A stretch of DNA of 64,000 bases, from positions 22,174,822 to 22,238,821 of the forward strand of contig CM075857.1 of the NCBI GenBank assembly GCA_037975125.1. Direction: 5' to 3'. The notes below the pieces were generated by a model. It saw nothing but the letters and a program-made list of their open reading frames with translations. It was not told the origin of the DNA and did not search any database. Of the stretch, positions 1 to 64,000 are shown one piece after another (position 1 is the first letter of the stretch; each line of letters opens with the position of its first letter). The DNA is from Latrodectus hesperus (lineage: Eukaryota; Arthropoda; Arachnida; Araneae; Theridiidae). The translations under genes were made by a program, and so were the position numbers.

Positions 1-887
1 TTTAAGGAAATCTCTTAACTTGAAATGAAAAAGCAGCTTATTTATATAAAATAGATAATACTAATAAATATTCAAAAAAAATGTGAAGGGAGTTGATACC
101 TTTTCTTTGTATAAAACATGCAAGAGTTAATACAATTTTTTTCAATATTAATTTATAATCGATAGATATTATATATACATTGTAATTACTTATTGCATAA
201 ATAAAAGGATAATTAAAAAAATATTGCAATTAAATTTGATAAATAACTTTTTTAATTTCATTTTAAAAATAAGCTTCAACATTATCATATTAAAAATTTT
301 ATCAAGTCCGAGAATTGCTCATATAATAAATGATTTCCTTGTAACTTTTGTTATTTTTTAAAAAAACTTTTAACGCAAAATAAATCTGTTGAGAAAATAA
401 TTAAACAATTATGAATAATATTCATAAGAAATAAATAATGTACTTAATATACAACTATGAGTAGAGGAAAACAAAGCTTATTAGTTTTAAACTATGATCA
501 AATAAAAATATTTTAAAATTGTAAGGTTTTTAAAGGATTTCGATAAAGTTTTCTAAAGAAGTTCAGACCAAACATGGTTCAAACAACCGTATGCAAAACA
601 TTTGATTGAAAAATGGTTTATATCATAATGACCTTCTGTATAATCTAAAATATTAACTTCACAACATTCTAAACATAAGGTTTTTATGCAAGAATGATAA
701 AGCAATATAATTATCACAATAAAATGAGTTTGCAGTATTCTAACTATAAAATTTTTATGCAAGAGTTAATAAAACAAGATAGCTCTACATTAAAATATGT
801 ATATAGAATAACTTAATAGTTCAAAAAATTGCTTTTATAGATGTATTTTCAAAGAAAATTCTAAAAAATTAATAAAACGAAAAGAAG
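1..887. other. AT-rich DNA, nothing assigned
   Basis: Only short AT-rich open frames without domain features. No RNA gene, repeat boundary or coding signal could be supported. Confidence 0.5.
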
Positions 888-1045
888 CCTGTTGGCTTAG
901 TGGTAGAGCTTCGCACTCCTAAGGCTCAGGTCAGAGGTTCGATCGTCGGGATGGGCAAGGTCGCTTCAGCCTTTCAAAAATTCAATGGGTTTATAAACTG
1001 AACATCAAGCATGCTTGGGTACTAAACAATGGGAGTTTTAGGTAA
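888..1045 (+). mobile_element. tRNA-derived SINE, family F4, 5' part
   Basis: The head reads like a tRNA promoter: an A-box-like stretch (TGGCTTAGTGGTAGAGC) and a B-box-like stretch (GAGGTTCGATC), then GGGCAAGGTCG and the F4 signature AAGCATGCTT. The same order occurs at about 21.9 kb (plus) and at 20.2 and 51.7 kb (minus). The copy stops at a 14-bp duplication and resumes at 1971, because a LINE was inserted into it. The acceptor ends do not pair, so this is not a tRNA gene. Confidence 0.8.
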
Positions 1046-1956
1046 CATAACATGAATTAAAGACCGACCCGCCCTAGGGCACACGGTCTTTGAAGTCAAT
1101 TGCGAGTAGCAATCCCGCCAAGTACGAGTGGCACATGTGCGGCAAGCGTCGCAACACGAAGCCACCCCTGCCAGAGCAACGATATCGGAGCGCTAGAGGA
1201 CGGAGATGTGGCTCCCTGGATGGATCCGAAAACTCTCGGGATGCGGCCAAATCAGCCTAGAGACCAATACTTGCTGGGCATTGCACCCAGCCCGGCAACC
1301 ACCACCCCGCGGTCCATCAAGACTCTCTCCAACGGAAGAAAGGCGGTTTGCCTTTATTAATAATTAACAACTATTTACAAAATAAACACCATCATTTATA
1401 GTGCTAAACTATAATAGTAATTACAACAAAATGACAAGCAGCTTTAACATAACAATACAATGACAAATTACTTTAATTATAACAATTATAACAACTCAGA
1501 GATTAGAGTCTAACTTAAACATACAATTTAGTTGGTTAACATAGTACTTAGTTAGTATTGTGTAGGAGTGTCTATTAGGTTTAAATAGAACTATTTTCTA
1601 AACTATCCTGTAACAACTTATTAATAATCTGTTCTATTGCCAGTTTAAAGTTCTTATTATAGATAAGTTTGCTTATATTCAGATTCATGTAATTTGGTGG
1701 ATAGAGTTTATTTCTTATTTCGCTGAAATGACTACATGTGTACACTATATGATTTGTGTCTTGAATAAGCCCGTCATACCTACAGGTTGCCGGCTTTCCA
1801 TGAAATCTGTTTTGGTAAACGCCCATCACTCCATGCTCAGTTATAATTTGATTGATATAAAAATTTGATATTATTCTTTTAGTTGAGACTATTGGAAAAA
1901 TTTGGTGAACTCTTCTGGCCTTTACAGATTGGTCCCAGTATTGTTGCCAGTAGTTT
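1046..1956 (-). mobile_element. 5'-truncated non-LTR retrotransposon inserted in an F4 SINE
   Basis: Flanked by the direct repeat GGAGTTTTAGGTAA (1032-1045 and 1957-1970), as target-primed insertion would leave. Read on the minus strand it opens inside the end of an ORF2-like frame and continues into about 535 bp of 3' UTR. The UTR is unusually GC-rich between about 1080 and 1340 compared with the surrounding DNA. No clear poly-A tail is seen next to the 3' duplication. The clade is uncertain; the tail resembles I/R1-type elements. Confidence 0.8.
1581..1829 (-). pseudogene. ORF2 C-terminus of a non-LTR retrotransposon (fragment)
   Basis: An 82-residue open frame ending with a proper stop before the 3' UTR. 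It carries a Cys/His tail of the kind found after the reverse transcriptase or RNase H domain: CRYDG, then NHIVYTC, then a leucine-rich end. Minus-strand sequence upstream of it (to 1956) still reads WQQYWDQSVKARRVH, which resembles the segment that normally precedes the Cys tail, but it contains a stop. Everything upstream, including the catalytic domains, is absent through 5' truncation. Confidence 0.65.
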
Positions 1957-1970
1957 GGAGTTTTAGGTAA

Positions 1971-2070
1971 AGCTGACCATCTAACAGCAATATGAACCAG
2001 GGGCCTTCAGTCAGATAAAAAGATATGAGCAATTTATGACTTAGTCCACACATTGGCTGTCCTGCCTCTT
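1971..2070 (+). mobile_element. SINE F4, 3' part (continues 888-1045)
   Basis: GCTGACCATCTAAC followed by CAGGGGCCTTCAGTCA and GGCTGTCCTGCC matches the 3' half of the F4 copy at 21.9-22.1 kb. Joined to 888-1045 through the single target site, it restores the F4 order. Confidence 0.75.
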
Positions 2071-3930
2071 ATTTAGTTTTTTAAAAGAAAATGTGTAACC
2101 AAAAAGAGGAGTAATAATTAATATTGAGATTTTCATAATGTCCTTCCATCCATACTGATTTAGAAAATTCTTGTTGGTCATTAAGGATACTATTGTAAAA
2201 TTTTTCGATTTGTATTCTTATGTCATTATTTTTGTAAAAGTTTTTTTTTGTTGTTTTTTATTCTCTCAACGTTTATTCTAGTTATGTCTAGTTCTAAATT
2301 TTGCCGACCACATAGCATATAGGTTAACTTTTGGTTTCATATAACTGTAACATCTGAATTCAAATCATAACGGAAAATAAACGTACAGATTCATCATACA
2401 TTTTATCTCAACTCTAAAAATAGCTTTGCAGGTTTCTCTCAAATATTAAATTTCTCGCCAATCAAACGAGCACTTATTGAACCCCAGTTTATGCAAATAC
2501 ACTAATTACTATTCAAGAACTTCTTGAATGAATAAAACTAGACAACAACTTCTAGTCAAAACCAAATTTTTTCCCTAATTTAATTTCTCATTCTTTCGGA
2601 AGGCTTCCAGTTCTGAAAAATAGGAATATATTTATTTTATAAATATTGGCTGTATCGTTAAAACAGAAAATCCTGTTTGATTTAAGCCAGACATAAGGTA
2701 GTAGTTTTTGACTGGAAAACAATAACTTTTTTATATTCCACACACAAGTATATGAAAAAAAATTCTTGCTGTAAACACAACCTAAAGAATCAAGAAGTTT
2801 ATTCAGTATTTCTATTAAATTTTGAAATTCTTATAGAAATTTTATGATATATATTTCGTATAGAACATTTTTTTATAATATTTCATAACACTTATAAAAA
2901 TTTCTTTAAAATCCTAAAACAAATTTCACAATTCTTATGTATAGAAATATGAAATTTCTTATAACTTTTATAAAATAATTAATATACAAATTGTATTGGA
3001 AATAAATATCTGTTAATTCCAAGAATGTTCAAATGATTGTGTTTTTTCCTTTTTGAAGGAATATGCCATTTTAAATACATATTTTTGGTCTGAACTTCAT
3101 TAATTAAAATCCAGCTTCTACTTAATAATGAAAGACTTTTTGCATTTAAATTTATCAAGGTGTGTGCCTTTTAAAAAAAGATAGTTTTCCGAGATAAAGA
3201 TTCCAAGAAAGATAGTTTTCCAAGTATTCTCCCTTGCGATGCATGAATGCGGAATCTATTTAAATAATATGAATATTATGAATTATTTTTCACGGGAAAT
3301 CAGTGTGTAAAAGATGATCAAATGAATCACAATATTTTTCTTAGTTTGGCTACATAATGCCCCATATTAGTTTTGCTGTTGGAATATATCTGTGGGGATA
3401 ACGATTAAGGAAATAGCCAATAGAAATCAATAAAAAAATTACATATCGATATACTAATTTATTTTGATATAAAATTATTCCATTTTAAATTTTTAACTTT
3501 TATCAAATAAATTGAGTGATAAATTTTCTTATTTTATTGGCTGATAACTCATTTTGTATAAAATAAATAACCACATTTACAATATAAAAAATAATATATT
3601 ATAACCAAAAAATTTTTTAAAGCAAATATGTTTGCATAGAACTAACTAAAAAATAAATTACATCAAATTTTTTTAAGAAATATATAGCTCTAATTGCTAG
3701 AATAAGGTCTATTTTTCTCTTAAAGTAAAAATATATTCAACACGAACTTTTTACTTGTAATTTCTTTACTTCTACTTCATTATCTAATTCGTTTTTACAT
3801 ATTATTCTCATAAAAACAATCCATCTTTTTTTTACTTTCTTCTATAAACTATTTTGTTGTAAAACACTTGACGAGAGTATTTCAATAATGCTTTGATAAA
3901 CTAATGATACTTTATAATTTCAATGTTATA
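2071..3930. other. AT-rich DNA, nothing assigned
   Basis: Low-complexity AT-rich sequence with short homopolymers. I see no coding frame, SINE head or terminal repeat. Confidence 0.45.
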
Positions 3931-4735
3931 ACTGCCCAGCACTTTCCTTTCTTACCTTAAATCTGCCGAGTTCTTTCCTTTCTTACCTTATATCTGCCGA
4001 GTTCTTTCCTTTCTTACCTTATATCTGCCGAGTTCTTTCCTTTCTTACCTGATATCTGCCGAGTTCTTTCCTTTCTTACCTTAAATCTGCCGAGTTCTTT
4101 CCTTTCTTACCTGATATCTGCCGAGTTCTTTCCTTTCTTACCTTATATCTGCCGAGTTCTTTCCTTTCTTACCTTAAATCTGCCGAGTTCTTTCCTTTCT
4201 TACCTGATATCTGCCGAGTTCTTTCCTTTCTTACCTGATATCTGCCGAGTTCTTTCCTTTCTTACCTGATATCTGCCGAGTTCTTTCCTTTCTTACCTTA
4301 TATCTGCCGAGTTCTTTCCTTTCTTACCTTAAATCTGCCGAGTTCTTTCCTTTCTTACCTGATATCTGCCGAGTTCTTTCCTTTCTTACCTTATATCTGC
4401 CGAGTTCTTTCCTTTCTTACCTTAAATCTGCCGAGTTCTTTCCTTTCTTACCTTATATCTGCCGAGTTCTTTCCTTTCTTACCTTATATCTGCCAAGGTC
4501 TTTCTTTTCTTACCTGATATCTGCCGAGTTCTTTCCTTTCTTACCTTATATCTGCCGAGCTCTTTCCTTTCTTACCTTATATCTGCCAAGGTCTTTCCTT
4601 TTCTTACCTGATATCTGCCGAGTTCTTTCCTTTCTTACCTTATATCTGCCGAGTTCTTTCCTTTCTTACCTGATATCTGCCGAGTTCTTTCCTTTCTTAC
4701 CTTATATCTGCCAAGGTCTTTCCTTTCTTACCTTA
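3931..4735. repeat. 31-bp minisatellite, about 26 units
   Basis: Head-to-tail units built on CTGCCGAGTTCTTTCCTTTC plus CTTACCT and a variable linker. The linker has three states (TTAAATC, TTATATC, TGATATC), and some late units change CGAGTT to CAAGGT. The pyrimidine-rich strand is the plus strand. The unit length is not a multiple of three and there is no spacer DNA between units, so it is neither coding nor a CRISPR array. Confidence 0.97.
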
Positions 4736-5145
4736 TTTTCAGTTATTTCAATTGAAATATTAAACATTTGCTATTTATTTTTTCACACATATTGTAATGT
4801 TTATATAATGTTTACACACATATAATGTTTGATGTTTATATTTTCAATTAGAATATCAAACGTTTTCTCAATAAAAAATTAGTTTTCTCTCCTTGCATTT
4901 CAAATTTACTATATAGTTATTTCTCTTTTGAAAATTTTCTCCATAAATTATGTACAATTTCGTTGATCAAGATCTGTTTTTCGAATCACGAGAACACAAA
5001 ATATCACCCTCATATATGATAGCGAAAAATAAAGAACGCAAAACTAAAAATGAAACATTATAAAAATTTTGATTTTGTTTTCATGATAAACCTTTTGTTG
5101 TTTAAAGCTTAAATTTATTAAAGAAAATTCTATCTAAAAGATGTA
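4736..5145. other. AT-rich DNA, nothing assigned
   Basis: A short imperfect direct repeat (AATATTAAACATTTG and AATATCAAACGTTTT, about 95 bp apart) is the only structure noticed. Confidence 0.4.
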
Positions 5146-5580
5146 TACATTTTATGAATTTTATATCCGCAAAAGACATATCAGTCAAAATTTTTATAGT
5201 AAAAAAATTAAGGAAAGATATGCAAACATTGATAAACAAACATTAAAAAACTTCTAAGACTCTTATAAATAATATCTAATTGAAAATGCAACACTTTATT
5301 AATTTTATTCCTGCAAAAAACATATCAGTCCAGTATTTTATGGTAGAAATTGAAACAAAAGCTATTCAAACATTAAGAAACAAGCATAAAAAAACTGCTA
5401 AGACGCTCATAAATAAAAACATTTAACTAAAAAAATGTCAACTGTCTATTGATTTTATTCTTGCAAAAGAAATATTAGTCTACAATTTTATAGTAAAAAA
5501 ATGAAGCAAAAGATATGCAAACATTGAGAAACAAGCATAAAAAAGCTGCTATGATGATCATAAATTGAAATATCACCATA
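5146..5580. repeat. Degenerate tandem repeat, about 3 copies of 144-150 bp
   Basis: Three diverged units, marked by GCAAAAGACATATCAGTC (5169), GCAAAAAACATATCAGTC (5313) and GCAAAAGAAATATTAGTC (5463). Each is followed by a shared AAACATTGAGAAACAAGCAT-like stretch. A single related unit lies at about 37.84-37.93 kb, also just upstream of a copy of the palindrome-bearing repeat, so the two probably belong to one larger repeat. Confidence 0.7.
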
Positions 5581-5619
5581 GTTAAATCAAAATAAATTTT
5601 TTGGTACCTGTCTGTGAAT

Positions 5620-6060
5620 CAATAACAATTATTTCACCAAAGCCCATCAAAAGATCATTCTTAGAAATGGAGAAAAATTTCTTTTGTATGTAGTTAAAAA
5701 TATACTTATTATTCAAAGTATCACCTGTAATGTTTCGTAGCAGCCATCTTGAGTTCCTAGAAACTTTTAAATATATTCCCGCCTAATCAAATAACTTTCT
5801 GGTTAAAAACTAATCTTTTCGAAGAGTTTGATTTTAATGTGAACCTAGCGATGTCTCAAATGTCATTATATAAGCTCTTTGTTTAGACCAGAAAGGGTAA
5901 AGAGACACATTATAGACACACTTAAAAAATCGTAAAATAAGTCATTAATCTTCACTAATGTGTTTTCATTTGATGATTTACCAAATGAAATACATTTATC
6001 AAATCATTTAAAAAATAGTGACTCTAGTTCTTTGAAAAATAGCAGCATTTTTATTCTCTA
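5620..6060 (+). repeat. Dispersed palindrome-bearing repeat, copy 1 (diverged)
   Basis: Shares ACTTTCTGGTTAAAA, GATTTTAATGTGAA and GAGACACATTA blocks in the same order with 38.1-38.3 kb. It is less closely related to 30.6-30.8 and 59.2-59.4 kb. The central palindrome is eroded here. No open frame or known element signature was recognised. Confidence 0.55.
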
Positions 6061-6334
6061 TTTCCAAATTAAAAGAATTACACTTCAGTAAAATAAAAAT
6101 ATATTTTCTTCCTTTTTTACAGTCATTATTTTGTAATTTTTTAATTGCAAGTTTAAAGCCTAGTCTTTTAATTTTTGAATTCACCTTTTTACATTTTTAA
6201 AAGTAATGAGAAGGAAATAATTTAAAACCAGTGTTATACCGAAAGAGATATTTTATTTTATTTACTGTTAATTTTTTTATATTATAAGTCATTCAGATAA
6301 AAACTTACTAATAAAATATTGACAATTTTCCACC

Positions 6335-6552
6335 ATTGCATTTCTTATAATATTATATTAGATGAAAATGTTTTAATTTATTAATATTGACGTTTATGGA
6401 ATATTTTAATTAATACATAAAAAATTATTGCATTTCATATTTTCCTTCTTCAAAATGACTGATCTAAATTTCAATAAAATTTGATCCAACAAAATGCAAA
6501 TTAATCCTTTCAGCATTTGTATTTTTTTCTCAGAACTTATGACAGCAATTAA
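6335..6552 (+). repeat. 216-bp inverted repeat, left arm
   Basis: Reverse complement of 11485-11700, with roughly ten mismatches over about 216 bp by eye. It starts ATTGCATTTCTTATAAT and ends at GAACTTATGACAGCA. Similarity stops abruptly on both sides. Confidence 0.85.
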
Positions 6553-8711
<2,159 letters not shown>

Positions 8712-10187
8712 TCTTAGTTATTCAAACTCTTTGTTATATGTTTAACATTCTTGATTAAAAGTGCCAAATTTCAGAATGTAGTGCTAAATCATATACCTAA
8801 TCCGATCATTAACCGCGACTATAAATAATCAAGCTGTTGGCAATTGATTTTGAATTCCGGCCAAATGATGAATCCAAAATACGAGGTACCATTTACTTTG
8901 ATACATTTTATACCTTATAAACAAAGATAAAATGTTCCCAGTGAATATCAATTCATTGTCTGATTGGAATTAATGTCATTAACTTTCAGTTAGGAAAATG
9001 GCACTTCAGTTGCAGTGTTGTAAAAAGTGTAACACTGGTAAATAAATATTAATTTGACTGAAATGAATTTCTTAAGTTATTATAGACTTAGTGATTTGAG
9101 TGATTATGTGACCGAATATGCGATATGTGACTGAATAGCAAATATATATCCGTGACGAACTTTGCTTAAAACTTATTTTGGTCACATAAATGAAATTACT
9201 CTTGTTATTTATCGTTTGTAGATGACAATGATTTTTAAAAAAATTTGATTATTTTAATGAAAATAAAAATATCAGCTTAAGTTGCATCTACACATTTTTT
9301 GTTTCACTGCATATAATTAAATGGTAAAATAACCAATACATTTAAAACAATTATTTTTGAGTAATTTTAAAAGAGACAGTTCACATACATACACACAGAT
9401 TTAGAGTAAATTAGTTTCCTTTTGTCTTCGAAAAATAAAGAAAAAAAATTTACTGCAAATTTTTTTTACTTCTCATTGTCAGAAGTGGTATTTCAAAATG
9501 AAGTTTAATTTCAAGTAATCATTAACTAATATTGCATTTCCTTTCAAATATAAAATAAGAAATTTGAGAGGAAGCTCTTTAAGAAATCTGAATCATCAAC
9601 GGCAAATAAAACAAAGCATAAATTAAATGACAGAAATTGGTTTTTCTAAAAGAATAGAACAATAAATTTTCTTTTAAAAAAATTATTAGTTTTTAAAAAA
9701 AATTATTTTTGAAAAATATATTTCAAAAGTATGCTGTCATGAACAGGAGAAAATTAAATTATAATATAACCTAATATGGGTAAATTTTAATATTTTTGAA
9801 TTCAATTCTATGGCCTCCAAAAGTTTATACGAGCTCAGAATAAATAATATTCCTTTTTATATAACTCCGAATAATATTAAAAACTTTATTCGAAGACAAA
9901 ACTTGAAAACTTTTGAACTAAAAGAAAAACAATTCTGTGTTTTTGTCTTATTTTATATATTTCTACTGTGAATGTGCTTAAATTCCTTATATTTCGGCTA
10001 CGAGCCAACTTATTATGTTTTATCATTCCATACAATATTTTATTTGTTTATATAGAAGCTAAAAAGGGTGAAACTTATATTAAATGCGTAATGTTTTTAC
10101 CATAATTTAAAAAATTAAAACTTTGAAAATGATGACGTCTACATGGTAGATGACGTCATTCCATGAGATCGGATGCGCTAAAAAGCC
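8712..10187. other. AT-rich DNA, nothing assigned
   Basis: No coding or repeat signal recognised. Confidence 0.4.
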
Positions 10188-10475
10188 CTGCCAATAGCTG
10201 AGTGGTTAGCATTGCAGATTCCTAGGGTGTTGGTAGCCGGTTCGAGTCCTGATTCGGGCATGGATGTTTCTTTCTCTTTGTGTTTCTTTGGCCTTCCTTC
10301 TAGGGTGATGAATGAATATGGCCCACCCTATAAACGAGTTTGTGATGGAGTGACGTGGGTAATGCTACTGGCATCCAGAACTTGGTTCACAGGCGTGGGT
10401 AACGATAAATAAGTTACAGTTTCCGACTTTGTTGTGGCAAAAGGTTAACCCAGTGCTCACCATTTTCTTAAAAGA
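10188..10475 (+). mobile_element. tRNA-derived SINE, family F1
   Basis: A-box-like ATAGCTGAGTGGTTAGCATT and B-box-like CCGGTTCGAGTCC, then TTCGGGCATGG. The tail contains GGCCCACCCTATAAACGAG, GGTTCACAGG and TTGTTGTGGC, all in the order seen at 30.0 kb (plus) and 29.0 kb (minus). This copy is more diverged than the 30.0-kb copy. No clear target duplication. Confidence 0.85.
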
Positions 10476-11115
10476 TATCCTAAAAATAAAAATAATTTTC
10501 CTAGTTATTTGATTTTCAGTAATTCACATTTTGATAGTTACCATTAGCGAGAATAAATAAAACTGAAACTTAGAGATAAAATGCACATTCTTATCATCTT
10601 TATTAAACGTAGCAACACAACGTAGACAACAAACGACAATAACATACCATTTAATAGACTAAATCATTTTGATTTTCTTTGGATAAGTTAGTACCAAATC
10701 TAAAATTTAGTAACACAGTACATGATGTACAATTATTTTATCACCACTTACATGGTATTATACTGCATTGTTTTTCGTTTGATGTAATGAAAACTATTTA
10801 ATTTTAATGTTCAAAAAGAGATGTTTGATTTATATAAATTCATATTATATTCTTTGTTTATTTTACTATTGTTTTCATTAGCCTATTTGGTTAAAACTTT
10901 CCATAGATTATATTATTATTTTAATAATCATTTTTAATAATATCTGGTTTTAATAAAAGATCTGGTTTCAAATGAATTTCACTAATTTTAACATTTTTGA
11001 GAAACTTTTACCAATTTACCTATATCTAATTAAAGCACTGTTTAAAATTTGTTTTCATAAAAAAAACATTGTTTATCTATGTCATCTATGTTACATTTAA
11101 AATTTGTTTTCATGA

Positions 11116-11179
11116 AACTTGGTTTAATGATCATTTATTTGTTTTCATGAAAACAAACCAATAATCATTAAACCAAGTT
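11116..11179. repeat. 64-bp near-perfect palindrome
   Basis: Two arms of about 31 nt meet at TTTTCATGAAAA with no spacer. The outer part (AACTTGGTTTAATGAT and ATCATTAAACCAAGTT) is perfect, with a few mismatches near the middle. It lies between the two 216-bp inverted arms. Confidence 0.85.
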
Positions 11180-11484
11180 AATCTCACTGAAAAATTAATT
11201 TAAGAATAATTAAAGTCAATGTGAAATTCAAAATTTACATAAAATAATTTTACTAACAATAAATTATTTAATAGAATTTATACAAAATAAATAATAAATA
11301 TCAAGCAAGAATGTTAAATTGTATAAAAAAATTAATCAGGGAAATGAACTCAAATTCCACGTAAAAAGTTATATTTTTTGTAATATATTTCGAAGAAATA
11401 ACGTTATATTTGCATGGAATATGGAATGTAATAAATGAAGAAAAAATTTATTCATAATCATGATTTCATTAAGAATAGTTTAAT

Positions 11485-11700
11485 AAATGCTGTCATAAGT
11501 TCTGAGAAAAAAATGCAAATACTGGAAGGTTTAATTTGCATTTTGTTGGATCAAAATTTATTGAAATTTAGATCAGTCATTTTGAAGAAGGAAAATATGA
11601 AATACAATAATTTTTTATGTATTAATTAAAATATTCCATAAATGTCAATATTAATAAATTAAAACATTTTCATCTAATATAAAATAATAAGAAATGCAAT
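11485..11700 (-). repeat. 216-bp inverted repeat, right arm
   Basis: Inverted partner of 6335-6552, ending GAAATGCAAT. The short plus-strand open frame across it (11435-11629) has no recognisable domain and lies in the repeat, so I do not call it a gene. Confidence 0.85.
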
Positions 11701-11721
11701 TTTTCATCGAAATGTCACATT

Positions 11722-12060
11722 TTTTGTAGCCTGGTTGGTAAGACGTTAATTCTCGTTATCGGAAGGTAGTGAGTTTGAATCCCGACGCAATCGAAGATCC
11801 ATCGTATTCGCTAATGGTGGCTAGAACATATTAAATATGTTGCGATCGCAATGTCCTCCATGTGAAATGATACCTTTGTGAGTGGTAGGCCATGTCTGGG
11901 GATCTCCTGCATAGTCCTAGCTTTTAAGCTATTAAGATCCATTGTCTTGGCTACGACTGCACACCTACTGGCTGCCCCAATATATAAGGTGCTATTTCTT
12001 CCACCCCTTGTTGTGCTGAAAGGTCGAGATCCTAGTAGCCGAACATAAATACAACAACTT
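11722..12060 (+). mobile_element. tRNA-derived SINE, family F2
   Basis: A-box-like TAGCCTGGTTGGTAAGACG and B-box-like GAGTTTGAATCCCGAC, then the F2 signature CGCAATGTCCTCCATGTGAA and GGCCATGTCTGGGG. The flanks TCACATTTT and TCACATTCT could be a worn target duplication. The same body occurs at 16.0, 24.2/24.6 and 29.4 kb. Confidence 0.85.
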
Positions 12061-12562
12061 TTCACATTCTAATAGAATATTATCTTATACATTAATATGC
12101 AACAGAATATATTCTGTTATGTTAATCTTATATGGTTTATCAGGATTAATAGTAGGCTCTACCAGCCATGAGAAGTATGTAGCCCCTTATCCGTCAGACA
12201 TACTCTGCAAAGAAAACTTTGTTATACATTTCCTACATCATATGCCTCTAGAATAAAAACAAATGATCAGTATTTCCATGTAGGTACATAAGTATTATAA
12301 CTATGAAAGCAAATAGTAAGTGAATGTGGCAAACCAATAAATATATGTAAACAGAAAGCATGTAAGATAATTTAATAAAAGTAAGACATGTTTAAAAGGT
12401 AATATTTTTTTTTTTAAAGAAAATCTAGAATTATGAATAATTTCTTTTGAGAGAAGTTGCAGCACGTCATATCAGAGTCCATGCACCTTTTGAAAATTTC
12501 CTGAGTTTCACAGAAAAAGCTTCTTGTTGTTGTTTCTTATCCCTGTGACCAGCAATGCTAAA

Positions 12563-12847
12563 TCAGGTCCATGAATTTAATCCCCCTGAAGAAATCCAGT
12601 CTAATAGGAGGTCTTGAATCAGGCCTTGCCTAGTAAGTCCCAGACAAGATAAAATGTGACTAGGAGAGGCTTGTGCAGGAAAGCACTTAGTGCAGATTTC
12701 GAGTTGCTTATTACCTCCAACAAAAATCATTGATGACAGACGATCACTAATGAAACGGGTAAGAGTTTTGATCTCGTCTAATGCAGCCCCGAACAAAGAA
12801 GCCAACAGGGCACCTACTCTGATACCACCAGTGTATGGACCATCCAA
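12563..12847 (-). pseudogene. LINE ORF2 C-terminal Cys/His tail
   Basis: A 94-residue frame with IKTLTRFISDRLSSM, then CTKCFPAQASPSHILSC, a C-x2-C-x8-H-x3-C arrangement, and a DLLLDWI end. This tail follows RNase H in R1/I-like LINEs and is thought to bind nucleic acid. The upstream catalytic parts are broken or missing. Confidence 0.72.
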
Positions 12848-12955
12848 ATGGCCTTATTTGTTGGCTTATATTTAGAAAACAGCTCCATATAAATGAGAGA
12901 AGTGGCAGACATTGTGTCCTCGCCAGCACCAGCTCTAACCAAACTGTCAGCAGTT

Positions 12956-13231
12956 TCATTTCTGGCAACATTGACATGGGACAGAATACAAATGGAAGGA
13001 GATCCGAAGAGAAAGAGAAAGTTGATTTAGTTTCCTCAGAATGTATGCACTTGTACTATCGCTCACGTTATGCCTATCGGCCAAGTGCTGGATGGCATTT
13101 CTACAATCCGGAAATATCAGAAAATCCTTTTGCTGCGGTAGCAACATTATGGAATTCAAACCCTCAAAAATTGTGATAAGCTCGCTTCCAAATACCGAGC
13201 AGAAGTCAGAAAGTGAATTCAGAGGAAACAT
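12956..13231 (-). pseudogene. LINE RNase H domain fragment
   Basis: A 91-residue frame. It keeps FGSEL (the usual second acidic position) and IFPDCRNAIQHLA (equivalent to the SDSxAAI block, Asp kept). NETADSL in the adjoining frame corresponds to the final NERAD block. The first TDGS aspartate is not seen. Frame changes separate it from the Cys tail at 12563-12847, so it cannot make an active enzyme. The plus-strand frames over this span are shadows. Confidence 0.7.
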
Positions 13232-13250
13232 TTCAGGTTACAAATTACCA

Positions 13251-16020
13251 TTCTAAAAAATTAGGTCTCTCCTGATAAGAAAGCATTAGGTGATCTATTG
13301 TAGGAAATAGAATGGCTGAACAAAATGAGAACAATATATTTTCCTCCTTGAAAATCACATGAGAGGAAATGCATACTGAGCGTAAAGCATTAATAAATAG
13401 CACTGAAAACTTTAAAACTATAGCTATAAATAAGGTATTTTGCTCAACACGTGTATATATATAAGCACCATTTAACAACACACTTATAAACATTATTGCG
13501 GAGAGTTGCAGAACTGCTATTTGGATAATGAGTTAAATCTTTCAAATTTGAAATGCTCCGTAATTTTAACTATGATACAGATCTTATTTAACATACTGCA
13601 AATACTACACATGGATTGATTTAATTAGGCGTTCAGAGTCCCTCTTAACATAGAAGTCACTGATTGTATCAAGAAAGAAGGTGAAATTCAGTCTGTCTAG
13701 GTCAGTCTAATTTTGTAATCCCAAGCTAAGTACACAGCACTATACTGAAAAAGCTAATTACAATTCCAAAAATAAGGATCATAGGCAAAGATGCTTGACT
13801 TAAGAACTCAAATGAAGACCGTCTTGAAGCTACTGTTATATGTAACATAGGTTATGTTTTTGAGAGATTACGTCCAGCAGACTTCAAAGACAAACATAGA
13901 TGAAAGTTAAAACTTCAGAAATATAAACTATGGTTTCCCACTTTATCTGATATTTATTTCTGAATTAGGATGATCTTATGTCTTTTTTGATGCCGTTTCT
14001 TAAGACGGTGATAAAAACAAGTTTACAACGCTCATTTTTCTTAATACCTTTCTCCGAATATACGTATAATAATATTGTACTTAAAAGCATGATCCAACTG
14101 AGAAAAAAATACTATAGTGTCACCTATGTAAAAATACTGTCCTGTGCCATACCATTGTGTTAGTCTCTTTTGCAACATTATGGTAAAATGCAACAATGAT
14201 CACTGAACTAACAGATTGATTTTGCAGAAACCGAACTAACAGAATAATTTGAACTAATGATTTTGCAGAAGCCTATTATTTTAAAAATGGATGTTTTCGA
14301 ACCAACTCTCGAATAAAATTCCTAACTCCAGGTATGTGGAACGCTTAATCAAGTATACAGATTTGAAAGCACAACATTCAATATAATTGAGAAGGTGATA
14401 AAATTATTCTTTGATAGTTAGCAATGTGTGAAAGCACTTAAAATCTACATGGTGTTCAGAATAACTTTCTTAGACTCAGCGCTTTCACATTTGTTTTATA
14501 GTCAGAGAATTTTGTGGAACAATAACGCAAAGCATTGAGTCCTAGAACTGATACGAAGTGATACATAATCAAATTTTTATAAGTGTTGTTGGCGTACTTT
14601 TCATTTATACTCAAGTTTTCAATAAAAAAATAAGGTTCAAGTCCAATTTCCTAATGACAAATTTGCAGAACAATCTTCATTGCATAATTTTAAACATACC
14701 ATTTCCAAAGCAAAAAGCAGAACTTCTAACCACTTTTATATCCCAAAGGTTTTCTAATTATTAATAATCTATATTTAATTTAAGTATCAAATTAGCACAT
14801 AAATTTTAAAATTTAAATTGTATATTTGTGTTTGTGTGTGCATTTTTGATTAGACATAATCAGCTAGAGAGATAGAGTTATTTATACAATATTTATTTTC
14901 AAATAACATTTTACGTACGTTTTATTACGGAAGCATTCATTTTCTATAGCTGATAATATATCTTTTCTATAGCTGAGATGGCATGGTTTTCTATAGCAAT
15001 GATTGGTCTATGCCTGTAATTGATCGTATATGTAAGTTACATTTATGGTGATACTTTTTTGGTTTCCTTTGAATAAATTATTCTATCGTTCTTGGTTTGA
15101 TTTTCTTATCTATCTCACTAAGAATATAATGTTATCTAAGATAATTTCCGAATACAAAATCTTGTCCTAAGCTATTAGGCCTTTATAAATACAAGTCTTC
15201 ATGCAAATACTGAAAATGTTATTTATTTCTTGAAAAAAAATTGCATCTAAAAAGTTAACAATAATCTGTGATAAAATGTATACAATAGCTGCTGAAAGTG
15301 TGCTAAATATACAGAAATTTTCCAGCACTAATTAAAATGTGCTGGAAAATTTTTAGTTTTGTTTGAATGCTATTAGTCTTAAAACCTTTTAATATTTCCC
15401 TTCAAATTTTATTAAAACATATTTTTCAAAGAAAAATTATGTAACCACACAGGTTCAATAAATTTAACTATTTAAATTAGCTAATTAACTAAAAGATTTA
15501 GGAAAGGCGCATTCGTGAAACATTTACGTAATTAGTTCCAATGTAACAAATTTGGTACCTCAGAATCTCACAATTCTATGATAAACGTATTTAAGAAATG
15601 TACAAAGAGAATTTAATTTAAGCATTAAAATGAACACCACAATATTATTTCATATTTCTAGCAAATTAATTTTTATTACAAAGAATATTTCCATAAGGAA
15701 AAAAGCAAAATTACTCCATTTAAAAATTATTTGCTAACACATTTTAAAACAGAAACTTCATGCACATTTCGTTTTGATTCCTAGGTTTTAATGCAGTTAG
15801 AATATGTTCTGTAAGAAAATAAAGGAAATTTCTTTTCTTGTTCTATTTGTGCTGTTGTGAGGATTACTTGTTCAACAAATCTGCTAATTATGTAAACAAT
15901 AAATTCTATAAGCAGTTAGGAATAGTACTATGTGAGTGTGAAAGATATAAAAGCAGAAAAATTAAGAACGAATAAACCTTTTCCTATATAATATACCAAT
16001 GAAAATATGCTTGATGAGAT
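13251..16020. other. AT-rich DNA, one hairpin (15315-15352)
   Basis: The only clear structure is a perfect 14-bp stem, AAATTTTCCAGCAC with GTGCTGGAAAATTT, around a 10-nt loop. Short open frames at 13.25-13.49, 13.98-14.16 and 14.56-14.76 kb have no domain features. Confidence 0.45.
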
Positions 16021-16027
16021 TTAGTTC

Positions 16028-16290
16028 TGAGGCCACGGTGGCCTAATTGGTTAAGGCATTCGTTCGGAAGGTAGTGGCTTCAAGTACTGACCCAAACGAA
16101 GATCCGTCATGTTCACTAATAGCTGCTGGGTCACTTTAAATATGTTGTAATCGCAATGTCCTCCATGTGAAATGATACCTCTGGGTGTCCAGTCATGTCT
16201 GAGGTCTTCTAATCGGTCTCTGTATTTTAATTGCAAAGACACACTCACTACCAGGGTCATGGTGATACCGTGGTTGTAACATTGTATAAG
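16028..16290 (+). mobile_element. tRNA-derived SINE, family F2, ending in a TA microsatellite
   Basis: CACGGTGGCCTAATTGGTTA (A-box region), a worn B-box, then CGCAATGTCCTCCATGTGAA and TCATGTCTGAGGTC as in the other F2 copies. Its 3' end runs straight into the (TA)n tract, which suggests that the tract grew from the SINE tail. Confidence 0.85.
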
Positions 16291-16292
16291 AT

Positions 16293-17395
<1,103 letters not shown>

Positions 17396-17396
17396 A

Positions 17397-17399
<3 letters not shown>

Positions 17400-17478
<79 letters not shown>
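17400..17478. repeat. (TA)n microsatellite, right part
   Basis: Continuation of 16295-16509 on the far side of the mariner. Confidence 0.97.
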
Positions 17479-17481
<3 letters not shown>

Positions 17482-19178
17482 GACAGTTTCGCCCTTACTT
17501 TATTATTGGTAAAACTATTCTTGCAACAAGTGGTTTAATTTAACGCTATATCAGCAGCAAAAAAAGTAAAAAAAAATAATAATAAAAGCCCATTATACTT
17601 TCAGCATGAAACATGCATAAGTATCAATTATATTACGTTCAGAAATGTGAGCATCCGATTTATTCAGCTAACAAAGTTCTCATTCAATTCATTACTGATT
17701 GGTTTATTTATGAAAAAAAAATCAAAGCATCATTCCAAATATCTATCGTTGTTCCTCAACATGAATCACTTTACACACGATAATATATTCCACTTTCTTC
17801 CCAAATAGAATAATTGCTTTGAGACTAAATCATAGATCAATATGAGGAATGGCTGATTAGTGGACGTGTGCGTGAATATTGTTGCGAAAAATGTAAATAT
17901 GACAAACATCATTGTGAATGTTTCTTACTACTGTTTAATTACTAGTTTTAGAGTGTTGTTATTATTATATTCTATTTGTGAAATCACTGTCTATACAACG
18001 TTGATACTGTGAAAATAGCGTCTTTTAGGGAGGGCTGAAAAATAAGTCTGTAAAATCTAAGACAGTATGGTGATAATAATTTTTTTTTAAACTTTGCGAT
18101 ATTTGGCGACATTATTGGTGCTAAAAATAAAGATCAACATTTTTGAAGTTTTGAGTCGATGGAATCATAGAAGAGAAATCCAGAGAGAGGAATACTCTAA
18201 AAACCTCTAAGGAAATCTCATTTTCTGCCTTTTATTCAACCAATAAATCTCATTTTGCTACTTTAATCATACTTCCGATATTTCATCAGCCTTCCATAGT
18301 TATCATTTGTGTAAGAAATACAGTAAATTTAATGTTATGAATTATTTATCTCAAATTTCTTACCCCAGAAATTTAGTAAATTTTAAAACATCGATTGAAA
18401 TATATAATTTGAATTCTCTTCAGATTGCGTATTCTAAATATATCACAATTAGTTTACTCCTATTTTAAAGATTTATTCAGCTAACAAAGTTCTCATTCAA
18501 TTCATTACTGATTGTTTTATTTATGAAAAAAATTTTCTTTTGTAAACTGTTTAATTTGTATCATGGTAAATTAATATCATATATCATTTTTTCGTTAAGT
18601 TTTGAAACCATTTACACACACATGTATTTTAATTGCATTTATCTTTAATTTTAAAACATTGTCTTCTTATATTCTTATCTTTTTCATTCATTCTAGCTAA
18701 AAGTTCTTTACTTTATTGGCACCTCTTCTTCCTAATATGATTCAAAAGATAATTTTCCTTTATAATTATGATGAAAATAAAAGATATTCAACATCTGCCG
18801 AAGTACAAAAAATCGAAGATTTCGAGATTAATTGAATCAGGATTTGAAGAAAAAATATTTTTACTTTCACTTTTGATTTTTTTTTCTTTTTAAAACTATT
18901 AAAGTCATTGAAACTTGAAGGACGATGTTTAACCTCCAAATTTATCTTTATACTTGATTATAAAAATGATTTATATAGCCAATGAAAAAACTTAAAGCTT
19001 CTTAAGAATTATCACCTCAATTAATACTCCAAATAAACCAAGCTGCAATAACTTTAAACAAATTAAACATAATGTAAAAATAAGCTGAAAATACGAAATA
19101 TGGTTACAGAAAATTTTATTATTTCCCTTTTGTTTTGAACTGCATTGGTTTATGCACTAAAACTAAAGACCTGCAACT
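17479..19178. repeat. AT-rich DNA with a 62-bp direct repeat (17657 and 18470)
   Basis: 17657-17719 and 18470-18531 both read GATTTATTCAGCTAACAAAG onward for about 62 bp with one visible substitution, about 813 bp apart. The DNA between and around them shows no frames or element ends. Confidence 0.8.
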
Positions 19179-19191
19179 ATGTACAAACATA

Positions 19192-19956
19192 CCTGGAACC
19201 AGGGGGTACGTGTACCTTCCTGGGGCTTGAGCACAGCCACCAGGCGCGTCGGCAAGTGGTTGATAGCCGAATGTCCTGTAGGAATGACAGGATAGCCTTG
19301 AATATAGAATCAGAGGCCGCGAACCAGCTCCCGTAAACCCTGGTGTTATGCGATCCGTACCTAGGGCTAATTGGCACCGCGGTATTGGTGTCTTAACGGA
19401 GCCTCTAGTTGCCTGGCGAACTTCTAGAGTAAATTGCCTTGCCCAGTAACTCAGGCAATTCTGGGTGGACTTATATTACCTAAGCTTTTTAATTGTTATC
19501 TTGTGGCTGAAAAGACACAAGAAGTAACAACCCTTTCTGCATTTGCAGGTGAAGCCTCTAAAGTAGACCTTGCTGAAAAAGACAAGGGAACTCAGAGGCA
19601 ATCTTGTAAAGGGGCAGAGAACGTTATTCCTAGCATGACTGACTTTCTGACCAGATGGGACTATTTCAGCAAGACCTTATCTGCTGGAAATGTCATATGC
19701 AAGAGGAAACGGCAGAGCATGTCATTTACGAATGTGAGGCTCTTGCCCTCCCTAAATTAACTTCTTTAGGCTTCATCCATACTAGAGAGTTACACCTAGA
19801 TTCCATTAAAGGGTTATCGGACTTTATTAGTAAAGTGGGTGACCCGAGCAACTGGAACTAGGAAACATTGGGTTTGGAGTTAATGGTACAAAATGCTGAT
19901 AAAAGCAGAGGTGCCCAATGACATACAAACTCAATTTTAAGAAGAAGAAGAAGAAG
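19192..19956 (+). mobile_element. Short LINE derivative (0.8-kb family), copy A
   Basis: Flanked by the 13-bp duplication ATGTACAAACATA (19179-19191 and 19957-19969). It starts CCTGGAACCAGGGGGTACG, has a GC-rich leader of about 240 bp, and ends with a (GAA)n tail. It joins the 5' end of a LINE to the last part of its ORF2, with most of the element missing. Compared with copies B and C it also lacks about 70 bp (the MNPSLEVEM segment). The matching start in A and B suggests that this is the true 5' end. Confidence 0.92.
19655..19861 (+). pseudogene. LINE ORF2 C-terminal Cys/His tail (copy A)
   Basis: A 68-residue frame with CWKCHMQEETAEHVIYEC (C-x2-C-x8-H-x4-C), then LTSLGF and DFISKVGDPSNWN before the stop. 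This is the usual end of ORF2 in jockey/R1/I-type LINEs. No reverse transcriptase remains. An overlapping frame that carries TDFLTRWDYFSKTL belongs to the leader side of the deletion junction, so the two halves are out of frame. Confidence 0.8.
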
Positions 19957-20191
19957 ATGTACAAACATATGATTACATATGTTTAAATACATATATTATG
20001 TATTTTAAATTACAAAAATTTAGCCATTTTACAACATACCGCATATATTTTCGCATGCAATCAATGAAACGGATACAATGAATGAGGCTTTATATTTTTC
20101 TCACTCAGTGGATCCTTTTCTGAACGTGAGGGCTAACTAAACTGAGGTATACGGTTCAAAGTAGATTGCGAACCATTAAAACTAAATTCTG

Positions 20192-20455
20192 AAGCACGAC
20201 AGCCCATGTGGGTCAAAGCTTACTGTACCCATCTCTGTTTTCTTGATCGAGAGGCCCTGGGGTGCAAACCGACTTGATGGTCAGCTTAACGCAAAAAACA
20301 TCAGTGTTTATTTCTCAAGCATGCTTGATACTCAGTTTATCGCCCCACTGAAAGTATGAAAGGCTGAGTCAACCTTGCCACTCTCGAGGATCGAACCGTG
20401 GACCTGTGCCTTGGCAGCGTGAAGTGTTACCACTAAACCACTGGACTTCTGTGAA
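20192..20455 (-). mobile_element. tRNA-derived SINE, family F4
   Basis: Minus-strand head CAGTGGTTTAGTGGTAACAC and B-box CACGGTTCGATCCTCGAG, then GGCAAGGTTGACTCAGCC, AAGCATGCTT and GACAGCCCATGTGGG on the plus strand. Near full length for F4. Confidence 0.88.
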
Positions 20456-20469
20456 TTTTTGAGGTTTTC

Positions 20470-20600
20470 CATTTTTGGAAAGTTACTCTGACGTGTAACA
20501 TAATGCTCCGAACCAATATCCAAGGCAGGAATTCGAAACCACTAACTGTTAACCGTAGATGGTCAGAGAGCTAACCATTCGTCTGACCTTCAATGGTAAT
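20470..20600 (-). mobile_element. Probable tRNA-derived SINE head, family F8
   Basis: On the minus strand, GAATGGTTAGCTCTCTGACC resembles an A-box region and GTGGTTTCGAATTCC a B-box, followed by CTTGGATATTGGTTCGGAGC. Only one copy is present, so its boundaries and family status are uncertain. Confidence 0.5.
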
Positions 20601-21883
20601 CTAGTCCAAAATCAACTTTAGATTCATTTAAACACACTTAATTTTTAATTTTGGATACTTCTGTAGTAATTATTTTTTTTTTCCATTTTCATTGATATTT
20701 CAAAACAATTCGGAATGATACAAGTATTATAACACACTACATTATCGCTATCATACACGTCACTTTAATAATTTATTATTCTGTGTCATTATGATAATTT
20801 ATTCATTATCATTGAGATAATTTATTCTGTGTCAAATATGCATTTTCATGAGAAATTTCATAAAGTTTAAGTAAAAAATTTATTTTTTACATCCTTTTAA
20901 TTTTATACTGCGTGTAAAAAAATAAATTTTCAAATAATTATTTCAAAATTTTCATTTGCCTATTAAAATGTGATATTTGTGTCAGCAAACATCTGATGAT
21001 CAAAATAACAAAGCTTATATCTGAAGGGAAAAAACTTTGAAATTTTTTTATTCAAACACAATATTACGCGAAATAACTAATTACTAATCTTAATTTTAAT
21101 TACTTATTACGCTCATACTTCGCAATTAATTTATCATTAAGAATAAAAACTTTACTTAACAAAATTTTTGAGCATAGATAATCTTCTTGCGCATGATGTT
21201 TATCTTAGGCTAAGGTTCCTGCTCTACTCCTAAGCTTAGATGCTGCAATTAATCATGGCTCTATCAGAGGGTGAGATTCTGACAGTTTCTAAGCGATTCA
21301 ATTTTCCTCCCTGAGGGAAAAAATGCCCTCAAATGAGGGATTTTCTCAAAAGTTGTTTCTGAAGTTCCTCTGAATAAGTGAATAAAATATTTACAGCAAA
21401 AAGCTCATATTTTGAATGCAAATATGAGAATTTTATGTAAAATAACAAAGCTTTACGTAATGGGTCATTAAGGAAAAGATTTTGAATTAATAATTGAAGT
21501 TGCTTTTCCTTCATGGGTATTTATGTAAAAATTTCCATTTTTGATCATCTAAAGATTATTAAACACAATATATTATACTGTCTGCAATCATTATTATTTC
21601 AATCCATTACAAAAGTTTGGGGAATTTAATTAAAAGAGATAATTGTGATCGATAAAACTGATTCTCCTACTTTTTAAAAGTTTTGTGTATATTTGCCTGA
21701 ACGCTTAATTCTTATATTTTGTTGAATGCAATATTAAAAAATGTTTGATGAACAGTAAATGAATACAATATCATTATTAGGAATAAAATTTCAAATCTAA
21801 TATTTATTTTAATTTTCAAAGCAATTTAAATCTAAGATTTTGTTTTCTCAATAGAGATTAAAATGTTATTTATCCTTGAGAAG
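20601..21883. other. AT-rich DNA with a short block shared with 49.3 kb
   Basis: 21265-21330 (GGTGAGATTCTGACAG, then GCGATTCAATTTTCCT) is repeated with changes at about 49290-49350. The rest shows nothing recognisable. Confidence 0.5.
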
Positions 21884-22164
21884 CCCGTTGGTGTAGTGGT
21901 GTCTTTTCGCGCTTATAAACCACTGGTCCGAGGTTCAGTCCTCGGGCTAGGCAAGGTCGACTCACCCTTCCATCCCTTCAGTAAGTCAATAAAAAACATC
22001 AAGCATGCTTAGGAATTAAACACTGGTGGTTTCGCTTGTGGCTGACCACCTAACCGTGATATATGCTTCGTACCCCAGGGCCCTCAGTCATGAAAACACA
22101 TATGGGTGCATTAGACTTGGACCCCCATATGGACTGTCATGCCTATGAGAGAGGGGAGAGGATT
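21884..22164 (+). mobile_element. tRNA-derived SINE, family F4, full length
   Basis: Head GAAGCCCGTTGGTGTAGTGG, B-box CGAGGTTCAGTCCTCGGG, GGCAAGGTCGACTCACCC, AAGCATGCTT, GGCTGACCACCTAACCG, CCAGGGCCCTCAGTCATGAA and GGACTGTCATGCC. It gives the reference order for the family. The 3' end leads into a CATA/TA microsatellite. Confidence 0.92.
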
Positions 22165-22167
22165 TAT

Positions 22168-22253
<86 letters not shown>
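22165..22253. repeat. (CATA)n/(TA)n microsatellite
   Basis: Directly follows the F4 SINE 3' end and begins with a few CATA units before pure TA. Confidence 0.97.
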
Positions 22254-22255
<2 letters not shown>

Positions 22256-22361
22256 CTTCAATAGTTTCCTATATTCCCATAATAATTTTATCTATAAAAT
22301 ATTATCATGAAGAATATAAGATTTTGCATATCTTCTTCACTTGTGCTGAATAAATATTAGA

Positions 22362-22595
22362 TTAATATGGGTGTAATAGTCTGGAGAAAATTTCCTCCCC
22401 ATTAAGACCAAAGTCAAAGTTGAGGGAGTGGATAATCTGGTGGTGCCATCTATCGGAGTAATCTAAGAGCAAAGTCATACTTTCATTTTCGTGGTGCTCT
22501 GGTTAAACGAAATACTCACCCTACTGACTTAAATTCGCATAGCCAAAGTTATAGCGATCGTGGCTTGTCCAAACATTATAAGTAACAGCAACAAC
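22362..22595 (+). mobile_element. SINE family F5, 5'-truncated
   Basis: Begins ATGGGTGTAATAGTCTGGAG and carries GGTGCCATCTATCGGAG, TGGTGCTCTGGTTAAACGAA and GGCTTGTCCAAACATTATAA, as in the fuller F5 copies at 25.5 kb (plus) and 49.8-50.2 kb (minus). The tRNA-like head is absent. The ACAGCAACAACA end resembles a simple-repeat tail. Confidence 0.85.
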
Positions 22596-24237
22596 ATATT
22601 AACCACAATAATATATATTTTAAGTAATAAAAAATGTCCTTTTAAGTTTATCAAAATATACCGACTAAGATTTTTTTCAAGTATCCATAAAATCGTTTTA
22701 CAATAAAGCTTAAATTTTTAAACATTTTAAATTTCATTTTAGTCTTTTATTCACTTTATCTAAAATGTGAACTGTTATTTTGAGTAATTACATCGCAATA
22801 TAGGTAGACAATGGCCTATTGTCAATGATTTTGGTATGAAGATAGGAATATAAGGATAAATATACCTACAAAAATTGCAACAATCTGAGAAATTTGAAAT
22901 AATAGGCGCCTTTTTTTAACTTTATTTCGTTATTCTTTATAAAAACCTAGTAATTTTCATACGCATGACTAATAAGTAATGAAATGAGAGAGTATTTAAA
23001 ATACGTATTCCTTTGAAACTTTCCAATGTTTCCTGGACTATAATTAACATCATGTTTTATTTTTTATTCCTACTTACACCTTTGTAATAGCAGTCAATTA
23101 TTCTATGTGTCAACAAACATGTGCTCGAAGTTCGTTATGGATTTGTCAAGGATCCTGCTTTCCTATGTAACCTTCACTTCTTAAAAAAATCGGTTTAGAA
23201 AAGACTTTTTATGTATGTAACATACATCAGAAGCTGCTCAATCTTGTAATTACGTAATAAGTTCATAGTTAGGTGAGAACAGTTAGGTGAACAAAATGAC
23301 TAGAGGTTCAGGAAGTGCTGGGTAGTGTCACGGATAATATTAATTTTATCACCTATGCGCTGAAAAAAATTATTTCTTTTTCAGCTACATATCAGAGTTT
23401 TCTTTATCAAAACGCGAAAAATAAAGAAAGAATCCAATGAATAATATTATATATTAGAAAAAGAAACTTTTCCTCAGATAATGTCATGATTACACACAGG
23501 GTTCATACTATCGCATATCATGTAAACATTATATAATGAAAAATCTCTTTTATAATAGCAGTATAAATGTAAAAATATGCAAAAACAACACATAAGATGT
23601 TGAAGATAGGATTGCAAGGATAAGTATACCTTCGAATAATATTAACAGCAGCAATTTTCAGTTGTTGAATGAGTCGTTCATGAGCGAATTCATGAGTTAT
23701 TATGAAGTCAGATGTATTTAAATGGAAAAACTTCACCACAACTGAGTATTTTTTAAATTAGGTTCATTAGGTGTAATTTGACTTGTACTCTTTCTCTTTG
23801 CTATAATATAATTTATGTATTTCAGATAAATATTATAACTTTACTGGAACAAATGTAAATTGTTTAATTTTTTATGCCAATTTTATAACTAACATTAGAA
23901 TATTTTTCGATTAGCTTGTATGGACCTGAAAACATAGGATTCAAAATCGAAGTCATAGGTTCTAAATTAACAAGGTTCATTTTTAAAATAAAATAAATTT
24001 TCTTAGCATATATGTATTTATTTCTTAAAGAAATAGGCTTCTGTTTTTATCAGTTGTTATTCTTCATGTTTCAACATAAAGTCACTTATTTTTAAAAAAA
24101 ATACTAATATTGGGTGCTTTTAAGAATAGCAATTTTAATAAAGAATTTTCTAACAATTTTGACTAGTTAAATTTGAATTAATTATATATCTCGTAACTAA
24201 AGACCCAAATAGCTCTCCCGATACCCCTTTTCCGCGG
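22596..24237. other. AT-rich DNA, nothing assigned
   Basis: A 73-residue minus frame at 23518-23739 has no recognisable domain. No repeat family seen. Confidence 0.4.
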
Positions 24238-24294
24238 GGGGCTGCGGTGGCCTGGTGGGCTAGGACGTCGTTTTCATTACCAGAAGATATCGAG
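24238..24294 (+). mobile_element. SINE family F2, head (split by an F3 SINE)
   Basis: GCTGCGGTGGCCTGGTGGGC and TTTTCATTACCAGAAG match the F2 head. The body resumes at 24588. Confidence 0.82.
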
Positions 24295-24581
24295 ATACCG
24301 CCCAACTTGTCTAGAAGTCAGCGTGCCTAACTGCGGATAGGGAGGTCCTGGGTTCGGATCCCGGTTCAGGCATGGATGTGCTTTCTCTCTCTCTATCTAT
24401 CAAGTCTTTGTCCTTTCCTTGTAAGAATTAGTTCTGAATGGTAGCCTACCCTATAAACAGGGTCCTATCGCATGTGTGTACTGAGGAAGTTGGACTCCAC
24501 ACCTAAATATGGTTCAGCTGGAAAAGTGGAGCAGCGCACCCCATAATGCCAGCCTAGCTGGCACACGACAACAACAACAAC
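24295..24581 (+). mobile_element. tRNA-derived SINE, family F3, nested in F2
   Basis: Head CCAACTTGTCTAGAAGTCAG, B-box TGGGTTCGGATCCCGG, then TTCAGGCATGGATGTGC, CCTACCCTATAAACAGGG, GGTTCAGCTGG, and a (CAA)n tail after GCCAGCCTAGCTGGCAC. The short duplication ATCGAG lies on both sides (24289-24294 and 24582-24587), inside the F2 B-box region. Confidence 0.88.
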
Positions 24582-24587
24582 ATCGAG

Positions 24588-24815
24588 TTTGAATCTGGGC
24601 TTAACCGAAAATACATCATGTTTGTTAAAGGAGGCTGAAGCATGTTAAATACGTAGTGGTCGCAATATCATCCAAGTGAAATGATATCTCTGTGCATGGC
24701 AGGCCAAGTATTGGGGGTCTACCTCTTAGTCCCTGCTGCAAAATCACTGATTCCACCCGGCTACTCTTTTCTAATTCGTAGAGCCCAACTTAGGGCAAAG
24801 TACTTTTCCAACAAC
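24588..24815 (+). mobile_element. SINE family F2, body (continues 24238-24294)
   Basis: Resumes at TTTGAATCTGGGC (B-box remainder), then CGCAATATCATCCAAGTGAA and GGCCAAGTATTGGGGG, the F2 body. Confidence 0.82.
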
Positions 24816-25490
24816 ACCTTTTCCGATATATTAAGATTAATTTATAGTAGTTAAACAATGCATATAGCTATTTCAGAAATTTGTTTAAATGTGATGTGGC
24901 AAAAACTGCGTATCTCTGCCACTACGTAATTTTTGAACGGCTCTTGAAAGTTTGACCTATTCCTCATGTGGCGAACATAGGTTTCTCTTACATTTTCATA
25001 AAAGAAATTCACATACACTGCCCCACATCATAATTGGTATGGTGGTAGACAACCTAGAGGTTCCATCGCTTTTAAGCATAGTCATGTGAAGCAGATTGCA
25101 TTTTCAAGAATGATAAGTAGACACTTTAAATGTATTAACATTGACCATGCAAAGATGTTCTTCCCCGTATACAGGAAATGCAATATCACGCATTTTACCC
25201 CTGGTCATCTACTTTCCTGTTTATGACTCAAAAATGAATGCTTGTTTCAAAGTTCTCTTCCTGTCTTGGACTTTTTGTTTGTTCACGGACACATCGATCT
25301 GGTTTATCCTCTTGGCTAACCAAATAGGATAAGCAACAACGAAAAAATATTTTACAGTTAAAATAATTTAATCTTGCAACGGTATGAGTACAAGCATTTA
25401 ATGTCAAATATGGTATAACTTACATCAAATCAAATCACTGAACTCATTGTTTTTTATTCATTTAATTTAAGTAGCAATGTTTCATAAAAT
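24816..25490. other. Unassigned DNA
   Basis: No repeat match found. A 63-residue plus frame at 25141 is hydrophobic near its end, but has no homology I can name. Confidence 0.4.
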
Positions 25491-25495
25491 GAAAA

Positions 25496-25850
25496 GGATC
25501 GTGGTAGCTTAGGCCATCGGCCTTCTGTCCGGAAGGGCTGGGTTTCATTTCCCATGCCGCCGAAGACCCACCGAGTACAATTGATATACGTGCTCATTAA
25601 ACCTGTGGACTCGAAAGTCCTGTGATCGGTCGTTGAGCAGTTACCATGGGTGTAATGGTCTGGAGAAAATTTCCTTTCCCTCCAGATCAAATTCAAAATT
25701 GGGAGAGAGGTGCCATCTATCGGAGAAGTACTTTTACCTTCTTGGTGCTCTAGTTAAACGAAAGACTCACCCTTCTGACTTAATTTTGCATGTCCATCGG
25801 CTAGCTAGTTTAGCTTGTCCAAGTGTCATAAGTAACAGAAATAACAATAA
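25496..25850 (+). mobile_element. tRNA-derived SINE, family F5, near full length
   Basis: Head ATCGTGGTAGCTTAGGCCAT, worn B-box GGGTTTCATTTCCCATGCC, then CATGGGTGTAATGGTCTGG, GGTGCCATCTATCGGAG, TGGTGCTCTAGTTAAACGAA and CTTGTCCAAGTGTCATAAG, with an A-rich end. Confidence 0.88.
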
Positions 25851-26100
25851 AAAATAATATTTTATATTATATTAGTACAATAATTAATCCCAGTTAGGAA
25901 AATGTCTTTTTTCTTTACGACATGAAAATTGTCCATAAACATTTATTAATAATTAATTTCTTTCTCAAAGGGACAGAAAGGATTATTTTGCTAAGTTTTT
26001 TCTTTAAAAAAATAATAATTATTAAATTTCGTTTGATATTCTTTATTTAGATATGTTATACAGGGTGATTTATTTAAAAGAAAACCGGTTAATTTTTTTA

Positions 26101-26992
26101 TTAGGTTGGTGCGTATGAAATGTCGGATTCTCTTTACATGCGGACGTTTTCCTCCCTGTTTTCGTTATACTTTTGTATTTGGCATAACCTCATTCATACT
26201 CGTATTGTCCATTGCCAGAGACTCATTTCAGCAAAATAGGTTTTCTCGAAGGTCTTCCCTTTTTTATTTCTTTTGAGTTTCTTGCCGATATGAATTCTGC
26301 CGACATTCGCGTCATTTTCTTATATGAGTACAAACTTGGTAATAGTGCTGCAAAAGCTGCACGCAACATAAACCAAGCGTTTGGGGAGAATACGGTTAAC
26401 GATCGGAAAGTGCAGCGTTGGTTCGAAAAATTTCGGACTGGCGATTTTTCACTGCAAAATGAGCCGCGCGGAAGACCCAAAACGTCTGTGAAGAATGATG
26501 ACCTGAAGGCTCTAGTGGAAGCGGATCCAGCCGTATCCACGAGGGAACTTGCTATCAGGATGAAAGTTGACCATACAACGATATTGAGACACCTTTCTGA
26601 GATTGGCAAGGTTAAGAAGATGGACAAGTGGGTACCGCACGCACTGACAGAGCGAAATAAGCTGGATCGGTTAAACGTATGCTCATCATTGCAGCATCCA
26701 CCCTATTCACCGGATCTCTCGCCGACCGATTTTCATTTTTTCAAGCATTTAGAGCTGTTTTTAAGGGGCAAACACTATGAAAATGAAGACAGTCTAAAAA
26801 ATCGATATCAGAGTTTATTAATTCTAAAGACCAAAATGTTTTTAAGACAGGCATCTACGCTTTAAAATCTCGTTGGGAGAAGTGTATTGAAGCGAATGGA
26901 GCATACTTTGATTGAATAAACAGCTTTTGAAGAAAGATATGCAGTTTTATACAATCACTTAAGAATCCGACATTTCATACGCACCAACCTAA
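26101..26992 (+). mobile_element. Internally deleted mariner, copy 2
   Basis: Perfect terminal inverted repeats of about 31 bp (TTAGGTTGGTGCGTATGAAA outward), with TA on each side (26099-26100 and 26993-26994). 892 bp. It shares the deletion junction of copy 1 exactly. Cleaner ends than copy 1, but its frame carries a 1-bp loss near the 3' end. Confidence 0.96.
26212..26865 (+). pseudogene. Mariner transposase, middle deleted and C-terminus frameshifted
   Basis: The usual start is probably the Met at 26290 (MNSADIRV). It keeps both DNA-binding segments, including GRPKTSVKNDDLKALVE and TRELAIRMKVDHTTILRHL, and the linker WVPHALTERNKLDRL. The same jump as copy 1 leads from VCSSL to QHPPYSPDLSPTDFHFFKHL, so the first two catalytic aspartate regions are absent. 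After EDSLKN a one-base loss (AAAAAATCG here, AAAAAACTCG in copy 1) changes the frame to RYQSLLILKTKMF until another change restores the FLRQASTL end. Confidence 0.92.
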
Positions 26993-26994
26993 TA

Positions 26995-27493
26995 TAACTT
27001 TTTAATCTGACGCGTGTAGCAATTATTCTAGCATTGAAATACAATGGCTTAAATCTTGTTTAAGTGTGAGAGACAATTTTCCACATTCACGTGTAACCAG
27101 GAAGGAAACCTAGAAGTCTCACAAGCATTCCCAATTTGGGCTCACCATGTTTTAGTGTTAGTAAATCTATCTTCGAAGTATAAGGTCTTAGGTTTTATCC
27201 TAACCACTGTTGAAGAATGGAAAATTGTTACGTTTCTATCTTCTAAGCACACCTGATGGAGTGAACGCTGGGAAGTTTGCCGGGTTTTTTCATCTTGCGA
27301 CATGTGAATACAGCCTACTTTTTATGCTTTACAATTACTTACTTTTCAATAGATGCAAAGAAGCCTTACAAATTTTCTCTCTATTTATCTATCTCTATTT
27401 TTTTGCGAATATATCTTTAATGAATTGTATGATGCTTTTTGCTGAAGTGGGTGTAAGTTATAAGCAATTTCAATTTTGTAAGAGTTACGCAGT
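26995..27493. other. Unassigned DNA
   Basis: Short open frames only. The frame at 27210-27608 runs into the LINE derivative and is not a gene. Confidence 0.4.
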
Positions 27494-27504
27494 ATTTTCA
27501 ATTT

Positions 27505-28332
27505 CCTGGAACCAGGGGGTACGTGTACCTTCCTGGGGCTTGAGCACAGCCACCAGGCGCGTCGGCAAGTGGTGGATAGCCGAATGTCCTGTAGGAATGA
27601 CAGGATAGCCTTGAATATAGAATCAGAGGCCGCGAACCAGCTCCCGTAAACCCTGGTGTTGTGCGATCCGTGCCTAGGGCTAATTGGCACCGCGGTATTG
27701 GTGTCTTAACGGAGCCTCTAGTTGCTTGGCGAACTTCTAGAGTAATTTGCCTTGCCCAGTAACTCAGGCAATGCTGGGTGGACTTATATTACCTGAGCTT
27801 TTTAATTGTTATCTTGTGGCTGAAAAGACACAAGAAGTAACAAACCTTTTTGCATTTGCAGGTGAAGCCTCTAAAGTAGACCTTGCTGAAAAAGACAAGG
27901 GAACTCAGAGGCAATCTTGTAAAGGGGCTGCAATGAATCCTTCACTTGAGGTAGAAATGACCTCTAAACCATCTTCTTCTGGTGAAAGTCAGGAAGCTAT
28001 TCCTAGCATGACTGACTTTCTGACCAGATGGGACTATTTCAGCAAGACCTTATCTGCTGGAAATGTCATATGCAAGAGGAAACGGCAGAGCATGTCATTT
28101 ACGAATGTGAGGCTCTTGCCCTCCCTAAATTAACTTCTTTAGGCTTCATCCATACTAGAGAGTTACACCTAGACTCCATTAAAGGGTTATTGGACTTTAT
28201 TAGTAAAGTGGGTGACCCGAGCAACTGGAACTAGGAAACATTGGGTTTGGAGTTAATGGTACAAAATGCTGATAAAAGCAGAGGTGCCCAATGACATACA
28301 AACTCAATTTTAAGAAGAAGAAGGAGAAGAAG
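27505..28332 (+). mobile_element. Short LINE derivative (0.8-kb family), copy B
   Basis: Flanked by ATTTTCAATTT (27494-27504 and 28333-28343). It begins CCTGGAACCAGGGGGTACG, as copy A does, and ends in a GAA-rich tail. The leader is followed by an ATG at 27933 that opens MNPSLEVEMTSKPSSSGE, which looks like the start of ORF1. This then joins the last 70 residues of ORF2 in another frame. At 828 bp it is the most complete of the three copies. Confidence 0.94.
28028..28234 (+). pseudogene. LINE ORF2 C-terminal Cys/His tail (copy B)
   Basis: The same 68-residue tail as copies A and C: CWKCHMQEETAEHVIYEC, then DFISKVGDPSNWN and the stop. It differs from copy A by one residue (LLDF for LSDF). Confidence 0.8.
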
Positions 28333-28343
28333 ATTTTCAATTT

Positions 28344-28939
28344 AATTCAATATTCAAAATGATATATAAACTTTTCTGAACTCACTTTTTACACAACAAA
28401 ATTATTTCTGGGCTACCTTACTTTACCTACTGTACTTACCTTACTTTTGTTTATTGTACTTTGTAGGCAACTGTTATTGTACGCAAGATATTTTTCATAT
28501 AAATGTCAATAACTTTTCTCTGGTGTTCGAATTGGAAAGCTTCTGAATACTCTAAAATACAAATTTCTATTTTTGTTGTGCAAAGTAAGCAAGCATCTAC
28601 TTCCTTAAATATCAAGCATGCTATTTACGCATAGTCTGTTTCTGAAACTTTTAAGGGAAAACGTTGCAATACTGATGAACGAAGAACTTTTTTTTTCAAT
28701 ACGCAATCCAGTAGAGCAATATGTCAAACAATATTATCAATTATAAAAATACTTTTCCTTCAAATGTAGAGGAGCAAAGTTACAATAAAAAAAATCAATT
28801 CACTATATTTCTAATTCCAATTTATCTACATTGTTTTGTATTCAATTTATGCAATAATTTTATTCGGCGAAAAGTTGTGTTAAACTATTATTACTGAAAA
28901 ATTTATGAGCTAAATCCATACTATTTATAAAAAAAGGTC
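28344..28939. other. AT-rich DNA, nothing assigned
   Basis: No frame or repeat recognised. Confidence 0.4.
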
Positions 28940-28952
28940 TATAAATATTATT

Positions 28953-29248
28953 TTTTTCTAACAGCGGACACTTGGGTGTTTAACCCTATGCCACAAGGCC
29001 AGAAACTGCTACTCATTTATCGTTACCCAGCGGGCACCTGTGAACCAAGTCACGGAGGCGAGTAGCGTTGCCGCGCCATACCACCACAAACCCGTTTATA
29101 AGGTGGGCCATTTTCATACATCATCACACAAGAAAGGACAGAGAAACACAGGGAAAGAGAGTAACATCCATGACCGAACCGGGATTCGAACCCTTGACCC
29201 AGACCTCTGGAGTCAGGAGTGCTAACCACTCAGCCATCGGTCGCCTTT
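28953..29248 (-). mobile_element. tRNA-derived SINE, family F1, with target duplication
   Basis: Flanked by TATAAATATTATT (28940-28952 and 29249-29261). Minus-strand head GATGGCTGAGTGGTTAGCAC, B-box AAGGGTTCGAATCCCGG, TTCGGTCATGGATGTTAC, TATAAACGGGTTTGTGGTGG and a T-run (A-tail on the minus strand). The two overlapping short frames on the plus strand are shadows. Confidence 0.93.
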
Positions 29249-29426
29249 TATAAATATTATTAGATAGTAAAATGTTTTATAACATAAATGCACCATCCAA
29301 AAACACTTTTTGGATTTATAAATTTTAATTATTATAATTTGTAATAATTCAAATATTTATGTACATCACGAAGTATTCATAGGCTTCTTACAAATGTTTT
29401 GCGAGCATTTAAAGATTATAAGACTG

Positions 29427-29670
29427 TGGTGTCATTATTCATTAGAGTGTTCTTTCTCAGAAGGTAGAAAGTTCGAATCCCGACCTAACCAAGGATCAGT
29501 TTTTATCACTAATAGGTTGGGCACGTAAAATATGTCGTTATTGCAATGCCTTATGTAAATATCTCTGTGAGTGGAAAGCCATGTCTGGGAGTTTCAGCTT
29601 GGCCCGAGCTCATAAATTACAATGGCCCATTCACTTTTGGTACCTCGACGACGCATTCAGTAAGTGAATA
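29427..29670 (+). mobile_element. SINE family F2 (worn)
   Basis: GTGGTGTCATTATTCATTAG (eroded head), AAAGTTCGAATCCCGACC (B-box), TCGTTATTGCAATGCCTTAT and AGCCATGTCTGGGAG, as in other F2 copies. Confidence 0.78.
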
Positions 29671-30044
29671 AAATGTAAGCACAATGAAAATGCATTTTAT
29701 AGCAAAATTACTAATGCATTTTTTACCATTAAAGAGTTTACAGTTACGAATTACAAACAAAAGACTTCTATTATAAATTTTAAACAGAAAGTCCAATAAA
29801 AACTATACTTACAAACAATTCAGTATCAATATTATTATCAAACATTCAATTCATAATATACATTTGCGAATTGATTATTCTAACATTTGATACTAGTGGC
29901 ATCGCTTAGTGATTGATTGAATTTGGATAATAATATTGTAGCATTCGTTGCGAGATAAACATTCAAAAGAAAACATATCCGAATATTTATTGTTTTTTAT
30001 TTACAAAACAAATCAAAATAAGACCTCAGTTTATAAATTTAAAT

Positions 30045-30350
30045 CGCCGACCAATGGATGAGTGGTTAGCGTTCCTGACTCTTGTGCTGTGGGTCCCGGG
30101 TTCGAATCCCGGTTCGGGCATGGGTGTTACTATCTCTGTGTTTCTCTGTCTTTTCTTGTGTGTTGATGTATGAATGTGGCCCGCCCTATAAACGGGTTTG
30201 TGGTGGTATGACGCGGGTAATGCTACTCGCCTCCGTGACTTGGTTCACAGGTGCCCGCTGGGTAACGACAAATGAGTAGCAGTTTCCGGACTTGTTGTGG
30301 CGAAGGGTTAGTCACCCAAGTGCCCGCCGTTATTAAAAATAAAAAAATAC
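30045..30350 (+). mobile_element. tRNA-derived SINE, family F1, best-preserved copy
   Basis: Head CGCCGACCAATGGATGAGTG, B-box CCCGGGTTCGAATCCCGG, TTCGGGCATGGGTGTTAC, CCTATAAACGGGTTTGTGG, GGTTCACAGGTGCCCGCTGG, TTGTTGTGGCGAAGGGTTAG and an A-rich tail. ATTTAAAT on both sides (30037 and 30351) may be the target duplication, but it is short and AT-only. Confidence 0.92.
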
Positions 30351-30536
30351 ATTTAAATGTATCTTATCGAGTAATTGGACATACCCACATAAAAAACTGC
30401 CTTTCTGAAAAGCAGATCTCCGTTCAGTATGCCCGATTTAATAAGATACACTTATTTTTAATTTATTTTTATCGAAATCACTTGCAAGCCATGCAAACAC
30501 TCGATGCATATTTTTAATCTTCTCTCGTGTAATGAT

Positions 30537-30580
30537 ACTCTCTCCCTCTCACTCTCTCTCTTTCTCTCTCTCTCTCTCTC
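30537..30580. repeat. (CT)n-rich microsatellite
   Basis: Pyrimidine-only run of CTCTCT with a few interruptions. Confidence 0.95.
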
Positions 30581-30594
30581 ATCAACATTCCGTT

Positions 30595-30835
30595 TAGTGT
30601 GGCTTCAAGAGATCAGCTTTAAGAATTCACATTTTAATGCGAATTCTTTCGGAGTCTCGAGCTCCATTACCTGAAATCCCTTGTCATTATGTGAAACAGT
30701 GCTTGAAACATTATAAATAGTGGGGAAGAAAATTAAATGGGCCTCATCAGCTTTCAGAAAGGCCTTTATTTGATTATACCTCGAACGAAATATAGTCATC
30801 AAAAATTTTCTTTCAAAAAAAAAACTTGCATTTTT
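30595..30835 (+). repeat. Dispersed palindrome-bearing repeat, copy 2
   Basis: Contains GAATTCACATTTTAATGCGAATTC-type palindrome at 30623-30646 (one arm base changed), then CCATTACCTGAAATCCCTTG, AACATTATAAATAGTGGGG and GAAAATTAAATGG. These blocks recur in order at 59.2 kb. Confidence 0.8.
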
Positions 30836-30839
30836 GGTA

Positions 30840-31915
30840 AAGATGTATCGATTTACTTGTGGTTGAGAAATCAGCTGATTTTCTTTGTGAAAATAATGAA
30901 GACAAAGATTACCTTTCTTGTCAGTTATTATTTTATAAATTTTAACTATTATGAAATTTTTAGTGAGATAATTTCTTTAATTTTTTAATATTTGGCAGCA
31001 GAAAAATAGTGATTGTTTTTAATAGGATTTTGTAAGAATGTTTCATATACCTACTGAGGATTGTATTTACTTGTTTTTGGAGTAATGATATTATGGGGAG
31101 ATGAAAAAAGAAATTATAAGTTTGTAAAGAAATATAAAATTCAATTTTACAAGAATTTTATTTATGTTTTAACTTTTTCAATGTAGTATTTATATTTTGT
31201 ATAATGAATTAGTAACTATTTAGAAATATTGTTTAAATTATTTTGGTTGCCATTAAATACCTCAAGAATACAGTAAAATGCTACACCCAAATTCTTTATT
31301 TATATAGAGGTTTGTGGTTCACTTCTTATTCACAATTTGTAATCAAATTCCAATCATATTATCATTAAAAATGGTTTCACTTATACAGAAATAACACTAT
31401 TAAAATATTATTCACTTCAGAAATAATCATTAAGAAGGGTTTCACTTAACAGAAATAACATTATTAAAATATTTTGTCTAAATTATTCCATAATCAATAT
31501 TTGGAGGAAAAGAAACTAATTATTTTTTGTTTTCAACTTAAATTTTATTTAAATCAATAATTGATCGACAACTTTATTGCGATAAATCAAATTTTTATTC
31601 CACGTGTTTACTTATTTTTAATAATAAAATTAATTGTTACATTTTTATTCATATACTCATTTTAAATATTTATTTTGTTTTTGCTTTTATTTTAAATATA
31701 GAATTTTCATTATTTTGGCCAGTTAATTTAAATTTTAACCTAAAGGTAAATTAAATTTTATAAAAAAATAATTTTGCAAATTATTTACTTCAAAAATTTT
31801 ACTGTGATATACATTTTGAAAGCAGTAAGTACTGAATCATTTACGGTAATCATTCTCTTTATTCAATGGCCAGTCTGTGAATTTGAATCTCAAAAACAAA
31901 TAATAAATTCATTCA
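30840..31915. other. AT-rich DNA, nothing assigned
   Basis: Some short imperfect direct repeats around 31370-31460 (ATTAAAA, TTTCACTTA, CAGAAATAACA) but no named element. Confidence 0.4.
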
Positions 31916-31993
31916 TTGTCGTATGCCAGCCAGGCTGGCAATGTGGGGTGCGCTGCTCCCCTTTTTCAACTGAACCATATTTTGGTGTGGAGT
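31916..31993 (-). mobile_element. SINE family F3, 3' end
   Basis: TATGCCAGCCAGGCTGGCA, GGTGCGCTGCTCCCC and TTTTGGTGTGGAGTCCG match the 3' end of the F3 copies at 24.5 kb (inverted) and 63.5 kb. The 5' half of an F3 copy in the same orientation lies at 32524-32714. Confidence 0.8.
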
Positions 31994-32523
31994 CCGGGAA
32001 TGAATATGGAAATGAATTAATAAAATTAGGAAAAAAAATGTGTATATATATGATACAAAAAGCAAAGAAATAATTGTATATAGTTAAATAAATTAATTTA
32101 CTAACACCTAATATACTAATAAATTCATGTTATTTTACTCCAAATCTCTAAAGGGACTTGGAAAAAACAAATTTTCATCTAAAACTGGCGTCAGCCAATC
32201 AGAGCACAGCTCTACTGTAGATATGAACCAAGTTTAACTAACAAACAATTAATACTAACAAATTGCACTTGTTAAAAAATTAAATAACTTTAAAATTCAA
32301 GAAATGAATTATCAATTAATATTAAAATAAATATCAGTAAACTAATAAAAAATTAATTATAACGTAGTAAAATAGACCCAGAGACAACTCAGTTAATTCC
32401 AATAGTTAACCAACCCTTAACCAAATATGCTAGATCAGAACTCAGCTATAGTTACAAATCCACTCCAGCTACAGAAGAGGGTGAGGGTCCCAGGACCCAG
32501 GAACCTCCAATCCAGGCTGAGCC
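31994..32523. other. Unassigned insert between two F3 halves
   Basis: About 530 bp separating the 3' and 5' parts of a minus-strand F3 SINE. No terminal repeats or clear duplication seen. The right end (CCCAGGACCCAGGAACCTCC) is GC-rich and the rest AT-rich. It may be an insertion, or the two halves may be separate events. Confidence 0.45.
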
Positions 32524-32714
32524 CTGCCGAAGTAGTAGTACACACATGCCATAGGGACCCGTTTATAGGGTAGGCAACCATTCACGCCTCATTCATACAA
32601 GGTAAGGACAAAGACAGGATAGAGAGAGAAAGTATACCCATGCCCGAACCGGGATTCGAATCCAGGATCTCCTTATACGTAGTCAGGCACGCAGACCATT
32701 AGACAAGTTGGTCG
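32524..32714 (-). mobile_element. SINE family F3, 5' half
   Basis: Minus-strand head CGACCAACTTGTCTAATGG, B-box TGGATTCGAATCCCGG, TTCGGGCATGGGTATACTTT; plus-strand GTACACACATGCCATAGG. Confidence 0.85.
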
Positions 32715-32715
32715 A

Positions 32716-35035
32716 AAAAAATATAAAATATATTTGAAGAAATGTAGTTCTTTCCATCAAGTAGAAAAATAGCTCGTGATGTCTTCAGAATTGCGTTACA
32801 GAGAGTCACCAAAAGAACTACAATACATCTAATGTGATGTAAAAAAACTACTAGTTAAATAAAATTGAAGAAAATGGTTTTCCTATCTGAACATATTCTT
32901 AAAATAACTTGGTAAAAAATTTGGTAAAATTTTAAATTAATATTATTGACTCTAATGTTAAATAGAAATAGATTTATCCCTTAAGTAAGCACTTTTAAAT
33001 TAAATAATATTTTACTTTGACATTCAAAAGCAGTATTATATATGAAGCAGATGATTTCTTAAGATTATCTAGGGATAATAACTTTAAAAGTTCAAATATT
33101 GCTTCCCTGAAATAAGCTAGAAGCCTAAAGAAGCTGGTACCGTAGTGCATCTTTTGACATACTAGTGAAAGACATAATAAACCACTAACGAGTTTTTTAG
33201 GAGATTTTTTTTTCAATATTTATACTTTCAGAGAAAAATTTTTAAATTTTTTTTTTTTTTTTTTTTCCACCATCTAGAAAGCAAAAATGATTGTTACGAT
33301 CAACGTGAAGTTGAGTTTGACATGCTTATTTCCCCAAGCTTATAGCAATTTCCCCAAGGGACTGTTTTCAATTTTCTACATAAAAGAAGATGAAAAAATA
33401 GTTTTAAAAATATATGAGAAATGAAAATTTTTAATTTAAAATATTGCAGGTTATTACGCAATGAAAGGAATCTCAGGTGAAATTTTAGTTTGAATATTTA
33501 CAAAATAAAATAAATGGAACAAACTTGGGAAAGATACCTAAAACATGAGAGAAAAAACTGCACAGATGCATATTAATACATAATTTGTTCTGTTGTCTTA
33601 CTTATTTCTCGATATTACATTTCTTATTTTAACTTTAAATTTCTTCGAAATTTTAGAGATTCAAGAAAACATTTTATTTTTTGCTTTTCATTATGGAAAT
33701 GAAAAACAGAAATTAATAATTCATTGCTCGTCTTAATCATCTAATGTGAATTTTTTTTTCATTCTGTCAATGCTTTAAGCACTTTTGACTTTATATGTTC
33801 TCCCATGAATTATTTTGATTATACAAAGCAACATAAAAGTAATTGCTTTTTATATATAACTACACTACTTCATATAAAGTAATATAAATGATTAAATAAA
33901 CAAAGTGTTATAAGATACTGAATTCTTAAGCATTGCAGATTATGTAAAACCAGCTAAGGTAATTTACCAGAATTGTTTGAAATGGGAAAAAACACAAATA
34001 TATGTAATTTGATATTTATTAATCTGGTTTTTATTTATTTGAAAACAAATAAGGCAGCAAAACCTCAAAAAAAGAAAAAGAGTGAAAGAATTATCATCAG
34101 AATTTTATTAAAATACATAAAAAGTCAAGAATTTACTCAAAATTTAGGTAACTAAAAACCTTCAGATCACTCTAAGCAGCTTATTTTTCACAAATACTTG
34201 TCTTAAAAACCTTGAACATTTACTAAATAAAAGCATAACACACTTTCACATAATCATTTCATTTTACATTTTCACATGTGAATATATCTAAGTAATGGTC
34301 ATAGTTAAATCATACAATATTAACTAGATTATGAAGAAAGACTTCGCAGATTGGCATTTTACATTCAAAATAAAAACGGTTATAATGGGCACGAAAATTG
34401 TCAATCTTTGTTGGGATTCTCTTCTTCATCTTTAATGATTCGTTTATTGTTCAAATGCTTAAACTATTCATTGATGTAAATTTAATTTTTAACTTCAGAA
34501 AAAATAGAGTTTTACTTTTAGAGTTTCGATGAATTAACATGATGTACTAAAAATAACCAAAGAGATGCACAAATTAAATTGAATCAATTATTCAATTAAA
34601 TCTGTTTAATTTAATTGAGTAATTCTTATCAGGAAAATATTGTAGTATTTCTTATATATATATTGTGATTTTTTTTTCTATTTTGAAACAGAAAAATCGG
34701 TTTCATTCGTTTTGAAAATGATTAAATAAATTCCTTCGTTTTGAAATTGATTTCTTGCATAGTAAATGAAAAATTGAATAACTTCCTAATCCAAATAAAA
34801 AATTTTATAGTCAAATTGTTTTTGAGAATATAATCTAGTTTAATTTGAAGGTATAGTTTACAGTTTGAAAAATGTTTATGTTGCACTAGGATACTTCTCA
34901 GTACATAGTCCAGAGCTACCAGCCAAAAATTTTCGTAACTCAAAAGCAAGCAGAAGATGCTCAATTCTTGACCCATCACCACACAGGTTTCATTTCACTT
35001 AAAGGACGTTGTGACCATTATTATTATTATTATTT
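32716..35035. other. AT-rich DNA, nothing assigned
   Basis: Contains a long T-run at about 33248-33267. Short open frames without features. Confidence 0.4.
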
Positions 35036-35153
35036 AAAATGACCAAGCCATCTTTAGTAAATACGATGGCTCTTTGGTTAAGTCGAGATTTTAAGCTCAT
35101 TGTCTTCCGATAATAAAAACGACGTTCTAACCAACCAAGTCACTACGGCCTCA
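35036..35153 (-). mobile_element. SINE family F2, head only (worn)
   Basis: Minus strand: GAGGCCGTAGTGACTTGG, TTGGTTAGAACGTCG (A-box region), ATTATCGGAAGACAATGAG, then AGCCATCGTATTTACTAA, as in the F2 start at 11.8 kb. The 3' half is absent. Confidence 0.72.
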
Positions 35154-36963
35154 TTGTTTATCGAAATTAGAATTTTATATGGATTGAAATGTCTAATTTG
35201 GTGTGAGTGCAGAATAATCCAGCACAATCACAAAATTCATCTCAGTATAAGCAGGCAGAAATAATTAAATGCAAATTTACCTTTTCTTCTTTCTTTAATA
35301 TATGAGATTGTTTATAAGCGAAATACATATAAATTTATATTGTAAAATATGCTGTCACGAAGCATAAAAAAATATTTTTATTCTACATTTAGTACAGAAA
35401 ATCAGTGAAGTCTGTACCATGTTGTGAACGAACAAAAGTACTTAATACTTAATATCACACACATACAATCGTATAAATTTCAATTTTCAAAATCTGTTTG
35501 CGAATATAAAGTTAGATAACAATATCGATTTCCTTTGTTGAGTGACAGAATTTAGATAATCATCTAATTGGTAGGAGTTCAGATTGATCGGATGAAATTA
35601 TAAAACATCTCACAATGGAAGCAATCATGAATAATTAAACATACATTTTTCATTTTCTCTTTGATATGTTGCCAAGGAATAAATTTACGTCTATTATAAG
35701 ACATCTATTGATTAGTTGAAATTCTTTACATTGATAAAATAAAGGAATTTTCTGTTTTGTCTATAGAAAAAAACTTAGCTGATAAGATTGTTTTCCATTA
35801 TCTCATATATTATCAGAAAAATTTTTAAGGATGAGTTAACTCAAGTAAGGTCTTGTTGAATTTCACGTGTAAAACTCCAGTCCCTTAAATTTTGAATTAC
35901 ACAAAGACTTTCTTGGGCGTCATTCATGCTACTATTTAGACGGCTCAATTAGTCACCGTTTTTCAGGCAGCCATTTTTGCAACTCAATTAGTCGCCAATA
36001 TTTTATATGCAACAGTAAAAAAATAGTTTATAAAAGAAAATTTTCTCTGAAACGGTCAAATTGCTATTTAAAGAAGGTAATTCACAAGATGGTTTTTTAA
36101 TGAAGGTAGTTTGTTCTTCTAAAATATAAATGAAAAAAAGAAAATATTTTAACACAAAAAGTAAATTACATCTTGAGAGTCTCATTAAACCCGATTAGAT
36201 AGAGCCAGACTATGTCTCGATCACCGAAAATCCGGATTAAAACAAATCAGCTTTAAAATCTCTTTTAAAACGAATTTTACACGAGTAAAACTATTAAAAC
36301 AGTTGGGTTTTTATCATTACTTTTCTAGTTGCTGTACTGAAGCGTAAACCTACATTTTTTTAACCTATGAAATCAATTAGTATAATAAATAAAACAACTC
36401 ATTGGGAATTTTAATCAGCTTAATGATTTCACGGTTCCAAAAAAATACCTATCTCCCCTTTATGAGATTCATTCGAGAAACTTTTTGAGAAAATAAAATC
36501 AATTTTGCAAAGAATTTAAAACATGAAATTTTTGATATCCGTCTGCATTGTCTTGATACCATTATGTTCTTAAAGATTGAAAACAACCGACAAAATGAAA
36601 ATTTGTTTTCGTGCATTTTTATTTGCAGATTTTCTGAATATCATTCATAATATCACTAAAATCTTAACAACTTTCTCTTTTTTATCACCTTATTACTAAC
36701 CCATTTTCTTCTTTCCTTACATACAGACGATAATTCAATTTTCAATTTCCCCATTGGTAGATTCAAAATCATAATCATTGGAAATATACATACCATAATA
36801 ACTATATACTCTTATCTTATTTCAAAAACATATATTTCACTTTAAAAATCATGTTCCATGACATTTTTTTTCATGAATTCAATGAATCAAATTATATTCC
36901 ATGACATTTTCTTCTAATATGACTTACAATAGTTTAGTGCTAGAACATTTTTCTTTAGTCTTA
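35154..36963. other. AT-rich DNA, nothing assigned
   Basis: No frame longer than about 60 codons and no repeat family recognised. Confidence 0.4.
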
Positions 36964-37140
36964 GTTTGCTTGTCGTTCAACAATTATCTTTTGTATACGA
37001 AAGCTAATTAGGCCAGAACATAAAATTTAAAGAGGATTCAGCACAATTACAAACGTCCTCAACTATCGTGGGAATCGAACCCATGAACTGTTAAACTAAA
37101 GGCCAGGGTGCTAAGTAATAGGCTACCAGCTTAGCTCTGT
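36964..37140 (-). mobile_element. tRNA-derived SINE, family F7 (worn)
   Basis: Plus strand TTGCTTGTCGTTCAACAATT, GCTAATTAGGCCAGAAC, then GTGGGAATCGAACCCATG (inverted B-box) and GCTACCAGCTTAGC, in the order seen at 48.3-48.5 kb. Confidence 0.8.
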
Positions 37141-37780
37141 CCTCTTCTGAGAGGATAGTCTATGATTCAACATCAGTCACTGTATAGCAATAATGAATTA
37201 AAATTATATTTCTACTTTCATATATTCTGCATGATAATTTCCTGGGCTTTAAAGAGAAGAGAACAATTTTTTCTCTTGTGTTATGAAACTATGTCATAGT
37301 GTGGTATATAAATCACAGGTATATATAATGGTACCATATGAAAGTATGGCGAAACAGATGCCTAAAAGTATTTCCTATCGGATGTTGGAATGCTTTAAAA
37401 CAACCTTCATCTGTTAAGCCATTTTCTGCAAAAGCCAAACCAGTAACTGAATGATGAGTGTATTTGTATTCATGGCAATGGCTCATTGGTTCAATTCTCA
37501 TCTACAGTGGGAATGTTAACAAGGAATTGCAGGAATCTACTTTAAATTGTGAATTTCGGTCAAACTGTTCATCGAGTTGTCAAAGAGACCGCAGAACAAC
37601 AAGCTAAAACAAATACTATCTTCGCAGTACTAAATAAACTCATTACGACATAAAATTGTTTTCAGATATGAGCAATTGAATAAAATAATCTGGTTATTGA
37701 TATAGAATGTGAAATTAGCATAAAATCTGCATAAAATATTTCTCATCAAGAGAAAAAGTTCATTAAAAGTAGAGACATCT
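37141..37780. other. Unassigned DNA
   Basis: No feature supported. Confidence 0.4.
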
Positions 37781-38435
37781 TCTTGACGGTGGGGGAACGG
37801 AAAAAATTTGTTTTATTCTTCATTTTAACCTGGGAAAAAATATCTTGCTTTAGACTTTTATGGAAATAAATGAAACAAGGGATATTCATGCATTAACAGA
37901 AAGCCAAAAGAAACTACTAAAACATTCATGAACCTGCACGAAAATAAATCAAAACAAATCCTTCGGCGTTTCGTCCACAGAACAAATCACAATTCTTTTT
38001 CCTTAAGGAACTCGTGGATTTCACTTCCAAATGAAAGCATTTTTTATTATGCCTGGTTAATAAAATACACTTGTTTTCAATGTTTTTCTTTGCCGAGCAT
38101 TACCTTTAAAGTATGGAAACGAATTGAGTACGTTTTTAATCTCCCAAATGTATCTCCATCTCATCAAAATGACTTTCTGGTTAAAAGCATCTTCAAATCA
38201 TCTCTTATGAGCTCAATTTTAATGTGAATTCTTTCCAAGTCTCAACTATCATTACGGAAGCCCTTTGTCATGGAAAAGCGGAGTGATAGAGACACATTAC
38301 GCGAAGACTTTGGGAAAATAATAAAATGAACCATTAAGCTATATGAATGTGCATTTATTTGGTTTACTACCAAGCGAAATCTGGTTATGAAATGATTAAA
38401 AAAATTTGATACTATTTCTTTGAAAAATGAGAACA
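37781..38435 (+). repeat. Dispersed palindrome-bearing repeat, copy 3 (longest)
   Basis: Begins with a unit related to the 144-150 bp tandem at 5.2-5.6 kb, then GACTTTCTGGTTAAAAGCAT, CAATTTTAATGTGAATTCTT, CCTTTGTCATGG, GATAGAGACACATTA and AAATAATAAAATG. Open frames on both strands overlap it and conflict, so none is called. Confidence 0.65.
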
Positions 38436-38610
38436 TTAATCCAATATAAACAGCCGAAAAGGTTTTTTTTTTCCCCTTAGAAATACCTAAGGGAGAAACA
38501 TTATCATTCCCTTCTGTGATATTTATTTCATGAAATTTTAAATAAATTTTATTATTTACGAGTTTATTCTTGTATTTTAAAATATTCTTATATAAAAATA
38601 AAATCAATGT

Positions 38611-38672
38611 AATAACAAGAAATAGATTTATTTCTTGTATTATAATAAGAAATAGATTTATTTCTTATATTA
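38611..38672. repeat. Tandem AAGAAATAGATTTATTTCTT pair
   Basis: A short, nearly self-complementary 20-mer present twice, about 30 bp apart. Confidence 0.8.
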
Positions 38673-38794
38673 TTATTATATTGTTTTCATATTATATATA
38701 ATTTTATAAATATTGAAATAATGTTATAAATATTTCCTTCTTTTAAATTGACATTTTTCTTTTCATTTGTCATTTTTTTTTCCATTAAATAACG

Positions 38795-39451
38795 ATGCAT
38801 TTGGATTTTAAGAAATTTTCCCATTATTTAAGTGCAAGAAAAATTTTTGATTATTTTATTTTGTACATCCAATATCCATATCCAAAAATTGAAATTTGTG
38901 GACGAAGCATTAAAAAAGTTAAGGAAATGAAATATTTAGGAGTAATTCTCGATTGCAAACTATCATGGCTCCCTCACATCAGGCAACAAAAGATAAAGAC
39001 TATAGCTATTGTAAACAGCCTAAGACGAACAACGAATAGAAACTGGGGTGTAAATGCCAGAATTCTTAAAATTTGGTATAAAACCATTATTGAAAGAATG
39101 ATATGCTATGGATCCGCAGTCTGGGCGGAACCAATGACAAGCAGAAAAGTCAGACAGCTATCCAGTTTGCAGAGACACTTCACCTTAACTATCACTAGAT
39201 GTTTCCGCACGACTTCTACGGCAGCATTAAACCTCTTGGCAGGAGTCTTTCCATTACATTTAATGTTTCAACTAGAAGCTGCTGAATCTAACATGCTCCA
39301 ACATCAAGATAAAATCACTTTCCTAGATGCAATTTACAACCCAGATGACTTTGAAATTCCCTTCAAAGCATTATTCCACCCAGAAACACAGATGAAAGGG
39401 ATAATGGTTCACACTTTGAATCCTACACAGTGCCAAGGCATTCACCAATAA
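38795..39451 (+). pseudogene. LINE reverse transcriptase C-terminal region
   Basis: Residues from about 26 on carry YLGVILDCKLSWLPHI (the post-catalytic YLG motif) and a linker RSNRNW-like region read as RRTTNRNWGVNARILKIWY. ICYGSAVWAEP and LSSLQRHFTLTITRCFRTTS follow, then AALNLLAGVFPLHL. These are the thumb and connection blocks of LINE polymerases. The first 25 residues look like non-element sequence. The FADD-type catalytic motif is not present, so this is only the downstream part. It ends at a TAA that lies in frame with the RNase H below. Confidence 0.82.
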
Positions 39452-39859
39452 TTTTTCACTGATGGCTCAAAAATAGAAGGCCAAGTGGGAGCAGCTTTCT
39501 GCATTTTCGAAAATGGACAGGAGAGTGGTTATTGGCAGGGACAATTAGGAGAAGCTAACAGTGTTTTCCAAGCAGAATTGGTTGCGATTGATAAAGCATT
39601 AAATTATATAGCCGAAAATAATTTATACAAGGCAGTGATTTGGTCAGACAGCCAATCAGCTCTTTTGGAAATATATAATCCATATCACAGAAGCCCACTG
39701 ATTCAGGACATTCAAAATCGACTCAGGACATTTAGCAATCGATGGCAAATTTTTCTTCCCTGGATCAAGGTTCATACCGGACATACTGGTAATGAAAGAG
39801 CTGACACACTGGCAAAGCAAGCTGCCAAAGCATGCTTAAACACGCAAAGAATTGAATAA
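39452..39859 (+). pseudogene. LINE RNase H domain, catalytic residues retained
   Basis: In the same frame as 38795-39451, after one TAA. It reads FFTDGSKIEGQVGAAFC, FQAELVAIDKALNYI, VIWSDSQSALLEIY and HTGHTGNERADTLAK. That keeps the four acidic positions expected of RNase H (DGS Asp, AEL Glu, SDS Asp, RAD Asp) and the nearby His. The domain would remove RNA from the RNA-DNA hybrid during reverse transcription. The first Met is at 39485, beyond the DGS motif, so no normal start produces the whole domain. Confidence 0.88.
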
Positions 39860-40062
39860 AATGGCCCAAATCATACTTGATTTCTAAATTACGCAATCAT
39901 TTACTAATTGCCTGGCAACAAGAATGGAATGAGACAGAACAAGGTAGAGGGACATACAGCCTTAAACCCTCTGTCTCTCTTGATTTCCTAGTCAATGACC
40001 ATTAAGAAGCACAGTTTCTTTCTGGACATACTCCAACACCGGAGTATCTCAATAAAAGGGGT

Positions 40063-40314
40063 ATGGCTCCAAATAGCGCTTGTTCATGCGGTCCGGTTGA
40101 GACCATTGTTCATCACGTGTTTGAATGTGATTTCACAAAACAAGGGCACCTAAAAGCGCCTAAAAACTCGGAGGAACTTACTCCGTTCCTCCGCTATGCT
40201 AGCAAAACTCCTTCTCTTCTGCATAAGATAAAGAACATAATCACCTTTATCTATGAAAAAGGATCCGAACTCTGTAAGGATAATGCCATAACTGAGCAGC
40301 GGATTTCATCATAA
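40063..40314 (+). pseudogene. LINE ORF2 C-terminal Cys/His tail
   Basis: Begins in a readable frame from about 39860 (WPKSYLISKLRNHLLIAWQQ), broken by TAA at 40003, then SGHTPTPEYLNKRGM, CSCGPVETIVHHVFEC and LLHKIKNIITFIYEKG. This is the usual tail after RNase H. The first Cys pair is C-x-C rather than C-x2-C. Confidence 0.78.
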
Positions 40315-40320
40315 GAACAA

Positions 40321-43193
40321 TTTGGTAAAGTGTAAAAATCATTGTAAGGTATTTCTCCACTTTTTGTGAGAAAATGTTATTAGGTATTTATTTGTTTAAC
40401 AATTAGTTTTTATAATTTTGATAATAATAATTATTCAGATTAAGGTATATATCAATCAATTGTGCAATATTAAATATCCTAGCAAAGTTTATCAATTAAT
40501 AATTTTAATGTCTAACTTTGCATTACATGTCCTCTAAACATTGGAAACCATTATAAACTGTGAATAGACAATGCAGGTTTTTTATGGGATAAAATAATGT
40601 ATTCTAATATAGCACAATTAGTATATGTTTTATTTATGTATATACTATCTATGTATTGTATATATTTGCGCTTTTTCTAATACAATCTTCATATGGTACG
40701 TCATATGATATAACACTTTCCTCTATCTAACCACTATATATAAATCTGGGGTTTTATATCAAGTTTGCTTTGAGTCTTCAGAAATACCCTATTTAGCAAT
40801 TTTAGTGCAACATATTTTCATTATTATTTCTAGTAATGTTAGAGTGTCTTTAAAATATTTTGCTATATATTTTATTCACTTTTTTAAGCCTTTTTATTAT
40901 TTATTGTATTGTAATTATATTTTTGTTCATTAATTTTCTTAATCGTGGTTACTACAGTGCACAGATTGAACTGCTGCAAAATTTTAACTGAATCAGTAGA
41001 TTGTAATCTGTTATACTTTAAATATTCTACAGAGTTTATCACCTACAGCAAATGTTAAATGTTCAATAGGATAGCATTCATGCATATGTAATCTTAAGAA
41101 TCTGCGTGTAGACAATGCAGTCCTTTGGTATCGCGATGTTACATTAATGGACACAGTTAAAGCATGAGGGAGTTACTACTTATTGAAAATCTCTCTGTCC
41201 CAGTTATTTACTCTTTTTTATACTCTTCTACTTAGACTTAATTATTTTACTTGCATATTTGTGTTATAAACTACTTATATCGTCTGATATGACCATCATC
41301 AAGATAATTAATTTGTATCTTTACCAAGGTTACTTGGAGTGTTAGGATAATCTATTTTCACAATTCTATTGCAATATTAAACTCATGTCATCTCCCATAG
41401 TGAAAATTTTGTAAATGTTTTGTTGTTGATGTTATATTTCTATCAAATTATCAATTTCAAATATTAGAGATCTATTGAAATTCAATTTTGTTATCAAATT
41501 TCGTGACAATTCTGTCACACCAGATGTATTACGTGATGGAGCTATACCTGATAACCTAAGGTACAGACCAAGTGTTCCATTGCGTATTCTATGTCTATGT
41601 TTAAAGTGCACTCATTAGAAAATAATTCTATGATAGATGTGTCTTAAAAAGGTATTTTGCCTCGTGAAAAAAAATTTTATGTATAGATTAATTATCTCTA
41701 TACATGAGATAATCAAATGAAGCTAAAATTGCTTAAGAACTCCCTTTAGTTACGAAGTTTATTAAGTATTGTAGTCATCACTCTTTTAATCATGTTCCAA
41801 TGCATTTTCAACTGCGATGTTTTGGGAAAGACAAAATCGCAATCGCTGACAAAAGACAAAAAAATACTTAATTAAAACTCGAAAAAGTAGTAACTATAAT
41901 TACTTTAAGTTATTTGGGAATATGGAAAGAAGAGGTCATGTTATACCGTTAGTATTTTTTCTACTCCAACACTTAAACATAGATGACAATGTTAAAAGGA
42001 GGAAGAAAGCCATACGGTTTATTTTATTTATTTATTTATTAAAAAAAGCAAAAAGATTTCCTGAATAGAGTAAGAGTAAATGTTACATCTCTAAAATTAA
42101 TAGCTTCACGAGATGAGCAATTTTTTAAGAAATTCAAATTAGCTTCTGTTATGTTTTAAATTGATTTCAAAAGCTATAATCAAGCTTTTGAAATGAAACA
42201 ATTCGCATTTTTCTTGCGTAAAAGAAATAAATATATTTCCTTTCTAAAAACAAATCAAACACCAAAAACACTTTTTTCGAAGAATACAATTTTGAAAAAT
42301 ATTACGAAGACAAAAATAAAATGTAGTTTTCAAAAAACTCGAAGAAATAATGTTTGTATTTTCCAAACTGTATTGTTTTTGTTTAATTTCATACATTTTA
42401 TAAAATGTATATTTTAGAACAGAATAAATATGATATTCCATTTTATATTTTAGGAATAACAGTAAAATAAATTTTAAAGTTTTTTGAGTTAAAAATGAAA
42501 AGTTTTTTCTTTTGGATAAATTCAATGTTAAAATTAAATTTTCTACAAAAACTTATCGATACTCTATATTCCTTGGGCAAAGGTCAAATTTACTATTTTA
42601 CAGAATGCATTTTGTTAGCCTTTTAATGCATAAAAAAACTACGCGAAATTAGTAAGAAAAGTAAGGCAATAATTATTGCCAATAGCTATTGAAAAATCTA
42701 AATTAAAATAATTGGTGATACAATAGTATCACAATTATTGGTGATACAATAGTATCACTAAGGTCAACAATTCTCCAAATGAAAAAGTGAATCTCGTCAC
42801 CCGACAAACTTTTTTCAACTTCAACAATATTCGTTTCTTAAAGTAACAAACTACTGAATTGTTGAAATTTTGTCCCATTTTCGTCGCTTAATGTTATTGT
42901 AGTTTATGACCGAAGTTATACTTTTCTAAACTTCAAAAAGTTATTTTTGCGTCTGAGTTGTCTTGTGTCACATATTGTTTGTGACACAAGATGCAATTGT
43001 ATGTTATTTACCATGAAGAATTTAAGAAATATATCTAGAATTATTACTTTAGAAACACTTCAAATGTGTTTTATGTATACAGATTTTTATTTGGTATATA
43101 CAATATATTAAACTAAGCAAATAACATTTAAATGTGTGGTTTTTGCAGAAAATAATGAGAATTTCTAGTTTACTGAATAAACACTTAACGAGT
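40321..43193. other. AT-rich DNA with two small hairpin motifs
   Basis: The 5' part may be LINE 3' UTR. GTGATACAATAGTATCAC occurs twice, 26 bp apart (42715-42732 and 42741-42758). A second hairpin, TCTTGTGTCAC with GTGACACAAGA, lies at 42961-42991. The overlapping opposed frames at 42.19-42.53 kb have no domain features. Confidence 0.6.
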
Positions 43194-43207
43194 CCAATAG
43201 AGCTTAA

Positions 43208-43434
43208 TTAATTTTTTTTATTTATTATATTACATATATTCAGACTTGTATGCTTGATTCTTGAGATCCGCTTGTAAGTCTTCGTCGATAATAGGACAAA
43301 TAACACAATGACAGATGTACAACCACAGAAGATAACGAAGAAAACACCCAAGGCCACGGTGGGAATCGAACCCACACTCCTACGCTCTCAAGCGATTAGC
43401 GGAGGGATGCTTTGACCACTCAGCCACGGAGCGC
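43208..43434 (-). mobile_element. tRNA-Ser-like SINE, family F6, with target duplication
   Basis: Flanked by CCAATAGAGCTTAA (43194-43207 and 43435-43448), a perfect 14-bp duplication. The minus-strand head GTGGCTGAGTGGTCAAAGC, CCGCTAATCGC and TGTGGGTTCGATTCCCACC resembles tRNA-Ser with a GCT anticodon loop and a long variable arm. The acceptor arms do not pair, and an unrelated tail with a terminal A-run follows, so it is a SINE and not a tRNA gene. Confidence 0.9.
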
Positions 43435-43448
43435 CCAATAGAGCTTAA

Positions 43449-44084
43449 AAACGTGAACGAAGATGCATGTTGAGTTAGGTAAAAAATGCTATCAATAATT
43501 CCTTATGCCATAAATGATTCTGAAATATTTGTGAAAATAAATTTTAAGAATTACATATCGTACACACTTTCTAAAAACCTGGCGAAGAAAACAGTGTTAA
43601 AATATTGACTCCAATTGGAAGTTATCATCATAGAAAAACTTGAGATATTACACAAATTCTTGGATAAAATGTTTGGAATCATCTACTCAGGCAATGATTC
43701 CAAAAGTTTTAGTGCACTACCTTTCAAATAATTGAAGGTACTGCATGATTTGATAAAGTCAATAACTTAATAAATTGATACGTTTTTTTTATCAGAGCTT
43801 CAGTTAATTTTTAAGTTTTTTTTATATTAATTAAAAAAATATTTTTTAAGGAAATAAAAAAATTTTTGTTAAAAAAATAAGCTTTAACAAAAAAAATTAT
43901 TTTTCACAAAAAAAATAATTTTTAACAAAAAATATTATTTTTTAACAAAAAACATGGGCTTATAATAAATTAGAGAACAGGGTTTTTTTATTAAAATTGA
44001 ATTTTAATTTTAAACTATGTTCTGCAATGATGATATAAAACGAAACTTGTTTATTTTTTTATTTTCAGTTCAAGTGATCCTCTA
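43449..44084. other. AT-rich DNA, nothing assigned
   Basis: Repeated AACAAAAAA/TTTTTAAC stretches at 43860-43960, otherwise nothing. Confidence 0.4.
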
Positions 44085-44174
44085 GTTGTTTTATAACTGG
44101 GCATGATTATCTGCAAAAACACCTTCACCGTGGGTTTGAAGGACTCTCCGATCTGCCCTTTTTGTGGACTAGAG

Positions 44175-44971
44175 CAGTGTTTCTCAACCGCCGGTCCGCA
44201 AGAAATATTTACCGGTCCGCGAAATATCCAGCTTTTATAGGATAATCAATCCATTTATTGATAATTATGATAACAATCTCACTACAGTCCAGGAAATAGA
44301 ACTTATTGAACTGTCTTCTGATCTAGGACTTAAATCACAGTTCAAATCAATAAATATATATCAATTCTGGATAAAGACTGCAACAGAATACCCCAATCTT
44401 CATGCAAAGGCGTTGAAGATTTTATTGCCTTTTTCCTCAACTTATTTGTGTGAAACTACATTTTCGGCTATGGCTGTTATTAAGACGAAACATAGAAATC
44501 GACCTGCTCTTGTACCTGCTTCACGTATTGCTGTAACTGGTTTAAAGCCTAGGATTGACAGTTTAGTCAGCAACAAAGACCAGCAGCAATCTCATTAATT
44601 TTAGTTTTTATATATCCCTTATTTTGGTAAATTATTTTTTGCTTATTTGGTATCTACTTACATTGTTCACATTTCGACTCATTGTTGTTTTGGATAACAT
44701 ATTAATTAAAAAAAATAAATGTATCATTCACGTTGGAATTTTCTTGTTAATTAAGTTTTGGTGCTTTTATTCTCGATGCAATATTATATAATTAAGTTGA
44801 ATATACAAATGTAAATTATAACAAACAAAATGCTTTAAAAGTTATGTATGTCTTCATGATTTATCTTTGTGAAAAATTGTGCATTGTGTCAAATTATTAA
44901 TATTACCGGTCCGCGCGAACGTGCCGAAATATTTTACCGGTCCTTGGAGTAAATTCAGTTGAGAAACATTG
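44175..44971 (+). mobile_element. hAT transposon, internally deleted
   Basis: Terminal inverted repeats CAGTGTTTCTCAAC and GTTGAGAAACATTG (one mismatch), with the 8-bp duplication GACTAGAG on both sides (44167-44174 and 44972-44979), as hAT elements make. Repeated CCGGTCCGC motifs lie inside both ends. At 797 bp only the last part of the transposase remains. Confidence 0.95.
44226..44598 (+). pseudogene. hAT transposase C-terminal (dimerization) region
   Basis: An open frame runs to the stop at 44598. It includes NPFIDNYDNNL, IELIELSSDLGLKSQF, FWIKTATEYPNLHAKALK, LLPFSSTYLCETTFSAMAVI, KTKHRNRPALVPASR and KPRIDSLVSN. This matches the C-terminal block of ZBED5/SCAND3-like hAT transposases, where the proteins pair. 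The BED zinc finger, the catalytic aspartates and the start are deleted. Confidence 0.85.
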
Positions 44972-45152
44972 GACTAGAGGACATGACTGATGACCACCTT
45001 TACACTTGCCCTGGACTTTCGGACTTTGCAGTTAGAAATTCTGCGGAAGATGACTTTTCATTCACCTCAAGATTGTATTGGGCTGCCCGACAGAGACTGA
45101 TGGTTGAAAACCCAAGGTCGGGCGTAGGATAAAAAAAAAAGTTGTTTTATAA

Positions 45153-46258
45153 GAATATGTAAGCTTAGATGCACAGTGAATTGGGCTTTTTTTCCATTTT
45201 GTTGAAAAGAGATTGGGTAAAGATTTTATCCCAAACTAAACTTCTGTTATCAAACAATGCAACACCATGAAGGGATGACATAAACGAACTAAAATCTTTA
45301 GCAAATTACGTTTGTGTCGTGAAAATGCTTAAAATTTCAGGAGAGAATCGCAGGCATGAGATAAGCAGTGACCCTGAGTTATTGCTGTTATCGCAAAAAA
45401 AAAAAAAAGATGCCTGTAGCGGACTTTTAAAACACTGTATAGTCATTGCTTGTGATAAACATTAGTTGAAACATAACAATACGTCTTCGATGAAAGAGGG
45501 CGATATTTCAACAACTTATTAAGACTTCGTGAATAAAGATTTTCCCACTGTGCAGTAAGTTGCTGCTTAAAAGAAACAGATTAGTCCGAGTTTATAAACA
45601 GTGAACCATGAAGAATTGGATAGTAAAAGGCAAAAAGATTTTGACCGAAAATGTAATTTTAAAAAAAGTGACATTAACAGTCAATGCAGAAAGAGGCAAA
45701 GAGCAGCCCTCAAGGTGCTTATGGATCGTACTTCATCTGGACAGTTGGAAACACAGTGATCCACAATTGCAGGTGCATTGCTGTCTTCTTAATCAGTTCG
45801 CTTACATCTGATGTACTGTGGATTACGTGCAAGAATTATTTTATACAAAATCTCGCTTTCGTAAAATGATCGACATCTAAAGCTGTGATGAGCTCATAAA
45901 TACAAAAACTAGCTTGCAAATTGACAACAACTAGCTTTTTTATCCCGATTACCTTTTCGATTTTTGCTACCATAATAGTGTCACTCATGTTAGAAGCTAC
46001 GCCTGTAAATGTTAATTTTTGAGTCTATTATTGATCGTCAAAGTGGACGAAACACTCGGAGTTGTTCTGGGTACCATGAATGATCTCAGGTGCCACATAT
46101 TATAATTCTAAAACCCAAAACCACGCCTTTCTTTCAAAGCATTCCTGGAATTATTTTTCAACAGGATAATACCCATTCACACATGCCACAAGGAATGTTC
46201 CATTTACTTTATTAGATTAGATTTGGTAATTGCCGTACCCTTCTGGATGCCTATTAGT
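45153..46258 (+). pseudogene. Tc1-like transposase fossil
   Basis: Across frame changes the 46.05-46.20 kb stretch reads LGTMNDLRCHI, then LKPKTTPFFQSIPG and IIFQQDNTHSHM. This follows the order of the second catalytic block in Tc1-type transposases (GTM..., then QQDNARPH). The Asp of QQDN is kept. The upstream and downstream parts are too decayed to place, and no inverted repeats were found. The frames at 45608-45869 show no domain of their own. Confidence 0.65.
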
Positions 46259-47110
46259 GAAGTTCTCTCTCCTTCGATTTCAAAATTGTGATCCGTTAGA
46301 AAAAGAATTTTGCTGTGTAGGCCTTGGAGGAAAGAATCAGATACGAAATTACAGATCCTAATTATAATTTATTTTCCAGGCGTCACAAAACAAAACATGT
46401 TCAGAATCTAATATGGCTTGAGAAGCCTATAGATAAGTGACTGGAGTGTCAAACAGTCAAAGTAATTACATGAAGTTCTCTCTCCTTCGATTTCAAAATT
46501 GTGATCCGTTAGTAAAAGAATTTTACTGCGTAGTCCTTGGAGGAAAGAATCAGATACGAAATTACAGATCCTAATTATAATTTATTTTCCAGGCGTCACA
46601 AAACAAAACATGTTCAGAATCTAATATGGCTTGAGAAGCCTATAGATAAGTGACTGGAGTGTCAAACAGTCAAAGTAATTACATGAAGTTCTCTCTCCTT
46701 GGATTTCAAAATTGTGATCCGTTAGTAAAAGAATTTTGCTGTGTAGGCCTTGGAGGAAAGAATCAGATACGAAATTACAGATCCTAATTATAATTTATTT
46801 TCCAGGCGTCACAAAACAAAACATGTTCAGAATCTAATATGGCTTGAGAAGCCTATAGATAAGTGACTGGAGTGTCAAACAGTCAAAGTAATTACATGAA
46901 GTTCTCTCTCCTTGGATTTCAAAATTGTGATCCGTTAGTAAAAGAATTTTACTGCGTAGGCCTTGGTGCAAAGAATCAGATACGAAATTACAGATCCTAA
47001 TTATAATTTATTTTCAAGGCGTCACAAAACAAAACATGTTCAGAATCTAATATGGCTTGAGAAGCCTATAGATAAGCTACTGGAGTGTCAAACAGTCAAA
47101 GTAATTACAT
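46259..47110. repeat. Tandem array, 4 units of 213 bp
   Basis: Units start at GAAGTTCTCTCTCCTT (46259, 46472, 46685, 46898) and end AAAGTAATTACAT, each exactly 213 bp. Units 1 and 3 share TTTGCTGTGTAGG, while 2 and 4 share TTTACTGCGTAG. Units 1 and 2 have CTTCGATTT and 3 and 4 CTTGGATTT. More degenerate GAAGCC...GACTGG pieces follow to about 47250. Confidence 0.97.
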
Positions 47111-48276
47111 ACAAAACTGGCTTAGGAAGCCCAAAAAATTAACTAATCATAAATTTCGAGACTGGTATCTTCAAAAACAAAACTTAAAGCCTAAGAAGCC
47201 TAACTAGTCGTTAATTAAACAAAAGAAGACTGGCATCTCAAAAAGTATATTAATCGTGTAACAATAGGTTTAGGGACCATAAAAACAGAAATTATCTTTT
47301 CAGGACGAAATCCTCAATGTATCTCATCCCCGCCAAAATTCAACCAGCAAAAGAACCCATTTTTTGTTGCTGTGCTATTTTTTCATCTGCAGTCGTGAAG
47401 AGTAGTGCGGTAGAGGAAGTAATGCCCAGATGTTGTCTCAAGGTGCTTCCAATTTTCACACTATTTCTACCACTCAAAATTAACAATTACTTCTTAATTT
47501 TGAGCTACAGTCAAATGAAGGGGTTGAAGGAGTCAAATAAAGAGGTAAGCTACAGTCATATTATCGTATCAAATGAAGAGAGCTACAATAAAATGAAGAG
47601 ACTCTTTTCCACACCACAGTAAAGGTAGTATATTAGACCTTAAGTAACTTCTAATATTAAATATTACACATAGAGGGGCTTTTTCATAATAACAAATAGG
47701 ATTATTGAAGCACCATGATGGAAAAAATAGTAATTATTAGGCCAAAACTACCAAACTTCAAGCGATCATGCCTGGTTACCTGATAATTGATAATTCACTT
47801 CCCTTGATTAGATGGCAACGTGAAATTAAAGATACATTAAATCAATATATCAATATCCTCCATATAAATCATGTCAGAAAAATGTAGGGACTAACAAATT
47901 ATAAAAAATTCTCAGCAGACTTCAATCCTTGATAATTGAAATATTTTAAATAATGATACCATTCCAATGTGTGATACATGTCCCACAATATATTTGAAAA
48001 AATTATTCAAAAAAATATTTTTTTTTATTTATTTCTGTAACAAGTATTTTCTATTTTGTGCATTTTGAGCTCTATTTTATGATGTAATTTTAAACATAAT
48101 CTTCCGTATAATATTATTTAACCCTCTGGGTGTTCATTCCGCGATTTTCTTCCTTTATGGAAGAAAGCATCCCGTCTCTTCAGTGTTTAACCAGTGAAAT
48201 AAGTTTTATTCAGTATTAGACGTTTAGTTTTGATTTTGGCCAACAGATGTCGCTAGTTGCCCTCTAAATTGCGGTT
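47111..48276. other. Unassigned DNA with diverged 3' extension of the array
   Basis: To about 47250 there are two worn pieces with GAAGCC, AACTA and GACTGG spaced as in the array. The 101-codon plus frame at 47317-47622 has no recognisable domain and I do not support it as a gene. Confidence 0.45.
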
Positions 48277-48290
48277 TTGGAAGCACTTGG

Positions 48291-48475
48291 TTTGGTTTGT
48301 TTGGTTTGTTTGTCGCTCAACGGTCATTTTTTGCACACGAGGGCTAATTAGACCGGGACTTACGGCTTAAAGTGGAATCCGAACCACTACAAACATCCAT
48401 GCCCAAGGTGGGATTCGAACCCACGAACTGTTGAACCGAAGGCAAGAGCGCTAACCATTTGGCTGCCAGCTCGGC
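48291..48475 (-). mobile_element. tRNA-derived SINE, family F7, with target duplication
   Basis: TTGGAAGCACTTGG on both sides (48277-48290 and 48476-48489), a perfect 14 bp. Minus-strand head GGCAGCCAAATGGTTAGCGC, B-box CGTGGGTTCGAATCCCACC, TTGGGCATGGATGTTTGTAG, and a tail of AAACAAACC units. Confidence 0.95.
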
Positions 48476-48489
48476 TTGGAAGCACTTGG

Positions 48490-49795
48490 AATTTATTAAT
48501 CTAAAAAAAAACTACTATGTCATCTTTTTTGTAATCAGAGAAGTGGTCGCTAGAAAACGTTCAATTTGATTGCCAGAATTCATGTACGTCGTAATTTATC
48601 AGATGCTAAAAGTGATTTTATATATATATATATATATATAGTTTTGATAGTGATATAGATTTTTTCATGATAGTGATATATTTTTTGTAAGAATATTATG
48701 TAAGCTTTTTTACATTTTACCTTTTACCATTATGTAATAAATAAAAATTAACTATAATTTAATTGAAGTTTATTAAAGTATTGTGATAACATCGGAAATT
48801 AATTTTCTAGTCGGTTTAGTTTCTCATAATAAAAATCCATTCAAAATTTTTTTTCTAGAAATCAAAAATGTATATTTCGATTTACCAATACATATATCAC
48901 TTTAAAGTAGGCAAAAAATACACAATTTTTAAAGGATTTTAATTTACAAATTAAGCAGTCACAAGGGTTTAGTTTTAAAATAATGTTTAATTTGCTTAAA
49001 TTTGTCAACTAACAAGTTTTTGGAAGCAAGTAAATGTCCTTTTAAGGCAATAGACGTGCCTATTTCGAAAAGTAATTTAAACTTTCCACATTTAAAACCA
49101 ATCAGCAGTTTAAATTTTTATAATTTTATTTTTACCTTTCTTTGAAATTACCGGGAATATCATTTATATATTCAGCAAATTTCTATAACTTAGATTGCAT
49201 TCACAGAGACTATACAACAGATTATATTCGTTAGACAAAGCCTTCTGTTCTGCTTCAGGTCTAAAAGTAATCATAACTCCATCACAGGAGGTGAGATTTT
49301 GACAGCTTGCAAGGGATTCAATTTTCCTGGTTTGGGAAAAGAATCCCTCTGACGTAAAATTTTCTGACGCGAACACACTTTCTTTCATCTGCGTAAGTGA
49401 GCAAATTGCTTTTCCGAAAAAAAAAAAACCTTAAATATAGACATAAGATTATATTTAATAGAATCTTCCTGAATATAAAATAAAAAATAAAATAACTATC
49501 ATTAACTTTAAAGAAACTATTTCTGAACGAGAGACTGTATTTTATTTCCTTTCTTCAATAGAAAAAAAGTTTTAATATAAATGATGTCTTCTGTTTTACT
49601 TACAAGCATAAAAAATGAAACTCTTCTGCAAAAAAAAGGAGTTTTATGTATTCAAAGTTGGTATATTAATGCCTTTTTAAGTAAAGGCATGAAATAATGA
49701 TAAAATTATTTGTACTGGAATTTAACGTAGGCTAACCTACAAATAAGAGTACAATTGGTCAACCTAGGATTCGTCATATGAAGTATTTTTATATT
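48490..49795. other. AT-rich DNA with a block shared with 21.3 kb
   Basis: A short (TA)n at 48618-48641. At 49265-49350, CTCCATCACAGGAGGTGAGA, TTTTGACAGC and GGGATTCAATTTTCCTG align with 21240-21330. A 74-codon minus frame spans the block, but the other copy does not preserve it. Confidence 0.5.
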
Positions 49796-49799
49796 CTTA

Positions 49800-50176
49800 T
49801 TATTGGTACTTATGCCACTTGGACAAGTCAAGCTCGCTAAGTCGATGGCCATGCGAATTTAAGTTAGTTGGTTCAGTTTTTCATTTTAACCAGAGCACCA
49901 CGAAGATGAAGAATGATTTTACTCTTAACACATTCGGAATATGGCACCACCAGATAATCCACTCCCTCAATTTCGACATTATCTGGAGTTTGAGGAAAAG
50001 TTTCTCCAGACCATTACACCCATGGTAATTGCTCAACGACTGACCACAGATTAGATTCCACAAATTTAATGAGTATGTATATCGCATATACTCGATGAGT
50101 CTTTGGTGGCACTGGGAATCGAACCCCACTCCTCAAAACTTAATACCGATGCCCTAACCACTAGGCTATCATGGCG
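49800..50176 (-). mobile_element. tRNA-derived SINE, family F5, full length
   Basis: Minus-strand head GCCATGATAGCCTAGTGGTT, B-box GTGGGGTTCGATTCCCAGTG, then CATGGGTGTAATGGTCTGG and the F5 tail (CACTTGGACAAG on the plus strand). The body includes ATATGGCACCACCAGATAAT instead of the GGTGCCATCTATCGGAG of other copies. Confidence 0.9.
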
Positions 50177-50389
50177 CCAAGCATTGTTTTATCTAAAAAA
50201 AAAAGGTTAGCCGTGCTTAGTACATACAGGTGTCACTTCAAGGGCTCTAATGTCTATGGATAGGACAGGTTTCTTAGTCTATGGGTAGGACAGAAACTTA
50301 TAGTTCTCAGTTCATCCCCAGCCACTGTTGAATAACGGCAGGGGAGGTGAATGCTGCAACGGGGGGGGAGGTGAATGCCTGTTTCTAAA

Positions 50390-50840
50390 AGTGACATTTG
50401 CAACACTATGAGTGTCCTAGGAAAAGAATTATCGACATCCAATGCCTTTTCTAGAGCATCTCACAAACACTCCAGCAGACTAAAGTATGGGACTCGTTGG
50501 TCAAACCACATGATGAATACACTCTTCTCAATAATATAAGCAACAACAATCTTCTTCCTAGGGTTGGATTTGTTGGTGATTATCTTATTGAATATCAACT
50601 CAATATATCAACCAACTCAGATATATCAACAACTCAATATATCAACAACATGAAACAAACTCAGTATTGTTGAGTGTAATTCTCCGTTGAGTTTCATTTG
50701 TAACACCTGAAGTATCTTTGAAAAAGGATAATAGACATCTAATGCCTTTTCTAGAGCATCCCACAAGTGCTGCAACTGACTAAAGTATGGGGCTCATTGG
50801 TGACACCATATAGTGAATACACTCTTCTCCAAGGTAACCA
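50390..50840. repeat. Diverged duplication, about 145 bp twice, 302 bp apart
   Basis: 50394-50540 and 50696-50838 share AATGCCTTTTCTAGAGCATC, GACTAAAGTATGG and GTGAATACACTCTTCTC-like blocks in order. The linkers share CTCAGTATTGTTGAGTGT. No frame agrees between the copies; the source is unknown. Confidence 0.75.
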
Positions 50841-51687
50841 ATCACAAAAAAATCCAACTCGGTATTGTTGAGTGTCCATACAAAAATAATCAGTCTCTCA
50901 CAATTCCTTGTAAAAATCATGTGCATGGATTTTATAAATTTTTCATATTAAATAATGAAAAGAAGAAAATTCATTATTAAAATATACTTTTAGGGAAATA
51001 ACCAAGCAATAAATTACATTTTATTGTTATTATTAACAAGTAACAATGATTAATGAGACTGTTTTTAAAATGTAATTGTAAAATTAAAGCAATTTCTTAA
51101 AATATTAAGAAATGAATTATTTGTTCACTGGTTCTGTTTGATTATTGCTACCATACAGCAATCAAACTGCTTCAATCAACCATCAATCAAATTGCAATCA
51201 GACATCAGATATAGAAGTAAAAAACTGTACAGTGGGTAAGCTTATCATACCCATTAAAATAGAGACTTAGGAGCTTCCCTAAGGAGAAGGAATTCCATAA
51301 AAAAATTCTGCTATTAAAATGTAATGTCTATAACATCATTCAATAAAAAACAAGCTTTTTATTATTTCGTGTTTTAAAACCATACAAACAAAAGAGAGAA
51401 TAGTCAAATGAACTTACAATGAGATGCGTTTTAATGTGCATTAAAGATAAATTTTCTAAATCACCATTTTATACAGCACCAATTAAAAGGAAACATTTGG
51501 ATGTAGTTTATAGCAGCTATTTTAAAATACTGTAAAACACACAATAAGTAATTAAACTGATATACATTTATTGGAGCATGTACATAGTGTACGTATATGC
51601 AAAACAAGTAATACTCATATTCTTCTTTTGGTATTTGAATTGAAATATTCATCACACAACAGAAAAAATTAAAATAATGAATTCATA
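50841..51687. other. AT-rich DNA, nothing assigned
   Basis: No frame or element recognised. Confidence 0.4.
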
Positions 51688-51966
51688 AGCTAAACTTCGT
51701 GGCATGACAGCCCATGTGAACCAAGGCCAATAGTGCCCATAACTGTTTTCATCACCGAGGACCCTAGGTTGCGAAGGATATGTCCCAGTTAGATGGTCAG
51801 CCTAACGTGAAACCCCCAGTGCTTAGTTCCAAAACATGCTTGGTACTCAGTTTATCGACACCTGAAAGGATGAGGGGGTGAGTCGACCCTGCCCAGCCCG
51901 AGGATCAAACCTCAGACATGTGCCTTTGGAGCGTGAAACACTGCCACTAAGCCCCCAGGCTTCACA
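51688..51966 (-). mobile_element. tRNA-derived SINE, family F4
   Basis: Plus strand: GACAGCCCATGTGAACC, GATGGTCAGCCTAACG, AACATGCTTGGTACTCAG, GTGAGTCGACCCTGCCCAG and CGAGGATCAAACCTC (inverted B-box). ATGAATTCATA and ATGAATACATA flank it as a probable worn duplication. Confidence 0.88.
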
Positions 51967-52079
51967 TGAATACATATGATCAAAACATTTCATGAGATAT
52001 ATTCATAAAGAATAATAATAAAAATTTGTTTTTAAATTCATATTTATAAAATGTTAAAGAATCACTTTGACATAAATAG

Positions 52080-52530
52080 ATGATATCAGAAGAAAAAGAA
52101 CAGAAGAAGAAAAACGCTTAATTTTTGAAAGAAAAATCCTAAGGAAAATTTCAGGACCTATTATAGAGGGTAACGTATGGAGAATCCTATATAACGATGA
52201 GATCTACAAAAAATATATGAAATTCGGCGAGACTGACATTATAATAACAGTCAAAGCGTAACACATCAGATGGCTGGGCCATCTCTACAGAAAGCTTGAT
52301 ACTGTAAAAAGGTGACCTTCTTAATGATGTAAGGAACCAGAAGAAGAGGACGACCACCCACAAGATGGCTAGATGATGTTGAAATTGACTTCAAGATATT
52401 GGGAGTCCACCGATAGTGGGCCGTCGACAATGACAGGGTCAGATGGAGGAGGATCTGAGAGTCAGAGCCTTGGCCAGCAAAAAGCTGTTGTGCTTATGAG
52501 AAAGAAGAAGAGAAAGCAAACTTCTTTATA
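52080..52530 (+). mobile_element. LINE 3' end (endonuclease/reverse-transcriptase type)
   Basis: Translated with one stop and frame changes: EEEKRLIFERKILRKISGPI, NVWRILYNDEIYKKYM, HIRWLGHLYRKLDTV, then GRPPTRWLDDVE and FKILGVHR. This is the conserved end of the RTE-like endonuclease-reverse transcriptase family (ERKILRKIFGP, RWAGHV, GRPRxRWxDDVE). It continues where the LINE at 60.3-63.3 kb breaks off, so the two are probably one family. The end has a GAAGAAG-rich tail. Confidence 0.85.
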
Positions 52531-52587
52531 TACCAGATGGAAATATTTTTGGTTCCATTTCCTTATTTTTTTTAATTAAGGCATGAA

Positions 52588-53415
52588 CAGTAGAACTCCA
52601 ACTATCCGAATCAAATAAGACTGGACCCCATTCGGATAATCAAAAATTCGGTTGATTGGAATTTTTCAAAAAAAGTATCCATTTTAATTAATTATTGTAT
52701 GTTGAAAATGGAAGAAAAAGTATACTTTTAAATAAAAGGAATTTATAATGAAAAGGCAACACTTTTACATGCTAATATACTTACAAATGCTGTACATTAA
52801 TGCATGTATGTTCAGTAATGTGAATGTAAATTATTGCTTCCCTAACATATCGGTCAAAGTTATCTGTTTCACTGCCTTGATTCATTTTTGGTCAGCCAAG
52901 TCGGCTTGATAAGGAGAATTTACATGTGATCCCACTCGGCCTGATGCTTTATCCACTTCAAAGCAGTTTCAATGCCGGCAAATGAGTTGATGGTCCCGTG
53001 TATGCTCGATTTCAATATTAAAATCATCTTTTTTCTCGACACTTTAAATAAGTTGGCAATCATTTGCAATTGAAATCTAGAGTTTTACTCATAATCCAAT
53101 ATCCTATATCTTAGAGCTAATTTAAGAACATCCAGGAATTTTTAAATAAATGTTTTTGAACTCTTCTCAGGAGACTCTCTCTCTTTCTCTCTCTCTCTCT
53201 CTGTCTCTCTCTTTCTCTCTCTCCCCCTCTCTCTCTTTCTCTCTCTCTCTCTCATTCTCATATTTTCCCTTCTCTTATCTCTCTTTTTCTTGAGCTTTTC
53301 CTTTTTCGCCTTTTCCATCTCTTCTTCAGTCTAATTTATTTTTCTGAAATTCTGAAAGAGATTCGGATAATCAGAGATTCAGATAAACGGAATTCAGATA
53401 AATGGAATCCTAATG
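52588..53415 (-). mobile_element. Pogo/Tigger-like DNA transposon relic
   Basis: Imperfect inverted ends, CAGTAGAACTCCAACTATCC and (inverted) CATTAGGATTCCATTTATC, with TA after the right end. Repeated ATTCGGATAATC/GATTCAGATAA motifs lie within the ends. On the minus strand at about 52.87-52.99 kb a short piece reads GIETALKWIKHQAEWDHM, a stop, then ILLIKPTW. This resembles the C-terminal ALKWxExQ block of Tigger transposases. The catalytic part is gone. Confidence 0.75.
53168..53256. repeat. (CT)n-rich tract inside the Tigger-like relic
   Basis: Mostly CTCTCT with TTTCT, GTCT and CCCC interruptions. Confidence 0.95.
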
Positions 53416-54522
53416 TATTTAAAAACACAATTTCATATTTAACAATTTACATCTAAAGTCTTTTGTGAAAATTTCTCCACAAGCAATTCTGATTTTTTTT
53501 CTCTCTTTAGATTATTTTACCTCAGATTTTCATTAAATTTTATTTTCTCAAATAAATTTCCTATCAATTTTTCTACCTCCTAAAAAGACAGATACGAATC
53601 AAAATGAACTCATTAAATAATCTGTATACAAAATTTTAATTTGTTCTATTTTATCCAATCATAATAGCTTTTAATATCTTTTAAATTTTAACATTAAGCC
53701 TAAAATACATATCACATAGAATCTTTATTTCGATAAAATTAGTAATTAAAAGTGAGGAAATAAAACAATGCTTTCACTACAAACATCAAGCCAAACAATT
53801 ATGAATGCAACAAAAGGCAAAATTAATCATCACATTTATCCGTCCATAAAAGTCCATTTATTATTTAAAATTTATCCATCCTTTTTAATGAATTTTCTAT
53901 TTAATGTGCTAAAAATGAAAATAAATTGATAACTTTGTTTTCATCGGAAAACTGAAATGAATGAGATTATACTATGAGATTTAGATTATACCTCTAAATT
54001 TTTCATTATACCTGACTCATTTAAATATTATAAGCTGCTATCAAATGGCAATTAACCGATCTTTTCGAACGTAAGCTGAGAAAATTAGTTCCTTTTTTTC
54101 CTGGATTGAAAGTAAATGAGCAGAGAAAAAAATACTTCCATTATCTTGATAACAATCGAAATAAAAGGAATGCTTACATGTATCCAAAAATAGTTTTCTA
54201 AGAAAATACTGGTTTCAGTCTTATTTCAAGCAATTAAAATTGGCCTTTGAATAAAACCGGTATAGATAAAAAAGAAACTGCAGACACGCTTTTATCATTG
54301 TTCTATGAAATTGAAATACGAAAGTTATTTCAAAGTGTAGTACTTTAGTTGAATTTCAATAGAATGAGAACGATAAAAAAATAATAAGACACTTTTTTCC
54401 TTTCTATTCAAGGGAAAGGTTAAATCAAAAGAATGTTTTAAACTTTTGAAAGGAAAACATATTTATTTTTCCACAGTGAGAAAGGATCTTTTGAGAATGT
54501 TAAGTTACACGATATATATACA
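53416..54522. other. AT-rich DNA, nothing assigned
   Basis: No coding or repeat signal recognised. Confidence 0.4.
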
Positions 54523-54524
54523 TA

Positions 54525-55806
54525 TATAGGGTATTAAGACATTCTTAGAACAATTTCGATAAAGAATTAAAAAAAGTAAATTTTTTAGTATAAAAATTTT
54601 TTGGCAACAGCTTATTATTTGAAATAAAAAATATCGTCTGCTACTTTTAAATTTATTCTTCTTTCGAAATGTCCCATGCAAACAAGCTGTAGATTAGAGG
54701 ATATGTTTTTGCGCTTTCCGAAAAGAAATATTCTTATAACAGAATTCAAAAAACGTTGTGAAATGTGTGGTATTAAAATTTCTAAGTGCAAAATAACCAA
54801 TATTATTAATCGGATAGGTAAATCCGTCAATAAGTATTTCTACATGGAAAGAAGACTCCAAACGAATATCCGAAACAAGTACGTACTGTTTCAAATGTTT
54901 CTAATGTGAAATCACTGGTAACAAGAAAAATCCGTCAACACAGAAATCAATAGCAAAGTATTTAGATACATCTATAGCAACAATAAATAAAATAATAAAC
55001 CAAAATTTGCAACTTAAAAAAGCTAAAAAACAAATATTCACTAACTTTTGCTGAGACATGTGTCTCAACGCAAAACATTTTGTAGAATCCCGTATGAAAA
55101 CCATTTAGCAGGAGATAAATGAAAATACATTGTGACACTTGAGGAAGCATGGGTTTATAGAAAGCATGGGTATATGACTGCAACAAAAAAGGTCTATTTA
55201 CTGTGTGAAACGAGGAGAAAAAAATGTACAAACCTGATTCCGTCAATGTAAAGAAAGTTTCAGTAAGTGGCTTATGATTGGCGAAGAGAGAGAGGTTCCT
55301 CCTACAATGGGAAATAAAAAAATAAGAAAAAAATGTTAAAATCAAATCATACTATCAGGAGAAGGTTTTACGTCCACTATTTACAGAAGAAATTCCACTT
55401 CTTTATCCCAAAGTCTTTCAAAGAGTGAAACATCAACAAGACAAAGCTACAAGCCATTCTTCGAAAACTACCACTGCATTCCTTGAATAAATGAAGACTA
55501 ATACAGGTATTGCATATATACCTTTCCAACATATTCCTGTGAAGTCCCCTGACTTTTCACCTATGGGCTATTGTGCCTTTGGTCTGTTAAAAAGAGTTCT
55601 TTCTAAACGCAAACCCACCACGATGGATGGATTCTGGAAAGCAATACCCCTGGAAATTTTACGAAAAGCTCTTCTATAATGGAAATCACGATGCAGATTT
55701 ATAGTCCAGGAAAAAGGTTATCAGATCGTTCATTTAAAAAAATAATCTTTACATTTTAAACATTAATGGCCCCGAAATCGTTCTAAAAATAAGTTAACAC
55801 CCTCTG
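54525..55806 (+). mobile_element. Tc1/mariner-superfamily element, decayed but with both ends
   Basis: Inverted ends GGGTATTAAGACATTCTTAG and (inverted) GGGTGTTAACTTATTTTTAG, both continuing AGAAC(A/G)ATTTCG, with TA on each side. The length, about 1.28 kb, is normal for a complete mariner-type element. Inside is a transposase with many stops and frame changes. Confidence 0.85.
54676..55690 (+). pseudogene. Mariner-type transposase pseudogene
   Basis: N-terminal pieces (54676-54909) look like a helix-turn-helix region, KKRCEMCGIKISKCKITNII, with little conserved. Farther on, EAWVYDCNKK-like sequence (about 55.15 kb) is near the first acidic block. VFQRVKHQQDKATSHSS holds the second Asp in a DKATSH setting. 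The last frame (55491-55679) has HIPVKSPDFSPMGYCAFGLL, where the third Asp of SPDFSP is kept, then SIPLEILRKALL-like sequence. Many stops lie between, so it is inactive. Confidence 0.78.
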
Positions 55807-56959
<1,153 letters not shown>

Positions 56960-59150
56960 ACTTTATACTTTTGAGATTATTTACTATATGCTTGATATTT
57001 CGAATTGCAACAATCTACTTTGCAATACAAAATCACAAGTATACATCAACTATAAAAATTAAATGATGTCTTGAAAGCTTGAAATTTTCTTTTACTCTAT
57101 GAAGTTATAGAATATTGAAGAAGTTGAACTCCTTTCACCGGCTCTTAATGCATTTCTGTGTTGGCCGAAAATGGGAAAAATGTTAAAAATCAATGTTAAT
57201 ATGGGAAAACAATGCTTTTACAAAAATCGAACGAGAATTTTTCCCCATCGCGAAATGTATTTTCCTGAAAAAATATGTGGAAATACAGAAAGAAATATGG
57301 AAGCGCTTTCTCTATTCTCAGTGGTTAAGCATAAATGGCAACTTTAAAGGAGAGCTACGGCTTCTTTCTTGAAGCGAGAAGAGTTCCGGATTAAAATGTA
57401 ACATCACTTAGATAATTACAGTGGCATTAGCAACTTTATATAGGAATTCGATTAACGCGAACTTATCTTTCAAATTAACTACAAATTCTAATGAGAATCT
57501 TGAAATAAAATGTAGCTTTTTTAAGTAAGGCAGAAACGGACACGCTGATGTAAGTTTTATTTCATTTCACGCAGTATTTTTGACTAAATTTGGATATATT
57601 TTTGGTGAAAAATTAAACAAGATTTTTATTTAATAGCATTTTTTGCAATTGTTTCCTTGGTATACTTACTCAAGTTTATTTATTGTATGGAGCACAATAT
57701 AATCTCCGTCTAATAAATTTGTCAAAACAAAACTATAAGTATAAGGGTTTGTTTATCAATTTATTTATATCACTTTTAAATGCAAATCTCCTCAGTTGCT
57801 TAGAATTATAGATGAAAATTTTAAGTAAGACGCATAATATAAAAAAATTCAAAATATGTAGTATAACGTAAACGGTAAAATTGTTTTAAAAGAAAAAGCA
57901 TTTGGAATCGAAAATTGTTTGAAAATAAAGAAAAAAGTTTTGAAACAAGTTTTAGGAAAAATTAATTCATTGCATTTAAATTCCCCTATACATCAACCAC
58001 AGTGAACGAATAGACATGCAACTCTTATTTACCTTAAAATAATTATCAAAAATAATTATTACAAGCATTTAAATAAACTTTTTTTTTGTTAATGAAATGT
58101 CTAGTAGGTTACAATTGAAAAACGCTCCTGGTTAAATTGCAGTTTAAAATTTCAATGACATTTTAAGAATACTGCTTCTTATTTGTGAGTCCCGAAAATG
58201 AAATCGATAAAATTCCCAAACGTGCTTCAACAGGTAAGATTGCCAAATAAGAAATACAACATTCATCGCCAATTCTTCAGTGGTGATTAGGTACAAATCC
58301 ACGATATTCCATCCAGGAAATCCCGTTTTGAAATACTTTATTTGAAACAAAAGACATATTTGTAAAAGAAATTAAATAAAAACTTTAATCTTTTACGATT
58401 AAAATTAAAATTCCCTCCTTAGAAAATAATAGTTAAATAAAAAATGTTTCTAAATTCCAAAGATTATATTGCTATCAATTGATTGGTTGCTGTCGGGTCC
58501 AGGAAGTTAACTATATCCGTGACTGCCAATGATGGCTTCACTATATTATCTGTTTAGAGATCACTATCGAATGGGTATTCTCTGATATTCTAGACAGATG
58601 CCAGTATTGATGGACAATTAAAATTATGGCTTGGAGAGAGTTCTTCGTCAGGATAATGTCTACATTTTACATATGTTCAGTTATTGAAGCATATTTATGA
58701 TCTACATTAAAATCTAAAATCAACAAGGCAATATGTTTTCTATCTTACCATTCTCCTGATAGGATTTATCCTTCTCGAAATTTGCACAAACAATTACATT
58801 CGAAATTGTCCCAAGCACAAGCCAAATGTTCAATTTTAAAAAAATGTAGATTTGCAAATCCGCAAATACAAAAATTATGAAAAAATTCGAAAGTTTCCAT
58901 AATAATTCTTATAATAAACCTTTTAACTTCAAATACTATAGCAGACCGCAACCATCTTTAAAAGTTTTCTGCGAAAAAAAGAAATCAAAATATTTAATTT
59001 GTCTATAAATTCAGTTTTATTTTATGGTACATTCAAATTAAAAATCGTATTTTCAAAGAAAAGCCTTATTTTATAAGTCCGCTTAATAAAATAGTCTTAT
59101 CTTGGTTTTTTATTCTTTACAGTGAATCACTTGTAATGTAATGCAAACCC
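56960..59150. other. Unassigned DNA
   Basis: A 68-codon minus frame at 58144-58350 lies in sequence that is less AT-rich than its surroundings. No domain or repeat match was recognised, so it is not called. Confidence 0.4.
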
Positions 59151-59154
59151 ACCC

Positions 59155-59440
59155 ACTCCCCAGCGCGCACGTTTTTAATCTCCGTAATGCTTCGCAATCT
59201 CATTCAAAGACTTTACGTTTAATAGCATCTTGAAATCAGTTTTAAGAATTCGCATTTTAATGCGAATTCTTTCAAAGCGTCGGGTGCCATTACCTGAAAC
59301 CTTTTGTCGTGGTGAAGCGGCGTTTGGATCATTATGAATAGTCGGGGAGAGAAAATTAAACACCTCCAACAGCCTTCTTCGAAAGCGTTTCATTTGATTA
59401 TCTCACGAACAGTATACAGGCATCATGCGATCTGTAATGA
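59155..59440 (+). repeat. Dispersed palindrome-bearing repeat, copy 4 (best palindrome)
   Basis: 59246-59269 is GAATTCGCATT, two T, then AATGCGAATTC, with both 11-bp arms perfect. It is preceded by GCATCTTGAAATCAG and followed by CCATTACCTGAAACC, TTTTGTCGTGG, CATTATGAATAGTCGGGG, GAAAATTAAA and TTTGATTATCTCACGAAC. The minus frame here is a shadow. Confidence 0.82.
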
Positions 59441-60329
59441 AGGAAAAAAAAAGATAGGCAGCATTTTCAGTAAAAATAACAGCAATTTACTCTCGTAAAG
59501 GCATCAATCGGTTTTGTTTAGAGGAGTAATGAACGCAACGCCCTTTCCTCTCTTTCGATATTTATTCTACCATAAATTTTAATTACCATCAGATTTAACA
59601 GAGAATTTTTCTTCTTTTTTTTTTGCAATTTTTCAGTAGCTGAAAATGAGAATAAACCCTTAATACCAAGTAAAAATGTTATTGAGTATAATTAAGAAAG
59701 AAAATTTCATACCCTATAAAGATTCATACTTTGGTAAAGTGGTTAACGATCTTGGTGTGCATTCATTCAAGAATGGTGAAAAAAAGTGAGCACAATGATG
59801 CTTGTGAAAAGAGATTGTTATAATTTTATGGAAGTATATAATTTTTATTTTTAATCTTTTTCAGTGGAAGCGTGTTTATTTATTTTTTTTTTGTTTATTA
59901 ATAAGATTTTAATAATTGGTAAAAATATTTTGAATGGTTTCATTATTGATTAATTTGAAGGAAAATTACAATCGCTGTTCTTTTACTATAATAAAATCAT
60001 AAGATGCCACAGAATATGAAAAAAGAACTCGTTTGAAAGAATAAGCTTATTTTTAATTTTTTTATTGGAAGTACGTTTTACGTTATTTATTCATTTTTGT
60101 AAATCATCGTCTTAGGATGATTTTTATTACTTATATAAATCTAAAACAAAATATAACATAGAAGCTTTTTATTTATTAATTTAAATTTAATCCCTTCTCA
60201 TATTACATCATATTCTGTGTTAAATTCAATGAGCTGTATCACTTATACATTATACTGATTAAACGGAATATAATAAATAATATAAATTTAAAATTTAACT
60301 GATCTAAATTTACTTTATTTAAATTTCGA
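59441..60329. other. AT-rich DNA, nothing assigned
   Basis: No feature recognised. Confidence 0.4.
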
Positions 60330-60459
60330 AAGATAAAAATTTCTTACTCTGCTGCTAGTAGTATTCTAGGGCCTTAAAATCTATATATTTCTTCTTTCTG
60401 AGTAGTAGTTCAAATTTCTGGTGCATAAGTTACAATAGGTCTGATAATAGTTTCATATA

Positions 60460-61074
60460 CAGTAATCCCCTCAATAACAAGGTACTCTTATAACACGTTT
60501 TCATATTACGCGATATCATGTCCCTCGTATAACGCGTGTTCCCCCCCCAATTAACGTGTAAATTCCTCACGCTTGATTTCTGTACTATGAAGTTAATAAT
60601 GATTTGTAGAGTTCACAATCAATTTCGAGTATGTTTGCACATTATGTCAATTGTGTTCTCACTAAAATTAATTAAATAGTATTATTGACCTTTGAACATT
60701 CTGATAAAAAAAGATGTCGCGGTGGAATGTTATTTCAGGTAACTTCTACAGCGAATAAACATGTAATAAAACTGTTTTAAGAATTATTTGATTTATTTGA
60801 AATTGATCTGTTTTTTAGTTACATTTGTGAAAGTTTTTATTTAAAATGTTCTTAATTTGATTTGAATAAAACCAACACATTTCGTTTATAACACAGTTTT
60901 CCCTTAATATTCAATTTAAGACCCCTTTTTACGAGAAAGACGAGAAAGTTAAACGTGAATCATTTGTACAGAACGTGTTATACCAGGTCATACGAGCGCG
61001 TTTGATGAGAATACTCGTACAACGCGTTTTCCTATAACGCGGAACTACTATGCCTTGTTATAGGGGGATTACTG
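60460..61074. mobile_element. MITE with CAGTAATCCCC ends, inserted in the LINE
   Basis: Ends CAGTAATCCCC...ATAACAAGG and (inverted) CAGTAATCCCCC...ATAACAAGG, with TA on both sides (60458-60459 and 61075-61076). 615 bp with no transposase. Subterminal TATAACGCG/ACGCGTT motifs occur in opposite orientations. The ends and TA target suggest the pogo/Tigger group. Confidence 0.9.
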
Positions 61075-61139
61075 TAGTACCTTCTTGACAGCGCAGAAGA
61101 TTTAAATAGCTGACTTATTGAAAAGTAACATCTGTTTCC

Positions 61140-61930
61140 CTGGGGCTTGAGCACAGCCACCAGGCGCGTCGGCAAGTGGTGGATAGCCGAATGTCCTGTA
61201 GGAATGACAGGATAGCCTTGAATATAGAATCAGAGGCCGCGAACCAGCTCCCGTAAACTCTGGTGTTATGCGATCCGTGCCTAGGGCTAATTGGCACCGC
61301 GGTATTGGTGTCTTAACGGAGCCTCTAGTTGCTTGGCGAACTTCTAGAGTAATTTGCCTTGCCCAGTAACTCAGGCAATGCTGGGTGGACTTATATTACC
61401 TGAGCTTTTTAATTGTTATCTTGTGGCTGAAAAGACACAAGAAGTAACAAACCTTTCTGCATTTGCAGGTGAAGCCTCTAAAGTAGACCTTGCTGAAAAG
61501 ACAAGGGAACCCAGAGGCAATCTTGTAAAGGGGCAGCAATGAATCCTTCACTTGAGGTAGAAATGACCTCTAAACCATCTTCTTCTGGTGAAAGTCAGGA
61601 AGCTATTCCTAGCATGACTGACTTTCTGACCAGATGGGACTATTTCAGCAAGACCTTATCTGCTGGAAATGTCATATGCAAGAGGAAACGGCAGAGCATG
61701 TCATTTACGAATGTGAGGCTCTTGCCCTCCCTAAATTAACTTCTTTAGGCTTCATCCATACTAGAGACTTACACCTAGACTCCATTAAAGGGTTATCGGA
61801 CTTTATTAGTAAAGTGGGTGACCCAAGCAACTGGAACTAGGAAACATTGGGTTTGGAGTTAATGGTACAAAATGCTGATAAAAGCAGAGGTGCCCAATGA
61901 CATACAAACTCAATTTTTAAGAAGAAGAAG
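61140..61930 (+). mobile_element. Short LINE derivative (0.8-kb family), copy C, 5'-truncated
   Basis: Flanked by ATCTGTTTCC (61130-61139 and 61931-61940). It starts about 30 bp inside the 5' end of copies A and B and ends with (GAA)n. It keeps the MNPSLEVEM segment (ATG at 61539) and the same deletion junction as B. It is inserted in the minus-strand LINE, opposite in orientation. Confidence 0.93.
61634..61840 (+). pseudogene. LINE ORF2 C-terminal Cys/His tail (copy C)
   Basis: The same 68-residue tail as copies A and B, with one change (HTRDLHL for HTRELHL). The Cys/His residues of CWKCHMQEETAEHVIYEC are intact. Confidence 0.8.
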
Positions 61931-63345
61931 ATCTGTTTCCAGCAACCAGTCTAGCCTTTATTTCAGGATTTACCTTATTTTTTCTGTGATAAATGAACCT
62001 AGATATTTACATTCAGTCGTCTTTTGAAAATCGAGCTCAGTATTTACTGCATTGTTGACCAAACCACATCCTCTATCTCCTCCAAGAATATAATTAGTTT
62101 TCTCTCTATTAACCAGAAGTCCCTCTGCCTTTGCCTCTTTTTATAGGTTTTTATAGTTTTCAACTAGACAGTCTTCAGTTCTAAACATCAAATCCCCATC
62201 ATCCGAAAAGGCAAAAATTTGCAAGAATTGATTTATTACTGTGCTCCTTTGATCAGAGTAAAACTTTTTGTATGATATATTCCAAAAACATAAGTTAGAT
62301 GCTGTGGAAATTGCATCTCACTATCTTAATTATAAAATTTCTTGAAAACTTTCCCTGCACTTTGGCTTTTATGGTTAACGAAGTCATTTTAACAAACCGT
62401 ATTAATTTTACTGGTATTTCAAATTCATTCAAGATGTGGTGATACAATTTTTTTCTGTTCATACAGTCGTATGCTTGCGTAAAATCAATAAAAAATGTAA
62501 ATAATTTGATGTTTTGAGTATAGAACCTCTTCAGAACATTTCTAATACCAAAAATCTGGTCCGCAGTGAACCTACCATTTCTGAATCAATATTGAAAGTC
62601 ACTGATTATTTTTTCTGCATAAGATTGTTATCTATACGCAATAATTCTCGAGAGTACTTTATATGAAGTACTCGAAGGAGATATTCCACTATAATTTCCT
62701 CAAGTCAATATATTACCTTTTTTTATATATAGGGCACATGATTGATTACACTTTGCCATTCAATTTTTGATCCACACGCTTTCCAAGAGGTCATGTGGTA
62801 ATATCCTTAAAAAGTTTTCTTCTCTATATTTCAGCATCTTGGCTGTAATTAAGTCTTCAACCGTACCTTTTCTACTTTTTTATAGCTTGTTTTGTTTCTT
62901 CAACTGTTAGAGACTTACAGAATTGGTCATCATCCACATTATATTCATTTATCTCAACCTCCTCAATTGTTATATCCTCTTTAGTAGCTCTTCAAAATAT
63001 TGTCCATCTTTCAATTATTTTGCTTTTTTCGATAATCATTTCTTTGTCCCTGTTTTTACAAAAACTTATTTTGTATTGAAACCCTTTATTGATGCTTTTA
63101 ATGTTTGAATGAATTTTACAGGTGCCTCACATGGATTTTTCACTTCCTATATTCTATTTTTTTTAATTTTTTTTCTACGATGCAATACTTTTGATACGAT
63201 ATTCCTTTCTTCTTTATAAGGCTTTTCGTTTTGTATAGTTCCATAGGAAAGAATTTTTTCCAAGCAATTTTTTGTTTCAGTTCTCTCCACTCACTACCAA
63301 ACCATTCCTTTCGTGGTGTATTTTTCTCGTCCTCTAAATTTTTTA
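61931..63345 (-). pseudogene. Reverse transcriptase of the RTE-like LINE (pseudogene)
   Basis: Read through several stops and frame changes. EWFGSEWRELKQKIAW lies near 63.3 kb and LTVEETKQAIKK near 62.9 kb. ALYIKKGN and GNYSGISPSSTSYKVLSRII follow, corresponding to the NYRGISLL...YKxLSxIL block. Then FRNGRFTADQIFGIRNVL and LFTFFIDFTQAYD carry the first catalytic Asp, and GKFSRNFIIK comes next. FAFSDDGDLMFR holds the Asp pair of the catalytic box (about 62198-62212), with Phe-Ser in place of Tyr-Ala. EAKAEGLLVNREKTNYILGG follows. All three catalytic Asp codons survive, but the frame is broken many times. Confidence 0.85.
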
Positions 63346-63526
63346 TTCATTAACTTTAATTTCAACATCCATTATATTGATTAACACAGCAAAAGAATGC
63401 CTTGACAACATCTCCCTTTCTGGAAAAGTCTTGTTAATAGAAACAGACTTCTTCTAGTTAAATGCATCAATTTTTCCATATTAATAAATATAAACGTTAC
63501 TAATCAGATGCTTACTAGAAACTTAT

Positions 63527-63737
63527 ATTTGTTTTTGTTGTTGTTTGTGTTTTGTGTCTGCTTGGCTGGCATAATGTGGTGCACTGCTTCACTTTTTCAA
63601 CTAAACCACTGTTTGGTGTGGAGTCCGACTTCCTCAGTACACACATGCCGTAGGTATCCTATTTATTGGGTAGGCAACCATTCACAACCCATTCATACAA
63701 AGAAAGGGCAAAGATGGGATAGACAGAAAGAGAAAGT
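63527..63737 (-). mobile_element. SINE family F3, 3' two-thirds, cut by a DNA element
   Basis: Begins with GTTGTTG repeats (inverted CAA tail), then GGTGCACTGCTTCAC, TTTGGTGTGGAGTCCGACTT, GTACACACATGCC, GGTAGGCAACCATTC and GATAGACAGAAAGAGAAAGTA. It stops where the other copies continue into the B-box. Confidence 0.85.
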
Positions 63738-63738
63738 A

Positions 63739-64000
63739 CCGCATTTATACGAATCTAACGTGCCATCGAATCTAATGCGCATCCCCATTTTAAAACTTTA
63801 ATAAAAAAATTGTTTGTCGGCGAATGTAATGCCCATCAATGGTATGAGGAATTTATTGAATCTCATTTTATACAACAATGGATTTGTATATAAACTATCA
63901 ATCAATGCTCTAATAATTTTATTTAAATTTAGATACCATATTTTGGTACTTACGTATTAGCGTCACTGCATCGAATTTTGTTCCGAAACTTAAGTAGAAT
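63739..64000. mobile_element. Possible DNA transposon end, running off the window
   Basis: Starts abruptly inside the F3 SINE after a TA. It carries a repeated motif: CGAATCTAACGTGC (63750), CGAATCTAATGCGC (63767) and CGAATGTAATGCCC (63821). The other end lies outside the window, so class and length are unknown. Confidence 0.5.

What the first reader, a model, noticed from the sequence alone, without database searches (positions are those of the whole stretch)
19179..61940. Three copies of one LINE-derived short element, mobilised after losing its middle
Copies at 19192-19956, 27505-28332 and 61140-61930 each have their own target duplication (13, 11 and 10 bp), a GAA tail, the same GC-rich leader and the same Cys tail. 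All lack the middle of the LINE. B and C share the junction and the ORF1-start segment; A lost a further 70 bp or so. C is 5'-truncated, as target-primed insertion predicts. This looks like a LINE-derived non-autonomous family that still moved recently, given the clean duplications and few differences.
Basis: partly seen in the sequence, partly recalled or inferred. Interest (0 to 1): 0.75.

Follow-up and report, generated by a model that had tools for sequence, protein, structure and literature searches.

The report
Shortened jumping element made from a LINE
A mobile DNA element in an arthropod-like genome lost its protein-coding middle but kept both ends, and the shortened form then spread to many places, probably by borrowing the copying enzyme of its intact parent, which is still present in the same genome.

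Summary
A (19192-19956), B (27505-28332) and C (61140-61930) are three separate insertions of one 0.8-kb retroelement, with exact duplications of 13, 11 and 10 bp and a GAA tail. In the window's own 1.64-Gb genome, 40 of 40 full-length copies read (B included) have the same junction; with A and C added, 35 of 42 have a 10-15 bp target duplication, against a mean of 0.075 for shuffled flanks. The parent LINE was found: its first 524 and last 300 bp match B at 94% and 92%, and between them lie 4158 bp coding most of a DUF4780 ORF1 and of a 1232-aa ORF2 frame with endonuclease, reverse transcriptase and RNase H. The short form is therefore a SIDE (short internally deleted element), a kind known from Drosophila R2, Lepidopteran CR1, Anopheles and trypanosomes; the family and parent type are new here. 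A's further 61-bp loss recurs in one other copy with unrelated flanks, so that form probably moved too. Mobilisation in trans by the LINE is inferred, not shown.

The parts
19179..19191 (+). copy A, left 13-bp target-site duplication
19192..19956 (+). copy A: SIDE with a further deletion of about 61 bp around the ORF1 start; GAA tail
   Evidence: sub-form shared with C8:22297900-22298662
19957..19969 (+). copy A, right target-site duplication
19654..19655 (+). copy A: main deletion junction CCAG|ATGGG (1-nt overlap with the LINE flanks)
27494..27504 (+). copy B, left 11-bp target-site duplication
27505..28332 (+). copy B: full-length SIDE
27505..28028 (+). copy B: 5' part, homologous to LINE bases 1-524 (leader plus start of ORF1)
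   Evidence: 93.7% to L062:2090-2613
27933..28028 (+). copy B: ORF1-start segment (MNPSLEVEMTSKPSSSGESQEAIPSMTDFLTR, 32 codons), cut off at the junction; that ORF1 starts at this ATG is inferred
28028..28332 (+). copy B: 3' part, last 68 codons of LINE ORF2 (CX2CX8HX4C), stop, 3' UTR and GAA tail
   Evidence: 92.3% to L062:6772-7070
28333..28343 (+). copy B, right target-site duplication
61130..61139 (+). copy C, left 10-bp target-site duplication
61140..61930 (+). copy C: SIDE, 5'-truncated by about 28 bp; ORF1 start (ATG 61539) and junction (61633/61634) as in B
61931..61940 (+). copy C, right target-site duplication

Best explanation
A, B and C are members of a SIDE (short internally deleted element) family. 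Shown: a 5-kb LINE in the same genome (ORF1 with DUF4780; ORF2 with endonuclease, reverse transcriptase, RNase H and a CCHC tail) shares both ends with it; relative to that LINE the element lacks 4158 bp, from about codon 32 of ORF1 to the last 68 codons of ORF2; the remnant, with one junction, sits at many sites, each with a GAA tail and mostly with a 10-15 bp duplication, as in the LINE (12-14 bp). Inferred: the remnant is transcribed from a promoter in the retained LINE leader; the LINE's ORF2 protein recognises the retained 3' end in trans and inserts it by target-primed reverse transcription. The founding deletion was probably an RT template switch or a DNA repair event, because the junction has only 1 nt of overlap and its edges are not GT-AG.
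For: Copies and junction: 40 full-length copies, B at 100% and 39 others at 99%, on many contigs; junction 40 of 40; duplications 35 of 42 against 0.075 shuffled. Parent: 150 scored LINE tails, three in 1232-aa open frames; B 1-524 and 524-823 match L062:2090-2613 and 6772-7070; DUF4780 1.6e-32, RVT_1 1.4e-37, Exo_endo_phos_2 9e-22, RNase_H 1.7e-15. Of nine LINE 5' ends that gave a match, eight start at the SIDE's first base; of 20 LINE 3' ends, 19 match B from position 524 and L058 from 564. The five full-length LINE copies with both ends read have duplications of 12-14 bp, three exact and two with one difference. Separate lineage: SIDE and LINE copies differ at 28 near-fixed columns in the 5' part and 12 in the 3' part; the 10 of these in the ORF2 tail fall 4/4/2 on codon positions 1/2/3 (same columns).
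Against: No transcript or mobilisation data. The LINE ends read are 89-94% identical to B, so the exact source LINE was not seen; the search meant to find it did not complete. The SIDE copies read were the best matches to B, so their low divergence is biased downward; the unpicked A is 1.47% and C 0.51% from the majority. Seven of 42 copies show no target duplication at the cut-off. In 200 kb of randomly placed sequence no junction-bearing copy was found, so copy number is not established.
Confidence: 0.93

Rival explanations
1. A SINE: a small-RNA-derived head joined to a LINE tail.
For: 0.8 kb, no conserved long ORF, LINE-like tail, GC-rich head.
Against: The whole head is the 5' end of the same LINE that gives the tail; no tRNA in the window and no Rfam family at E<=5 in 27400-28400.
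Confidence: 0.01
2. Ordinary LINE insertions that each lost their middle after insertion, or one insertion spread by segmental duplication.
For: Internal deletions are common in old LINE copies (recalled).
Against: One identical junction in 40 of 40 copies read and separate target duplications at separate sites; no flank similarity between A and its sister copy within the 0.5 kb compared.
Confidence: 0.01
3. Retrocopies of a spliced LINE RNA rather than of a deleted master element: the 4158-bp gap is an intron.
For: One junction in all copies read, as a splice would give.
Against: Gap edges in the LINE are CCAGA|ATCAAG and CACAAA|ATGGG, with no GT-AG or AT-AC pair. Copies share substitutions not seen in any LINE copy read, in both halves, which fits a separately evolving master. 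A further shortened form (A) has a second copy.
Confidence: 0.04

Closest known systems
Persaeus, SIDE of the CR1 LINE Zenon in Lepidoptera (PMC6740152; parts 1-3 of 5 of the text read, into the Discussion)
   Same: 5' UTR plus ORF start joined to ORF end plus 3' UTR of a LINE; multicopy; no small-RNA head; partner LINE found in the same genome for 12 species
   Different: CR1 parent, poly(A) tail, 263-386 bp, a variable centre of unknown origin and a 5-bp direct repeat around the break; here the parent has RNase H and DUF4780, the tail is GAA, the length is 0.83 kb, there is no extra centre and the junction overlap is 1 nt
[quoted passage not shown] abstract and Discussion read)
   Same: 5' and 3' LINE ends joined, spread by target-primed insertion
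   Different: inserted in 28S rDNA and released by a 5' ribozyme; here insertion is dispersed and Rfam finds no ribozyme
TbRIME/ingi in trypanosomes and Ag-Sponge in Anopheles (seen only as cited in the two papers above)
   Same: internally deleted non-LTR elements
   Different: different parents and hosts; not compared here by sequence

Membership tests
SIDE (short internally deleted element of a non-LTR retrotransposon) | both ends homologous to the ends of one LINE, middle absent | tested here: met
   ends confirmed in further LINE copies
SIDE (short internally deleted element of a non-LTR retrotransposon) | multiplied as the deleted form (one junction, many sites, target duplications) | tested here: met
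   junction 40 of 40, duplications 35 of 42
SIDE (short internally deleted element of a non-LTR retrotransposon) | no head derived from tRNA, 5S or 7SL RNA | tested here: met
   leader is the LINE 5' end. A/B-box motifs of pol III were not scanned
SIDE (short internally deleted element of a non-LTR retrotransposon) | moved in trans by the partner LINE's protein | not testable with these tools
   same 3' end, GAA tail and similar duplications as the LINE are consistent only
R2-type SIDE | 5' HDV-like ribozyme | tested here: not met
   no Rfam match at E<=5
R2-type SIDE | insertion into 28S rDNA | tested here: not met
   on many contigs with different flanks
SINE | head derived from a small RNA gene | tested here: not met
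LINE with RNase H (I-group-like) as parent | endonuclease, reverse transcriptase, RNase H and CCHC tail in ORF2 | tested here: met
   (zf-RVT only weakly, 0.0047, below its cut-off); relatives with the same domains. Clade not tested by a tree; the group name is recalled

The most novel reading that the evidence does not exclude
The retained 300-nt leader may be a working cis element (promoter or RNA signal) kept intact while the rest of the SIDE drifted, so that the family is a natural minimal LINE showing which parts suffice for mobilisation in trans, and it may recently have outrun its parent. In 8 of 9 LINE copies the SIDE differs less in bases 1-300 than in 301-524 (for example 5/298 against 22/224 in L062; near-fixed substitutions 4 against 21, Fisher p 3e-5). 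The ninth, L063, shows no such contrast (20/273 against 16/224) and shares 21 of 40 SIDE-typical alleles (the others 0 to 10), so LINE subfamily structure explains part of it.
Probability: 0.3. Interest if true: 0.5.

Novelty: new member of a known kind. Interest (0 to 1): 0.4.

Why it matters
SIDEs are described as rare; PMC6740152 names fruit flies, Anopheles and trypanosomes as the only earlier cases and adds Lepidoptera. This is another family, with a different type of parent, a very uniform set of copies and possible helper LINEs with open ORF2 frames in the same genome. That makes it a good system for asking what a LINE RNA needs to be copied in trans, and why LINEs seem to make such derivatives so seldom compared with DNA transposons.

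Tried and rejected
Rfam and tRNA scans: nothing. Leader fold hardly better than shuffles (z -1.0, 35 of 200 shuffles as good). Phage records by megablast, one leader pattern each in prokaryote genome contigs and viral contigs, and the tail peptide in viral contigs: no copy. A protein search with a 60-residue tail region: 4 candidates, none at E<=1. Pfam on the tail and on the leader frame alone: nothing at E<=1.

I first believed that the tail was frameshifted and built a joined-frame query on that. The LINE copy L055 showed that the tail is in one open frame, so the idea was dropped. I also first placed the junction near the 'GCTATTCC' bases; the LINE put it some 30 bases further on.

A claim that the SIDE leader is under selection was toned down after one LINE copy (L063) proved to share many SIDE-typical alleles.
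Full report
What is in the window. Each is flanked by its own exact duplication (13, 11 and 10 bp), ends in a GAA run and lies on the + strand. B is full length (828 bp); C starts near B position 29; A lacks about 61 bp around the ORF1 start. No other copy is in the window at E<=1e-3.

The family. The window lies in an unnamed 1.64-Gb genome. The search with B scored 40 of 3167 first-look candidates and gave 41 matches: B itself, 39 other full-length copies at 99% and one partial copy at 96% beside one of them. I read all 40 full-length copies, B included. All 40 have the junction CCAG|ATGGG and all 40 start at the same base. With A and C added, 35 of 42 copies have a target duplication that scores at least 9 (length minus 3 per mismatch), 10-15 bp long; when right flanks are dealt out anew among copies the mean is 0.075 and the maximum 1 in 200 trials. 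The 7 of 42 below the cut-off are L008, L009, L013, L015, L018, L019 and L021; the flanks of several of them look like decayed duplications. In one search, 28 of these copies differ from the majority by 0.37-0.99% of 808 columns, C by 0.51% and A by 1.47%. The 28 were picked for likeness to B, so their range is biased downward; A and C were not picked. The genome-wide number is not known: 20 random 10-kb pieces held no junction-bearing copy, two 3' ends of LINE type and one 56-bp leader fragment. The search with A (40 of 2553 candidates scored) listed some B-type places not in the list; these were not fetched.

The parent. One of the random pieces (L055) held a 5'-truncated LINE with the same 3' end and an open frame (one stop) running on upstream. 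Its 147-residue C-terminus found 150 scored places (of 20213 first-look candidates), three of them in 1232-aa open frames. The one read in full (L062) starts with the same bases as the SIDE. B 1-524 matches it at 93.7% and B 524-823 at 92.3%; 4158 bp lie between. Pfam finds DUF4780 in ORF1, and an endonuclease, reverse transcriptase and RNase H in ORF2, with a weak zf-RVT match (0.0047, below its cut-off). Further LINE ends were read. Of 10 places tried for a 5' end (L062, L063, L066, L067, L083-L088), nine gave a match (L088 did not), and eight of those nine begin at the SIDE's first base, L063 being truncated at position 26. Of 20 LINE 3' ends, 19 match from position 524 and L058 from 564; L058 has no LINE body left and is called LINE by its alleles. 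The five full-length LINE copies with both ends read have duplications like those of the SIDE: three exact (12-14 bp), two with one difference. Relatives of the ORF2 reverse transcriptase reach 84% identity (sequences without a name); among the 120 of 1506 hits listed, those with an organism name are psyllids, moths and butterflies, plus one MAG labelled Gammaproteobacteria, and two of the moth proteins carry DUF4780 as well. This suggests an arthropod host. The tails of P0001-P0003 align along their whole length with the LINE tail at 69-73%.

Separate lineage. Across 42 SIDE copies and 9 LINE 5' ends there are 28 near-fixed differences, 25 of them substitutions (4 in bases 1-300, 21 in 301-524). 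Across 20 LINE 3' ends there are 12, 10 in the ORF2 tail and 2 in the 3' UTR. The 10 in the tail fall 4/4/2 on codon positions 1/2/3 (the same columns), as expected without coding constraint. Mean pairwise divergence in the 5' and 3' parts: SIDE-SIDE 1.1% and 1.6%, LINE-LINE 6.1% and 6.1%, SIDE-LINE 8.9% and 8.3%; both samples were chosen by similarity searches. LINE copy L063 shares 21 of 40 SIDE-typical alleles in the 5' part, L062 10, L067 and L087 9 each, the rest 0-2, so the SIDE came from, or exchanged with, a LINE subfamily nearer to L063. The exact source was not found.

The A form. Copy A's shorter version occurs in one other place among 40 scored (C8:22297900-22298662, 98%, about 103 kb away, opposite strand; read as L089). 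The flanks show no similarity to A's within about 0.5 kb. The duplication there is at best a decayed one: GCAACTGTGC against GCAAATGTGG. L089 also lacks the 2 bases that LINE copies lack near SIDE position 42-43, so it may be an older copy or a product of exchange. The further shortened form most likely moved by itself; a conversion between neighbours is not excluded.

How it works. Shown: one deletion junction, many separate insertions, both ends shared with a coding LINE. Inferred: transcription from the LINE leader, recognition of the LINE 3' end by the LINE protein in trans, target-primed insertion. Splicing as the source of the junction is unlikely, because the gap edges are not GT-AG; 1 nt of overlap fits a template switch or end joining.

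Literature. PMC6740152 (parts 1-3 of 5) and PMC3414825 (abstract and Discussion) define SIDEs and call them rare. Searches for 'Persaeus' and, from 2018, for 'short internally deleted' gave no other SIDE paper. Searches on arthropod and spider non-autonomous elements showed no such element of another arthropod group in the titles and abstract starts listed (20 of 221 papers listed; 15 of 19; listings only). The library lacks most subscription journals.

Verdict. The finding is correct and well founded: a new SIDE family with a new type of parent, so a new member of a known kind.

Noticed in passing
L029 (G000:C1958:16000-20500): Head-to-tail SIDE dimer: a full copy (1-824) runs straight into a 5'-truncated one (91-818, 96% to B) with one outer duplication AAGAAAATGGTA and none between them. 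This looks like an RT template jump between two SIDE RNAs.
   Followed up: partly
L018/L041 (G000:C756, just before 34683): The 5' flank of this SIDE repeats about 20 bases of the SIDE's own 5' end (GGAACCAGGGGGTACGTGTG) plus GATT; possibly another end-jump product.
   Followed up: no
window 16506-17398 and 26099-26996: Two mariner copies (98% identical over 900 columns, opposite orientation, inverted ends TAGGTTGGTGCGTATGAAATG). The frame has a Mos1-type HTH match and then a short C-terminal part; from recall of mariner transposases most of the middle is missing, in both copies, so a DNA transposon here may have done the same as this LINE.
   Followed up: partly
window 38789-39950: Remnant of a second LINE with an RNase H-like stretch (frame broken several times), with a similar FLSGH..C.C..H..C tail but not the same family (read by eye, Pfam was run on 38789-39448 only and found nothing convincing).
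   Followed up: no
window 3926-4736 and 46258-47110: Tandem arrays with units of about 31 bp and about 213 bp, from self-alignment.
   Followed up: no
window 19192-61930: Three SIDE copies in 64 kb against none with the junction in 200 kb of random pieces: either a local cluster or a chance of where the window lies.
   Followed up: no
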